From the IMG/VR virus record IMGVR_UViG_3300021962_008205, positions 1 to 44,467 of that record: a DNA stretch of 44,467 nt; one strand, given 5' to 3'. The position numbers and the translations under genes are program-made. The notes beneath the pieces are model-generated. The model saw nothing but the letters and a program-made list of their open reading frames with translations. It did no database searches and had not been told where the DNA came from. Below are positions 1 to 44,467 of the stretch, one piece after another; within the stretch, counting starts at the first letter, position 1; each line of letters begins with the position of its first letter. This DNA comes from a virus.

Positions 1-26
1 TTTTATATGACATATATTTATATTTT

Positions 27-314
27 ATGAAACAAATTATTATTACTGAAACTCAGTTAGCAAATATAGCTAAAAAACTTAATAAAAACAAAAATGTTGT
101 TAAAGAAGGTGGTAACGACATGAATGTTTCTAACTATATGTTTTTTGGTAATATTGAACAAATGCATAGACAATTAGGATTGTTATTGGAATTGGACCCA
201 CAAATGGTTGATTCTATCTTACAAAATGGACATGATTGGGCGGATGACCATATTTCAGAAGCTAAAACTAATATAGACCAAGTATTTGATTTCATGATGA
301 ATGAAATTAAATAA
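27..314 (+). CDS. Hypothetical phage protein, 95 aa
   Basis: I do not recognise a family. The product is acidic, with an N-terminal stretch (MKQIIITETQLANIAKKLNK) like the short start seen on many small phage proteins, then a polar middle and a helical-looking C-terminus. There is no signal peptide, membrane segment or Cys pair. It is one of few plus-strand genes here and stops about 45 bp before a strong hairpin terminator at 361-385, which fits a real transcript end. The 26 bp upstream are only A/T-rich, so the promoter probably lies left of the window. The longest minus-strand frame over the same bases has no family resemblance and is treated as a shadow. That the gene is real is fairly sure; its function is unknown. 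Confidence 0.7.
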   Translation: MKQIIITETQLANIAKKLNKNKNVVKEGGNDMNVSNYMFFGNIEQMHRQLGLLLELDPQMVDSILQNGHDWADDHISEAKTNIDQVFDFMMNEIK

Positions 315-350
315 GTGAACAAGATTGAGGTGTATTCCTCCGATTACCAA

Positions 351-390
351 GAAAAAACATAACCTCCTATTATTCGTAGGAGGTTTTTTG
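351..390. terminator. Bidirectional intrinsic terminator
   Basis: Inverted repeat AACCTCCTA (361-369) / TAGGAGGTT (377-385) with a 7-nt loop gives a 9-bp stem. A run of T follows on the plus strand (384-389), and a run of A at 351-356 supplies the U-tract when read on the minus strand. It lies between the plus-strand gene ending at 314 and minus-strand transcription arriving from 545 and above, so it probably ends both. Confidence 0.85.
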
Positions 391-501
391 TTTTCTAGAG
401 TATACTTTTTTAGAGTTTACAACCCTAACAACATTTTTTCTACGAACAATTTGTGCGATGTGTCCGTTTGATAAACCCTGTTTCCAATCTTTCTTTTCCA
501 T
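370..501 (-). CDS. Small basic protein, 43 aa (candidate)
   Basis: An ATG frame of 43 codons sits directly downstream of a consensus Bacteroidota-type promoter (509-540) and ends inside the terminator stem at 370. The translated peptide is very basic (starts MEKKDWKQGLSNGHIAQIVR; Lys/Arg-rich to the end), as expected for a small nucleic-acid-binding protein, but no family is recognised. The ATG is only 8 nt from the -7 box, so translation would be leaderless or nearly so. The alternative is that this is a short noncoding RNA of about 140 nt running from promoter to terminator. Its isolated promoter-to-terminator layout resembles that of the RNA candidate at 9029-9209. Confidence 0.4.
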   Translation of the reverse strand: MEKKDWKQGLSNGHIAQIVRRKNVVRVVNSKKVYSRKQKTSYE

Positions 502-508
502 AACAATA

Positions 509-540
509 CAAAGATACTACTAAATACATAATTAACCAAA
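509..540 (-). promoter_or_regulatory. Bacteroidota-type promoter
   Basis: On the minus strand TTTG (537-540) is followed after 20 bp by TATCTTTG (509-516). This matches the known Bacteroidota primary-sigma consensus TTTG-N19-21-TAnnTTTG. It sits just after the stop of the gp46-like gene and drives the short unit that ends at 361. Confidence 0.7.
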
Positions 541-544
541 TTAA

Positions 545-2869
545 TTATTGTGATACCGTTGAAATGTTATCTTTTTTACTAATCTTAACAATACTGTTAG
601 CCCAATTTGATACAAGTGGGTTGTGTGTGATTACAAATACCTTTTCAAAGTAGTCCTTAATCTTAGTAAAGAATTCACCTACCATATCAAGGTTCTCATT
701 TGATACCTTACCAAACACTTCATCAAATACCACTATGTTTGGTTTTGGTAATGAACATACTTTACTCAATACCGCTCTAAGTGCCAGTGATGCAATTGTT
801 CTTTCAAATCCTGAACCACTTGACATTAGTTTCTCAACACCAGTTCCATTATCAATCATCATAAATTCAACCTCATTTTTCTCATTAATTCTAACTTCAA
901 GTTTAAAGAACGCACTGTCCTGTAATAGACGTTGTAATTCATCATTAATTAATGGTGTCATGGTCTTCATAATCATTTTAGAAATACCGTTCTTGCCAAA
1001 GATTTCCAAATAGGTTTTATAAATCTTTTCTTTTTCAAACTCAGAAGCAATCTGTGTAATAATATCTTGTTTGGTCTTAATATCACGTTCACAGTTTTGA
1101 ATCATTGTTTTGTTAGATGATATTTTTGATGTGTGAGATGTTTTCTCACGTTCAATCTCATCTATGCGAAGATTAACTTTAATGATTTGTTCTTCAATGT
1201 TCTTGTTCTTTTCAATCTTTGTTTGAACTTGGTGATATCTTTCAAGTTTCCCCTCAGCATTGGCGAGCTTGAGACCGTCTGCTTCAAGAGTAAGTTCATA
1301 CTTTTCTTTGACGAGTTTGCTCTTCTCGTATTGTTCGAATTCCTTCTTAATTTGTACATATTCTTTTTCTTTTGTGTTAAGTTCCGTTAAAACACCACCC
1401 AAGTTTTCACTCTGTTCTTTAAGGGTGTCCATTTCGGAAAGTTTAGCTTGTGTTAAAGCAGCGTTCATTAAATCAATACCACAGTGTTCACATTTAATTC
1501 CACCTGATACAGTTTTAGAAAGTTGAACCAAACCATCAATCTTAATATCAACCATCGCCTTTTGTTTGTAGTTGTCATTAATAGATTCTTTTATTGTGTC
1601 ATATTCATCTTCTTTAAAATATTTTGATGGTTCAACAACATCAACTTCTTTAATTTGTACTTTGGTGGTGTTAATCTTTCCTTTCAATGATGAAATTTCA
1701 GACTCCAATGTTGATGGATTAAGGATTATCAATTCATGGTCAATGTCATTGTATTTTTGTGAAATCAAACCTTCTTTGTATTCCCTACCCTTTGTTAACC
1801 TTGATTCTGCATCTAAAATCTTAATTTCCAAATCTTTGTTCTCAACATCATAACTTTCAATTTTGGTCTGTAAACCTTCAATGTCCGATTTTAATGTCTC
1901 GGTATTGTAGACATTTGACATCATAGATTTACTAAACTCAGAATAAAGTTCCTTACCAGTTTCTTCTTTCTTCTTCAAGAACTCAAGACCCAAGAATCTT
2001 GATAACACTTGACCACGAGCTGTTGGTTTGGCTTCAAGTAAATCTTCCAAATTTGATGCTGTGGTCAAGATTGTCATTAAGAAGTCATCAATATCACCAA
2101 TTGAATTCTTGATAAAACTTTCGGTTTCCCTTCTTTGTTCACCTGTAAAGTTTTGTAATTGTCCATCAGCAAGTTTTTTGAAGAAGTCCAATTCAGTTTT
2201 TACATTCCATTCACCTGATTTGGCTTTCTTTCTTTCAATCTGACGAACAATGATGTATTCCTCACCATCAATCATGATGTCACCCCTAACCGAAACTTTG
2301 TTCTTATCTGAAAATCTGTTAAAGATTTCTTCAGCTTTGGATGTCTTGGTTGTTGTGTTGAAGAATAGGAACAATAACAAGTCAACGGTCAACACTGTTT
2401 TTCCACCGAAGTTTGGTGGGTCTGACTCAACTACCGTAATACCATTACACTGGTCAAAATTCAATACCTGATTTTCACCATAAGATAAGAAGTTTGAAAA
2501 CTCAATCTTCTTAATGTACCACTTTTTAAACGCAGTAACTTCTTGTGACACCATTTTGTTTTCAACTGCCGTATCCAACTTAATGATATCATCAAACAAA
2601 CTATCTTGTCCCTTTTGTTTAATAAGTTCCTTCATCAATTCAATCTGGTAGTTTCGGTCCATAATATTGAACGAAACATCCACAGTTTGTTTTACATCAT
2701 CAGATGTTTTGACTTTGGTTAATACGTTGACATTAGTGGAATTATATTTCTTTGAGAAATACGTTCTAACACTTTTGACTCTTTCTTGGGTGAAATTTTC
2801 AGCAGTGTCTTCCCATACCACTTGGATGTAAGGGTTTTCAAGTTTAGTTACGTCTAGTTTGCGCGTCAT
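545..2869 (-). CDS. 46: Recombination endonuclease subunit gp46 / SbcC-like ATPase
   Basis: This is the SMC/Rad50-type ATPase of the phage gp46-gp47 nuclease, which resects DNA ends for recombination-dependent replication. Numbered on a longer 788-residue form starting at 2911, an N-terminal extension of about 130 residues precedes the ATPase start (WYIKKIEFSNFLSYG). The Walker A site is the variant PPNFGGKT (about 165-172). A long coiled coil carries a zinc-hook CEHC near the middle. The C-terminal half has an ABC signature (SSGSGFE), Walker B (NIVVFDEVFG) and an H-loop (VFVITHNP). I chose the ATG at 2869, 4 nt after the stop of the preceding gene; the alternative ATG at 2911 would overlap that gene by 38 bp. 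Its partner gp47 lies upstream in the same operon, separated by three small genes. Family assignment is very sure. Confidence 0.93.
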   Translation of the reverse strand: MTRKLDVTKLENPYIQVVWEDTAENFTQERVKSVRTYFSKKYNSTNVNVLTKVKTSDDVKQTVDVSFNIMDRNYQIELMKELIKQKGQDSLFDDIIKLDTAVENKMVSQEVTAFKKWYIKKIEFSNFLSYGENQVLNFDQCNGITVVESDPPNFGGKTVLTVDLLLFLFFNTTTKTSKAEEIFNRFSDKNKVSVRGDIMIDGEEYIIVRQIERKKAKSGEWNVKTELDFFKKLADGQLQNFTGEQRRETESFIKNSIGDIDDFLMTILTTASNLEDLLEAKPTARGQVLSRFLGLEFLKKKEETGKELYSEFSKSMMSNVYNTETLKSDIEGLQTKIESYDVENKDLEIKILDAESRLTKGREYKEGLISQKYNDIDHELIILNPSTLESEISSLKGKINTTKVQIKEVDVVEPSKYFKEDEYDTIKESINDNYKQKAMVDIKIDGLVQLSKTVSGGIKCEHCGIDLMNAALTQAKLSEMDTLKEQSENLGGVLTELNTKEKEYVQIKKEFEQYEKSKLVKEKYELTLEADGLKLANAEGKLERYHQVQTKIEKNKNIEEQIIKVNLRIDEIEREKTSHTSKISSNKTMIQNCERDIKTKQDIITQIASEFEKEKIYKTYLEIFGKNGISKMIMKTMTPLINDELQRLLQDSAFFKLEVRINEKNEVEFMMIDNGTGVEKLMSSGSGFERTIASLALRAVLSKVCSLPKPNIVVFDEVFGKVSNENLDMVGEFFTKIKDYFEKVFVITHNPLVSNWANSIVKISKKDNISTVSQ

Positions 2870-2873
2870 AAAT

Positions 2874-3080
2874 TTATAATTCGGTATTATCGGTGGGTTG
2901 AATAGGTCCATCGTTTTCTGTGGTTCCTGAGTTTTTTATGTGTTCTTCATGTAATGCTTTTAAATGTTCAATCATTTTTTGATTGTACATTTTTTGATAC
3001 ATCTTACCCAATTGGTCAATTTGAGCGTTACGCTGTTGTACTTTTTGTTTGTGATTTTTTCTGTTTCTTGATTTTGGCAT
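2874..3080 (-). CDS. Small basic hypothetical protein, 68 aa
   Basis: The N-terminal third is strongly basic (MPKSRNRKNHKQKVQQRN) and is followed by a Met/Gln/His-rich, probably helical middle and an acidic tail. No family is recognised; it could bind nucleic acid or a replication protein, but that is a guess from charge only. It ends 4 nt before the preferred gp46 start, so the two are probably co-transcribed. A minus-strand terminator at 3129-3165 separates it from the gene upstream, so a promoter is expected in 3081-3128. That stretch is A/T-rich and contains TATACTTA but lacks a clear -33 TTTG. Confidence 0.65.
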   Translation of the reverse strand: MPKSRNRKNHKQKVQQRNAQIDQLGKMYQKMYNQKMIEHLKALHEEHIKNSGTTENDGPIQPTDNTEL

Positions 3081-3128
3081 CAGTGAAAGTTTTTAATGTT
3101 GTTTAAGTATAGGAAAAATAAATGATTA

Positions 3129-3165
3129 AAAAAAGAAGTCCCTATAAACTTTCGCTCATAAGGAC
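3129..3165 (-). terminator. Intrinsic terminator (minus strand)
   Basis: Read on the minus strand, GTCCTTAT (3165-3158) pairs with ATAGGGAC (3145-3138): 8 bp with one G-U pair around a 12-nt loop, followed by TTCTTTTTTT. It lies just after the gene ending at 3189 and would end, or attenuate, transcription coming from the gp47 side. Confidence 0.7.
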
Positions 3166-3188
3166 CATAAATTTAATTTAAAATTAGG

Positions 3189-3521
3189 TTAGTGTTTTTC
3201 AAACCATTCAATAATCGCATTAACCGCCCAAACTGAACCAGACGCTAACATACCATCAAAGAATGTACTCGCTAAGATATTTGTGTCAAAACAATAGTTG
3301 GTTGGTGAAAACAACACCAAACTCATAAAGAATCCAACCCATGTTGATGTACACATCATACACTTAATTAATCCTGATAAGAATTCACCAAATGATTGAA
3401 ATGGTGCTTTTTCATCTGCACCCCACTTGTGTATTCCTTGTCTTAATGATTCAAAGATTGAACCGTAAACTAAAATTTGGCTCATTCCGTAAGCCATAAA
3501 AATCCAAATTGTTAACCACAT
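3189..3521 (-). CDS. Small membrane protein, DUF1360-like
   Basis: The 110-aa product has two to three hydrophobic segments: residues about 1-20 (MWLTIWIFMAYGMSQILVYG), a segment after a Cys pair (KCMMCTSTWVGFFMSLVLF), and a weaker one near the C-terminus. The Cys-x2-Cys before a Trp-containing membrane helix is like that of DUF1360-type small phage and bacterial membrane proteins; this is a resemblance seen by eye. It probably sits in the host inner membrane. It lies between the coiled-coil protein gene and a terminator, as the last gene of the gp47 transcript. Function is unknown; some role at the membrane during infection is the most that can be said. Confidence 0.7.
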   Translation of the reverse strand: MWLTIWIFMAYGMSQILVYGSIFESLRQGIHKWGADEKAPFQSFGEFLSGLIKCMMCTSTWVGFFMSLVLFSPTNYCFDTNILASTFFDGMLASGSVWAVNAIIEWFEKH

Positions 3522-3529
3522 ACTTTCTA

Positions 3530-4222
3530 TTATTTATATAAATTATCGTTTAAATTTGAGGAACGTAAATATTTGGCCCTTTCATACACATCATTATTTT
3601 TTTGTTGTTCCGCTAATTGTTTTTTTAACTCTTCAATTTCAATATTCTTATCTCTAACACTTTTCATTAAGGTTTGTATGGTACTTTGTAATTGTTGTGA
3701 ATTATCGTTATTGTGGAAATTATTTTCCATTTCAGTCATCTTAGTGGAAAATTTTTGTAGTTCAGACTCCAATTCTTCTATTTTAGTGGAAAATATTTTT
3801 TTTTCAGATTCCAACTGTTGTATGTTTAACAACAGTTCATTTATTTTAGAATCGTCACTAATATATTCTGTTTTTGTGACAATTACTTCAACTGGAACTT
3901 CTTTAATAACTTCATTAATTACAACCCTATCAACAGGTATTTCTTTAATAACCTCAACAATTCTTTCAACAGGTACTTCAACAATTTTTTCAACCTCTTT
4001 AATTACTTCAACAGGTATTTCCACCCGTTTTTCACGGATTACCTCTTTTTCCACCCATTTTTCTTGAATCCCACCCGTATTTCCTACAAGCCCATACTTT
4101 TCAATGTTGTATCCAGTCTTGAATGATTTCTTAATCAGCTCATCAATTGTGATGTTATTTAATTTGCAAAATAACTCTACCTCCTGTTGTTCAGAATAAG
4201 ATAAAGTTATTTTGTGTTCCAT
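3530..4222 (-). CDS. Coiled-coil protein with VEVP/VEVI repeats
   Basis: The 230-residue product has three parts. An N-terminal segment (about 1-50) includes a plausible helix-turn-helix-like stretch (QEVELFCKLNNITIDELIKK). A middle of about 75 residues is built from imperfect repeats of the type K-E-V/I-P-V-E-x-I/V. The C-terminal coiled coil is rich in Glu, Lys, Leu and Gln. Such Pro-spaced charged repeats usually form extended stalks. I start it at ATG 4222, 2 nt after the gp47 stop; a longer frame from 4273 would overlap gp47 by 50 bp. It lies between gp47 and gp46, so a link to the nuclease or replication complex is possible but unproven. No named family is recognised. Confidence 0.75.
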   Translation of the reverse strand: MEHKITLSYSEQQEVELFCKLNNITIDELIKKSFKTGYNIEKYGLVGNTGGIQEKWVEKEVIREKRVEIPVEVIKEVEKIVEVPVERIVEVIKEIPVDRVVINEVIKEVPVEVIVTKTEYISDDSKINELLLNIQQLESEKKIFSTKIEELESELQKFSTKMTEMENNFHNNDNSQQLQSTIQTLMKSVRDKNIEIEELKKQLAEQQKNNDVYERAKYLRSSNLNDNLYK

Positions 4223-4223
4223 A

Positions 4224-5006
4224 TTAATAGTTGTGGAGTTTTTCAGTTCCTGATTCAATAATTGAATAATCATTCATTTTGAATACCAAGAACGGTTTTG
4301 GATTATCTAAATCAACAAATTCGTATTTATCATTTTCAACATCATAAATACCATATCCGTGTGACCTTACTGTTTCGCCAAAATTTTGTTGAATCGTTGA
4401 CCCAACCATGTAAGCTTTCTTTTGGCCGGGGATATCAAATACCTGCCGCTTATGAATATCGCCACAAAGCACAAGGCCACAACCCATGAAACGATGTGTA
4501 TCAAACCCTTCTTCAAATTTATAACCAACGTCTGTAGTGAGTCCGACAATCGGTCCATGAAATAATCCAATTTTAACATTTGAAGAATTCGGGTCAATGT
4601 CGGGCGTAATGTTGTGGTCCATAAGTGAGTAAACCACCCAATCAATGTTTTCATCTTTATATACTCCTCTATTTTTATAATAGTTTATTTGTTCATTTTG
4701 TAGTGAATCAATGATTGGTGATAAAGCGTCCAACCTTGATGCGTTATTTTCAAGGAAGTCATGGTTTCCAATAATTAAAACAGTTTTGGCAATCTTTGAA
4801 CATTCTGTTAGTGCCCAAGCAACAAACTCAATAAGCTCAGGAGTCATTTGATTCTTTGAATGGACTAAATCCCCCGTAAACACAATACGGTCAGGTGCAA
4901 TCTGTTTCCATTGTTCAAACATTGTATTTAAAATACCACGATATAAATCATGGTCTTTGAACATTCTTACGTGTAAATCCGAAAAGTGAACTAATTTTTT
5001 AATCAT
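4224..5006 (-). CDS. 47: Recombination endonuclease subunit gp47 / SbcD-like phosphoesterase
   Basis: This is the Mre11/SbcD-type metallophosphoesterase that cuts DNA in complex with gp46. The metal-binding motifs occur in order: SDLH (9-12), GDLVH, GNHD, LFHG and CGDIH, covering the five classic blocks of calcineurin-like nucleases. At 260 aa it is compact and lacks the long C-terminal cap of bacterial SbcD, as is usual for phage gp47. It overlaps the upstream zinc-ribbon gene by 4 bp (ATGA), which suggests translational coupling. gp46 is downstream in the same direction. Assignment is very sure. Confidence 0.94.
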   Translation of the reverse strand: MIKKLVHFSDLHVRMFKDHDLYRGILNTMFEQWKQIAPDRIVFTGDLVHSKNQMTPELIEFVAWALTECSKIAKTVLIIGNHDFLENNASRLDALSPIIDSLQNEQINYYKNRGVYKDENIDWVVYSLMDHNITPDIDPNSSNVKIGLFHGPIVGLTTDVGYKFEEGFDTHRFMGCGLVLCGDIHKRQVFDIPGQKKAYMVGSTIQQNFGETVRSHGYGIYDVENDKYEFVDLDNPKPFLVFKMNDYSIIESGTEKLHNY

Positions 5007-5218
5007 GCTTTGTCAAATAATTTAAAATCTTCATTAACATGTGAACATTTATCACAACAGTAAGTTGGAAAAGGCACAATAGTATCTTCGTGTGAACCTG
5101 TTAATAGTTTTGAAACTTTTTTGATATAAGTAACTTCTCGGAACATATCATGTCCACAATCCTCACATACAACCGATGGTTGTTCTCTAAGGTCAATATT
5201 CATTTTTGGTGTATCCAT
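5003..5218 (-). CDS. Small zinc-ribbon protein
   Basis: The 71-residue product has two Cys pairs, CEDC (about 18-21) and CDKC (about 55-58, preceded by another Cys), about 35 residues apart, the layout of a zinc ribbon. Between them are a basic stretch and a polar loop. Similar tiny zinc proteins often accompany phage recombination genes, but I cannot name the family. It overlaps the gp47 start by 4 bp, so it is translated together with gp47 and may be an accessory of the nuclease. The start at 5218 follows an A/T-rich leader with no Shine-Dalgarno-like sequence. Confidence 0.75.
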   Translation of the reverse strand: MDTPKMNIDLREQPSVVCEDCGHDMFREVTYIKKVSKLLTGSHEDTIVPFPTYCCDKCSHVNEDFKLFDKA

Positions 5219-5255
5219 AAATAAAAATATAGTAAATTAAAATGAAAAAACCAAC

Positions 5256-6035
5256 TTATTTCTTCTTGGTATTTTCATAGTGTTCAATCATAAGTTTAAG
5301 TTCCGCATGTAAATCTTTACATTTGTATACCTTATAATTGTCTATGTTTTCATTTATCCATATCAAATAACAATTACCTATTTTAAGATTTGTGTTTTTT
5401 TCTATAATATGTTTGTATAAACCCAATTGGAGTGAGTATGTATTCATTTCACATTCATCTAAATGAGAAATTGGGTGTAACATTTTATTACCATAATTGT
5501 TACTTGTTTTGATTTCTTTGTTTGTCTTGTAGTCCCAAACCTCCAACCATTGTGATTTTTTATTCCAAAACAAACAATCCACCATTCCAGCAATTTCATA
5601 ATCATGGTCACAAACAACTAATTCCATTTTAACAGGAATCAAATTTTCTTTAGCTTCTTCATAGAATCTATGAAACATTGTCTCACATTTTCTATATTTT
5701 TCTTCAATAATATCATGTCCAAATGCGTTAATTGCGGTTGATGGGTCATAAGGAAATGATTTATTATTCCACCAATTTTCCGCCATGTTGTGAACTAATG
5801 TTCCCTTAACTGTTGAAATATCCCTTTTTAAATCCCAATCACCAATAACACTTTCAACTGTTAGTCCTCTTTTTGCTGCATAGGTTTCCGCCAACCTTTG
5901 GGTTTCAAAATCTTTTTTAAACTTCTTAATGAAAGTTGTTGCTGAAATATACTCCTTATTATCCACGTAATATTTGTGTGGACCATCAAAATATTTTACA
6001 CCATTAAATTTTGCTAATTCTAAAATTGTATCCAT
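5256..6035 (-). CDS. PD-(D/E)XK family nuclease (RecB/Cas4-like)
   Basis: The nuclease core is visible in the second half: an acidic residue in AGMVDCLFW, then the LEVWDYKTNK block that supplies the E-x-K-type catalytic residues, then a helix with YSLQLGLYKHII matching the QxxxY element of the RecB/Cas4 branch. The N-terminus (FDGPHKYYVDNKEYISATTF) is also common in phage nucleases of this type. The 259-aa length fits a stand-alone exonuclease. Known relatives process DNA ends in recombination. It abuts the primase gene (1-bp overlap) within the replication block. A zinc or Fe-S Cys cluster is not evident. Confidence 0.82.
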   Translation of the reverse strand: MDTILELAKFNGVKYFDGPHKYYVDNKEYISATTFIKKFKKDFETQRLAETYAAKRGLTVESVIGDWDLKRDISTVKGTLVHNMAENWWNNKSFPYDPSTAINAFGHDIIEEKYRKCETMFHRFYEEAKENLIPVKMELVVCDHDYEIAGMVDCLFWNKKSQWLEVWDYKTNKEIKTSNNYGNKMLHPISHLDECEMNTYSLQLGLYKHIIEKNTNLKIGNCYLIWINENIDNYKVYKCKDLHAELKLMIEHYENTKKK

Positions 6036-6958
6036 TATCTTTCTAATTCAATATAACTATCTTCCGGTATTACTCCCCTCATATCCGCGATATCACTATC
6101 AACAGGAAGTTTTACCACTTTTATTCTACCATATAACTTACCACCACTTAACTTAAAGTATAATCTTTTAGCATCTTCCCAAGCATCACCATCTAATACT
6201 ATTGTAATTTTACCTTTTGATTTCTCATATAAGGTTTCAAATAACACATCAGACATTTTCTTACCCAACAAAGGAATTGAGTTATCCAAGAATAATGCGT
6301 CAAAAGGACCTTCACATAAAAAGATATCCTTATCCCAATCAATTAAGTTTTCATTGAAGATGATGATTTGTTTTTCGGCTTCAGGGTTTTTGTATTTAGA
6401 TTTACTATTTGGGTTCCATGAACGACCAACAAAGTAATTTAGTTCACCTTCCAAGTCAAATGATGGTATAATGATTCTATAAGCGTATTCACCCTCCAAA
6501 CAATACCCAATTCGGTGTTTTAAGACCATCTCATCGGTTATACCCCTTTGTTTGATGTAGTTCCTCATTTCCCTAAAAGGAATGTGGTATTGGTTCCCTT
6601 CGGTACAAAGTTGGTATTCTTTTGGTAATCTAAGTTTTTCGTATCTCTTATCAATTGGTTTAAACTCATCAGGGCGAATAAGGTCATACATTTCCTTATC
6701 TTTTTTCTTACCAAATCGGTCAATCAAATAACCTAAGTGTCCTTTGGTGTTGTGGGTTTCACCACACACCCAACATTTGAATACGTGTATGGCGTAGTTG
6801 ATTTCAAGGTTTCCCTTTCCATCACCTTTATCTAAAGATTTTAAATCATAGGAACATATAGGACAGTCGTAACTTATCTGTCCTTTAGACGGGTAGTGTA
6901 ATTTGTGTTTACCAAACACACCGTCAAGTAACTCAACTAATAGAGCATTATCTTCCAT
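6035..6958 (-). CDS. DNA primase, DnaG/TOPRIM type
   Basis: This enzyme makes RNA primers at the fork. An N-terminal zinc finger has C32-P-I-C35 and C62-W-V-C65, the CHC2-like DNA-binding element. The TOPRIM catalytic fold follows, with E216 in LCEGPFDAL and the aspartate pair D256/D258 in IVLDGDAW. The 307-aa length is that of minimal phage primases without a helicase domain; a separate helicase is not in this window. It is co-directional with the nuclease and RuvC genes. Assignment is sure. Confidence 0.9.
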   Translation of the reverse strand: MEDNALLVELLDGVFGKHKLHYPSKGQISYDCPICSYDLKSLDKGDGKGNLEINYAIHVFKCWVCGETHNTKGHLGYLIDRFGKKKDKEMYDLIRPDEFKPIDKRYEKLRLPKEYQLCTEGNQYHIPFREMRNYIKQRGITDEMVLKHRIGYCLEGEYAYRIIIPSFDLEGELNYFVGRSWNPNSKSKYKNPEAEKQIIIFNENLIDWDKDIFLCEGPFDALFLDNSIPLLGKKMSDVLFETLYEKSKGKITIVLDGDAWEDAKRLYFKLSGGKLYGRIKVVKLPVDSDIADMRGVIPEDSYIELER

Positions 6959-6993
6959 GATAGAAAGATAATAAAAAATTAGTAAGAATCAAA

Positions 6994-7602
6994 TTACCAG
7001 AACTTATTCATTTTCATATACCCTCTTACACAGGTATACGCATCCGCTTGGTCGTAACACTCTTTCTTAAGTGTCATGTTCTTTGTATATAACCAAGTAA
7101 TCTGTGGTTCTTCTTTTGCAACCATTTCCCAAACCACTTGTTTTTTGTCAATATCTTTTGGATATCCGCCAAATAATACTTCACGATTTTTGTCATTTTT
7201 ACCCATCAAGTTATGCCAAGCAAATTTTCTTGAGTTGTAAGTTGAAATATAGTTTGGCACAATTCCTAATGCATCATATATTGCCTTTGTAATCATTGCA
7301 TTGTATCTAATTAATGTTCCAACGGTGTGAATATTGTTTGAACCCAATAATGGTTCTTCAATAATAACTTTGGTAATACCAAGATTTTTATAATCCTCAA
7401 TTTTTTTAATAAAAGAATTAACCTTTAAAATCAACTCTTCAATCTTTTCCTCAGGTTGTGGTTTAATCACAGGTGAAAAGTGTGTTAATTCTAAAAGTTT
7501 TTGACTTTGAATTTCAAACAAAGCAACCCCAATTACTTTTGTGCTAATATCAAGACCTAATATTTTTGGCGAGTTTTTTAATTTTATAGTTTTTTTATCC
7601 AT
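6994..7602 (-). CDS. RuvC-like Holliday-junction resolvase
   Basis: The 202-aa product has an RNase-H-like fold with the expected acidic residues: D18 in ILGLDIST, E82/E83 in VIIEEPLLG, and D184/D187 in YDQADAYTC near the C-terminus. In phages such enzymes resolve recombination junctions before packaging. Directly upstream is a GIY-YIG homing endonuclease gene (3-bp gap). Beyond that, at 8348-8431, lies a second, broken copy of this gene's first codons, sharing the block L-K-N-S-P-K-(I/V)-L-G-L-D-I-S-T-K. The intact gene therefore has a rebuilt 5' end following the insertion. All catalytic residues are present, so it should be active. Confidence 0.87.
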   Translation of the reverse strand: MDKKTIKLKNSPKILGLDISTKVIGVALFEIQSQKLLELTHFSPVIKPQPEEKIEELILKVNSFIKKIEDYKNLGITKVIIEEPLLGSNNIHTVGTLIRYNAMITKAIYDALGIVPNYISTYNSRKFAWHNLMGKNDKNREVLFGGYPKDIDKKQVVWEMVAKEEPQITWLYTKNMTLKKECYDQADAYTCVRGYMKMNKFW

Positions 7603-7605
7603 GTT

Positions 7606-8331
7606 TTAATTTTTATATTTCCATTTAAATCCTGCGGCTGTTTTAACTTTACCCAAACAACATTCACTAATGTGATTATTATTATAGTATTTTTTAGCAC
7701 ATGATATTGATTCCCAAAATTTAATAACATTATCATCTAAGTCCATTTGTATTATTTCTTTTTTTTGATGTTGATGTGCTATTGATAATTTTTCACAATA
7801 TTCTTTAGAATATTTTTTTCCTTTATTTGGTGATTTTCTTCCTGTATTTGATAATGATATTTTTTCATTATGTGATTGTAAACGTTTTAAACCATTGTTT
7901 AAGTGTTTAATAGGTTTACCCTTTTTTGCATTTGAAATATTTTTTTTGGTCTCGTCACTTCTTTTTTTACCCACATTACTTTTTCTAATTTTTTCAATTT
8001 CGTCTTTAGTTCTTTTTTGTCCCGTATGATTTGGTGGATTGTCACCACCATTAGTTAAATTTGTTAATAAACATCCAAGATATTTAAAATAACCAATATA
8101 ATGTTGTTCCCAAAAAACCCAATTAGATTCATCAATTATATCAATAATTAATAATTCAGGTTTTAAATGATTTTCTATTAAATTATTAATCCATTTATCT
8201 TTATATGTCTGTTTTTTCCAACTTTCTTGTAGATGTTTTCTATATCTATTATTTGGATTAACACTTTTACCAACATATTTTAATTGATTTTTTAAGGGGT
8301 CAACTAGTCCATAAATGAATATATCTTTCAT
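7606..8331 (-). CDS. GIY-YIG homing endonuclease with NUMOD repeats
   Basis: This is a selfish DNA endonuclease that promotes its own spread by cutting alleles lacking the insertion. The 241-aa product begins with the GIY-YIG domain: IYG (6-8), YVG (19-21), catalytic-type R29 and E75 in WEQHYIG. Two or three NUMOD3-type DNA-binding repeats follow (for example GQKRTKDEIEKIRKSNVGKK). The C-terminus is a NUMOD1/HTH-like segment with FWESISCAKKYY and the closing AAGFKWKYKN. The gene is inserted at ruvC: an intact ruvC lies downstream and a truncated ruvC start upstream. It is a free-standing element rather than an intron ORF, because the downstream gene has its own complete N-terminus. Confidence 0.9.
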   Translation of the reverse strand: MKDIFIYGLVDPLKNQLKYVGKSVNPNNRYRKHLQESWKKQTYKDKWINNLIENHLKPELLIIDIIDESNWVFWEQHYIGYFKYLGCLLTNLTNGGDNPPNHTGQKRTKDEIEKIRKSNVGKKRSDETKKNISNAKKGKPIKHLNNGLKRLQSHNEKISLSNTGRKSPNKGKKYSKEYCEKLSIAHQHQKKEIIQMDLDDNVIKFWESISCAKKYYNNNHISECCLGKVKTAAGFKWKYKN

Positions 8332-8347
8332 ATTTTTGATAAATATA

Positions 8348-8431
8348 TCAAATTTGTGAAAAAATAGTTTTGGTACTAATATCCAAACCCAAAACTTTAG
8401 GTGAATTTTTTAAATCTTGTTTTTTTGCCAT
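8348..8431 (-). pseudogene. Truncated 5' remnant of ruvC
   Basis: An ATG frame of 27 codons (starts MAKKQDLKNSPKVLGLDIST) aligns with the first residues of the intact RuvC at 7602 (LKNSPKILGLDIST). After the codons for K-T-I, homology stops abruptly, the frame reads FSQI and hits TGA. This is the original gene start cut off by the homing endonuclease insertion. Its codons differ from the intact copy at many third positions, so the two starts are diverged copies rather than a recent exact duplication. A translated 27-mer with function is unlikely. Confidence 0.8.
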
Positions 8432-8477
8432 ATATTATCAGTAATTTACCGATACTTTTTTTTAAGTAAAGAAATCA

Positions 8478-9005
8478 TTAAACTGTGATTGTGAAGTAGT
8501 TGTCAAAATCGTCCAAATTTTCAACAATGTTCAAGTGTAATGTATTTCTTCTTGCGTTATTGATGTTTAACTTATTTGTATGACTCTTCATTAATGTTTT
8601 AATAATAATTTCAATTTCACCTTTGTTTTTGTTAAAGTTCAACACCTTACAATTAATTTGTAATCCTGAATCTGTTTTTACAATAAAGAATTCTTGTGCG
8701 TTTTCTTTTCTTGTTTGACCTGAGCTAAAATCTTTTTTTAATAAGGTTCCATCAATCACGGGACCTTGTATGGCTCTTTTTTGTACAACAAATGCTTTGT
8801 TTGTAATCTTTGGAACTGCATCTTCAATTGCTGACTTGATTTCATCAACAGTTATATCAGAATCATTTTCTTTTCTTGTCATTCTTTCTTGAGCATGAGT
8901 ACTCAAGATAAACCTTATTTTATAATCATTTAGGTTAACATCAACAATAGGGTTACTAATTTTTTCTTCAAACAAAATGTTTTTTAGAATTCCAAGCAGT
9001 TTCAT
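8478..9005 (-). CDS. Hypothetical protein with HAxERM motif, 175 aa
   Basis: I cannot name this family. The N-terminus resembles that of many short phage proteins (MKLLGILKNILFEE). The most distinctive block is STHAQERMTRKEND followed by a D-I-T-V-D-E-I-K segment. The arrangement His-Ala-x-x-Arg-Met before an I-x-x-x-E-I helix is reminiscent of DUF4258/BrnT-like small ribonuclease folds, but this is weak. The rest is mixed alpha/beta with a C-terminal acidic strand. It is the first gene downstream of the RNA unit terminator (9029-9055) and lies upstream of the disrupted ruvC start. No promoter is evident in the short gap. Confidence 0.6.
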   Translation of the reverse strand: MKLLGILKNILFEEKISNPIVDVNLNDYKIRFILSTHAQERMTRKENDSDITVDEIKSAIEDAVPKITNKAFVVQKRAIQGPVIDGTLLKKDFSSGQTRKENAQEFFIVKTDSGLQINCKVLNFNKNKGEIEIIIKTLMKSHTNKLNINNARRNTLHLNIVENLDDFDNYFTITV

Positions 9006-9028
9006 TACTTATAAATACACATAAATTA

Positions 9029-9055
9029 AAAAGAGGACCTTTTGGGTCCTCTTTT
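9029..9055 (-). terminator. Intrinsic terminator of the RNA unit
   Basis: Perfect 11-bp inverted repeat AAAAGAGGACC (9029-9039) / GGTCCTCTTTT (9045-9055) with a 5-nt loop. Read on the minus strand the stem is followed by T5 and an A/T-rich sequence, a strong rho-independent terminator. It ends transcription from the promoter at 9215-9245. Confidence 0.88.
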
Positions 9056-9209
9056 AGAAGTCGTGAGACTTGGCTCCACCTCTTGTCCACAATGTTCTAG
9101 TTAGCGGTGGACTTGCTCAGAAGGTTTTTTTCGGGTTCATTGGGAGGGTTACCTTCAACCTTTCCAATCAGGTTCTTTTGATTTAAGTCTTCAGAACCTT
9201 CAGACTTCA
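9029..9209 (-). ncRNA. Candidate structured small RNA, about 180 nt
   Basis: A free-standing unit is bounded by a consensus promoter (9215-9245) and an 11-bp-stem terminator (9029-9055), with no convincing coding sequence between. The transcript can fold strongly. Near the 5' end AAGTCT pairs with AGACTT (9207-9202 / 9190-9185). A GTCCACC segment (9112-9106) can pair with either GTGGAC (9090-9085) or GGTGGA (9080-9075), and these pairings exclude each other. AAGTC/GACTT around a 4-nt loop lies at 9071-9058. The 5' GAAGTC (9208-9203) can also pair with GACTTC (9062-9057), closing the molecule just before the terminator. It does not match tmRNA, 6S, RNase P or a known riboswitch as far as I can see. 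A 37-codon GTG frame (9097-9210) overlaps it and is an alternative. Confidence 0.55.
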
Positions 9210-9214
9210 CTATA

Positions 9215-9245
9215 CAAAGATAGTGAATATTTTGATAAATACAAA
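9215..9245 (-). promoter_or_regulatory. Bacteroidota-type promoter of the RNA unit
   Basis: Minus strand TTTG (9242-9245), 19-bp spacer, TATCTTTG (9215-9222): a full match to the Bacteroidota TTTG-N19-21-TAnnTTTG consensus with the same -7 octamer as the promoter at 509-540. The start of transcription is expected near 9206-9211. Confidence 0.75.
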
Positions 9246-9253
9246 CTTTTTTT

Positions 9254-11458
9254 TTAAAAATCGTATTTTACTGTAATTTGTTGTACACCTTGTCTCTTTT
9301 CAGGGTTTTGTAATTTTGACATTAACAAAAGTTCCTTATCTGAGTTATATAAACCTACTTCTGTAAAATATACATCTTTACCTAACGACCATTTTGGATT
9401 TGAAGAACGGATATATTGTGAATCTGCAAGGTTAACCAAGTACTTCATCTCGTATATTGTTGCTTGGACATCTGAATGAACTGTTCCATAAAAGAAATAC
9501 TCATCACCAAATGTCATACCAGTGTTATAGTTAATCAATGGTAGATTAATATAACTTTCCAATCTGTAATAATTAGCGTTGTCATATGCGTCTTGGGTAA
9601 TTTGGAATGTTGTTCCACTTATTTCCATTGGACCTATGTTGATTGAACCTGTGTTTGCGGTAATTGCCGATGTTACGTCAATCTCTCTCCATTGCATTGA
9701 ATCAGGTCTTTCACCTGTTGGTACAATTTGACAAATCAACTTAACATTTGTACAAGTAAATCCTGATGGTTGTAAACCCATCTCTTCAATTAAGAACGGA
9801 AACTCATTACCAAATCTAACAATAACATCATCAGTTTGTCCACTTACAGTTGAACCTGCGATTTTTGAATAGTAGTTACAGTGTATTCCGTTTGTTGAGC
9901 CAGTGTTTTCAAATCTATATGTGACAAACATTGTTTCAGTATCAGCGGTTAATATACCACTTGTTGCCGCAATGTTTTGGTTAAAGGTATTTGGAATTAC
10001 CAATCCCAATCTTGGTGCTGGTAATGTATAATTTCTATTTGACTTATATGACATTGCCGCAGATAATTCCTCATCATCAATTGCAATCATTTTTAAGTCA
10101 GGAAATACTTTACCCACTCTGTTTGGATAACCATTAGCATTTGCATGTGTATCCCATAAATGGAAGTAACGTAAACCAGGGTAGTTCATATTATCATTTT
10201 CAGTTGATAACATATAATGTGGTTGACATAAATCCAAATCATCAAATCCATCAGGGTCAACATAGAATGTTTCACCCATAACACCTGTGTTTGATTTGTG
10301 CCACATCAAAGTTGGTAAGTCAAGTTTAAAGTTTCTTGCTTGTCCTGTTGCTCCTGAATTTGCTAAATCAAATGGTTCTGTTGCGAATTTCTCACCATAA
10401 AAATTATCAATACCCTGATTTGTATAATGTATTAAACCAATAACTTTTTGTTCTTCTGGTTCAACATAAATCTGTTCATCAAATGAGTTGTAGTAATATG
10501 TGTCAGTTGTTCCTGAATTATAATTTACGTCTTCAAATATTTGACCACCTTTAGTTTGGTATCCTAAGAATTCTTTTGTTGATGTATAAGCACTTGAACC
10601 AAATTCACTAAAATCTTTATAGAATGTATATGATAAACCTGCTGGTGATTCAGTCCAAGGTTGATTCATATTCCAAACCATTACGTTTTGTTGTTGAATT
10701 TCACAATTCAATTCAAATGAAAATACACCTCCATCATAGTAAGGTGTTGGTGTATAACTATCAAAATACGGTGTCATTCCTGATGGATAGAAAAACGCTC
10801 TACCTGTACCAGTAAATGAAGTAAAATTAGGTAATAGTCTATCAACTGTTATTGTACTACCTACCACGTTTTCAACTCTATAAGTTAAAATTGGATATGG
10901 GTATGTTAAATTGTTACCACAATTATTGTTGTTGTTTAAATATAATACAACATACTGTCCAACTTGTGGTGTTCCTGTTACACTCGCATCACAGTTGTTA
11001 ACTGTTACTGTAAATGTGTTTCCACTTGTTAATGCTGATAAATTAAATTTATAATTTGCGGTTACAGTAAGTGCTGAACTTGTAAATGCACTGAACACTC
11101 CTGTTGAACCTGTAAAAAATCCTCTTGGTTCGGCTGTGTTGAAAATTGGTACAACTTGTGAATCTTGGAATGGAATACCAAATGTATTTGTTTCACCTGT
11201 TGAACTTGATAAGTAAGTAGGGTATTTGATTCCCATCTTATTACTTTGTGGTACTCCTGTATTATTTTGATAATTAAATTCAGGAACTAAAACTTGTAAT
11301 GTTGTTAGATTACCACCGCTGATACAATCATAACAAACCTCACTATCACCTAACTGAAAATAAGCAACATTAAAGTTACCTTGAGAAATTTTTCTTCTTC
11401 CAACATCAGTTAGTTGGGTGTTTATTAGAGCGGTTGTATCTTTTATTATGTATGCCAT
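9254..11458 (-). CDS. Large virion structural protein, probably tail/baseplate-associated
   Basis: The 734-aa product is mostly beta-rich, with many Asn, Thr, Gly and Tyr residues and few Cys, typical of phage tail or fibre-base proteins. It opens with an N-terminal region (starts MAYIIKDTTALINTQLTDVG) containing RRKISQGNFNVAYFQLGDSE. The C-terminus has a block with YFTEVGLYNSDKELLLMSKL, which resembles C-terminal parts of phage baseplate or fibre-anchor proteins. No enzymatic motif was found. It lies immediately downstream of the three modular adhesin-like genes and is read in the same direction, so they probably form one structural unit. Exact position in the virion is unknown. Confidence 0.7.
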   Translation of the reverse strand: MAYIIKDTTALINTQLTDVGRRKISQGNFNVAYFQLGDSEVCYDCISGGNLTTLQVLVPEFNYQNNTGVPQSNKMGIKYPTYLSSSTGETNTFGIPFQDSQVVPIFNTAEPRGFFTGSTGVFSAFTSSALTVTANYKFNLSALTSGNTFTVTVNNCDASVTGTPQVGQYVVLYLNNNNNCGNNLTYPYPILTYRVENVVGSTITVDRLLPNFTSFTGTGRAFFYPSGMTPYFDSYTPTPYYDGGVFSFELNCEIQQQNVMVWNMNQPWTESPAGLSYTFYKDFSEFGSSAYTSTKEFLGYQTKGGQIFEDVNYNSGTTDTYYYNSFDEQIYVEPEEQKVIGLIHYTNQGIDNFYGEKFATEPFDLANSGATGQARNFKLDLPTLMWHKSNTGVMGETFYVDPDGFDDLDLCQPHYMLSTENDNMNYPGLRYFHLWDTHANANGYPNRVGKVFPDLKMIAIDDEELSAAMSYKSNRNYTLPAPRLGLVIPNTFNQNIAATSGILTADTETMFVTYRFENTGSTNGIHCNYYSKIAGSTVSGQTDDVIVRFGNEFPFLIEEMGLQPSGFTCTNVKLICQIVPTGERPDSMQWREIDVTSAITANTGSINIGPMEISGTTFQITQDAYDNANYYRLESYINLPLINYNTGMTFGDEYFFYGTVHSDVQATIYEMKYLVNLADSQYIRSSNPKWSLGKDVYFTEVGLYNSDKELLLMSKLQNPEKRQGVQQITVKYDF

Positions 11459-11494
11459 TTTATATAAATATTGTTATTTGATTTATTGACCGTA

Positions 11495-13288
11495 TTATTG
11501 TTGATACAATGTGTTTATTAATTGTTCAGTTTGTGGGGTTAAAACTTTAAATAATGTACAGTTATCACTAATTGATGGTCCGTTAAATCCAACATTAATT
11601 TTTTCATTTGCATCCACAATCGCAGCTCCACAATTTAATGAGCCAGCACCACTTGTAATTATTAATTGACTACCTGATGGTTTTGAGACACTACAAGCAC
11701 AAACACTAACTGATTGTCCACCAAATAAATTATAATTGTTTTCAGTACCACCTGTACAGTTAACCCAGTTATATGTTAAAGTGTTAAGTCCAGGATTTTC
11801 AATAAAATATGAACTACATGTACATGTTGATGTGCCATTACTTATTTTAGTTATTGTTGATGTAACAGTACCCGATACTGTTAAACCTTTCTTTAATGTA
11901 ATTGTAGGATATTGAACACTATGAGTTTTTAATATGGTTGGATACGGATAATTATAATCGTATGGACTAGGTACAATTACCTGAGTTGATGTTAATGAAT
12001 TTGATGTTGGTGATACAGTTGATGTACCTGAATATAATACAGGTGTGTATACTGTTGTTGCACTTCCCGGTTGTGACATTGAATCATTAACTGAAACATA
12101 TAAAGGAATGTTAATTGTAACACCGTCAGGTAATTCAGGACTAACTTTAATAAGATAATCTAAATTTTTAATTGTTTGATTGCCATAATCTTGTTTTGTA
12201 AAATATGATTTGGCCTCCAATGATAATGTATATGTAACCTTTTTGGTTCCGGGTAAAATTGTAAATGTCCCTTGTACTTCAGTTCCACTACTATCCTTAA
12301 CAAAGAATTGAGTATTGTTTTGTGGACATAAGTTATTAAACGTTGGTGATGGTTGGTAAGTACTGTTAAGTAATTTATATTGGTATCCACCTGAACCTCC
12401 ATTGGCTTTAATTGTTACACTTCCATTACATAAACCCTCACAAGATTCATTAGTCGTTGTTAAATCAAAACTTAATACAGGTGATGATGGACATGCTCCT
12501 GATATTGCCGTCCATGTATTTAATGTTCCCTCTTCAATCCATCCACCTGTTGGGTCAAAGGTATCTGAAGGATTTTTTAAAGTATTACCTACTCTACCTA
12601 ATACCAACCAATTGGTAAATGTTGTCGCTGTAACCCAAGAAATTGTAAATGCGGAACTTGAAGATGATGTTCCAGTATAGGCCGGTCTGTCATTAACAAA
12701 ATTATAAAACGTAAACGGATAGGCTTCGAATGGTGTACTGTTAGTATATAAACAAAGTTCAGTAGGATAATCAGGTAGTGGTACTGGTGGTGGGTCACAC
12801 TCATCACAAGTATCAAATGGTCCCTCAGTCAAAACAGCTGTTGATAAGAAATTATTACCATTCAATGTCTTACCTGAATAAGTAAAACAACCCAAATCTA
12901 AAGTAGAATCAGATGTTGTAAATTTATATATTCCACCCTCAACAAAAGTTGTTGTTAGTCCTGTAAGATATAAGTTGTACTCATTGGCACAATCGGCAAA
13001 TAAATCAACATAAAATTGTGTTGATTCAACAGTACATACCGTAGTTGCTGTATAATCACCATAGTAATCTACCGTAGTTGCGGTATATTCACCAGGTATT
13101 AAATTCTTAATATTTTGGTCTTTTAAACCATTGCTCCACGTAATTGAATACGGTGATGAACCGCCCGTAATTGTTAAATAAATTCTACCATCATTACTAT
13201 CAGGTGTTGAGGCATTTACCGAATAACAATTTACACCCAAAGGTAAAATTGTTGTTACACCACAGTCGTTATATATTATAGTTGACAT
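11495..13288 (-). CDS. Modular adhesin-like protein with SprB-type repeats and Cys modules
   Basis: The 597-aa product is a string of small modules. Residues about 20-85 form an SprB-like repeat (GGSSPYSITWSNGLKDQNIK then LIPGEYTATTVD), a family known from Bacteroidota gliding adhesins. Residues about 90-165 are a Cys module ending GPFDTCDEC, and about 175-265 a module beginning ELCLYTN with NDRPAYTG inside. A second SprB-like repeat (SCEGLCNGSVTIKANGGSGG) follows at about 275-345. Near 470-545 is a module with NWVNCTGG and SVCACSVSKPSG. The Cys, CLYT and CAC modules also occur in the 930-aa protein encoded just upstream. There is no signal peptide, which fits a virion protein. It overlaps the preceding small gene by 1 bp (TAATG). 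A role in host attachment is inferred. Confidence 0.72.
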   Translation of the reverse strand: MSTIIYNDCGVTTILPLGVNCYSVNASTPDSNDGRIYLTITGGSSPYSITWSNGLKDQNIKNLIPGEYTATTVDYYGDYTATTVCTVESTQFYVDLFADCANEYNLYLTGLTTTFVEGGIYKFTTSDSTLDLGCFTYSGKTLNGNNFLSTAVLTEGPFDTCDECDPPPVPLPDYPTELCLYTNSTPFEAYPFTFYNFVNDRPAYTGTSSSSSAFTISWVTATTFTNWLVLGRVGNTLKNPSDTFDPTGGWIEEGTLNTWTAISGACPSSPVLSFDLTTTNESCEGLCNGSVTIKANGGSGGYQYKLLNSTYQPSPTFNNLCPQNNTQFFVKDSSGTEVQGTFTILPGTKKVTYTLSLEAKSYFTKQDYGNQTIKNLDYLIKVSPELPDGVTINIPLYVSVNDSMSQPGSATTVYTPVLYSGTSTVSPTSNSLTSTQVIVPSPYDYNYPYPTILKTHSVQYPTITLKKGLTVSGTVTSTITKISNGTSTCTCSSYFIENPGLNTLTYNWVNCTGGTENNYNLFGGQSVSVCACSVSKPSGSQLIITSGAGSLNCGAAIVDANEKINVGFNGPSISDNCTLFKVLTPQTEQLINTLYQQ

Positions 13289-13503
13289 TAGAATGTTTTA
13301 ATTATTTCACAGTTATTGGTATCAACAATTTTAACACTAAAGGCAGTCATCGTATCATACGGTGATGGAACCTCAATGCTATATGGTAAATCAGAGTCGT
13401 TAATCGTTGCCAAATACACACAAGTAACCAATGTGGTATCACAGATATAAACATTATACCCTTGAGCTGCGTTGATTGAATTTATTGTTATTTGTCTTCC
13501 CAT
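13288..13503 (-). CDS. Small putative structural protein, 71 aa
   Basis: A short beta-rich product starting MGRQITINSINAAQGYNVYI with three Cys and the block YSIEVPSPYDTMTAFSVKIV. The sequence looks like a single SprB- or Ig-like strand set: the ending VKIVDTNNCEIIKTF resembles the V-x-D-x-x-x-C end of SprB repeats. It is 10 bp downstream of the 930-aa adhesin gene, and its stop overlaps the start of the 597-aa adhesin gene, so it is co-translated with both. It may be a small accessory or capping subunit of the fibre; that is inference. Confidence 0.65.
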   Translation of the reverse strand: MGRQITINSINAAQGYNVYICDTTLVTCVYLATINDSDLPYSIEVPSPYDTMTAFSVKIVDTNNCEIIKTF

Positions 13504-13513
13504 TTTTATTTAA

Positions 13514-16306
13514 TTATGTACAAGCACAACTAGTATGTACTGAGATTATTGATGTAGCGGTTCCACCCAATACACCTCCGATAACTTCCCAACATCCTGA
13601 ATATCCTGTTCCACTTAATTTTACAAAATCACCAATACTTACATTCAGTAAACCATTATTGGAAACTGCAACTTGAATACCTGATGTACAACTTTCTACT
13701 ATATATTTAGCGGGTTTAGGTGTGTTACTTGGTGTTTGTGTAGGTGTCTTAGTTGGTGTAGGAGTTGGAGTTTTAGTTAAGGTAGGTGTGTTGGTTGGAG
13801 TAGATGTAGGTGTTCTAGTTGGTGTCTTAGTCATAGTAACCGATGGAGTTACTGTGACAGTTGGTGTTGGTGTTTGTGTAGGTGTCTTAGTTTGTGTAGG
13901 TGTCTTTGACGGTGATAAGTTTGGTGTTCTTGTAGGTGTTGCGGTTTTAGTTACCGTTGGTGTTACCGTTGGTGTTACACTATTTGTTGGTGTTACCGTT
14001 GGTGTTACCGTATTAGTTGGTGTTACCGTATTAGTTGGTGTTACCGTTGGTGTTACAGTCTTAGTTGGAGTAGGTGTTGGTGTTAAACTATTTTGACAAC
14101 TTACACAACTCACATACGACGCAATAATTGTATTAAGTGTTAATGTTGGACTTTGGTCATATACAACATCCAAATAAGTATAACATTTAGTTGTTCCTGA
14201 TACTTCAGCACTAAATGTTTGACCTGTATTTATAATTGTTTCACCTGAAGTTCTCATTGACTGATTCACATAATAAATTTCATTATCAGAACAATCTTGA
14301 ATCTTACGAACAAATACACATTCAAATTCAGTGTCATTAATTGTATAGGTTGTTGAACCTGATATGTTGACATTTCTTTGTAAACTTGGTGTTGGTGTTA
14401 CAGTTGGCGTAGGTGTTGGAGTTGGAGTTGTATCTTCTACAGTAATGTCAGCATCAACAAATGCACAAGGATTTGGGCTTGGTGTTACACTAATTGTTGG
14501 TGTTGGAGTTAAACATGTAACAGTTGGTTCAGGTTCGTAATCACAATCAAAAAATGCGTTGAAATTTACATTCAAACATACATTTGTTGTTGGTGTTGGC
14601 GTAGGTGTTGGACAAGGTCCTTCTGACCAAAATAAATTATCCAAATCAGGGCAATTTGAAAAACAAGGTGATTTACCCGCTAAAATACAAGTACCACCTA
14701 ATGTTGCTCCCAAACACCATTTAGTTCCATCGTAAAAAACAGTACCTGATGTGGAGCCTGTCCAATATGGTCTTCCATTGTAAGTTCCACCTGATGTATA
14801 ATTTCCATCATACATTGATGTACCTGAGAAATTTGTATATAAACAAAATTCAGTATTACATAGTCCATACACCGGTGTTGGACTTGGCGTTGGTGTTTGT
14901 GTTGGTGTTGGTTCAGGTGTTGGTGTTATTTGATTACAGTCACCAATTACAGTAACGAACACACCATCAGGTACAATCACACTATATTCACATGCGCATA
15001 TATTTAATTCACTAAGTTCAGGTACAATTAAATTCTGATTATCACCATTACAATCTACATATGTTACAGTTGCAGGAAACTCCTCAGTATTATTAATTTG
15101 ATACTCAATACAGTTACTTCCCGGTCCACAACAACTATAGTCGTCAGTACAAACCGAACAATTATCATATGGACCTGTTAAACCAACGATAACATATTTT
15201 TCACCAAAACCTGTCATTGGTATTACTTCGGCACAACCTGTAAAACCACTTCCTGTGATATAATATACCTCACCAACATTTATAGTTCCAACATAATCAT
15301 CAACAACAAAAATTTCATTCGGTGAACAACAAGCCCTGAATTGATAATCAGTAGGACCAGCTGTTACTGAAGGAGTTGGAGTATTGGAAGGTGTTAAAGT
15401 TGGTGTAACCGTATTAGTTGGTGTTATAGTTGGCGTAACAGTATTGGTTGGAGTAACAGTATTGGTAGGAGTAACAGTATTGGTCGGTGTAACCGTATTG
15501 GTTGGTGTTACTGTTGGTGTTACTGTTGGTGTGACTGTTTTTGTCGGAGTCACTGTTGGTGTTACGGTATTAGTTGGTGTTACGGTATTTGTAGGCGTAG
15601 GTGTAGGTGTTGGACAAACTTGTGAACAAGCGTCGGTATATGATGTAACTAACCCCCTATGTGGTAAATTAGGATTAAAACATACAACATCATTAATACT
15701 ACCGCCACTTACAAAAGTACCACAACAATCAGTATATGAACAAAGTATATTATCAACAGTACCTGAAACACAACAAGGATAAGCTGTTAAACAATCATTA
15801 CAATTGGACCAAGAACCAGGTGTAGTAACACTTACTGTTGTTTGACCTGTCTGAACGTAAATTGTTGAGCCAGTCACTCCCGTAATATAGGATGCACATC
15901 CAACGAAAGCAAATGTTTGAGGGCTCGTTGTGGCTGTAGCCACAGAAAATCTCCATATTTCACCAACGGTTAATGGTCCATATGTATTTTCAAAAGCAAA
16001 ATCACCTCTTCTAATACTAAAGGTACTACCATCACAACAAGCTGAAAAAGTATAATAGCATCCATTTGGATTTGCGGCATCACATACTGGACAAGTGCTA
16101 TATTGTTCACTTGAAAATGATTGTTCTGAAGGGTCTAAAGAACTAGTGGTGGTATAGTAATAACAACTGCCATCACCAGTATAAATTACAGTACTTACGT
16201 TTGCTACCCAAGTACCTGCGGTATCAATTTCAAATGTTCTATAAATTGGAGCACCAGACCCCAAAGGGTTACAACATTGATAAAAATACCTATTAACTAG
16301 TGCCAT
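13514..16306 (-). CDS. Thr/Pro-linked, Cys-rich modular fibre protein, 930 aa
   Basis: Beads-on-a-string architecture. Cys-containing modules lie at about 8-75, 84-175, 321-386, 670-737 and 868-929. A CAC module at about 395-458 and a [12 protein letters not shown] module at about 480-560 complete the set. They are separated by Thr/Pro linkers at 232-316, 461-478, 566-573, 599-612, 626-641 and 741-865. The recurrent Cys module starts with CC or DC, has a central G-x-x-(Y/F) strand and a C in the middle, and ends C-x-x-C (for example GPYDNCSVC). The linkers repeat units such as [12 protein letters not shown]. Such linkers are extended and are often O-glycosylated in other proteins; here that is an inference supported by the glycosyltransferase genes starting 32 bp away. 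There is no catalytic motif. It is probably a host-binding fibre or surface decoration. Confidence 0.75.
13712..14086 (-). repeat. Tandem Thr/Pro-coding repeat (linker 2)
   Basis: Degenerate tandem repeat with units of 6 to 18 bp that encodes residues 741-865 of the 930-aa fibre protein, mostly T-P-T, T-N-T-V-T-P and K-T-P-T-Q units. The plus strand reads as repeated GGTGTTACCGTTGGTGTTAC. Such tracts can expand or contract by slippage, changing linker length. Codon choice varies between units, so it is not a freshly made array. Confidence 0.85.
15359..15613 (-). repeat. Tandem Thr/Pro-coding repeat (linker 1)
   Basis: Encodes residues 232-316 of the same protein, dominated by the unit T-N-T-V-T-P. 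Several neighbouring 18-bp units are nearly identical at the DNA level (plus strand GTAACAGTATTGGTTGGAGT type), which suggests more recent duplication here than in the longer linker. Confidence 0.85.
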
Positions 16307-16337
16307 ATTACATTATAAATAATCAAAAGTTTGTTTT

Positions 16338-18008
16338 TTATGATTCTTTTCTTAAAGAACCGTCGTAAAAATCAAATCGGTCATGTTCGGTTGGTGTTAA
16401 TAACAACAATCCTGGGTTTATGTTACCTTTTTTAGTTTCCTGATAAATAAAACTCATCCAAGTTTGTTCAAAGGGTCTTGCCCATTTTGTTTCTAAAAAC
16501 ATTTTTTTATTACCATATTTTGTAACCACTTGTGGCCAATTACAATAATAAACATCACCCAAAGCATACGGTATATTTTTATACGAAAGTATTTTTTTAA
16601 AATTAGTTCTTGGTGCATTTGGGTCTAATCCCATCACAGGTAAATTTGGTTTGTTTGGCCAAAATTCTTCTCTAACATGTTGAGGTACGTTATACCATGA
16701 CCATTGAGTTCCGTTATCACCATAAAACTCAGTGTAATTCATCTTTAAGAAATCAATGTCTTCTTTTTTAGTAATCTCTAATGAATTAATATACAAATTA
16801 TTTACAGTTCTATTGAATCCGTTTTTACAAACTTCACCTTTCTTTGGATAAAAGAACATATCATCCTCAAAGAAGAAATAAAAATCAAAATTGTTTTCGT
16901 CGGCATGTTCGGCAATAAATTGTCTACCCCCACAGATACCTAAATTATCTTTTTTAATATGTTCAAAACCATATTCTTTACAAAGTTCCAAGTATTTCTC
17001 GGTAGTTGACAAATCTGATGAGTTATCCAATAAAAACTTTTTAGGTTTATCCAAAAAGTCCGTATCATAATCAATCATGGATGTTATTAAAGTCTCAAAT
17101 TGTTTTGGACTATTAAATGTAATAACGTATAATGCGGTGTTAGTTAATTCTAACTTTAAATTATTGTTAACGGGTGATTTAGTTTTAACATCAACAGTAT
17201 CATTTTTTAAATCCTCACAAAACTTACTAATAAGACCGTTATAATCTATTTCAGCATATTCAATTAAATCAGGGTGTCTATAGAGTAAAATACTAAATAA
17301 AGATTCTTCGGTACCCATATAACCATCATTAATGGTTGTGTGTAGTAAATCGTAATACAAACCATTTATATCACCAATGGCATCTTTTCTACCACCAAAC
17401 AATCCACCTCTACAAACTAACTTAACATCATTTTTAGCATATTCGTTAATTTTAGGATAACTAAATCCATGAATTTCAGAATTTGTGTCATAAGGAAATG
17501 CAATAAAACCAAATTTGTTAAATAATTTAGGTAGTTTATCTTGTATTTTATCGTGAGTAAAATAACCAAGATGAACAGTGTTAGTTAGTCCAGCATCAAT
17601 CCAAAAAAGATGTGTTGAGTTAAATTTATCCATTATTTTGGCGTCATTTAACAAAAATACTTTAGACATAACCAATGGGTTATACATTTCTAAAGAACCT
17701 TGAGTGGACTCCTTTAACCATCCTGATTGATTATACCAATCAGGATTATTTCTGATTTCTTGTATTTTATCGTATGGAACAGTATTTTTAAACCATTCAG
17801 TATCTCTAGCGATGAACTGAGTATTATTACCATTTCTTCTACTCTCAACAAACTCTCGTATTTCTTCTTCACCAAAAATAATAAGATTAGTTTCAACCTT
17901 CAATAATTCTTCTAATTTTTGAAGGTAGTGGTCAAACGACCTTGACCACCCTTGATTTAACTGGTCTCTCTTAATGTTCCAAAGTCCTGTAACTAAAGTT
18001 ATTGACAT
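16338..18008 (-). CDS. Two-domain glycosyltransferase, HtrL/YibB-like plus GT-A
   Basis: The N-terminal half (about 1-280) resembles the HtrL/YibB/WlaTC family: it starts LVTGLWNIKRDQ and has a D-x-G block HLFWIDAGL near 130 and a GG-containing loop (CRGGLFGGRKDA). The C-terminal half (about 285-556) looks like a second GT-A transferase: ALYVITFNSPKQFETL, then NLGICGGRQFIAEHADEN and the acidic metal-binding motif FFFEDDM near 388. Two transferase domains in one chain could add two successive sugars. It is the last gene of the first glyco operon, 32 bp upstream of the Thr/Pro fibre gene and read in the same direction. Donor and acceptor cannot be told from sequence. Confidence 0.75.
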   Translation of the reverse strand: MSITLVTGLWNIKRDQLNQGWSRSFDHYLQKLEELLKVETNLIIFGEEEIREFVESRRNGNNTQFIARDTEWFKNTVPYDKIQEIRNNPDWYNQSGWLKESTQGSLEMYNPLVMSKVFLLNDAKIMDKFNSTHLFWIDAGLTNTVHLGYFTHDKIQDKLPKLFNKFGFIAFPYDTNSEIHGFSYPKINEYAKNDVKLVCRGGLFGGRKDAIGDINGLYYDLLHTTINDGYMGTEESLFSILLYRHPDLIEYAEIDYNGLISKFCEDLKNDTVDVKTKSPVNNNLKLELTNTALYVITFNSPKQFETLITSMIDYDTDFLDKPKKFLLDNSSDLSTTEKYLELCKEYGFEHIKKDNLGICGGRQFIAEHADENNFDFYFFFEDDMFFYPKKGEVCKNGFNRTVNNLYINSLEITKKEDIDFLKMNYTEFYGDNGTQWSWYNVPQHVREEFWPNKPNLPVMGLDPNAPRTNFKKILSYKNIPYALGDVYYCNWPQVVTKYGNKKMFLETKWARPFEQTWMSFIYQETKKGNINPGLLLLTPTEHDRFDFYDGSLRKES

Positions 18009-18010
18009 AA

Positions 18011-18640
18011 TTATTTTTTGATTTTACAAACCCATGCAATATTGTTGAAGGTTTCTTTATTATATGTGAAGAGATTGTTTTTATCACATGCTTCTTGAAT
18101 ATCATTATCAGATATTTCGTGCCAATTCCAAATTTTCATGTACACATTATTTTTAAAGGTTTCACTGTCTTCTGAGTAATCGTGAGCCATAATAAAATCA
18201 CCAATTTTCATGTAATTAGATAATAGTTTAAATTCGTGTATTTTACTACCACCATCACAAAGTATTAATGTAACCCCACCTTCATTAATAAAATCAATAA
18301 CCTCTTGTTTTACCTCGGTATAATTATCATTAAATACGTTTTCAATTCTAACATCAATACCATCTTTAATCATATCATCATACCATTCTTTGTAGTAAAT
18401 GTCATAAGATAAAATGTGACAAGGTATATTTAATCTTTTTGCTGCGTAATCTAAAAACGATGTAAACCCACCCAATGATGTACCAATTTCTAATATTCTT
18501 GATGGTTTAATTTCATTTAAAAAATGATAAAATACCTCAAACGCATTTGGGTTTTGTTGGGCACCCCAACCATTGTAAGTTGATATGCTGTCATTATGTT
18601 CTAAACTTGATTTTTTAAAAACTTTATCTTCGTATTCCAT
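18011..18640 (-). CDS. SAM-dependent methyltransferase, CmcI/Methyltransf_24-like
   Basis: The 209-aa class I methyltransferase has the glycine-rich SAM loop in ILEIGTSLGGFTSFL, an acidic second strand (SYDIYYKEW), and the conserved stretch TLILCDGGSKIHEF followed by GDFIMAHDYSED. The layout matches CmcI- or rhamnosyl-O-methyltransferase-like enzymes, which methylate sugar hydroxyls and often bind a metal through the D-x-G and H-D motifs. It is 2 bp downstream of the next glyco gene (tight operon). It probably methylates a sugar laid down by neighbouring transferases; the actual acceptor is unknown. Confidence 0.8.
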   Translation of the reverse strand: MEYEDKVFKKSSLEHNDSISTYNGWGAQQNPNAFEVFYHFLNEIKPSRILEIGTSLGGFTSFLDYAAKRLNIPCHILSYDIYYKEWYDDMIKDGIDVRIENVFNDNYTEVKQEVIDFINEGGVTLILCDGGSKIHEFKLLSNYMKIGDFIMAHDYSEDSETFKNNVYMKIWNWHEISDNDIQEACDKNNLFTYNKETFNNIAWVCKIKK

Positions 18641-18641
18641 A

Positions 18642-19502
18642 TTATAATTCTACTATTTTTTTCAATAAATTATACTCTTTAAAGTATTTTTCTTTGATTT
18701 TTTTTAACCCGTTAATTTTTTGTTGATAGATTTCATCAGCATTTTTTTCAATGTAATCTAATAGTTTATTTATTTGGTCAACATTATTAATATCTTCAAT
18801 CAAAATATATCCATCTTCAGGATAAATGTTTTTGATATTTTTACATCCAAAATAAATTGGTATTGTATCTGTTAAAATACAGTCATAAAATTTTTCACTT
18901 ACCCAATTATCTTGATATTCATTTTCTATTGATATATTAAATTTATAGTCAACTAAAGCGTCATGTCTTTTTGGACTACTATTACCACCATTAAACACAT
19001 CAACAAATTTTAAATTTTCAATCATTGAGGCAATTTTAGTTCTTTGTGGATATAAACATGTTCCACCATAATCCAATTCTGTTTTAGTTACAGATGATGA
19101 AATGTTTTTAGTTTTAATAAAATTTGTTGAGATTAGATTTTCGTAGTTCCAAAACGATAGTGGGTCCATCCACGGCCCTCTTCCACCATAAAAAGTATGT
19201 GCTAATGTTTCAATACAATTACCGATATATAAATCATTTTTAAATCCAAAAACAATTGTACCATCATTAAAATGTTTTTGGTGAGAACCATTCCAACTTG
19301 GTTCATGCGGAAATACGTATGATTTTTTACCTTCTTTGATATCTGAACAAATATGATTTAAAAATACTATTATATCATATGTGTCATCATAAACAAATTG
19401 AATATTGGTTAAATCAATTTCAGGTGTTTTAAATTGTTTTAAAAGTCGTTCAGTAATATTTTCAGAAGTGTCCCAATTACCTAATACTTTAATTTTCTTC
19501 AT
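18642..19502 (-). CDS. GT10 (alpha-1,3-fucosyltransferase-like) glycosyltransferase
   Basis: The C-terminal half shows the GT10 signature YKFNISIENEYQDNWVSEKF followed by DTIPIYFGC, equivalent to the fucosyltransferase motif that binds GDP-fucose. The N-terminal half carries YVFPHEPSW and a GGRGPW block typical of shorter bacterial members. Length (286 aa) is in the lower range for the family. I use the ATG at 19502; a TTG at 19508 is possible. The gene overlaps the FkbM gene by 14 bp, so the two are co-translated. Known members add fucose or related sugars to glycans; whether this one uses fucose is not certain, since no GDP-fucose synthesis gene is seen here. Confidence 0.8.
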   Translation of the reverse strand: MKKIKVLGNWDTSENITERLLKQFKTPEIDLTNIQFVYDDTYDIIVFLNHICSDIKEGKKSYVFPHEPSWNGSHQKHFNDGTIVFGFKNDLYIGNCIETLAHTFYGGRGPWMDPLSFWNYENLISTNFIKTKNISSSVTKTELDYGGTCLYPQRTKIASMIENLKFVDVFNGGNSSPKRHDALVDYKFNISIENEYQDNWVSEKFYDCILTDTIPIYFGCKNIKNIYPEDGYILIEDINNVDQINKLLDYIEKNADEIYQQKINGLKKIKEKYFKEYNLLKKIVEL

Positions 19503-20280
19503 AAACAATTTTTTCAGTTACACCATTTTCAAGATTACGATTCAAATTGTTACTCTCAGTCAATGGTTTTATATATTGATAATTTTTATCAATAAATTCA
19601 TTTAATTTATCTTTATGAACACAAAGATGGTCAGATGGATAATGATAATCTAAAAAATAAATGTAATAATCAAGATTTCTTAATTGTTCAAACAATTCAA
19701 CCACACCGTAATTAAATCTTCTAAGCTGGTGGTCTTCCATTTCAATGATAATTGTTGGTTTAGAAGTTTCAATTGTATTAACAGCACCTTCTAATACATA
19801 TTTTTCATACCCTTGAACATCAATTTTAATAAAATCAACTTTTGGTATTTGAAGTGAGTCTAATGTTTTTACTTCAATAGTTTCACCACCAACACCAACA
19901 CTTAAATCACCCATGTGAATACTTGGATGATTATAATCGATAGGTGACATTTCTTTATTTTCATTTTTATCACCAATACCACAATTATATAGGTGAATGT
20001 TAGAAATGTTATTTTCATCAATACTCATTTTTTGAACTTCATAGATATATTTTTGAGGTTCAAAACTATAAACAATACTACAAAATGGTGAACTTTTAAT
20101 TGAGTGCCATCCATAGTTACTACCAATATCAACAAATACTGAGTCCGATTTAAAATTTCGTTTTAATATTTGGGTGATGTGGGGTTCCCATGATTTACTA
20201 CTATGGATACTAACACCACTCCAATCATTAGGTAATGTGTTAATTGTGAAATTATCTGTTTCTACTTTTAAAGTTATCAT
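19489..20280 (-). CDS. FkbM-family methyltransferase
   Basis: The 263-aa product has the FkbM signature: SAM loop FVDIGSNYGWHSI, acidic strand SFEPQKYIYE, N-C-G-I-G-D block, and FIKIDVQGYEKYVLEGA near the C-terminus. Family members O-methylate sugars or polyketides. The start at 20280 is preferred over an upstream ATG at 20316 that would overlap the preceding gene by 32 bp. It is one of three FkbM-type genes in this window (others at 27185 and 35598); they are clearly different in sequence, so each probably has its own acceptor. Confidence in the family is high, in the substrate nil. Confidence 0.85.
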   Translation of the reverse strand: MITLKVETDNFTINTLPNDWSGVSIHSSKSWEPHITQILKRNFKSDSVFVDIGSNYGWHSIKSSPFCSIVYSFEPQKYIYEVQKMSIDENNISNIHLYNCGIGDKNENKEMSPIDYNHPSIHMGDLSVGVGGETIEVKTLDSLQIPKVDFIKIDVQGYEKYVLEGAVNTIETSKPTIIIEMEDHQLRRFNYGVVELFEQLRNLDYYIYFLDYHYPSDHLCVHKDKLNEFIDKNYQYIKPLTESNNLNRNLENGVTEKIVYEEN

Positions 20281-20284
20281 ATTA

Positions 20285-21028
20285 TTATTCTTTATTTCCA
20301 TTAAATATAAACCCAAAATCGTGTTCTAAATCACCATGATTTAAATCAAACATATTATTATACCCCGCATACCTTGCTGATATACCCATTTCAAAACCAT
20401 CACCCCAACTACCATTACCACCATTTTGGTTTTGCATTATTTCGTTTAATTCTTCCCATTTATTTGCAAACTTTTTAAGTTTTTCTTTATTATATTTGAA
20501 AATTAAAAAGTGTTCACTAGGTAAACAAGATTCCATTAAATCGTCATCGGTATCCCAAGTTAAAACATCATATGATTTAATTTTATGACTAAATAAACAA
20601 TTACCAGTATTATTATATTGTATGACTTCGTTTTTTAACACACAATTAAGTCTAGTCGCAATCCAGTCATATGTATTCATTAGAGAATGTATCCTATCTT
20701 CAGAAACTTGATTCCAAAATTGATTTTTGATATCACCATCAATATAAAAAACAACATCATATCCTTCAGGTAAATCTTTAAAAGCCAAATATTTTATATT
20801 GTAATTAAACTCAGCACCTCCCCTATATAAAAAAATTGAACTGTCGGGAACATTGTTTCTTATAATAAAACGGTTGTTTTTTACGTCATCAAAATATTCA
20901 ACATTATTAGTTGTTAATAAAATATCGTGATTGCTATTTGTTAGTAACTCGTTAATTAATTTTTTGGACGCATTTAAATAAAAATCATTTCCTGTTGATA
21001 TTGATAAAATTGTAAATAGGATTTTCAC
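20285..21028 (-). CDS. Putative GT-A glycosyltransferase with DGD motif
   Basis: The 247-aa product is organised like GT-A transferases: N-terminal strand ILFTILSISTGNDFY, an R-G-G-A block, then VVFYIDGDI, whose D-G-D is the metal- and nucleotide-sugar-binding DxD. The segment YNNTGNCLFSHKIKSYD and the C-terminal NGGNGSWGDGFEMGI probably shape the acceptor site. It overlaps the next gene by 4 bp (ATGA). I cannot place it in a numbered CAZy family by eye. Donor and acceptor are unknown. Confidence 0.7.
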   Translation of the reverse strand: MKILFTILSISTGNDFYLNASKKLINELLTNSNHDILLTTNNVEYFDDVKNNRFIIRNNVPDSSIFLYRGGAEFNYNIKYLAFKDLPEGYDVVFYIDGDIKNQFWNQVSEDRIHSLMNTYDWIATRLNCVLKNEVIQYNNTGNCLFSHKIKSYDVLTWDTDDDLMESCLPSEHFLIFKYNKEKLKKFANKWEELNEIMQNQNGGNGSWGDGFEMGISARYAGYNNMFDLNHGDLEHDFGFIFNGNKE

Positions 21029-21969
21029 GATAAAAGTATTCTATTAAATTTTTCCATTATTATCTCAGGACTAAATTGTTTATAAGGTGTATCATAGTCT
21101 GAGTATTTTATATAATTAGGTAAATTCTCAAAAATGTCTAAAACATCTTCGTAACCTTTATATATAATAGCACGTTCTTTTAATATTTCTAAATGATTAT
21201 TTTCACCTGAAAGTCCATACGTAATAATAGGTTTATTTGATAAAGCAAATTCAGAAACTGCCAATCCAAAAGTTTCACCACCACTTCTAGCATGTATCAT
21301 AGCATCACAAGCATCAACAAATGATGATTTTTCTTCCAAATCATAATTACCAGGAAAGAATTTAACTTGTGGGTGTTCAACAAATGGTGTGAAATTCATA
21401 AAAATAAAATATATGTCATTACGTTTTGCAACAACATCACGTATAGCATTTTTAACCGATTCTATATTAAACTCGGTTGACCCTCCGTACCCACCAAATA
21501 CTGTTACATTTTGTGGTATTCCATGTTTTTCTCTAAAATTATATTTAGATTTTGGTAATTTTTCACAAATATGTGGTAGTGAATGTGTTTCAGGGTCATA
21601 TCCCTGGTCTTTAGCTAACCAATCTGAAACATAAAAATATCTATGTCCATGTGGTTCATTAAATCTAAAAACAGAATGAACTAAAGTTGGAATTTTACTT
21701 AAACAATAACCATCATTATTACCCATTTTAATTAAGTATAAATAATCAAAATTATTATCAATTAAGTATTGTTCATAATTCCACCAATCCATAATAACAA
21801 CTTCAAACCTTTCTTTGAACTTGTCATATGCGGACATGTCTCTATTAGGGAATGTAAAAATAACACTTTTATTCCCTAAAATTTCCTCATTATATTTTGC
21901 ATATTGGTATAGAGCAACTTCAGTACCTCTAATACTAAGTTGATTTGTATGAAACGCAATTTTTTTCAT
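21025..21969 (-). CDS. GT-B glycosyltransferase, GT4-like
   Basis: The 314-aa product starts with IAFHTNQLSIRGTEVALYQY, whose R-G-T-E loop is the usual donor-side glycine-rich turn in GT4-like enzymes. It carries the C-terminal sugar-nucleotide motif ARSGGETFGLAVSEFALSNK, matching the E-x7-E pattern of retaining GT-B transferases. It overlaps the genes on both sides by 1 to 4 bp, so it belongs to the tightly packed operon 16338-23234. At 314 aa it is slightly short for GT4. The sugar is unknown. Confidence 0.8.
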   Translation of the reverse strand: MKKIAFHTNQLSIRGTEVALYQYAKYNEEILGNKSVIFTFPNRDMSAYDKFKERFEVVIMDWWNYEQYLIDNNFDYLYLIKMGNNDGYCLSKIPTLVHSVFRFNEPHGHRYFYVSDWLAKDQGYDPETHSLPHICEKLPKSKYNFREKHGIPQNVTVFGGYGGSTEFNIESVKNAIRDVVAKRNDIYFIFMNFTPFVEHPQVKFFPGNYDLEEKSSFVDACDAMIHARSGGETFGLAVSEFALSNKPIITYGLSGENNHLEILKERAIIYKGYEDVLDIFENLPNYIKYSDYDTPYKQFSPEIIMEKFNRILLS

Positions 21970-23234
21970 TATAAATTACCAGTTATCCTTTCACACCATC
22001 CTTTAGATTCTGAGTGAGGCCAAACAACCCAATATTTTGGTTTGTGAGCAGTTTGGAATTCTCTCCATACTTTACAGTATCCATCAGGGTCATTCATCAT
22101 ACGAGTAATTTCAGCCTTATCGGCATCTTTTCTATAAATTGTTTCATCTTGTTCGTTATGAAAGGCAACAACCCAAAAATCATAATCTTTTTCAGGTACT
22201 GATGAAAATCCAACATCAATACAATGTTTAAATATACTAGCAAAACTTTCCAACCATTTTTCTTCACTTTCAAATTCTTGTGGATTTGGTGGATAATGTT
22301 TATCTAAAGTATATTGTTGTACCGCCCTTTTTGCAAATATAAGACCAGCATATTTTTCATAATCTCTTAATGTTCTAACGGTTCCAAATCCATAAGGTCC
22401 GTCATGTCCTTCTTGAACTTCTCCGTCCATACCAAATAATTTTCGGTTTAATAAATGAGCTTGGTTATTTCTTCTAACCCATTCTTTATCATCATCCCAT
22501 TGTTTGGTTCTACCCTTACGAGTATATTCGTGCCAAATCAATACTTTGTGTGGATGGAACAAGTCGTAACCACAGGTATACGCTCTTGCTGAAATTGAAA
22601 TCTCTTCACCATGAAAATAATAGTGTGGGTTATGTTGGACTTCTTTTGAGAATTGTCCTAACGTGAAACAATAGTGTGCTGAGTAAAATCTTGCAGGTAT
22701 TGGTTCGGTCATTTCTCTCCAATTTGGAATTGTTTCAGGTAAGAAGAATACTGCCCCTTCAGGAATAAATCTATCAAAAGCCATTCTCCAAGGCTCTTGT
22801 ACTCTGCCTGCTGGGTCGTTATCAGGGTCAAATGATGACACATATCCTGTTAATAATGGTTTCTTGTGTCCTTTCTTTTGAAGTTGTTTAACCATATTAA
22901 TCATCTCTTCATCCCAATTTGGTGCAAACCTCATATGTGAATCAATTTGAAGTGTGTATGCCTCATCTTTATATAATTGTTGAACCAAGTGTCTTGCCCA
23001 ACAAACACCTTCGGCTTCTTGATATGGAATATTTAAAATTCTGAATCTATTATCATTTTCATATTCAGATAAATCATCAAATTTATCATCAGGGTTGAAT
23101 TGTCTTGCAACACCAATAACTAAGTTTTTAGGGTTTTTAGCATTCTCCAACATGTTCTTAATTGTTGGAACCAATTGTGGGTCACGATATGACGCAATCT
23201 GTACAAAAATTTTTGAGTTTTTTTTTGGTTTCAT
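21969..23234 (-). CDS. GT60-like GlcNAc transferase (Skp1-type)
   Basis: The 421-residue product resembles the GlcNAc-transferase family (PF11397, GT60). It starts IFVQIASYRDPQLVPTIKNM, has VIGVARQFNPDD and VCWARHLVQQLY, and carries the metal-site block LQIDSHMRFAPNWDEEMI that takes the place of a DxD motif. Further conserved blocks are GAVFFLPETIPNW and HYYFHGEEISISARAYTCGY. The best-known member, Dictyostelium Skp1 transferase, adds GlcNAc to hydroxyproline; bacterial and phage members are uncharacterised. I start at ATG 23234, since the earlier frame is hydrophobic, low-complexity sequence. It is the first gene of the first glyco operon, and its promoter should lie in 23235-23334. The link to the hydroxylase genes at 39939-41747 is discussed separately. 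Confidence 0.8.
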   Translation of the reverse strand: MKPKKNSKIFVQIASYRDPQLVPTIKNMLENAKNPKNLVIGVARQFNPDDKFDDLSEYENDNRFRILNIPYQEAEGVCWARHLVQQLYKDEAYTLQIDSHMRFAPNWDEEMINMVKQLQKKGHKKPLLTGYVSSFDPDNDPAGRVQEPWRMAFDRFIPEGAVFFLPETIPNWREMTEPIPARFYSAHYCFTLGQFSKEVQHNPHYYFHGEEISISARAYTCGYDLFHPHKVLIWHEYTRKGRTKQWDDDKEWVRRNNQAHLLNRKLFGMDGEVQEGHDGPYGFGTVRTLRDYEKYAGLIFAKRAVQQYTLDKHYPPNPQEFESEEKWLESFASIFKHCIDVGFSSVPEKDYDFWVVAFHNEQDETIYRKDADKAEITRMMNDPDGYCKVWREFQTAHKPKYWVVWPHSESKGWCERITGNL

Positions 23235-23334
23235 TATAATAATTCCGTTTATACATGAATATAAGATTTTGTATAATGAAGTGAATATAAAGAAATATTT
23301 GTCTTTTATATTTATATGGAAATATTTATAGTTA
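23235..23334. promoter_or_regulatory. Divergent intergenic region
   Basis: These 100 bp separate two genes transcribed away from each other. On the plus strand TTTG (23268-23271), a 22-bp spacer and AATATTTG (23294-23301) form a near-match to the Bacteroidota promoter, one base off in the -7 box and with a long spacer. No clear consensus is seen for the minus-strand GT60 gene, although one is required by position. Confidence 0.3.
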
Positions 23335-23502
23335 ATGAAATTACTTAAAACAATAGAAAAATTAATCAAGGAATCTGAGGAGGCTTATAATCAAGCACTG
23401 GAATCTGTTGTTGATGAAAAAGAATTGGACCGTCTTGAAAAGAATTATAAAGACAGTTTAAAATTGATGAAAACCTTTTATCAGATTAACAAAAAGAAGT
23501 AA
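23335..23502 (+). CDS. Small coiled-coil protein, 55 aa
   Basis: A plus-strand ATG frame of 55 codons (starts MKLLKTIEKLIKESEEAYNQ) ending at TAA 23502. The product is one long amphipathic, charged helix with heptad-like Leu/Ile spacing, typical of a small coiled-coil or anti-host peptide. Its stop lies 2 bp from the stop of the convergent minus-strand gene. It stands alone on this strand amid a long minus-strand region and has its own intergenic region upstream. Function is unknown. Real-gene status is supported by compact placement between two neighbours and normal codon composition. Confidence 0.65.
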   Translation: MKLLKTIEKLIKESEEAYNQALESVVDEKELDRLEKNYKDSLKLMKTFYQINKKK

Positions 23503-23504
23503 TC

Positions 23505-23774
23505 TTAAATCATTCCCATTGGTGGATTTGGGTCTGTCCACTCAGGTGTTGCCAAAATATCTAACATTTCATTGTAAGTATAAGGTCCTTCACTTGTTGT
23601 TAAACTTTGAACACATGGTGGTGTTGTACCGTTCCATTTAACAAATGTTTTTGTTAAATCAACTGATTTTCTAACAGTATCTTCTGAAGTTTCTAAAACC
23701 TCATTAAAGTTAATCTTATTCAACTCTGAAACATTGAATATCATAAATTCTCTATTTACGTATGGGTCTGACAT
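23505..23774 (-). CDS. Hypothetical protein, 89 aa
   Basis: A small acidic product starting MSDPYVNREFMIFNVSELNK with blocks TVRKSVDLTKTFVKWNGTTP and a C-terminus EWTDPNPPMGMI. The V-K-W-x-G-x-x-P-x-x-V segment looks like a short beta-hairpin. I do not recognise the family. It lies 14 bp downstream of the first LamG-type gene and in the same orientation, so it may be part of that fibre-related unit, for example as an assembly factor. No signal peptide or membrane segment. Confidence 0.65.
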   Translation of the reverse strand: MSDPYVNREFMIFNVSELNKINFNEVLETSEDTVRKSVDLTKTFVKWNGTTPPCVQSLTTSEGPYTYNEMLDILATPEWTDPNPPMGMI

Positions 23775-23788
23775 AATGATAAATAGTT

Positions 23789-24796
23789 TTATAATCCAAA
23801 TCTTCCTTTTTGGGCATTAAAGTTTTGAGTGATTTCAGTTGCAGATAACGTTCTATTGTAAATTTGTGCTATTGGTATATCACCTTTAAATTGTAAATCA
23901 CCAGGACCACTTCTTACACCTATTCTAACTGGATTACTACCAGCTGAACAAGTTCCAGCGGTTCCTTTTGTTGTTGTCCCAATATTTGAACCATTTAAAT
24001 AACATATTTCAATTGCACCATTAAGAGTCCAAGCAACGTAATACCATGTATTTGCAATCCAGTCACCTAAAGGATTATAAACAAAAATACCTTCATCATA
24101 CGAACCATCACAAACATTTCCTCTAGCAGTATAGGTATGTATTCCCCCATTAGGATATATTCCTAATTCATATTCCCAATATAATTTTCCAATTAAACAC
24201 TGTCTTTCGGTTAATCCGTTTTGAGGTATTCTAAACCAAACGCAAAGGGTTATATTAGACGACATTTGTAAAGATGATGAACTTGTTGTTGATATATAAT
24301 CATCAACACCATCAAAAGTTATTGTACCACCACCATTTAAACTCCATGTAGGTCCATTAATTAAACTTCCATTATTACTACTAGTTGATGTATCATTCCA
24401 TGTTGTTCCATTCTGTGGGTAAGAAGGTATAAAACCAGCATCATAATTAAAAACTAAACCATTTGTTGTAATACCTTCATAATCTCTCTGAACAACCATT
24501 TTATCTGATTGTCCATTAAAGTAATTAAAACATTCATTTACTGTTGTGTAAGACGCTCCAGCAATTTGATTTGTTAATGTAATAAGTTGAGCGTTACTTG
24601 TTACCGTATATATTGATGGTCCACCTGTTGCTTTATTAAGATAAATTGTATACCCTCCTGATGGTGGAGTTATTCCATTATAAAAACCTGTGCTTGATGT
24701 TGGTCCTTTTGAAACATCACCAGTACCAATCCAAAAGTTTCCTTTTTTCAATGATAGTGTTTCAGCACTTGTGTTATATTTGATTGCGTTTGGCAT
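23789..24796 (-). CDS. LamG/concanavalin-like lectin domain fibre protein (paralogue 1)
   Basis: The 335-aa product has two parts. The N-terminal module (1 to about 110; MPNAIKYNTSAETLSLKKGN, GFYNGITPPSGGYTIYLNKA) is nearly the same as in the paralogue at 24966-25979. The C-terminal about 225 residues form a Laminin-G-3-like jelly roll: TNGLVFNYDAG, ITFDGVDDYIS, the strand AWTLNGAIEICYLNGS, and the closing IAQIYNRTLSATEI. LamG-type domains bind carbohydrate or surface protein and are common at tips of phage fibres. I start at ATG 24796 rather than 24814, matching the paralogue's start. Probably a virion adhesin; the ligand is unknown. Confidence 0.75.
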   Translation of the reverse strand: MPNAIKYNTSAETLSLKKGNFWIGTGDVSKGPTSSTGFYNGITPPSGGYTIYLNKATGGPSIYTVTSNAQLITLTNQIAGASYTTVNECFNYFNGQSDKMVVQRDYEGITTNGLVFNYDAGFIPSYPQNGTTWNDTSTSSNNGSLINGPTWSLNGGGTITFDGVDDYISTTSSSSLQMSSNITLCVWFRIPQNGLTERQCLIGKLYWEYELGIYPNGGIHTYTARGNVCDGSYDEGIFVYNPLGDWIANTWYYVAWTLNGAIEICYLNGSNIGTTTKGTAGTCSAGSNPVRIGVRSGPGDLQFKGDIPIAQIYNRTLSATEITQNFNAQKGRFGL

Positions 24797-24807
24797 TATA
24801 CGGTAAA

Positions 24808-24969
24808 TTAACAATTATCACATTTATCACAATCCCAATCAGGATTATTTATTATCCAATTTTCTGCATCTTGTAATGTGTAAAATTTTGCAACAGCATA
24901 TGCACCACAAAGTACCCAATATATCGTAATACCCTCACTGTTTGTTATTATATCTAATTTATATTTCAT
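24808..24969 (-). CDS. Small Cys-tailed protein, 53 aa
   Basis: The ATG at 24969 overlaps the stop of the upstream LamG gene (ATGA), and the 53-codon frame ends 11 bp before the next LamG gene. The product starts MKYKLDIITNSEGITIYWVL, has a helix ending ENWIINNPDW, and closes with the Cys-rich tail DCDKCDNC. The translational coupling and exact fit between two paralogues argue that it is real. The C-x2-C-x2-C tail could bind metal or form disulfides. No family is recognised. Confidence 0.65.
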   Translation of the reverse strand: MKYKLDIITNSEGITIYWVLCGAYAVAKFYTLQDAENWIINNPDWDCDKCDNC

Positions 24970-25979
24970 AATCCAAATGTTGATTTTTGAGCGTTATAAT
25001 TTTGTAAAACATCTGCAGCACTTAGTGGTTTATTATAAATACGAATTACCGATATATATCCAGGAAAATTTCTATCACCACAACACCCTTCATACCCTAT
25101 TTGTAGATAATTACCTGTAGATGCGGTACCTTGTGTTGTATGAGTAGCAACTAAGCTACCATTTATATATTGTTTTAATGTTGATGTACTGTATTCCCAT
25201 ACCGAAGTTAAATTAACCCATACCTGTCTTGTTAAAGCAATGTTTGGTTCAAAATAACCTTCAGGAGAATGATTATACCAATAATTACTTAAATTGTTAT
25301 TATCCAAATTCCAACTTTGATATATTGACATACCAGCTAATAATATTATACATCCTCTATCAGCACTAGTTAAATTTGTTGAATTTGCATATACCCAAGA
25401 TTCTAAAGTTGCGTCTGTTGAAGGCATTTTTCCATTAATATTGCTTCCAAAACCTTGTCCACGTGAATCGTCAGTTTTAAAACATTTAACATTATTCACA
25501 GTTGAAAATGTTGGATTGTTGCCGTTCATGTTTAAACTTGATTTTGGACCTACGCCACTTATATCGTACCATACTCCACCTGAGCCAGGATAACTTTGAT
25601 TGATATTTGCATCAAAGTAAACAACAAGACCATCTAATACAATATATGGAAATGTTGTTGGGTAATCTTGTGTTGTTAAAAATTTATCGGACTGTTCTGC
25701 ATAATAGTCAAAACATTGTTGAGCAGTAGTATAAGATGCCGATGCGATTGAATTTGTTAACCCAACTAATTGGTCATCATTTGATACAGTATATATTGAT
25801 GGTCCGCCACTTGCTTTATTAATGTAAATTGTGTATCCTCCTGATGGTGGTGTAATTCCATTATAAAATCCTGTTATAGATGTTGGACCTTTACTAATTG
25901 AATTATTTCCAATGTAAAAATTACCCTTTTTAATTGCCTGTGTTTCAGCACTTGTGTTATATTTGATTGGGTTTGACAT
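24966..25979 (-). CDS. LamG/concanavalin-like lectin domain fibre protein (paralogue 2)
   Basis: The 337-aa product shares its first about 110 residues with the paralogue at 23789 (MSNPIKYNTSAETQAIKKGN, GFYNGITPPSGGYTIYINKA) and its last residues (L-x-N-Y-N-A-Q-K-S-T-F-G-L). The LamG-like middle differs strongly: LDGLVVYFDANINQSYPGSG, ATLESWVYANSTNLTSADRG, LKQYINGSLVATHTT, and ISVIRIYNKPLSAADVLQNY. A constant N-terminus with a variable lectin domain suggests a common attachment point and different ligands. It lies 16 bp downstream of the SET-domain gene. Probably virion-associated. Confidence 0.75.
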   Translation of the reverse strand: MSNPIKYNTSAETQAIKKGNFYIGNNSISKGPTSITGFYNGITPPSGGYTIYINKASGGPSIYTVSNDDQLVGLTNSIASASYTTAQQCFDYYAEQSDKFLTTQDYPTTFPYIVLDGLVVYFDANINQSYPGSGGVWYDISGVGPKSSLNMNGNNPTFSTVNNVKCFKTDDSRGQGFGSNINGKMPSTDATLESWVYANSTNLTSADRGCIILLAGMSIYQSWNLDNNNLSNYWYNHSPEGYFEPNIALTRQVWVNLTSVWEYSTSTLKQYINGSLVATHTTQGTASTGNYLQIGYEGCCGDRNFPGYISVIRIYNKPLSAADVLQNYNAQKSTFGL

Positions 25980-25995
25980 TTAAGATAAATACCCA

Positions 25996-26385
25996 TCAAA
26001 TAACATTTGTGTGATTTCTTCCGTCATTCCAATAACTTACATCACCATACCAAACAAATATTTCTTCATTTGGTTGTATGTCTCTATTGGCAATAAATTT
26101 GAATGTTTTATTTTCAGCATTTGAAACCCAATAAGCATTGGCATTTTCACTGTGATTGTATAGCCCACCATACCCAAATGCAAATACTTGTTCTTCCCAT
26201 TCAACACCTTGTGGCCAATTGAATCTATAATCAATTAATAATGATGATGATTCACCTTTATTAATCGGTAAGGTAATTACAGGACATTCTTCAAAAATTT
26301 CACCTTCTTTAATCAATTCTTTTGCAAACACACCCCATCCATGAACAGGACTTTGGTCTATGTATATTTTTGAATTATAAATCAT
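25996..26385 (-). CDS. SET-domain protein (lysine methyltransferase-like)
   Basis: The 129-aa product is a minimal SET domain. It starts near HGWGVFAKELIKEGEIFEE, has the SAM- and substrate-binding Y-N-H-S motif in LYNHSENANAYW, and ends with RDIQPNEEIFVWYG, the usual post-N-H-S element with the catalytic-type Tyr. Stand-alone SET proteins of this size in viruses and bacteria methylate lysine on proteins; the target here is unknown. It overlaps the HldD-like gene by 4 bp, so it belongs to the same operon as sugar-modifying enzymes. It could modify a fibre, a host protein, or a component of the cassette; the sequence does not decide. Confidence 0.82.
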   Translation of the reverse strand: MIYNSKIYIDQSPVHGWGVFAKELIKEGEIFEECPVITLPINKGESSSLLIDYRFNWPQGVEWEEQVFAFGYGGLYNHSENANAYWVSNAENKTFKFIANRDIQPNEEIFVWYGDVSYWNDGRNHTNVI

Positions 26386-27182
26386 AAATTAAAATATTCT
26401 TTTAACCCATCTTCTAAAGACCATTGTGATTTCCAATTTGTCATCCATTTTTTTGTATCACTACAAGTAAAAAATTGATATCCTTTTGGTATCAAATTTT
26501 CATCATGGTATTGGTAAGGTATATTCATAATTTTCATAACATCTTCAAACATCCTTGCAGTTCCTGAACCAACCTCATAATACTTTCCACTTAAAGTTTT
26601 ATAATTTTCAAAGGCGTGAATATTTGCCGAAATAACATCTTTAACATAAACAAAATCTCTCTTTGGTTTCTTTGGAAATAATTTTATTTCTTCATTGTTA
26701 TTATGTTTTTTATTCATCTGAAATGCAACTGAAGCCATTTTTCCTTTATTATGTTCTCCTGGTCCGTATACATTGAAATATCGTAATCCAATACCTCCAC
26801 CATTAGTAACATAATCTTCAGCAACATATTTACTCCAACCATATAAATTAGATGGGTGTTCATTATTAGTTCCGTAGTTTGCTGCGGATGACGAATAAAT
26901 CATTGGGACTTTTTTTGATTTACATAAATCCATTAAATGTTTAGTAAATTCATAGTTTACCAACATCATATAATTTACATTTGTTTCCAATGTGTCAGAA
27001 CAAGCTCCGACATGGAAAACCCCTGAAATGTTTAACCAAAAATATTTTGACACTTCGTCTTTCCATGATATATTCTTGAATATATCTTCGTTAATCTCAA
27101 TGATTTCGTATTTACCTTCAAGTTCTTTTTTGAGGTTTGAACCAATAAAACCTTTAGTACCTGTTATTATAATTTTTTCCAT
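26382..27182 (-). CDS. NAD-dependent ADP-heptose 6-epimerase-like (HldD/RfaD type)
   Basis: The 266-aa product is an extended short-chain dehydrogenase with ITGTKGFIGSNL (NAD-binding GxxGxxG), FHVGACSDTLE, the catalytic S-S-S and Y-x-x-x-K in LYGWSKYVAED, and YFNVYGPGEHNKGKMASVAF. The last block, PKRDFVYVKD and a C-terminal YQFFTCSDTKKW echo HldD, which converts ADP-D,D- to ADP-L,D-heptose. It is shorter than typical HldD (about 310 aa). The nearby presence of a BAHT-type heptosyltransferase (33298-35601), whose family uses ADP-heptose, gives it a plausible role. No HldE or GmhB homologue is seen, so the ADP-heptose supply would come from the host. Other nucleotide-sugar epimerase activity is possible. 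Confidence 0.78.
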   Translation of the reverse strand: MEKIIITGTKGFIGSNLKKELEGKYEIIEINEDIFKNISWKDEVSKYFWLNISGVFHVGACSDTLETNVNYMMLVNYEFTKHLMDLCKSKKVPMIYSSSAANYGTNNEHPSNLYGWSKYVAEDYVTNGGGIGLRYFNVYGPGEHNKGKMASVAFQMNKKHNNNEEIKLFPKKPKRDFVYVKDVISANIHAFENYKTLSGKYYEVGSGTARMFEDVMKIMNIPYQYHDENLIPKGYQFFTCSDTKKWMTNWKSQWSLEDGLKEYFNL

Positions 27183-27184
27183 AA

Positions 27185-28015
27185 TTATTTATATGCTATT
27201 GACACACCATTCTCTCTATGAGTTTTATAACCTTTTTCAATTAGATAGTTATTAATCAACTCTCTTTCGTCAGGTGTTGAATTGTTGTATTCATAAATAA
27301 TGATGTCAAGGTGAGATAATTGGTTGTCGGATAAAGACATTATTAATTCATAATCAATACCTTCAACATCTGTGTGTATCCAATTAACATCTTCAGTAAT
27401 TAAATCAGAAAATTTAATTGATGTTCTTTCAGTTTCAGTTATTGGTTCTTTTTCCCAATAATCAATCACACGCTTTACAACGGTATTGGTATATCCCTTA
27501 CCACCTTCATAAAATATCACATTTCCACCATCTTTTGTAACTAATTCATTAACAAATTTAAGATTATCATAATCACTATAGTTTTTAACTAATGATGAAA
27601 ATTGTTTTTGACTAGCCTCCACCAAAATAATATCAGACAGTTTATCAATTGCAACAGGAACCCATTCACCAAATTCACCATTGTGTGTTCCAATAACAAC
27701 ACCTTTATTATTTTTGTTTTTTAAACAGTAATTCCATAATTTTTTATAAATGAACGTACCATTCATTAATACATTCCATTTTTTAACATAAACTAAATTA
27801 TTTAGTTTGTCAAAGACAATTACATCAACAATTTCATTATCAGGAAACGCCGCCCAAGAGTTACTATTTAGTTCAGTATCCCATAATTTATTCCCATTTA
27901 CTGAACGAACAAAATTAAATTTTAACGGTAACTGCTCTTCTCCAAAAACCTCACTTAAATTGAAAGTGTTGATTTTAATCCCTTGTTCATATTTTATTTT
28001 GATTAAATCACTCAT
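27185..28015 (-). CDS. FkbM-like methyltransferase
   Basis: The 276-aa product has a variable N-terminal about 95 residues and a class I methyltransferase C-terminal half: VVIGTHNGEFGEWVPVAI in the SAM loop position, IILVEASQKQFSSL, and the FkbM-style DVNWIHTDVEGIDYELIMSL. The glycine-rich loop is atypical (G-T-H-N-G-E-F-G). The N-terminal part could be a substrate-binding cap. It lies 2 bp upstream of the HldD-like gene in the same operon. Likely a sugar or glycan O-methyltransferase; the acceptor is unknown. Confidence 0.72.
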   Translation of the reverse strand: MSDLIKIKYEQGIKINTFNLSEVFGEEQLPLKFNFVRSVNGNKLWDTELNSNSWAAFPDNEIVDVIVFDKLNNLVYVKKWNVLMNGTFIYKKLWNYCLKNKNNKGVVIGTHNGEFGEWVPVAIDKLSDIILVEASQKQFSSLVKNYSDYDNLKFVNELVTKDGGNVIFYEGGKGYTNTVVKRVIDYWEKEPITETERTSIKFSDLITEDVNWIHTDVEGIDYELIMSLSDNQLSHLDIIIYEYNNSTPDERELINNYLIEKGYKTHRENGVSIAYK

Positions 28016-28018
28016 AAA

Positions 28019-29005
28019 CTATCTATAGTTGTAATAAACTTGGTTCATCATAATGTTATTAAACTCCCCTGTATAATCAACTTCGTAGCCATTATAGTTA
28101 AATTTAATACTATGTATTGACTGTGAATCAACAGGAAACTCATTTATTTCCCATTTTTTAGGGTTAATAGTATAGGTTACATTATTAATTATTACATCAA
28201 TTTCACCCATATTTTCAAAAGAATGAAACACAATTCTAAGGTTACTTGTTAATTTTTCACATCGGGTCTTTTCATTTTCACCAACCCATATATCAATTTC
28301 TTCATTTTTAGAAATAAACATTTTAAAATCTTCAAATGGTGAATAATTAAAAAAATCAAAATCACCCCAATAATAAACTTTGTCTTTTACTGGATGTCCT
28401 GATGTTGGGATGTTAAATTTATTTTTCCATTTTAGCACCTCCCCCTCAGCCATACCATTTGTTCTCAAATATTCATTTAAGGTAACTTCCTTTTCAACTT
28501 TAATCATTAGTTCTCGGTCAAAAGCCATAAAATGTAATGTTGTCTCCCAAAGTACATCAGGGTGATGAGGGTCTCTCCTTGGGTGTATGATGTTAATATC
28601 GTTTGATAAAAACTCAGCCTCAATAACATCATCAATTTCCAAATCATATATTATATGATAAAACCTTTCGTAGTCGAATGTTAATGCAATTTGCGATAAT
28701 TTTTTAACTTGATGTAAAGCTGCCCATCCATAATCTGCTAATCCTCTTTGAAGTGTTGTTATTCTACCGTCTGATATTGGCATTTCATACCAATGTGTAT
28801 ACATTCTAATTGGCCATTTAAGTAACTCGTTGTCTTTAGTGTAGAAAAAGTAATCACATAAATCCACAATTTTTTGAGGTACGGGAATAGGACTTATCGC
28901 AATAACATCGATACCTAAACTTTTAATCTTAATTACATTTTCTTCAAGAATTTTTATTTTTTCATCAGTATCACAAAATGTACTAATTAACGCAATTTTT
29001 TTCAT
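28019..29005 (-). CDS. Putative glycosyltransferase-like protein (paralogue A)
   Basis: The 328-aa product starts with KIALISTFCDTDEKI and shares its N-terminal plan with the gene at 31036-32040 (both have an I-x-T-x-C start, then a cluster ending D-Y-F-F-Y or N-Y-C-F-Y about 55 residues in). A likely metal-binding patch HIIYDLEID lies near residue 120, comparable to HHIEYDCEI in the paralogue; a D-x-E or E-x-D acid pair in this position is typical of GT-A folds. The C-terminal about 90 residues look like a separate beta-sandwich that could bind a glycan. I cannot name the family. It overlaps the GT-methyltransferase gene by 4 bp. Confidence 0.55.
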   Translation of the reverse strand: MKKIALISTFCDTDEKIKILEENVIKIKSLGIDVIAISPIPVPQKIVDLCDYFFYTKDNELLKWPIRMYTHWYEMPISDGRITTLQRGLADYGWAALHQVKKLSQIALTFDYERFYHIIYDLEIDDVIEAEFLSNDINIIHPRRDPHHPDVLWETTLHFMAFDRELMIKVEKEVTLNEYLRTNGMAEGEVLKWKNKFNIPTSGHPVKDKVYYWGDFDFFNYSPFEDFKMFISKNEEIDIWVGENEKTRCEKLTSNLRIVFHSFENMGEIDVIINNVTYTINPKKWEINEFPVDSQSIHSIKFNYNGYEVDYTGEFNNIMMNQVYYNYR

Positions 29006-30495
29006 ATCATAAAATCAAATCTATATTCTTTTTTAACACCTAATGTTTCTTCAACACTTTTTTTTGTAATAATAATACAATTTTTATAATATGTAATTGA
29101 TTCAATATCTAAATGATTTTTAATCTTACTAAAATCTGAATTTATTTTATGTGGTGTAGTTGCAAAATAATCCATAATACTATAATTCCCAATTTCATAT
29201 CCATAGATACTTTCTTTTGGGTTCCAATAGTTACATTCAATATCCTCTATGATATAGATACTACCGTTTTTTAACATATTTTTAAATAAAAAGTTAAAAG
29301 TATCTATTTGGTGTTGTGGGTGGTGACTCCCATCATCAATAATAACGTCACACTCACCTATTTTTTCAACCATAAGTTTTAAATCATCAATTTTACTTTG
29401 GTCACCCGAATACATTACACCTCTTTCTTGGTTTCGTTGTTCAGAAATATCCATAGCAAATATTTGACCATTTTTAAAATACTCAATCCACATATTAAAT
29501 GATGCCGCCTCAGAGCCACTTCCAATCTCAAAAAGTTTAATGTTTTTATTTCTTAACGGTTCTAAAAATTTTTCATAAACTTTATCGTACTTATGTTCTA
29601 AAACTTTATCAGTATTATATTTTAAACCAAGACCATACATATCACTATTGTTTTGGTTATTTAAAACAATCTCAATAACATCATCAATCACTTTTTTGTA
29701 GTCACTATATGGTCTTGCACAATTAACATCTATGTAATACCCATTTTTAAGTTTTTCTAAATCGTAGACACCATATTTTTTTTGATTTTCAATTTCACCA
29801 TCCCAAACTAAATCAACAGGAAAATTATGTCTCTCAATTCTTCTTGGTGTTAAAAAATTACTATAGTGACCTCTTTTTAATTTTATTATTTCGATACCGT
29901 GGTTATTATTATTTACACAGTCCGAAAAATAAAATTCATCAATTAACCACATAATTTTATACCCCTCTTTGTAGTTTGAATGTCTATTCATAAATTCATC
30001 AAATGTACAATCGGAATTTAATATTTTTGTAAACGTTTTTCCTTTACCAACGTTATACACGTATCCATACATTTCTTGTTTAAATGGTAATGGTTCGTCT
30101 TGAAATAACTTTTGAGATTCGGGTCTTGATAAGTCGTAAGCATCACTTGACATTATCACCAACGAATCTTCTGAATAATGTTTTAATTGTTCAATAAAAT
30201 AATTTTTATTAATCATTAACATATCTAAATCCCCACAAATACAAACCTCATCAGGAAAATATTTTGTACCATACATTCTTACTGTACAAGCCTGAATCGC
30301 GGTATGAATACCCTCAACACTTTTAACCTTTTTAACAAGTCCATTACCATCATCATAAAAATCACTATCCTCACTATCAATTTTAAATAGAACTGGTTCC
30401 CATCCAAACAACTCTTTAACCATCCTTGCTTGTACGGGCCAAAAGTCTAAGAAATATGAATCATCACTAGCAAATATTATTTTTTTAATTTCCAT
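29002..30495 (-). CDS. Fusion of GT-A-like transferase and SAM methyltransferase
   Basis: The 497-aa product joins two domains. Residues about 1-280 look like a GT-A transferase: IIFASDDSYFLDFWPVQARM, then VCICGDLDMLMINKNYF with a D-L-D metal motif. Residues about 285-480 form a class I methyltransferase of the mycinose/macrocin type: GLKYNTDKVLEHKYDKVYE, KLFEIGSGSEAASFNMW, DVIIDDGSHHPQHQI and GSIYIIEDIECNYW. The pair could transfer a sugar and methylate it, or cap a chain by methylation. The gene overlaps the acetyltransferase gene by 11 bp and the paralogue A gene by 4 bp. Family of the methyltransferase domain is sure, the transferase domain likely. Confidence 0.75.
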   Translation of the reverse strand: MEIKKIIFASDDSYFLDFWPVQARMVKELFGWEPVLFKIDSEDSDFYDDGNGLVKKVKSVEGIHTAIQACTVRMYGTKYFPDEVCICGDLDMLMINKNYFIEQLKHYSEDSLVIMSSDAYDLSRPESQKLFQDEPLPFKQEMYGYVYNVGKGKTFTKILNSDCTFDEFMNRHSNYKEGYKIMWLIDEFYFSDCVNNNNHGIEIIKLKRGHYSNFLTPRRIERHNFPVDLVWDGEIENQKKYGVYDLEKLKNGYYIDVNCARPYSDYKKVIDDVIEIVLNNQNNSDMYGLGLKYNTDKVLEHKYDKVYEKFLEPLRNKNIKLFEIGSGSEAASFNMWIEYFKNGQIFAMDISEQRNQERGVMYSGDQSKIDDLKLMVEKIGECDVIIDDGSHHPQHQIDTFNFLFKNMLKNGSIYIIEDIECNYWNPKESIYGYEIGNYSIMDYFATTPHKINSDFSKIKNHLDIESITYYKNCIIITKKSVEETLGVKKEYRFDFMI

Positions 30496-31039
30496 AAAAT
30501 TTATTTATAAATCCATTTATATCATCTGACCACATACTCATAGCGTTGTCTTTAATTTTTTGTTCATCCCACTCCCACCAAGCAATTGATAACAATTTTT
30601 CAATCTGTTCATCATCAAATCTATATTTAACAATTTTTCCAGGATTACCAGCAACAATCGCATATGGTGGTACGTCTTTAGTAACTACAGAGCCAGCGGC
30701 AACAATCGCCCCATCACCAATTTTAACACCTGACATTATAGTTGCATTAGCTCCAATCCAAACGTCATTTTCAATTATAATATCACCCTTACAAGATGGG
30801 TGTCCCATATCCATATGCATCTGAGCAATCTCGTGAGTCACAGGACCCCATAATTGAGATGATGTTGTTACCCAATCGGGTTTATGATTTGCGTGAAGAA
30901 AGAAATTACAATCTCTACCTATTGAATTGTATTTACCAATCCTAACGTGGTATTGGTCACTCCAAGAAATTATGTTTACGTGTCGGTCAAAATAGGTCCC
31001 CCTATCTGCGTGCCAAAGATGTATGTTTTCTATACTCAT
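30485..31039 (-). CDS. Hexapeptide-repeat O-acetyltransferase (XAT/CatB-like)
   Basis: The 184-aa product has left-handed beta-helix repeats: IIIENDVWIGANATIMSGV then KIGDGAIVAAGSVVTKDV, and the family ending PPYAIVAGNPGKIVKYRF. A catalytic-type His lies in FFLHANHKPDW, the place used by the xenobiotic acetyltransferase group. Enzymes of this type move acetyl from acetyl-CoA onto sugar hydroxyls and act as trimers in the cytoplasm. In this operon, O-acetylation of a sugar or glycan is the likely use. It overlaps both neighbours by 4 to 11 bp. Confidence 0.85.
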   Translation of the reverse strand: MSIENIHLWHADRGTYFDRHVNIISWSDQYHVRIGKYNSIGRDCNFFLHANHKPDWVTTSSQLWGPVTHEIAQMHMDMGHPSCKGDIIIENDVWIGANATIMSGVKIGDGAIVAAGSVVTKDVPPYAIVAGNPGKIVKYRFDDEQIEKLLSIAWWEWDEQKIKDNAMSMWSDDINGFINKFYGN

Positions 31040-32040
31040 ATATTTAAAGGTTCTTTATGTCTAAAACTACTCAACTTAAAAATTTTTTTTTCTTCTTCAG
31101 TAGTTAATAAGAATTTATCTCTAATCTCATCATTTTCAATAACTAATATGTGACTAATATCATTGAAATTACCCAAATTAATCATCCTCCAATGACCTAA
31201 AAGTGTCTCAGGGATTTGTATAACTTTTTCGTGATTAATAATAATGCTATGTCTAACACCATTTTCATTCTTTGTATTCCAAACAACAAACCCTATGGTA
31301 TCTTCTAATCTATCATAAAATGGTACCGCCCAAGGAATAAATTTCACACTGACTTGACCATCAACTATTCCGAAATTATTCCCATTTTTTTCTAAAACAT
31401 TTCTATCTTTTCTAAAAACTTTACCACCCTCTTCTAATATTTTTTGAAGCATTAATTCAGGAGATTTACTTGAGGCCCTTCTAATCATTTCTTTAATTTT
31501 ATCTTCATCCAAATTAACCATAAATCTATCCAATTTAGGAATAAAATATGATTGGAAACTTCCTAATAAAATTTCATCAATATTTTTATCATTGTTGTCG
31601 ATATAAATAACTGAATCATGTTCATCTAATAATTTTGAATTTTCATCAAACTCAGAATCATTTTTTATTTCACAATCATATTCAATGTGGTGAACTTTAT
31701 TATACCCCATATTCTTTGATAGAGAAAACCCTAATATCATCATTCTCCAAATTGCTAAATGAGTATTTTTTTTACTTAAGAATGATGATTGAATTCTTCT
31801 ATCATTATTTGGGTTAAACCAAGGTTGGTTTAACAAATCCCAATCAATTAGAATTTCATTTTTACTGTCGTAAAAACAATAGTTAACTTTTTTCTGAATG
31901 TCAGTTGGTATCACAGTATGACTGACAATCATAGTATCATACTTTTCTTTAAAGTTGTACAATGAATTAACCAAACCCCTCAACACGTTTTCACGATAAT
32001 CGTCAGGACAATATGCTGTTATTAAAATTAAGTCTTTCAT
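31036..32040 (-). CDS. Putative glycosyltransferase-like protein (paralogue B)
   Basis: The 334-aa product resembles the gene at 28019 in its first half: start MKDLILITAYCPDDYRENVL, the NYCFYDSKNEI block, and the acid-rich VHHIEYDCEIKND near residue 120. The C-terminal half differs and contains the segment GIVDGQVSVKFIPWAVPFYD, then a beta-rich end. The shared N-terminal half probably binds the nucleotide sugar. No CAZy family can be assigned by eye. It overlaps the acetyltransferase gene by 4 bp and the PglD-like gene by 1 bp. Confidence 0.55.
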   Translation of the reverse strand: MKDLILITAYCPDDYRENVLRGLVNSLYNFKEKYDTMIVSHTVIPTDIQKKVNYCFYDSKNEILIDWDLLNQPWFNPNNDRRIQSSFLSKKNTHLAIWRMMILGFSLSKNMGYNKVHHIEYDCEIKNDSEFDENSKLLDEHDSVIYIDNNDKNIDEILLGSFQSYFIPKLDRFMVNLDEDKIKEMIRRASSKSPELMLQKILEEGGKVFRKDRNVLEKNGNNFGIVDGQVSVKFIPWAVPFYDRLEDTIGFVVWNTKNENGVRHSIIINHEKVIQIPETLLGHWRMINLGNFNDISHILVIENDEIRDKFLLTTEEEKKIFKLSSFRHKEPLNI

Positions 32041-32618
32041 TATTTAATATTCTTTGTTGGGACGCCTCCATACACACCAGGTGATTCAATGTGTTTAACA
32101 ACCGCACTATTCATACCAATTGTAACCAAACTATGTATTGATATTTTTTCTCGGATTGAGGAATTATTACCCATATAAACAAGGTCGTGTATTTTTACAT
32201 TCCCTGATACAATAGCCCCAGGCATCGCACTAAAGTAATCACCAATTTCACAATCGTGACCAATATGATTACCTCTATTTAAAATAGCGTGTTTACCTAT
32301 TTTTATATTTGTGGTTAGTATTGAATACGCACCAACAAAACTACCTTCACCAATTTCAATGTTGTCATCCATAATTAACACTGTTGGATGAACCCAATTA
32401 AAATATTTAGTCTCTTTGGGTAGTCTTTGAATAATGTCAAATCGGTCTCTCGAATCAGCAACCGCAACCATTAGAACATATTCTTTAGGGTCAAACTCTG
32501 ATAATGGTCTTGTTCCTTCTACAACATATTTGTCATCAACAAAACAAGTTAATTCTATTCCCATTTGAGCCATTACTTCTTTAGCGTGGCCACCATACCC
32601 AACTAAAGCCTTTTTCAT
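32040..32618 (-). CDS. PglD/NeuD-like sugar N/O-acetyltransferase
   Basis: The 192-aa product has the family layout: an N-terminal Rossmann-like domain (KALVGYGGHAKEVMAQMG, where G-Y-G-G-H-A is the signature) and a left-handed beta-helix with IEIGEGSFVGAYSILTTNIK and the catalytic-type His in NRGNHIGHDCEIGDY. The end VYGGVPTKNIK is also typical. PglD acetylates the 4-amino group of a UDP-sugar made by a DegT-type aminotransferase. Such an aminotransferase-like gene lies just upstream (4-bp overlap), so the two probably make an acetamido sugar nucleotide. NeuD-type sialic acid O-acetylation is the alternative. Confidence 0.85.
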   Translation of the reverse strand: MKKALVGYGGHAKEVMAQMGIELTCFVDDKYVVEGTRPLSEFDPKEYVLMVAVADSRDRFDIIQRLPKETKYFNWVHPTVLIMDDNIEIGEGSFVGAYSILTTNIKIGKHAILNRGNHIGHDCEIGDYFSAMPGAIVSGNVKIHDLVYMGNNSSIREKISIHSLVTIGMNSAVVKHIESPGVYGGVPTKNIK

Positions 32619-33259
32619 TGTTTGTAAACATCAAATTTAGATAAGTCAGGATAAGGTAACTCTAAATCTTGATTATGTTTTTTTGAACCGTCAAGATTAT
32701 AAAACTGATTCATCAACAACATTCCTCTAGCAGCCAACTCAGGCATCATATAAAAATTCCAACCCAACATATCAAGATTATCATCATGATAAGAACACTC
32801 TCGTCTACCACTATATCTAGCTCTTTTAAACCAATGATAAGCGTCCAAACTATCTGTTAAAATTGCACCGCCTTTACTCAATTTAAAATGTTTGTATGGC
32901 CCCGTAAATGAAATACACATATGACTACCTGGTATATACATGTCAGCGGTAAATGATAATGCCGAGTCCCAAACATTTGAACCTAATAGTTGGTAAGCAC
33001 CTTTTATTGTTCTACCTTCAACAGGTATAAAGTCAACTTTTAAACCGGCGTGAATAATTTCACAAGGAACAGAAGGATATGTTCTTGATGGTATACCAAT
33101 TTTTTCATCTTTTATTCTTTTGGTAATATTTTTTTCATAGTACAACGCCAAAAATAAAGCATTACTCATGTTATCTAATGTTACAACATACGGAGCTCCC
33201 GTATATCTCGCAAGTTCTTTTTCAAAATCATCAGTTATTTTATAAACACCGTTTGCCAT
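32615..33259 (-). CDS. Short DegT/DnrJ-type sugar aminotransferase
   Basis: The 214-aa product contains the PLP half of a DegT fold: YVVTLDNMSNALFLAL, GIPSRTYPSVPCEIIHAGLK, VWDSALSF (D98, the residue contacting the PLP nitrogen) and CISFTGPYKHFKLSKGGAIL. In the last block K123 is in the position of the PLP-binding lysine, 7 residues before the G-G. Normal members are about 370-400 aa; the C-terminal small domain is mostly missing here, though the stop is clean and no frameshift is visible. It may work as a compact enzyme, or be decayed. It is the first gene of its operon, with only 38 bp before the divergent plus-strand gene. It probably feeds the PglD-like gene. Confidence 0.78.
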   Translation of the reverse strand: MANGVYKITDDFEKELARYTGAPYVVTLDNMSNALFLALYYEKNITKRIKDEKIGIPSRTYPSVPCEIIHAGLKVDFIPVEGRTIKGAYQLLGSNVWDSALSFTADMYIPGSHMCISFTGPYKHFKLSKGGAILTDSLDAYHWFKRARYSGRRECSYHDDNLDMLGWNFYMMPELAARGMLLMNQFYNLDGSKKHNQDLELPYPDLSKFDVYKQ

Positions 33260-33297
33260 AATATTGAAATATTAGTCATTTATCTTATATTATCAAT
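33260..33297. promoter_or_regulatory. 38-bp divergent gap
   Basis: This gap separates the DegT-like gene (minus) from the GT4-heptosyltransferase gene (plus). It is almost pure A/T and contains no TTTG or TAnnTTTG element, so promoters for one or both directions must lie inside the neighbouring genes or be of another type. Confidence 0.25.
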
Positions 33298-35601
33298 ATG
33301 ATAAAACCAAAAATTTATGTTCATGGTTCTTACGTTGGGAACACAGGATATAACAATCACACAAGGGATTTTTTTAGAGAGATATCTAAACACGCTCAAG
33401 TTAAAGTACGAAATTTTACAGTTGGAGATTCTTGGTCAGGTAATAGTTTAACACCACATGATAATGAACCTTATCTGAATGATACCGATAAATCAATTTT
33501 ATATAAACAAAGATTATGGGTTGGTGATGGTGTAATGGAAGATTTTACAATCTATCCATCCGAAAAAAAAGATTTTTTTCCCGATTTTAACATAGTTTTA
33601 AATGAAACAAATCATCATTTATTTTATGAAAATTATTTGGGACCAAAAATTGCTTATAATGTTTGGGAATCAACATTACAACCTGAAACTTTTTTTAATA
33701 AATTAAAAGAGTTTGATGAATTGTGGGTACCCTCAAAATGGCAAAAAGAATGTACAGTTGCCCAAGGATATGACTCCGATAAAATTAAAGTTGTTCCTGA
33801 AGGTGTTGATGTTGACACTTTTTATCCTGAAAAAGTAGAATTACTTGATGAATACACTGATGGTAGATTTAAGTTTTTATTGATGGGTCGTTGGGATTAT
33901 CGCAAATCAACAAAAGAAATAATTGAGACCTTCTTAAAAACATTTTCTGCCGATGAACCAGTTGATTTAGTTGTATCAATTGATAATATGTGGGGCGAAC
34001 AAATGGATGGATACAAAACAACTGAGGAACGATTAAACGCTTATGGTTTTATTGACCCAAGAATTAAGATAATTCATTTTCCTTCTCGTGAAGATTATGT
34101 TAAATATTTAAAAACAGGTCATGTTTTTGTATCGTGTGCCAGGTCGGAAGGTTGGAATTTACCATTAATTGAAGCAATGGCTTGTGGTACCCCTTCAATA
34201 TACTCTAATTGTTGTGCTCAACTTGAATTTGCCGAAGGAAAAGGTTTTCCTGTAAATATTGTTGGTGAAAAAGCCGCAAATCTTAATGACTACGGTAGAT
34301 ACGTTATGAGTGAATTACCAGGAAATTATTATGAACCTGATTTTAATCACCTATCCAAAGTTATGAGATATGTTTATGAAAATTATGATTTATGTAAAGA
34401 AAAATCTTTTAAAGAATCAATTGACTTAAGAAATAATTTTAGTTGGGAACAAATTGGTAAAATTGGTTATGATACAATTACTGATTTTTATAATAAAATA
34501 AATACACCTGAATTTAATGAAAATAAAATACCAAATAAAATTAAAGTATCTTATTTTGAAGGACCTAAAGTTGAAATAGTTGGTGATGTTTATAAACAAT
34601 ATTCAGTTGAGTTTTTAGATGAATCTGACAATATCGTATATGGTACAAAAATTTCAAATAATATGTGGACATCATGTGGTAGAAAATACTACACAAAATG
34701 GAAAATTAGAGTTGATGGTGAAATTATTGATGAGTTTGATTTAACAAATAAACGAGTTTTAATTTCAATGGAATCTAAATCAATTGGTGATACAATTGCA
34801 TGGGCACCTTATGTTGTTGAATTTTCAAAAAAACATAATTGTAAAGTTATATTTAGTACTTTTCATAATTCTTGGTTTGAGGGTCATGAAAATTATAAGG
34901 ATATTGAATTTATTAAACCAGGTGAATTAACAAATTGTGATGTCGTATATAGGGTTGGTTGGATGCGTTCAGATAATAATAAATGGGATAAATTTGATTG
35001 TTATCCAAACTACCCTAATACCCAAGAATTACAAAAAACCGCATCCGATATTTTAGGATTAGAGTTTAAAGAATTAAATTTAGGCATAAATTTTACACCT
35101 AAAAATAAACCTTACATGGGTAATTATGTTATATTAGCACCTGAGTCAACAGCTGGTTGTAAAGAATGGACTTATGATAGTTGGGTGTTATTATCAAAAT
35201 TGTTAAAAGAAAATGGGTATACACCAATACTTCTAACAAGTAAAAAATATAACATCAAAAATGTTCCAAATGCATATGGTAGGAGTTTAGAAGAAGCAAT
35301 GAATATTTTATACCACGCAGAATTTATGATTGGATTAAGTTCAGGTCTATCTTGGATAAATTGGGCATTAGGAAAACACACGGTCATGATAAGTGGTTTT
35401 ACCCCAAAACATCATGAATTTACCACAAATATAACAAGAATACAAAATGAACATTCTTGTAATTCTTGTTGGTCTAACATTAATTTTAAATTTGACCCTG
35501 GAAATTGGAATTGGTGTCCAATTTGGGAGGGTACTGACAAACAACACATTTGTCAAAAATCAATTTCACCATTAACAGTATTTAATTTATTACCAATATG
35601 A
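33298..35601 (+). CDS. GT4 glycosyltransferase fused to BAHT/TibC-like protein O-heptosyltransferase
   Basis: The 767-aa product holds two complete transferases. Residues 1 to about 400 are a GT4 enzyme: GNTGYNNHTRDFFREI, VVPEGVDVDTFYPE, LLMGRWDYRKSTKEI and the E-x7-E block SEGWNLPLIEAMACGTPS. Residues about 413-767 match the bacterial autotransporter heptosyltransferase family (Aah, TibC): a beta-rich cap starting KVSYFEGPKVEIVGD, then SKSIGDTIAWAPYVVEF, APESTAGCKEWTYDSW, and FMIGLSSGLSWINWALGK. Four cysteines (C721-x2-C724-x15-C740-x11-C752) in the C-terminal part correspond to the iron-binding finger of TibC. TibC-type enzymes attach heptose from ADP-heptose to serines on surface proteins. 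It is on the opposite strand from its surroundings and is coupled to the next gene by a 4-bp overlap. Confidence 0.88.
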   Translation: MIKPKIYVHGSYVGNTGYNNHTRDFFREISKHAQVKVRNFTVGDSWSGNSLTPHDNEPYLNDTDKSILYKQRLWVGDGVMEDFTIYPSEKKDFFPDFNIVLNETNHHLFYENYLGPKIAYNVWESTLQPETFFNKLKEFDELWVPSKWQKECTVAQGYDSDKIKVVPEGVDVDTFYPEKVELLDEYTDGRFKFLLMGRWDYRKSTKEIIETFLKTFSADEPVDLVVSIDNMWGEQMDGYKTTEERLNAYGFIDPRIKIIHFPSREDYVKYLKTGHVFVSCARSEGWNLPLIEAMACGTPSIYSNCCAQLEFAEGKGFPVNIVGEKAANLNDYGRYVMSELPGNYYEPDFNHLSKVMRYVYENYDLCKEKSFKESIDLRNNFSWEQIGKIGYDTITDFYNKINTPEFNENKIPNKIKVSYFEGPKVEIVGDVYKQYSVEFLDESDNIVYGTKISNNMWTSCGRKYYTKWKIRVDGEIIDEFDLTNKRVLISMESKSIGDTIAWAPYVVEFSKKHNCKVIFSTFHNSWFEGHENYKDIEFIKPGELTNCDVVYRVGWMRSDNNKWDKFDCYPNYPNTQELQKTASDILGLEFKELNLGINFTPKNKPYMGNYVILAPESTAGCKEWTYDSWVLLSKLLKENGYTPILLTSKKYNIKNVPNAYGRSLEEAMNILYHAEFMIGLSSGLSWINWALGKHTVMISGFTPKHHEFTTNITRIQNEHSCNSCWSNINFKFDPGNWNWCPIWEGTDKQHICQKSISPLTVFNLLPI

Positions 35602-36323
35602 AAAATTTAGAAACCTTTGATTGGGGTTGGATGGACAAATCATCTGAAAGTTATCACATAATGCCCGATGGAACCCATAAAAGTATGGGCGAGTACCATA
35701 AAGATTCTATGATTCAAGAAATTTTTATAGATAAATGTTATGAAAGATTTTTTGAAGTAGAAGAAAATGACATTGTATTGGATGTTGGTGCCAGTGTTGG
35801 TCCTTTTACATATTCTATCTTACATAAAAAACCAAAACATGTATTTTGTTTTGAACCTAGTGAAAGTGAATTCAAAACACTTGTAAAAAATATTTTAGGT
35901 TATCCTGTAACACCTATAAATAAAGGAATTTCAAACGTAAATTCAATAGTGATGAACGACCATTTATTTGGTGGTGAAGAACAAATGGAATCAATTACTT
36001 TTCAAAAATTCATTGACTTATGTGGTATTGAAAAAATTGATTTTTTAAAAACTGATTGTGAGGGTGGTGAATTTGATATATTTACATTGGAAAACCTTGA
36101 TTGGATTAAAAATAATGTTAAAAAAATTACGGGTGAGTGGCACTTACAACTTCAGGGTCATGATTATGTTGCGAAATTTAGAGAATTTAGAGATGTTTAT
36201 TTAAAACAATTCACCAATTATGAAGTTTACTCTGTTGATAATATTGATATTAAATGGGACTTATGGAATGAACATTTTTTAGAATATTATAGACAAGTCA
36301 TTATTCACATAGATAATCGTTAA
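35598..36323 (+). CDS. FkbM-family methyltransferase
   Basis: The 241-aa class I methyltransferase has IVLDVGASVGPFTYSIL (SAM loop), VFCFEPSESEFKTLVKNI, and the FkbM block IDFLKTDCEGGEFDIFTLEN. The start codon overlaps the stop of the heptosyltransferase fusion (ATGA), so both are made together; methylation of the sugar attached by that enzyme is the natural guess. Its last 23 bp overlap the end of the convergent flavoprotein gene. Confidence 0.87.
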   Translation: MKNLETFDWGWMDKSSESYHIMPDGTHKSMGEYHKDSMIQEIFIDKCYERFFEVEENDIVLDVGASVGPFTYSILHKKPKHVFCFEPSESEFKTLVKNILGYPVTPINKGISNVNSIVMNDHLFGGEEQMESITFQKFIDLCGIEKIDFLKTDCEGGEFDIFTLENLDWIKNNVKKITGEWHLQLQGHDYVAKFREFRDVYLKQFTNYEVYSVDNIDIKWDLWNEHFLEYYRQVIIHIDNR

Positions 36324-37548
36324 ATAATTCTTTTGCTTGCATAATATTGTCCTCAATAGAACAATAAGTCCAAGAACCATACCTACCAATAGAAAATAAC
36401 CCATTAGGGTTATTTTTTTTGCCCCAATCATTATAAATTTCCTTTGATTCTTTGGTAATGTGAACATACGCTGGGTTCATAACAATCATTTGATGGTCAA
36501 CCAAAGTATGATTAGTTACAACCCTCACCCCTGTTAAATCCTCCAATACTTTTTCCAACAACATTACCTCATCAACTTCTTGGTTTTTTTCCATTCCAAT
36601 TTCAACATAAAGACTCATTCTATCAGTATTAAAGATGTTATTATAGAACCCAACTCTATAGAATATCTCGTCACCTGGATAATACACCCAATTTGATTCA
36701 ATGTCTGTCGGTAGGTCAAACCCCAAATTGAACACAACAACTTTATTTGATGATAGATGGTCAACCTTTTTACCTGTCAATTCCATAAAAGTATCAAACG
36801 GCATTGTATTCACCAATTTGTTAAATTTAATATATCCGTTATTTGTTTGGGCAATTTTGTTTTCAAGGTCAATACCAATAATTTTGGTATTTAACAAAAC
36901 ATTTTTCTCATTAACTCGTTTGTACAATGACTTAACAAATTCAATACTCCCACCTGTGGGATAAATGAAGGTATCGTTATAAGATTCGGTTTTGTTATTG
37001 TTTCTTAATTCAGACAATAAATCTTCAAACATTGTTGGTTTTGGGAAAAACCTTCCCATGGCATCGTAATCCAATTTGTTTAAATCACAAGCATAAAGTT
37101 TCTCATTATATGGTATAATGAATTTATCACATATTGAGTGTCCTAAGTTATTAACTACATAATCTGTAAATGTATTAACCTTCTCATTTCCACGATGATA
37201 CAAGTCATACAAACACTCAATAAACTCATTTGTGGGTAGTTGGTGTATGTTATTTTGAAATGGGAAATCAATATACCTATCTTTGTAAGATATGTGACTT
37301 TTTTTTCTTACCGTTTTGATATCACATTCAATGTTTTCCAACACATAATCTTTAATTTGTTTATTGTTGAAATGAAAAAAATGTCCTGAATAATCCCAAA
37401 CAAAACCGTTTCTAATTGTTGTCTTACAATACCCCCCAACTTCAGAATCCTTCTCAATAATTAGATAATCATCTGTGCCCAAAAAAGAGGCCAACGAAAG
37501 TCCTGTTATACCAGCTCCAATAATCAATATATCAATTTCTTGTTTCAT
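36301..37548 (-). CDS. FAD-dependent UDP-galactopyranose mutase-like protein
   Basis: The 415-aa flavoprotein begins with the dinucleotide-binding ILIIGAGITGLSLASFLG and EKDSEVGGYCKT, then NGFVWDYSGHFFHF, like the His-loop of UDP-galactopyranose mutases. The C-terminus has the second FAD motif GLFSIGRYGSWTYCSIEDNI. UGM converts UDP-galactopyranose to the furanose form, a donor for surface glycans. More distant relatives (protoporphyrinogen oxidase-like amine oxidases) share the same plan, so the reaction is not certain. It is in an operon with two GT2 transferases: a 1-bp overlap with the gene ending at 37548. Confidence 0.75.
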   Translation of the reverse strand: MKQEIDILIIGAGITGLSLASFLGTDDYLIIEKDSEVGGYCKTTIRNGFVWDYSGHFFHFNNKQIKDYVLENIECDIKTVRKKSHISYKDRYIDFPFQNNIHQLPTNEFIECLYDLYHRGNEKVNTFTDYVVNNLGHSICDKFIIPYNEKLYACDLNKLDYDAMGRFFPKPTMFEDLLSELRNNNKTESYNDTFIYPTGGSIEFVKSLYKRVNEKNVLLNTKIIGIDLENKIAQTNNGYIKFNKLVNTMPFDTFMELTGKKVDHLSSNKVVVFNLGFDLPTDIESNWVYYPGDEIFYRVGFYNNIFNTDRMSLYVEIGMEKNQEVDEVMLLEKVLEDLTGVRVVTNHTLVDHQMIVMNPAYVHITKESKEIYNDWGKKNNPNGLFSIGRYGSWTYCSIEDNIMQAKELFNDYLCE

Positions 37549-38693
37549 TATTTACCCATTCTATCACGGAAATGTTGTCTATTTTGGAGAAGTCTTTCTT
37601 TATGATGTGAAAAAGTTTCATCATCAATAATCTGTAATAGATATTGTAAACCTTCATTATATCTATTAGTCCAAAAACAAGCAACCGAAAGTTCATCATA
37701 TATGTATTTTCCATAACATTGTTCGTCAACAAATAAGATATACTTTTCTTTAACTTTATTAATGTCAATTGATAATGCTTTTGTTAAATACTTATACCCC
37801 AAATCATGTCTACCAATCTTATTACAATATGCTCCTAAATGATATAGTGGTTCCGCCCTATCAGGAAAAATTGAAATGGCTTTTTCCATTTCCTCAACAA
37901 TTCTCTCAATTTCATAATCAAGTGACATCATACATTTTGAAACTCTCATTTGTGCTTCAAACTTTTCTTCAATCCACCCATCATTAATTTTAAGATACAA
38001 CTTATTCCATTTTAAACCTTCCTCAATCATATCACAATCCATATAACTTTGGGCGGCGTAAAATATTGAACGCATATTTAACTCATCAGGGTCATCAATC
38101 AATGTATCCCAAAATTGTTTTTTTAATTTTTCAGCATCATAAAAATACTTTTTAGGGTCAAACGCTCTTGAACCAATTCCTTCTCCTGAAATATAAAAAC
38201 CATTACCACTAATATCTTTTGTTGATATGTGAGGTCTTTCCAAACATTTAATTGTTGTATGAGCAACTCCACAAAATTTCCAAGTATTTCTGTTATTAAA
38301 GATAATACGAGCCTTCCATTCAGACACACCTCGTTTAACAGATATAAAATATGAATCATATCCTTTATCTTCATTTGTAAACTTAAAATCACCAACTAAC
38401 AAATCATCAGCGTCTAAATGCATTACATAGTCCGCTTTGTCTTTGGCTCTTGACATCATTAAGGTTTTGTTCTTATCAAAACCAACCCACTCGTCAACAT
38501 GTAACTCACCTGGTATTCCTTTTTCTTCAAAAAAAGTTTTAACAATTTCACATGTTCTATCTGTTGAACCTGTGTCACACACTACCCAATAATCAATGTA
38601 TTTGTAAACGGACTCTAATGTATTTTGAATACAGTGTTCTTCATTTTTACACATTGTTGCAAAACAAAGTGTTGGTCTATTAGTTGTTGTCAT
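37548..38693 (-). CDS. GT2 glycosyltransferase with TPR-like tail
   Basis: The N-terminal about 200 residues are a GT2 catalytic domain: LCFATMCKNEEHCIQNTLES, YWVVCDTGSTDRTCEIVKTF, and the metal motif VMHLDADDLL. The C-terminal about 170 residues are helical repeats of TPR type (for example RAEPLYHLGAYCNKIGRHDL and LGYKYLTKAL). This layout is that of SunS-like and related transferases, in which the repeat domain binds a protein or peptide acceptor. A protein-targeting role is therefore plausible. The gene overlaps the upstream GT2 gene by 14 bp. Confidence 0.82.
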   Translation of the reverse strand: MTTTNRPTLCFATMCKNEEHCIQNTLESVYKYIDYWVVCDTGSTDRTCEIVKTFFEEKGIPGELHVDEWVGFDKNKTLMMSRAKDKADYVMHLDADDLLVGDFKFTNEDKGYDSYFISVKRGVSEWKARIIFNNRNTWKFCGVAHTTIKCLERPHISTKDISGNGFYISGEGIGSRAFDPKKYFYDAEKLKKQFWDTLIDDPDELNMRSIFYAAQSYMDCDMIEEGLKWNKLYLKINDGWIEEKFEAQMRVSKCMMSLDYEIERIVEEMEKAISIFPDRAEPLYHLGAYCNKIGRHDLGYKYLTKALSIDINKVKEKYILFVDEQCYGKYIYDELSVACFWTNRYNEGLQYLLQIIDDETFSHHKERLLQNRQHFRDRMGK

Positions 38694-39933
38694 ATATGTA
38701 ATTTAATATTTGTTCTTCTTCATGATATTTTCTAATAAAAATATGATTTTGGAATTTTTGTGAACATCCTTCGTCTTCAACCCAATTCCAATCTATTTTT
38801 CCCATATCAATTATTTTTTGATGTATTTCTTTATCATAATAGTCTCTAATCAATCTTGACCTACGGTTAATATCAATTGAATTATTATCTGTTGTTGTAT
38901 TTCTATTATTCCATTGGATGTATAAAACTTTCTTAATGTGAATCATTTTTGTGTTTAAAAATGTTCTAACTATGAGTTCAAAATCATCGGCAACAGGTGT
39001 GTTTTTGTTATGTCCACCAATTTTTAAATAAACATCTCTTCTCCACACCCTAACATGTGATGGCATACTAATATTAAATCTTATTGTTAATGGATTTATA
39101 TCAGGATAGTGGTGAGCCAATAATTGTTTATTATCTTCAGTTACCCAAGAATGTCCCGCATATCCAAAATCAAAAAAGTTATCTTCTCTACCATACCAAT
39201 TACCCGACCAATTATGGTCGTAAAATTTCGGACTACCATCTTCATATTGTTCGGTTACATCACTATACATAAATCCCGCATCGGGAAATTGTGACGATGC
39301 TTTATCTAAATATTCTAAACACTTTGTTAATAATTCATCATCATGGTCTAACTCAACTAACCATTCACCATCACACAATGATGCAACTCTATTCTTTGCT
39401 AAACCAACATTACCACCACTATTTGGTAATATTCTATGTACTTTAACCCTAAAGTCTTTTTTAGCAATATCAGAAAGTATTTCCCATGTTTCTTCCGTTG
39501 TTGAATCATCAAGTACTACCCATTCCCAATCATTAAATGTTTGGTTATTAATACTTTTATATGTTCTTAATATTTTATTTCCCGTATTATATGTTGGTGT
39601 AAAAATTGAAAACTTTGGTCGGGTATACTTACAATTTCTAAAAGTACTTTGAACTACAATATCATTTGCCAATACAATTTCATCAATAAGGTTTGGATAA
39701 TAAACATATTTTTCATTTAATACTTTATTATTTAACTCTAATTGAATCTCAAACGATACTATAATATCAGGGTTAATGTTTGAAATATCATTAAAAATAT
39801 TATCAGTAGAATCTAATGAATAAACAATCACTTCATCATAAAGATGTTCTTCATGATAAATCTCAGAACGTAAAGTAAACTCACCTTTTTTATACCAATT
39901 ATATAAGATGGCAATTGGTTTCTTAGTCTTCAT
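38680..39933 (-). CDS. GT2 glycosyltransferase with N-terminal extension
   Basis: Residues 1 to about 105 form an N-terminal domain with a Rossmann-like start (PIAILYNWYKKGEFTLRSEI). Residues about 108-350 are a GT2 enzyme: FSIFTPTYNTGNKILRTYKS, WVVLDDSTTEETWEIL, WLVELDHDDELLTKCLEYL with the D-H-D-D metal site, and a conserved R-V-W-R-R-D-V-Y block. The end carries an acidic helix. Donor and acceptor are unknown. It lies 5 bp downstream of the oxygenase gene ending at 39939 and overlaps the SunS-like GT2 gene. Confidence 0.82.
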   Translation of the reverse strand: MKTKKPIAILYNWYKKGEFTLRSEIYHEEHLYDEVIVYSLDSTDNIFNDISNINPDIIVSFEIQLELNNKVLNEKYVYYPNLIDEIVLANDIVVQSTFRNCKYTRPKFSIFTPTYNTGNKILRTYKSINNQTFNDWEWVVLDDSTTEETWEILSDIAKKDFRVKVHRILPNSGGNVGLAKNRVASLCDGEWLVELDHDDELLTKCLEYLDKASSQFPDAGFMYSDVTEQYEDGSPKFYDHNWSGNWYGREDNFFDFGYAGHSWVTEDNKQLLAHHYPDINPLTIRFNISMPSHVRVWRRDVYLKIGGHNKNTPVADDFELIVRTFLNTKMIHIKKVLYIQWNNRNTTTDNNSIDINRRSRLIRDYYDKEIHQKIIDMGKIDWNWVEDEGCSQKFQNHIFIRKYHEEEQILNYIYDNN

Positions 39934-39938
39934 ATAAA

Positions 39939-40523
39939 TTACCTTTCAGTATCAAAAAAGAATGTTTGAAATAATCTACCATCTTCTAAATTTCTACCAA
40001 AATAATCTAATGATGTGTGAAAATAATCCGCCCTATATAATACTAATCTGTTAAACTTATTTCCTAACATGTCAGTCATTTCCCACTTCGTCATGTCTTG
40101 AGAATCTAAATATAATCTATCTAACATTTCAAAATCATATGTTCCATCACTTTTTATTGGTGCGGTATGTATTCCTGTTTCTTTATGTTTAAATAAACCC
40201 GTACCTGAAGTAATTGGTGCGTTTGGTGTTAAATAACAAACCCCTGCCCATGTTGTTGTTTGGTCAGCATGCATCCAACTCCTGTCTCTTTGTGTCGCAT
40301 ATTGAAAGGAACCATTATATTCATCTGTCGACCATTTTGTTATTTTACCACCGGCAAAAAACACAATATCTTGTATTAAATTAACAACACTTTCATTGTA
40401 AAATGGTTTACTCCTAAATCCTGGATAATTACCAATTACATTAAATTCTTGTTGTAATGCAAATTCTCTTGTTTCGTGTGGGTCATTATAAAAATCATCC
40501 ACTATAATTGAAGATATAATCAT
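39939..40523 (-). CDS. Fe(II)/2-oxoglutarate oxygenase, DUF6445-like
   Basis: The 194-aa product begins IVDDFYNDPHETREFAL, the start of the DUF6445-type oxygenase group. Probable iron ligands are H85 and D87 in SWMHADQTTTWAGVCYL, and H169 in YRADYFHTSLDYF; R183 (GRLFQTFFF) would bind 2-oxoglutarate. A G-T-G-L-F-K-H segment fills the position of the usual G-G-T-x-F strand. This is a different branch from the two oxygenases upstream, but it is in the same tight operon (1 bp from its neighbour). Substrate is unknown; hydroxylation of a protein side chain or a sugar is plausible. Confidence 0.75.
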   Translation of the reverse strand: MIISSIIVDDFYNDPHETREFALQQEFNVIGNYPGFRSKPFYNESVVNLIQDIVFFAGGKITKWSTDEYNGSFQYATQRDRSWMHADQTTTWAGVCYLTPNAPITSGTGLFKHKETGIHTAPIKSDGTYDFEMLDRLYLDSQDMTKWEMTDMLGNKFNRLVLYRADYFHTSLDYFGRNLEDGRLFQTFFFDTER

Positions 40524-40524
40524 A

Positions 40525-41118
40525 TTATTTGTAATGGTCCCCTCCTATCCATAAAACCAAACTCTTTCTATTTCCACTTGTTAATGGGACCACCCTGTGT
40601 AATAAAAACGATGGGAATATTGCAACATTACCTTTTCCTCTTGGGACTGTCACATATTCACTACCTGTCATAATTTGTAAATCCCCACCCTCGTATTCAT
40701 TTGGTTCAGATAACTGTATAACCACAGATATTTTTCTATGTGAAATACTACCAGGACCAATATCTAAATGCCAATCATAATGACCACCATTTCCCTCATA
40801 TTCGGTATATTGAATGTTATCAATTATTGATTTTAATTCAAAGTTCCAAATAGCGTTGTTTGCTTCAATAACTTGGGACATTATTTTATCAATAACCCAT
40901 TCCCATTTAGAATCATAAGGTAACCATTTTATGTTACTTTTTCTAAATCTATCAGTATTGTTCTCATCAACAATAATAGCCTTTTGGAATTCATATTCTA
41001 ATGAACCACTAACAATTGTTTCAACTTCTTGAGTTGAAAATCCTTTTTCAAACCAATAATAGTTAGTTTGATTAATACCTTCTTTTGGCGGAAAAATTGG
41101 TTTTAAATCCATATTCAA
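40525..41118 (-). CDS. Prolyl-hydroxylase/PiuC-like Fe(II)/2-oxoglutarate oxygenase (copy 1)
   Basis: The 197-aa product has the double-stranded beta-helix motifs: H117-x-D119 in GGHYDWHLDIGPG, EYEGGDLQI, and the distal H174 with R184 in FPSFLLHRVVPLTSGNRKSL. This order (H-x-D, G-G-D-L, L-H-x-V-x-P-x-x-x-G-x-R) matches PKHD/PiuC-like and prolyl 4-hydroxylase-like enzymes. It is clearly a paralogue of the next gene, with motifs at the same residue numbers. Known relatives hydroxylate prolines or small molecules. Its position two genes from small fibre genes and the collagen-like fibre suggests a virion protein as substrate, which is inference. Confidence 0.85.
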   Translation of the reverse strand: MNMDLKPIFPPKEGINQTNYYWFEKGFSTQEVETIVSGSLEYEFQKAIIVDENNTDRFRKSNIKWLPYDSKWEWVIDKIMSQVIEANNAIWNFELKSIIDNIQYTEYEGNGGHYDWHLDIGPGSISHRKISVVIQLSEPNEYEGGDLQIMTGSEYVTVPRGKGNVAIFPSFLLHRVVPLTSGNRKSLVLWIGGDHYK

Positions 41119-41153
41119 AATATAAATAAGATATGTAAATAATAAAGTTTAGA

Positions 41154-41747
41154 TTATCTATATGGAGTTCCCCCTACCCAAAATACTAAACTTTTTCTAA
41201 CACCTTTTGTAACAGGTGTAACTCTATGTAATAAACAACTCGGGAACACAGTTACACCTCCTAAAATTCTTTCTGCGGTTTTTATTTCACCACCTGGCCA
41301 AATTTGTAAATCACCACCTTCATACTCGTTAGGGTCTGATAATAAAACAGAAACGGATACTTTTCTTTGATTCATATATCCACCACCTGCGTCTATATGC
41401 CAATCATAATGTCCATCATCAGTATATTCGGTATATTGTATTGGTTCTCTTGCCATAACTAAATCAAAAACCCAATGTTCATTATTAGTGACTTGTATTA
41501 ATTTCATTAATTTAACAAATATCCATTTGGTTTCTTCAGAAAAATAAATCCATTTCACATTACTTTTTCTATATTTTTCATTATGGTGACCACCATCACC
41601 ATCACTAACAATTCTCGCGTCTTCAAAATTTAAAGAATTAATTAACTCATTAATATTACTTCTTTCGTCTTCACTAAAAAACTCGTTTGTACAAGCATAT
41701 TTTGAAATATCAATTTTTGGATTGGTTGGAAATATTGGTAAACTCAT
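41154..41747 (-). CDS. Prolyl-hydroxylase/PiuC-like Fe(II)/2-oxoglutarate oxygenase (copy 2)
   Basis: Same length (197 aa) and same motif positions as the downstream copy: H117-x-D119 in DGHYDWHIDAGGG, EYEGGDLQIWPGGE, H174 and R184 in FPSCLLHRVTPVTKGVRKSL. The N-terminal 100 residues are more diverged between the copies, and this part usually shapes the substrate entrance. A tandem pair with conserved catalytic centres and different caps suggests two related substrates. It lies 38 bp downstream of a small fibre-associated gene and is read in the same direction as the collagen-like fibre. Confidence 0.85.
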   Translation of the reverse strand: MSLPIFPTNPKIDISKYACTNEFFSEDERSNINELINSLNFEDARIVSDGDGGHHNEKYRKSNVKWIYFSEETKWIFVKLMKLIQVTNNEHWVFDLVMAREPIQYTEYTDDGHYDWHIDAGGGYMNQRKVSVSVLLSDPNEYEGGDLQIWPGGEIKTAERILGGVTVFPSCLLHRVTPVTKGVRKSLVFWVGGTPYR

Positions 41748-41785
41748 AGATTAAAAATATAAAAAAATGTTAATAAAGAAATATA

Positions 41786-42418
41786 TTAACTAACACGAAC
41801 AAATAAAGTATCCCCATTTGGTACATTTAATGTTTCACTAAATATACCACCATTTGGTGATGGTGAACCAAAAAATTGATTCCAAGCACCTCCACCAAGT
41901 TTATATTCTATGTTAACATTATTTGATGGTGGAAACGGTGGTGATGGAGGTGGCATACCTTGGACATTTACCTCAACCAAGATTGCGTACCAATGTTCTA
42001 TATTATCACCAATTGTTCCAGGCGTACCACCAAAATTAGCTATTGTTTGAGGTGATGTTGCTGGATTTGGCCCTATATTACCACCAGCATATAAAGGTGT
42101 AGCATCTTGTGCTGTCACTGAAACATCTGTAACCCAAGGAATAGAACCACTATTCCAAGAACAATCAGTACCTTGGTCAGTCTCAATATCATAAAAGTCA
42201 CCTATACTTAAATTGGCTTTTATATCAGGATATGGTGGTGTATTTGGTGGATAATTATTAATATAAAAAGTATAACTATTAATATATCCATCATCAAATT
42301 TATAGGTACCCATTAATTCTAAACCAATATCTGAATTAGGTGTAATGTAAGTTTGTGACCTTAAATCATCAAAACTTATAGGATTACTCGGTGATGCTGG
42401 TCCTGGAGGTGTTGCCAT
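41786..42418 (-). CDS. Pro-rich putative fibre-associated protein, 210 aa
   Basis: The product starts MATPPGPASPSNPISFDDLR; the segment S-N-P-I-S-F-D-D-L-R is common at the N-terminus of phage tail fibre proteins. The middle is beta-rich with several Pro-rich loops (INNYPPNTPPYPDIK; QGMPPPSPPFPPSNN). The C-terminal about 45 residues (VNIEYKLGGGAWNQFFGSPS ... ETLNVPNGDTLFVRVS) resemble a small Ig-like or carbohydrate-binding beta-sandwich. No catalytic residues are evident. It lies between the collagen fibre and the oxygenase pair and may be a substrate of the latter: its P-P-x-P stretches contain many candidate prolines. Function is inferred. Confidence 0.6.
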   Translation of the reverse strand: MATPPGPASPSNPISFDDLRSQTYITPNSDIGLELMGTYKFDDGYINSYTFYINNYPPNTPPYPDIKANLSIGDFYDIETDQGTDCSWNSGSIPWVTDVSVTAQDATPLYAGGNIGPNPATSPQTIANFGGTPGTIGDNIEHWYAILVEVNVQGMPPPSPPFPPSNNVNIEYKLGGGAWNQFFGSPSPNGGIFSETLNVPNGDTLFVRVS

Positions 42419-42424
42419 ATTCTA

Positions 42425-42736
42425 TTAACAATCAACTGTTGATGATGGTCCGTAAATACTTTGTAAATGAGTTCTTAGTTTTCCGTAACCAGCTGTAAAA
42501 ATATCTTCGGTTTCGTATGGTGTAAAACTTGTTACCTTTTCATAAACAAAAGCACCTATTTCTTTATTTGTAACCAATTTTTCTCTATTAGATTTATCAC
42601 TTTCTTGATTATAAATCTCTAAGTTAAATCTAACGATAGAATTGGGCTTATCTATTAAATAAGTCCCAATTCTTATATATGCTTGACTTGTGATACCACC
42701 ACTAGTTCCTATCTGTGTTGTTACTTTTATTGCCAT
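42425..42736 (-). CDS. Hypothetical small structural protein, 103 aa
   Basis: The product starts MAIKVTTQIGTSGGITSQAY and has the beta-strand block IVRFNLEIYNQESDKSNREK, then a segment with FTPYETEDIFTAGYGKLRTH. It ends with STVDC. I do not recognise the family; the start is like that of small head- or tail-associated phage proteins. It lies 1 bp from the stop of the collagen-like fibre gene and 6 bp before the Pro-rich gene, clearly in the same transcript. A role in fibre assembly or attachment is a guess from position. Confidence 0.65.
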   Translation of the reverse strand: MAIKVTTQIGTSGGITSQAYIRIGTYLIDKPNSIVRFNLEIYNQESDKSNREKLVTNKEIGAFVYEKVTSFTPYETEDIFTAGYGKLRTHLQSIYGPSSTVDC

Positions 42737-42737
42737 A

Positions 42738-44467
42738 TTATTTCTTTTCTAATTCTTTAATTTTATTGTTTAACTCTTGAATTGATTTGATTAAGAATGG
42801 TACCAATCTTTCATATGATAATGTTTTATATTTTTCATCATCTTCTATTTGTATCATTTCTGTTTCATGAATTAATTCAGGAAGGATTTGTTCAACTTCT
42901 TGAGCTATCAAACCAAAGTCATCTCCTCTACCCATACCTTCTTTCCAAGTATATGATACAGGTCTTAATTGTTCAATGATATCCAAACCGTTTTCAAGAT
43001 TTTTAACGTTTTTCTTCAATCTTTCATCTGAAGGCATCGTTGCAAAACCTATGATGTTAGCACTTGCAAAGAAGTCTCCAAATCCTGCAGTATTTTTCAT
43101 TGCGAATCCGTAGTTACCACCTACAGCAAACCCAATAATGTCAGAACTTACTCTATACATACCCGTATTAGTATCTGCGGAGAATGAATATGTTGGTGTT
43201 GTCGCAGAACCGTCACAAAGTTGTAAAGGACACGCTAATGGACCCGGTGCTCCTTGTGAACCTGTAGCTCCTTGTGCTCCTTGGTTTCCTGTACCTGTAG
43301 CTCCTTGTGCTCCTTGTGCTCCGTTAGAACCAGCAGCTCCTTGTGCTCCCGTAGGACCTTGTGGACCTAATGGACCCGTAGCACCTTGTGCTCCTTGTGG
43401 ACCTTGTGGACCTAATGGACCCGTAGCACCTTGTGCTCCTTGTGGACCTGTAGCTCCTTGTGGACCTGTAGCTCCTTGTGCTCCTTGTGGACCTGTAGCT
43501 CCTTGTGGACCTGTAGCTCCTTGTGCTCCCGTAGCTCCTTGTGGACCAACAGCTCCTTGTGCTCCCGTAGCTCCTTGTGGACCAACAGCTCCTTGTGCTC
43601 CCGTAGCTCCTTGTGGACCAACAGCTCCTTGTGCACCTTGTGGACCTGTTGCACCTTGTGCTCCCGTAGGACCTGTAGGACCTTGTGGACCTGTTGCACC
43701 TTGTGCTCCCGTAGGACCTGTAGGACCAACAGCTCCTTGTGCTCCCGTAGCTCCTTGTGGACCAACAGCTCCTTGTGCTCCCGTAGCTCCTTGTGGACCA
43801 ACAGCTCCTTGTGCTCCCGTAGCTCCTTGTGGACCAACAGCTCCTTGTGCTCCCGTAGCTCCTTGTGCTCCTTGAGGACCCAATGGACCTGTAGCACCTT
43901 GTGCTCCTTGTGGACCCTGAGGACCCAATGGACCCGTAGCTCCTTGAGCTCCTTGAGGACCTGTTGCACCTTGTGCTCCTTGTGGACCCTGAGGACCTAA
44001 TGGACCTGTAGCTCCTTGTGCTCCTGTTGCTCCTTGTGCTCCCGTAGGACCCTGAGGACCTAATGGACCTGTCGCTCCTTGTGCTCCCGTAGCTCCTTGT
44101 GCTCCTGTAGGACCTGTAGCACCTTGTGCTCCTTGTGGACCCTGAGGACCCAATGGACCCGTAGCTCCTTGAGCTCCTTGAGGACCTGTTGCACCTTGTG
44201 CTCCCGTAGGACCTGTAGGACCTTGTGGACCTGTTGCACCTTGTGCTCCTGTAGGACCTTGTGGACCTGTTGCACCTTGTGCTCCTTGAGGACCTGTAGG
44301 ACCTAATGGACCCGTAGCACCTTGTGCTCCTGTCGCTCCTTGTGCTCCCGTAGGACCCTGAGGACCTAATGGACCTGTAGCTCCTTGAGCTCCTTGAGGA
44401 CCTATAGGACCTGTAGGACCTTGTGCTCCTTGTGGACCTGTGGGACCTGTCGCTCCTTGAGCTCCTT
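42738..44467 (-). CDS. Collagen-like tail fibre with peptidase S74 chaperone domain (partial, 5' end outside window)
   Basis: The visible 575 residues open with about 135 G-X-Y triplets ([18 protein letters not shown]) broken once by a 5-residue stretch (G-T-G-N-Q). A short beta-rich linker follows ([20 protein letters not shown]), then a C-terminal intramolecular chaperone of the S74 type: the S-D motif (Ser at 43029-43031) in [40 protein letters not shown], and a C-terminal coiled coil ([10 protein letters not shown]). In known fibres the S74 domain drives trimer folding and then cuts itself off near the conserved Ser. The open frame runs to the window edge; an apparent start at 44153 is only a TTG inside the repeats. 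Y positions are nearly always Thr, Gln, Leu or Val; only one Pro at Y was seen. Confidence 0.9.
43236..44465 (-). repeat. Collagen-coding G-X-Y repeat tract
   Basis: 1230 bp encoding about 135 G-X-Y triplets, built from a few 9-bp units arranged in larger near-repeats (for example units coding [12 protein letters not shown] recur about seven times around 43530-43880). Third codon positions vary between units, but long blocks are almost identical, so the tract has expanded by recombination or slippage. Read lengths in assembly could also have altered copy number here. Confidence 0.92.

Follow-up and report, generated by a model that had tools for sequence, protein, structure and literature searches.

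Next to the genes for its long, thread-like surface proteins, a large freshwater virus of bacteria (IMGVR_UViG_3300021962_008205) encodes some twenty enzymes that handle sugars. Within the window, by which we mean the whole 44,467-nucleotide stretch analysed, these genes form an island of runs with touching or overlapping ends, bounded by two fibre genes. At one end, a Thr/Pro-rich protein is followed by a YibB-family enzyme, a variable cassette and a GT60 enzyme:

13514..16306, minus strand: Thr/Pro-rich fibre/adhesin protein, 930 aa (phrog_15511), presumed acceptor of the GT60 arm
16338..18008, minus: YibB-family tandem GT-A glycosyltransferase (PF09612, E 6e-18)
18011..18640, minus: RMNT_CmcI/FtsJ-type methyltransferase (profile match), variable cassette
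18642..19508, minus: GT10, fucosyltransferase family (PF00852, E 4e-14), variable cassette
19489..20316, minus: FkbM methyltransferase (PF05050, E 2e-15), variable cassette
20285..21028, minus: variable-cassette protein, possibly a glycosyltransferase by position only (no Pfam match)
21025..21969, minus: GT4-like glycosyltransferase (PF00534, E 0.0014, weak), variable cassette
21969..23369, minus: GT60/PF11397 polypeptide GlcNAc-transferase family (PF11397, E 1.8e-70; phrog_24687, E 1e-168)

The 930-aa protein contains 195 Thr, 97 Pro and 52 TPT motifs, and its relatives flank GT60/YibB genes in other loci, some of them with lectin domains or virion-structural PHROGs. For the structural protein at 9254-11458, no relatives exist among 50,697 phage records. 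The GT60 enzyme, which probably starts at the Met at 23234 to give 421 aa, matches the PF11397 profile over its catalytic domain with 238.6 bits (cut-off 21), and a sequence search of the PDB gave no match. Its residues D143, S144 and H145 (QIDSHMRF), which we take to be the metal-binding motif, are invariant in 20 relatives, as are many more residues. The N-terminal domain of the YibB-family protein matches YibB/HtrL PF09612 with 65.8 bits (cut-off 24.1), and the AlphaFold model of the protein (pLDDT 87) has two GT-A-like domains, with LH3, COLGALT1 and LARGE1 as top PDB matches. Because whole-chain TM-scores are only 0.2-0.3, the model shows GT-A-like domains and nothing more specific, and we reject a kinship with collagen transferases based on these scores. 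A literature search on the function of E. coli YibB found nothing. In other loci, interchangeable glycosyl-, methyl-, sulfo- and carbamoyltransferases lie between GT60 and YibB.

Two LamG proteins and the middle genes follow:

23789..24814, minus: LamG-domain (lectin-like) protein 1 (PF13385, E 6e-20)
24966..25979, minus: LamG-domain (lectin-like) protein 2 (PF13385, E 2e-16)
25996..26385, minus: SET-domain protein, possible protein lysine methyltransferase (PF00856, E 7e-16)
26382..27182, minus: HldD-like ADP-heptose epimerase, putative donor supply (TIGR02197; PDB 1eq2, E 5e-37)
27185..28015, minus: FkbM-like methyltransferase (PF05050, E 1e-4)
28019..29005, minus: protein GT-A-like by eye only (no family match)
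29002..30495, minus: two-part protein, C-terminal part methyltransferase-like (PF13847, E 0.02, weak)
30485..31039, minus: hexapeptide O-acetyltransferase (PF00132; Vat/CatB family matches below cut-off)
31036..32040, minus: protein GT-A-like by eye only (no family match)
32040..32618, minus: NeuD/PglD-like sugar acetyltransferase (TIGR03570, 148 bits, cut-off 161)
32615..33259, minus: short DegT-like aminotransferase, only 214 aa (PF01041, E 3e-11)

The genes at 26382-33259 are the least conserved of the island among close relatives: one series of loci (L102) retains HldD and another (L022) PglD and DegT, the other middle genes being gone. The epimerase of the initial annotation has HldD proteins as its best PDB matches, but at 266 aa it is shorter and its TIGR02197 score (203.8 bits) falls below the curated cut-off of 274.6, so that it is HldD-like only. 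The island then runs up to the second fibre:

33298..35601, plus: fusion of GT4 and TibC/Aah-type protein O-heptosyltransferase, BAHT (TIGR04414; TibC alignment)
35598..36323, plus: FkbM methyltransferase (PF05050, E 4e-7)
36301..37548, minus: UGM-like flavoprotein (PDB UGM 4dsg, E 1.5e-26)
37548..38693, minus: GT2 with weak TPR tail (PF00535, E 8e-8; TPR, E 0.014)
38680..39933, minus: GT2 glycosyltransferase (PF00535, E 8e-21)
39939..40523, minus: DUF6445 protein (PF20043, E 1e-12)
40525..41118, minus: 2OG-Fe(II) oxygenase, prolyl-hydroxylase-like, paralogue 2 (PF13640, E 7e-15)
41154..41747, minus: 2OG-Fe(II) oxygenase, prolyl-hydroxylase-like, paralogue 1 (PF13640, E 2e-14)
41786..42418, minus: small Pro-rich protein adjoining the fibre gene (kept at 46% in relatives)
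42425..42736, minus: 103-aa protein adjoining the fibre gene (kept at 76% in relatives)
42738..44465, minus: collagen-like fibre with S74 chaperone domain (PF01391, E 5e-61; PF13884, E 1e-18), running off the window end

The fusion enzyme is GT4 in its N-terminal half, and its C-terminal half matches TIGR04414 with 217 bits (curated equivalog cut-off 200) and TibC in the PDB with an E of 1e-33. The catalytic D110 and donor residues T226, K230 and W305 of TibC are kept, and the iron finger (equivalents of C339, C342, C358 and C370) is intact, in the window protein and in the complete phage copies. The adenine-contact Arg286 of TibC is Ala in the window protein and A/S/T/I/V/R among phages. The enzyme may therefore use a donor other than ADP-heptose, and we name it TibC-like. 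The collagen-like fibre, presumed acceptor of this second arm, has Thr at Y in 47 of its 136 G-X-Y triplets; Y positions hold Thr or Gln, and since Pro sits at X and almost never at Y, classical collagen 4-hydroxylation does not fit. In oxygenase paralogue 1, the iron triad HxD...H and the 2OG-binding basic residue (H117, D119, H174, R184) are invariant in 33 sequences. By sequence alone its closest match is PiuC; its AlphaFold model (pLDDT 89) has PHD2 (E 2.9e-10, TM 0.75), P. putida P4H and the Dictyostelium prolyl hydroxylase 6t8m as best PDB matches, with PiuC at a TM of about 0.6. As modelled, the fold is nearest to peptide prolyl hydroxylases, with a putative activity on peptidyl-proline.

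The enzyme island itself is real, and the enzymes lie where the initial annotation had placed them. Its assignment of two enzymes to protein-modifying families, GT60 and BAHT, holds, with PF11397 and TIGR04414 both above cut-off, as do the proposed flanks (the Thr/Pro-rich protein, both LamG proteins and the collagen-like fibre); family or PDB matches likewise recover the UGM-like flavoprotein, the DegT-like/PglD-like pair, the methyltransferases, three of them FkbM or FkbM-like, and the O-acetyltransferase. What had been described as two operons are three transcription blocks, with 33298-36323 on the plus strand. For four of the presumed transferases, profile searches gave no family match as a transferase: 20285-21028, 28019-29005, 31036-32040 and the N-terminal part of 29002-30495. 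The proposed TPR tail corresponds to the weak match on the GT2 at 37548..38693, a protein that also resembles the SunS peptide S-glycosyltransferase model, far below cut-off (E 4e-7). The two oxygenases, the DUF6445 protein and the SET-domain protein are additions.

A check suggested earlier, whether the gene set accompanies Thr/Pro fibres in related phages, was positive with controls included and extends to bacterial contigs. Among loci picked by similarity to the window's proteins, whose shared descent means that locus counts overstate independence, a YibB-family partner accompanies GT60 in 30 of 30 distinct phage loci and a Thr/Pro-repeat ORF is present in 24 of the 30. Of the genes that directly adjoin the GT60-YibB unit, 21 of 57 are Thr/Pro-rich, vs. 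22 of 256 other genes in the same loci (p = 5e-7). The pairing of enzyme class with repeat-protein class is constant: Thr/Pro ORFs are present in 24/29 loci with GT60, 0/16 with 2OG and 1/9 with the heptosyltransferase (another heptosyltransferase locus, L266, also has such an ORF), and collagen-like ORFs in 3/21, 10/16 and 9/11, respectively, those of heptosyltransferase loci being Ser/Thr-rich. Because enzyme classes co-occur with repeat-protein classes in other loci, the island is more than chance. In the reverse test, of 19 records that show the Thr/Pro pattern and are at least 60 kb long, 11 carry PF11397. TPTPT-coding matches number 85 in XacN1 and 36 in RAS14, both with the same GT60 and YibB, and 0-2 in eight other large phage genomes. 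GT60 and 2OG genes are rarely together in phages, and a general rule linking 2OG genes to fibres is partial only, some 2OG relatives lying in DNA-replication clusters (L041, L056). On bacterial contigs the GT60-YibB pair stands beside a secreted repeat protein, and GT60 has a TPTPT-repeat protein as its neighbour in several contigs of Bacteroidota and Gemmatimonadota; some contigs labelled bacterial MAGs could be phage, and only that of Jiulongibacter (1.3 Mb, isolate) is clearly chromosomal. Since GT60 is rare in Bacteroidota (one strong carrier, the seed itself, among 395 sampled genomes), we do not claim a common host-derived system.

These enzyme-and-thread pairs recur in many viruses and some bacteria, so the phage most likely sugar-decorates its own fibres. 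We consider it highly probable that the island is a two-arm, phage-encoded system that glycosylates these fibres in the host cytoplasm; the co-occurrence, the bacterial contigs and the glycoproteins of the XacN1 virion (PMC5852040) support the dedicated sugar-coating system proposed initially, and the glycosyltransferases are genetically linked to virion proteins, as expected of virion glycosylation. Beyond this we infer which residues accept the sugars, what these sugars are, in which order they are added, that they are present on the virion and what purpose they serve (perhaps mimicry or a tuning of adhesion). In the first arm, GT60 would set a first sugar, probably GlcNAc, on Thr within Thr/Pro-repeat stretches, which the YibB-type protein and the swappable cassette (here GT4, FkbM and CmcI-type methyltransferases and GT10) would extend and cap. 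In the second, collagen-like fibres would receive a heptose-type sugar on Thr, or on Ser in relatives, from the GT4-heptosyltransferase fusion; the HldD-like epimerase would adjust the donor, and FkbM, acetyl- and other transferases would modify the products. Fibre residues are the probable substrates of the two oxygenases, whose hydroxylation may provide further sites for sugars to be attached. Hydroxyproline-linked GT60 action is demoted from main route in this phage to a minor possibility, since 2OG genes are missing from the vicinity of GT60 in its loci and Thr or Gln, not Pro, occupies the Y positions of the collagen. We lean slightly towards a broader reading, in which GT60 and the YibB-type tandem enzyme are a general cytoplasmic module of phages and bacteria for Thr/Pro-repeat surface proteins, its exchangeable inner cassette giving each phage its own glycan type, and the TibC-like enzyme with the prolyl-hydroxylase-like oxygenases a second, phage module for collagen-like fibres.

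Could the enzymes instead remodel the LPS or capsule of the host, excluding other phages? This has been proposed for comparable glycosyltransferase clusters of jumbo phages and cyanophages (PMC7824862); GT10, GT25, FkbM, HldD and UGM-like enzymes also occur in surface-polysaccharide loci, and cassette content differs among relatives, as in O-antigen loci. The reading is weakened by the make-up of the island, in whose proteins a hydropathy scan found no transmembrane-like segment and whose family matches include no flippase, polymerase, ligase or polyprenyl initiating or linked enzyme. Moreover, the two signature enzymes belong to families with protein acceptors, the class of repeat protein differs with the class of enzyme, and glycoproteins are borne by XacN1 virions; we judge host-surface remodelling very unlikely. 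It is also unlikely, if less so, that only the GT60-YibB pair and the heptosyltransferase act on fibres, the DegT, PglD, UGM-like, O-acetyltransferase and unassigned genes between them being an unrelated host-surface or metabolite cassette. The poor conservation of the middle genes would fit such a division, but the genes run on, touching or overlapping, between two fibre genes, encode the types of sugar-donor and decorating enzymes that glycan building would call for, and have no acceptor encoded nearby besides the fibres.

Glycosylation of phage DNA bases appears extremely improbable. DNA-modifying glycosyltransferases are common in phages, and the C-terminal part of the YibB protein weakly resembles the TAGT family (PF20691, E 0.005) and the T4 beta-glucosyl-HMC-alpha-glucosyltransferase (phrog_842, E 7e-4); against this, the window yielded no gene for hydroxymethyl-pyrimidine synthesis, the acceptors of the GT60 family are polypeptides, and the same enzyme pair accompanies a secreted repeat protein in bacteria.

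Phage virion glycosylation, for which there are few worked examples and no general enzyme-to-substrate rule, is already known; new here are the enzyme set and its presumed substrates. Two repeat types, each with its own enzyme class, would make glycosylated fibres predictable from sequence alone and suggest a role for YibB proteins, an uncharacterised family. Fibre glycosylation would be relevant to the way in which aquatic phages attach to their hosts or hide on them, and would yield compact cytoplasmic enzymes for glycosylating repeat proteins and collagen-like polymers.

Among the closest known systems is that of Xanthomonas phage XacN1, which has the same GT60 (47% identity), a YibB-type partner (40%) and many TPTPT-run proteins, although its pair adjoins baseplate genes and not a strongly Thr/Pro-rich gene. 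At least two glycoproteins were detected in its virion; the available part of that report lists ORF334, omits the YibB partner, names no substrates and ties the glycoproteins to no gene (PMC5852040). In mycobacteriophages (Freeman et al. 2023, Cell Host Microbe, via PMC12619734), phage-encoded glycosyltransferases likewise target the phage's own virion proteins, the C-termini of capsid and tail-tube subunits being the targets named, whereas in this phage Thr/Pro-repeat and collagen-like fibres are presumed to be modified and the enzymes are of GT60 and TibC protein-acceptor types. Like the bacterial autotransporter heptosyltransferases TibC/Aah (PMC4358343), the heptosyltransferase has the catalytic Asp, the residues for the donor phosphate and the iron finger, but it lacks the Arg286 of TibC, has Ser for Pro300, as in Aah, is a fusion with GT4 (by annotation with FkbM in some relatives) and neighbours a collagen-like protein rather than an autotransporter. 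All three enzyme kinds of Skp1 hydroxyproline glycosylation (PhyA, Gnt1/GT60 and two-domain PgtA; PMC6939170) are present, but phage GT60 and 2OG genes are mostly apart and GT60 tracks Thr-rich repeats, making Thr a likelier acceptor than hydroxyproline. A literature search found no phage combination of collagen, prolyl hydroxylase and glycosyltransferase. Virus-encoded hydroxylation and glycosylation of its own collagen-like fibres, putative here, is known from Mimivirus L230 (PMC4691112), where, in a eukaryotic virus, a lysyl hydroxylase is fused to its glucosyltransferase; the phage instead has separate prolyl-hydroxylase-like genes and an O-heptosyltransferase-type enzyme.

The AT-rich window (44,467 bases, an IMG/VR virus record) runs from DNA-metabolism genes to fibre genes and the glycan island, and its close relatives are other IMG/VR contigs, with identities of 93% in a structural protein and 94-96% in GT60. 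The enzymes listed for the island in the initial annotation were borne out by Pfam, NCBIfam, PHROGs and PDB searches, as was the assignment of enzymes to the protein-modifying families GT60 (PF11397, E 1.8e-70) and BAHT (TIGR04414, 217 bits vs. a curated cut-off of 200). For the choice of acceptor, GT60/PF11397 and the TIGR04414 heptosyltransferase domain matter most. The features concerned are:

545-9005, phage DNA-metabolism genes (SbcC-like, metallophosphoesterase, DnaG-like, RuvC-like)
13514-16306, minus strand, Thr/Pro-rich protein of 930 aa, presumed acceptor
16338-18008, minus strand, YibB-family tandem GT-A protein
21969-23369, minus strand, GT60
26382-27182, minus strand, HldD-like epimerase
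33298-35601, plus strand, GT4-TibC-like heptosyltransferase fusion
40525-41118 and 41154-41747, minus strand, 2OG-Fe(II) oxygenases
42738-44465, minus strand, collagen-like fibre, presumed acceptor

A GIY-YIG/NUMOD3 homing-endonuclease-like gene (7606-8331) is flanked by the RuvC-like gene and a small ORF. The presumed structural protein at 9254-11458 (734 aa) has relatives in IMG/VR and none among 50,697 annotated phage records. Adjoining the Thr/Pro-rich fibre is a SprB-repeat protein (11495-13288), comparable to adhesins of gliding Bacteroidota, which hints at a Bacteroidota host. A SET-domain protein (25996-26385) sits amid lectin and glycan genes and has a 43% relative in a GT60 locus (L170). 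The DegT-like protein at 32615-33259, only 214 aa long and aligned to a small portion of the family profile, is possibly a minimal DegT; relatives in two of the collected loci are 91% (L022) and 71% (L132) identical.

Locus sets were gathered via similarity to window proteins, with mechanical gene calls on IMG/VR records that are fragments. The IMG/VR scan gave 462 stretches coding for GT60 relatives, the best 80 of which form 30 groups at 95% identity. In all 30 groups GT60 has a YibB-family gene downstream of it, in the same orientation and at a distance of 0.8-8.2 kb; the modelled YibB-family protein has two GT-A-like domains, with LH3, COLGALT1 and LARGE1 as best matches (whole-chain TM below 0.3). 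Genes within the unit bounded by these two enzymes match GT25, GT10, GT2, GT7, GT11, FkbM and other methyltransferases, sulfotransferases and carbamoyltransferases. The co-occurrence of the gene set with Thr/Pro fibres, put forward earlier as a check, is found across these relatives: by author-set composition thresholds that differ slightly from script to script, a Thr/Pro-rich ORF is present in 24 of the 30 groups and rare in control loci (0/32 2OG representatives, 1/80 2OG loci in a looser screen, 1/9 heptosyltransferase loci). Genes touching the unit are Thr/Pro-rich in 21 of 57 cases vs. 22 of 256 for other genes of the same loci (p = 5e-7, which overstates independence because the loci are related by descent). 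LamG, legume-type lectin and CBM domains are among those found in these neighbours, some of which match PHROGs for virion structural or tail fiber proteins; phrog_15511 is matched by 20 of 25, for which repeat composition may partly account. Conversely, when 50 records were chosen solely by a TPTPTPTPT codon pattern, PF11397 was present in 14, and in 11 of the 19 that were at least 60 kb long.

A different repeat class accompanies the heptosyltransferase. Collagen-like ORFs (at least 20 G-X-Y triplets) occur in 9 of the 11 heptosyltransferase loci of sufficient length vs. 3 of 21 GT60 loci (p = 3e-4, again overstating independence given the kinship among loci), in 10 of 16 2OG loci and in 3 of 79 Thr/Pro-pattern loci. 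Triplets in the relatives are mainly GTS and GSS; in five loci (L004, L010, L017, L191 and L266) the collagen-like proteins near the heptosyltransferase have Ser/Thr in nearly all triplets. The window fibre has Thr at Y in 47 of 136 triplets; Pro occupies the X position in 56 triplets and the Y position in about one. The two 2OG oxygenases, an addition to the initial annotation, sit between this fibre and the GT2 genes. One was modelled (pLDDT 89), and its closest folds are HIF prolyl hydroxylase with bound peptide, P. putida prolyl-4-hydroxylase and Dictyostelium prolyl hydroxylase; the iron triad and Arg are invariant across 33 sequences. The only repeated pairing of 2OG with GT60 seen is in four fibre operons (L055:6284-9361, L058:9938-13015, L071:9833-12907 and L078:9950-12963), which share one gene order: fibre genes, a 2OG gene, a pair of unknown genes, then a divergent PF11397 gene. 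The fibre genes are collagen-like in L055, L058 and L071.

The published view of phage glycosyltransferase clusters is that they alter the host surface (PMC7824862), a reading that leaves the pairing of enzyme with repeat unexplained. Because two enzyme classes track two repeat-protein classes, and because the glycan cluster has no membrane enzymes by hydropathy scan, the island is best explained by enzymes that would glycosylate the phage fibres directly, in the cytoplasm; the data show enzyme identity, residue conservation and linkage, from which we infer the chemistry and the location on the virion.

Comparison with the bacterial autotransporter heptosyltransferases TibC and Aah (TibC numbering, PMC4358343) shows that the window protein and the complete phage copies retain D110, T226, K230, W305 and all four cysteines of the iron finger. 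At the P300 position it shares Ser with Aah, an enzyme for which both heptose isomers are substrates. R286, an adenine contact in TibC (PMC4358343), is replaced by Ala here and varies among phages, so that the donor is not fixed by the nearby HldD-like gene.

GT60 is rare in Bacteroidota. GT60 and YibB adjoin a repeat-protein gene on a 1.3 Mb contig of Jiulongibacter sediminis and in Saprospiraceae contigs; the neighbour has a leader-like N-terminus and, after it, repeats of the TPTPTPTLTPS type. In a Gemmatimonadota contig a TPTPTP protein gene stops 16 bases ahead of GT60. The bacterial pairing is a case independent of the fibre clusters of phages, although a viral origin is possible for some MAG contigs. 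At L326:8956-11236, also J. sediminis, two PF11397 genes lie close to a TPTPTP-repeat protein. The window-type GT60 is confined, among annotated phages, to XacN1, CM1 and RAS14, each of which also has the YibB partner. XacN1 and RAS14 have 85 and 36 TPTPT-pattern matches (vs. 4 and 3 when the pattern is reversed), compared with 0-2 in eight other large phage genomes. Many XacN1 proteins hold TPTPT runs, among them ORF325, whose gene adjoins one for the baseplate wedge, and ORF369, 370 and 372, encoded close to tail-sheath genes; at least two glycoproteins are reported in the XacN1 virion by its authors (PMC5852040).

Follow-up and report, generated by a model that had tools for sequence, protein, structure and literature searches.

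We show herein that a gene of an IMG/VR virus record encodes a GT4 glycosyltransferase domain fused to a TibC-type domain, and that this fusion has been exchanged horizontally between unrelated phages as one gene. The record, which also bears a phage collagen/S74 tail fibre, was analysed as a single stretch of 44,467 nucleotides, hereafter called the window. Bacteria use TibC-type enzymes to attach sugars to adhesins that act in virulence. In the open-access literature searched, no report of TibC-like or autotransporter-type heptosyltransferases in phages was found. The explanation that we prefer, and to which we give an even chance of being right, is that the protein is a phage-encoded bifunctional protein O-glycosyltransferase by which the phage modifies Ser/Thr-rich repeats of its own fibres.

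The fusion gene and the features around it are listed in Table 1. A first-pass annotation of this DNA, made from the sequence alone, had assigned a BAHT layout with a beta cap to residues of about 413-767, and both the profile search and the structure prediction bear this out. The autotransporter O-heptosyltransferase model TIGR04414 (hepto_Aah_TibC, NCBIfam) matches residues 410-763 over profile positions 7-369 of 374; the score of 217 bits (E 3.7e-64) exceeds its curated equivalog cut-off of 200 bits. TibC (PDB 4rap) is matched by phmmer against the PDB at E 1.4e-33. An AlphaFold model of the fusion, built from 49 sequences, has a mean pLDDT of 89 and a pTM of 0.66. Residues 413-767 of this model align with TibC at a Z of 36.0 (rmsd 2.4 Å, 342 residues), and Foldseek gives E 2.2e-27 for the model against TibC. 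The beta cap corresponds to strands at residues 414-479, the structural match beginning at residue 413. The LPS heptosyltransferase I model, on the other hand, overlaps the TibC-type domain weakly (29 bits; cut-off 185).

Table 1. Positions in the window of the fusion gene, its domains and neighbouring features
Feature	Position	Strand	Basis
Mucin-like protein, 930 aa, long Thr/Pro repeats ([11 protein letters not shown]), 29% Ser+Thr, 10% Pro, 51 Cys	13514..16306	-	Composition; phrog_15511, E 1.5e-12; candidate O-glycosylation acceptor
Divergent cluster of nine genes, most of which overlap or abut, first gene 39 bp from the fusion	25996..33259	-	ORF layout, families
HldD-like ADP-glyceromanno-heptose 6-epimerase, short, 266 aa	26382..27182	-	TIGR02197, 204 bits; E. 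coli HldD match
Fusion gene, 767 aa, uninterrupted from its ATG start	33298..35601	+	
N-terminal GT4 domain (GT-B, retaining), residues about 1-412	33298..34533	+	Pfam, PHROG, structure match, invariant residues
C-terminal TibC-type domain, residues about 410-767: beta-barrel cap, GT-B core, four-Cys iron finger	34534..35601	+	TIGR04414, TibC structure match
Iron-finger segment, C721, C724, C740, C752	35458..35553	+	TibC spacing; invariance in viral domains
FkbM-type methyltransferase, probable partner	35598..36323	+	TIGR01444, 45 bits; 4-base overlap with the fusion at its stop codon
Tail fibre with collagen-like repeats ([12 protein letters not shown]) and an S74 chaperone domain, cut off by the end of the window	42741..44465	-	PF01391, E 1.3e-45; PF13884; 131 triplets; candidate acceptor

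The N-terminal half is, as judged from its sequence and predicted structure, a complete GT4 enzyme with a GT-B fold and an EX7E motif. Pfam PF00534 (Glycos_transf_1) covers residues 189-311 (E 1.7e-10) and phrog_2170 matches the N-terminal half (E 5.5e-31). The EX7E motif is formed by E284 and E292, which together with R198 and K203 are invariant in the 49-sequence alignment. In the model, this half has a Z of 34.6 to the chlorovirus glycosyltransferase 3oy2, with many GT4 enzymes at Z 25-31. The fusion to a full GT4 transferase in a phage, as first described, therefore stands.

The annotation had further pointed to four cysteines at the position of the TibC iron finger, while doubting whether the spacing of the last one agrees with TibC. 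C721, C724, C740 and C752 align without a gap with C339, C342, C358 and C370 of TibC, and the spacing is 3/16/12 in both proteins; the doubt was thus unfounded. All four cysteines are invariant across 104 viral domains. In the predicted model, the finger region, a putative metal site, has a pLDDT of about 68-87, and the overall fold matches TibC. The S-K-S-I-G-D block noted earlier is likewise present and contains D498, the equivalent of the catalytic D110 of TibC, and T618, K622 and W686 of the fusion correspond to T226, K230 and W305. The equivalents of these four TibC residues are also invariant across the 104 viral domains.

A study of TibC found that the enzyme requires Asp110, Arg286, Trp305, Lys230 and the iron finger, as well as a beta-hairpin thumb with Phe265/Val266 for its dodecamer (PMC4358343). 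Arg286 contacts the adenine, and its substitution by Ala abolished or largely diminished activity; position 300 decides whether D,D- or L,D-heptose is used, with the Ser of AAH accepting L,D-heptose; and the beta cap and iron finger are described as unlike the LPS heptosyltransferase WaaC or unique to TibC (PMC4358343). At position 300 the fusion carries Ser, as in AAH. At position 286 its equivalent residue is Ala (A667), not Arg, and the arginine is kept in only one of the 104 viral domains, the others having Val, Ser, Ile, Thr, Ala or Leu. Since Arg286 is lost in 103 of the 104, the donor may differ. Moreover, in the alignment to TibC, the tip of the thumb is gone from the fusion and the viral domains, the hairpin being shortened and devoid of the F265/V266 segment, so that a dodecamer cannot be assembled as it is in TibC. 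A fusion on a Pacearchaeota-labelled contig (L044:997-3345) is the opposite of the phage enzymes, as all four iron-finger cysteines are missing and Arg286 and a thumb-like hairpin are kept.

The loss of the thumb and of Arg286, a lower score, a separate branch and the lack of the target repeat in phages all place the fusion outside the classic autotransporter group, as a TibC-type enzyme of another kind. The classic bacterial BAHT members that were found score 484-650 bits against TIGR04414, compared with 217 bits for the fusion, and keep Arg286 and the hairpin length. In the tree, 8 of 8 classic BAHT enzymes lie on one side of a branch with a support of 100, and the phage fusions on the other. 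The autotransporter target repeat, TIGR04415, was detected in none of the 22 phage records scanned, most of them fragments, and was above cut-off in four of six classic BAHT genomes and below cut-off in a fifth. The description of the domain as "complete TibC-like" was thus correct as to the family and the intact cysteines, but not as to the thumb, Arg286 and the position in the tree.

The annotation had described BAHT enzymes as known from bacteria, and had suggested a search for the fusion in other phage genomes. The enzyme proved to be not unusual among phages but widespread, as at least 586 viral contigs in a scan of IMG/VR encode a relative of the TibC-type domain. The majority of the full-length copies examined have this GT4-TibC architecture, with a length of about 755-775 residues. 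Divergent members, including those of Mel-JY01 and a 735-kb phage record, possess the N-terminal GT4 domain by Pfam as well, and the Mel-JY01 fusion is 1226 aa long with extra domains between the halves. Only four public phage records contain a relative, and five relatives were found when a bacterial and archaeal collection was scanned with the phage alignment. An all-against-all DNA comparison of the records, with repeats masked, revealed a single stretch shared by the window and record G016, namely the fusion gene (2.35 kb at 82% identity); the two being alike in this gene alone, the fusion travels as a unit.

Several other features of these records deserve mention. A second, shorter TibC-type ORF (about 295 aa, beginning after the beta cap) stands in tandem with the fusion in three records (G002:C1:312307-313182, G007:C1:22967-23830 and G808:C1:4622-5500). 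In Microcystis phage Mel-JY01 (PP395634.1), the fusion is annotated as "methyltransferase FkbM", and the annotated gene L038:739-2298 of this phage is opposite in strand to a GTS/GSS fibre frame (635-3052, +), so the wrong strand may have been annotated. In the window, a GIY-YIG/NUMOD3 homing-endonuclease-like gene (7606-8331, -) lies between replication genes.

Genes with Gly-X-Y repeats accompany the fusion. Of 18 records examined, 17 have such a gene at no more than 13 kb from the fusion, and in 16 the distance is no more than 10 kb (combined p 1.7e-6, the records not being fully independent). The nearest ones are mostly of the Gly-[Ser/Thr]-Ser type, with up to 1045 triplets and 70-99% Ser/Thr outside Gly, and their proteins match PHROG tail-fibre families. 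The distance from a Gly-[Ser/Thr]-Ser gene to the fusion is as short as 16 bp (G007), 52 bp (G004), 419 bp (G010) or 804 bp (G015), and collagen genes 45-55 kb from the fusion (G009, G010 and G015) contain just 13-30% Ser/Thr. In the reverse direction, TIGR04414 was present, among the matches listed, in 20 of 50 records with G[S/T]S repeats versus 2 of 50 with ordinary collagen (Fisher p 8e-6), and in 13 of 22 versus 2 of 18 if only contigs over 45 kb were counted. Linkage by distance between the TIGR04414 gene and the pattern-matched repeat was weak in this reverse set (combined p 0.007 for the 13 contigs longer than 45 kb), and several pairs were 25-60 kb apart. Because the contigs are fragmentary and partly related, these p-values overstate the evidence, and the association may derive in part from phage lineage and from a general tendency of fibre regions to gather glycosyltransferases.

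In the 44,467 nt of the window, itself a fragment, no Gly-[Ser/Thr]-Ser gene was seen. G015, a relative with 10 kb of DNA in common with the window, encodes a G[S/T]S fibre at a distance of 0.8 kb from its fusion. It also encodes a mucin-like protein of 1367 aa, similar to that of the window, beside heptose genes (L228:6405-10508). The mucin-like protein of the window adjoins a SprB-repeat protein (PF13573; 597 aa, 25% Ser+Thr; 11495-13288, -). Elsewhere in the window are a PF11397 GlcNAc-transferase (21969-23369, -; E 1.8e-70) and two 2OG-Fe(II) oxygenases (40525-41118 and 41154-41747, -). The PF11397 family includes the Skp1 hydroxyproline GlcNAc-transferase, and with both oxygenases and the PF11397 gene in the same window as a collagen-like fibre, hydroxylation plus glycosylation of fibre proline is possible.

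Genes that could supply a heptose donor were found near some of the fusions. The HldD-like gene of the window scores below the TIGR02197 equivalog cut-off (204 versus 274.6 bits); the best PDB match of its protein is E. coli HldD (1eq2, E 4.8e-37), and the SSAA, YGWSK and K..MASVAF catalytic motifs are kept. It forms part of the divergent cluster, along with a DegT-like fragment, NeuD-like and Vat-like acetyltransferases, unknown proteins, an FkbM methyltransferase and a SET domain. The SET-domain protein of this phage sugar gene cluster is encoded at 25996-26385 (-; E 6.9e-16). Other sugar genes in the window code for GT2, GT10, acetyltransferases and methyltransferases. On the other side, the FkbM-type gene that overlaps the fusion has the same place, directly after the fusion, in 18 loci. 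In G011, a single gene separates an HldD-like gene from the fusion, which is followed by an FkbM-type methyltransferase resembling that of the window; these four genes are in series with short overlaps or gaps, and genes for the tail sheath and the tail tube lie immediately beyond. G004 has consecutive HldD-like, HldE-kinase-like (133 bits) and HldE-adenylyltransferase-like (104 bits) genes, HldE being the best family for the latter pair. Every score of these HldE/HldD-like proteins is below the curated cut-offs.

Strong HldD-like genes (at least 170 bits) occurred in 6 of 38 TibC-like-positive records versus 0 of 25 negative ones; at this threshold they are missing from most records with a TibC-like gene. 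GmhA was found only in a 636-kb phage record (W03; L117, LR756504.1:430182-430640), where it is full-scoring (251 bits) and 27 kb from the TibC-type gene. Judging from these genes and residues, we consider the prospects of ADP-heptose as the donor of the TibC-type half to be somewhat better than even. An early doubt, raised by the loss of Arg286 and the absence of gmhA, was softened once the HldD/HldE-like genes had been found.

According to the explanation that we prefer, the TibC-type half would transfer the first sugar, most likely L-glycero-D-manno-heptose from ADP-heptose, to Ser/Thr of the fibre, the ADP-heptose pool being supplied in part by the HldE/HldD-like enzymes of the phage. The GT4 half would then extend this by a second sugar. 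The FkbM methyltransferase, whose gene overlaps that of the fusion, may O-methylate or cap the glycan. In most relatives, the probable acceptor is a Gly-[Ser/Thr]-Ser collagen-like fibre; in this fragment, either the collagen-like fibre or the Thr/Pro mucin-like protein could play that part. The glycans may stabilise the fibre, shield it or act in contact with the host. The data show the identity of the domains, the retention of catalytic residues and iron ligands, the fusion, its horizontal exchange, its association with fibre genes and the presence of heptose genes nearby; the acceptor, the donor, which sugar is added first, the methyl cap and the purpose are what we infer from genes and models. 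The first-pass annotation had proposed a two-step enzyme that adds heptose and then a second sugar. A two-sugar reaction is plausible, and the heptose donor gains support from the HldD/HldE-like genes and the AAH-type Ser, but an autotransporter target is not supported, its repeat having been detected in none of the 22 phage records scanned, and the likely acceptor is instead a Ser/Thr-rich fibre protein of the phage. More tentatively, and short of an even chance, we propose that phages possess a large, hitherto undescribed class of two-step protein O-glycosyltransferases, each a TibC-type heptosyltransferase joined to GT4, which assemble glycans based on heptose on giant collagen-like Gly-[Ser/Thr]-Ser tail fibres, the phages themselves encoding the synthesis of ADP-heptose.

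The main rival explanation is that the fusion modifies host LPS or another surface glycan, for example against superinfection, with the HldD/HldE-like genes feeding it and the linkage to fibres reflecting the host-recognition region only. ADP-heptose is the donor for the LPS core, and the other sugar genes in which the window is rich would suit such a role. It also matches the published interpretation of pelagimyophage glycosyltransferases and rfaE in a host-recognition region, which was a change of the host O-chain (PMC7029224). We nevertheless regard it as unlikely, as the beta cap and iron finger are those of the protein-glycosylating TibC and not of WaaC (PMC4358343), the score of the LPS heptosyltransferase I model is far under its cut-off, and the association is with G[S/T]S fibre genes, not with collagen genes in general. 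A different possibility leaves the acceptor of our preferred explanation unchanged, and supposes that the TibC-type half is a protein glycosyltransferase using a donor other than ADP-heptose, the HldD/HldE-like genes serving another product. The loss of the adenine-contacting Arg286, the scarcity of HldD-like genes and their scores below cut-off speak for it, whereas the confinement of strong HldD-like genes to TibC-like-positive records, the Ser at position 300 and the retention of the catalytic Lys and Thr of the phosphate pocket speak for ADP-heptose. We see this other donor as a real possibility, though one that falls short of an even chance.

Two further readings concern other acceptors. 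Membership of the TIGR04414 family would agree with an enzyme aimed at the host, adding heptose to a bacterial adhesin in the manner of TibC and AAH, but the difference in TIGR04415 repeats between phage records and classic genomes, the missing thumb and the separate tree branch render this highly improbable. Some phage glycosyltransferases act on modified bases, and one neighbour has a weak match to a TET-associated glycosyltransferase (E 0.005), as might be expected if the fusion modified DNA and shielded the phage genome. This appears to have the slightest chance of all, since the cap and iron finger are those of a protein-modifying enzyme, the gene is linked to fibre genes, and no base-hypermodification gene was recognised nearby in Pfam scans.

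The occurrence of the TibC fold with a second glycosyltransferase in hundreds of metagenomic phage contigs, in linkage with very large genes for Ser/Thr-rich fibres, is an indication of widespread fibre glycosylation. It suggests a concrete enzyme-substrate pair, and would give phages a reason for ADP-heptose genes other than a change of host LPS. With TibC/AAH (TIGR04414; PDB 4RAP, 4RB4; PMC4358343) the phage enzyme shares the fold, the beta cap, the catalytic Asp, the phosphate Lys/Thr, Trp305 and the four iron ligands in identical spacing; it differs in being fused to GT4, in lacking the thumb, in the replacement of Arg286 by Ala, and in its occurrence in phages without autotransporter repeats. 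With the chlorovirus NY2A glycosyltransferase (3OY2) and phrog_2170 it shares the GT-B fold and the EX7E active site, although here GT4 is the N-terminal half of a two-enzyme protein. BclA, to which PMC3368898 refers, is a collagen-like spore protein with glycosylated Thr. Its dense O-glycosylation of Gly-X-Y repeats resembles the outcome proposed for the phage fibres, but it belongs to a bacterial spore surface and is made by unrelated enzymes. In mycobacteriophages, phage glycosyltransferases glycosylate the virion at the capsid and tail-tube termini (Freeman 2023, as cited in PMC12619734). That system, like the one proposed here, places sugars on proteins of the virion; as far as the citing article describes it, the mycobacteriophage system uses other enzymes and modifies capsid and tail-tube termini instead of Gly-[Ser/Thr]-Ser fibres.
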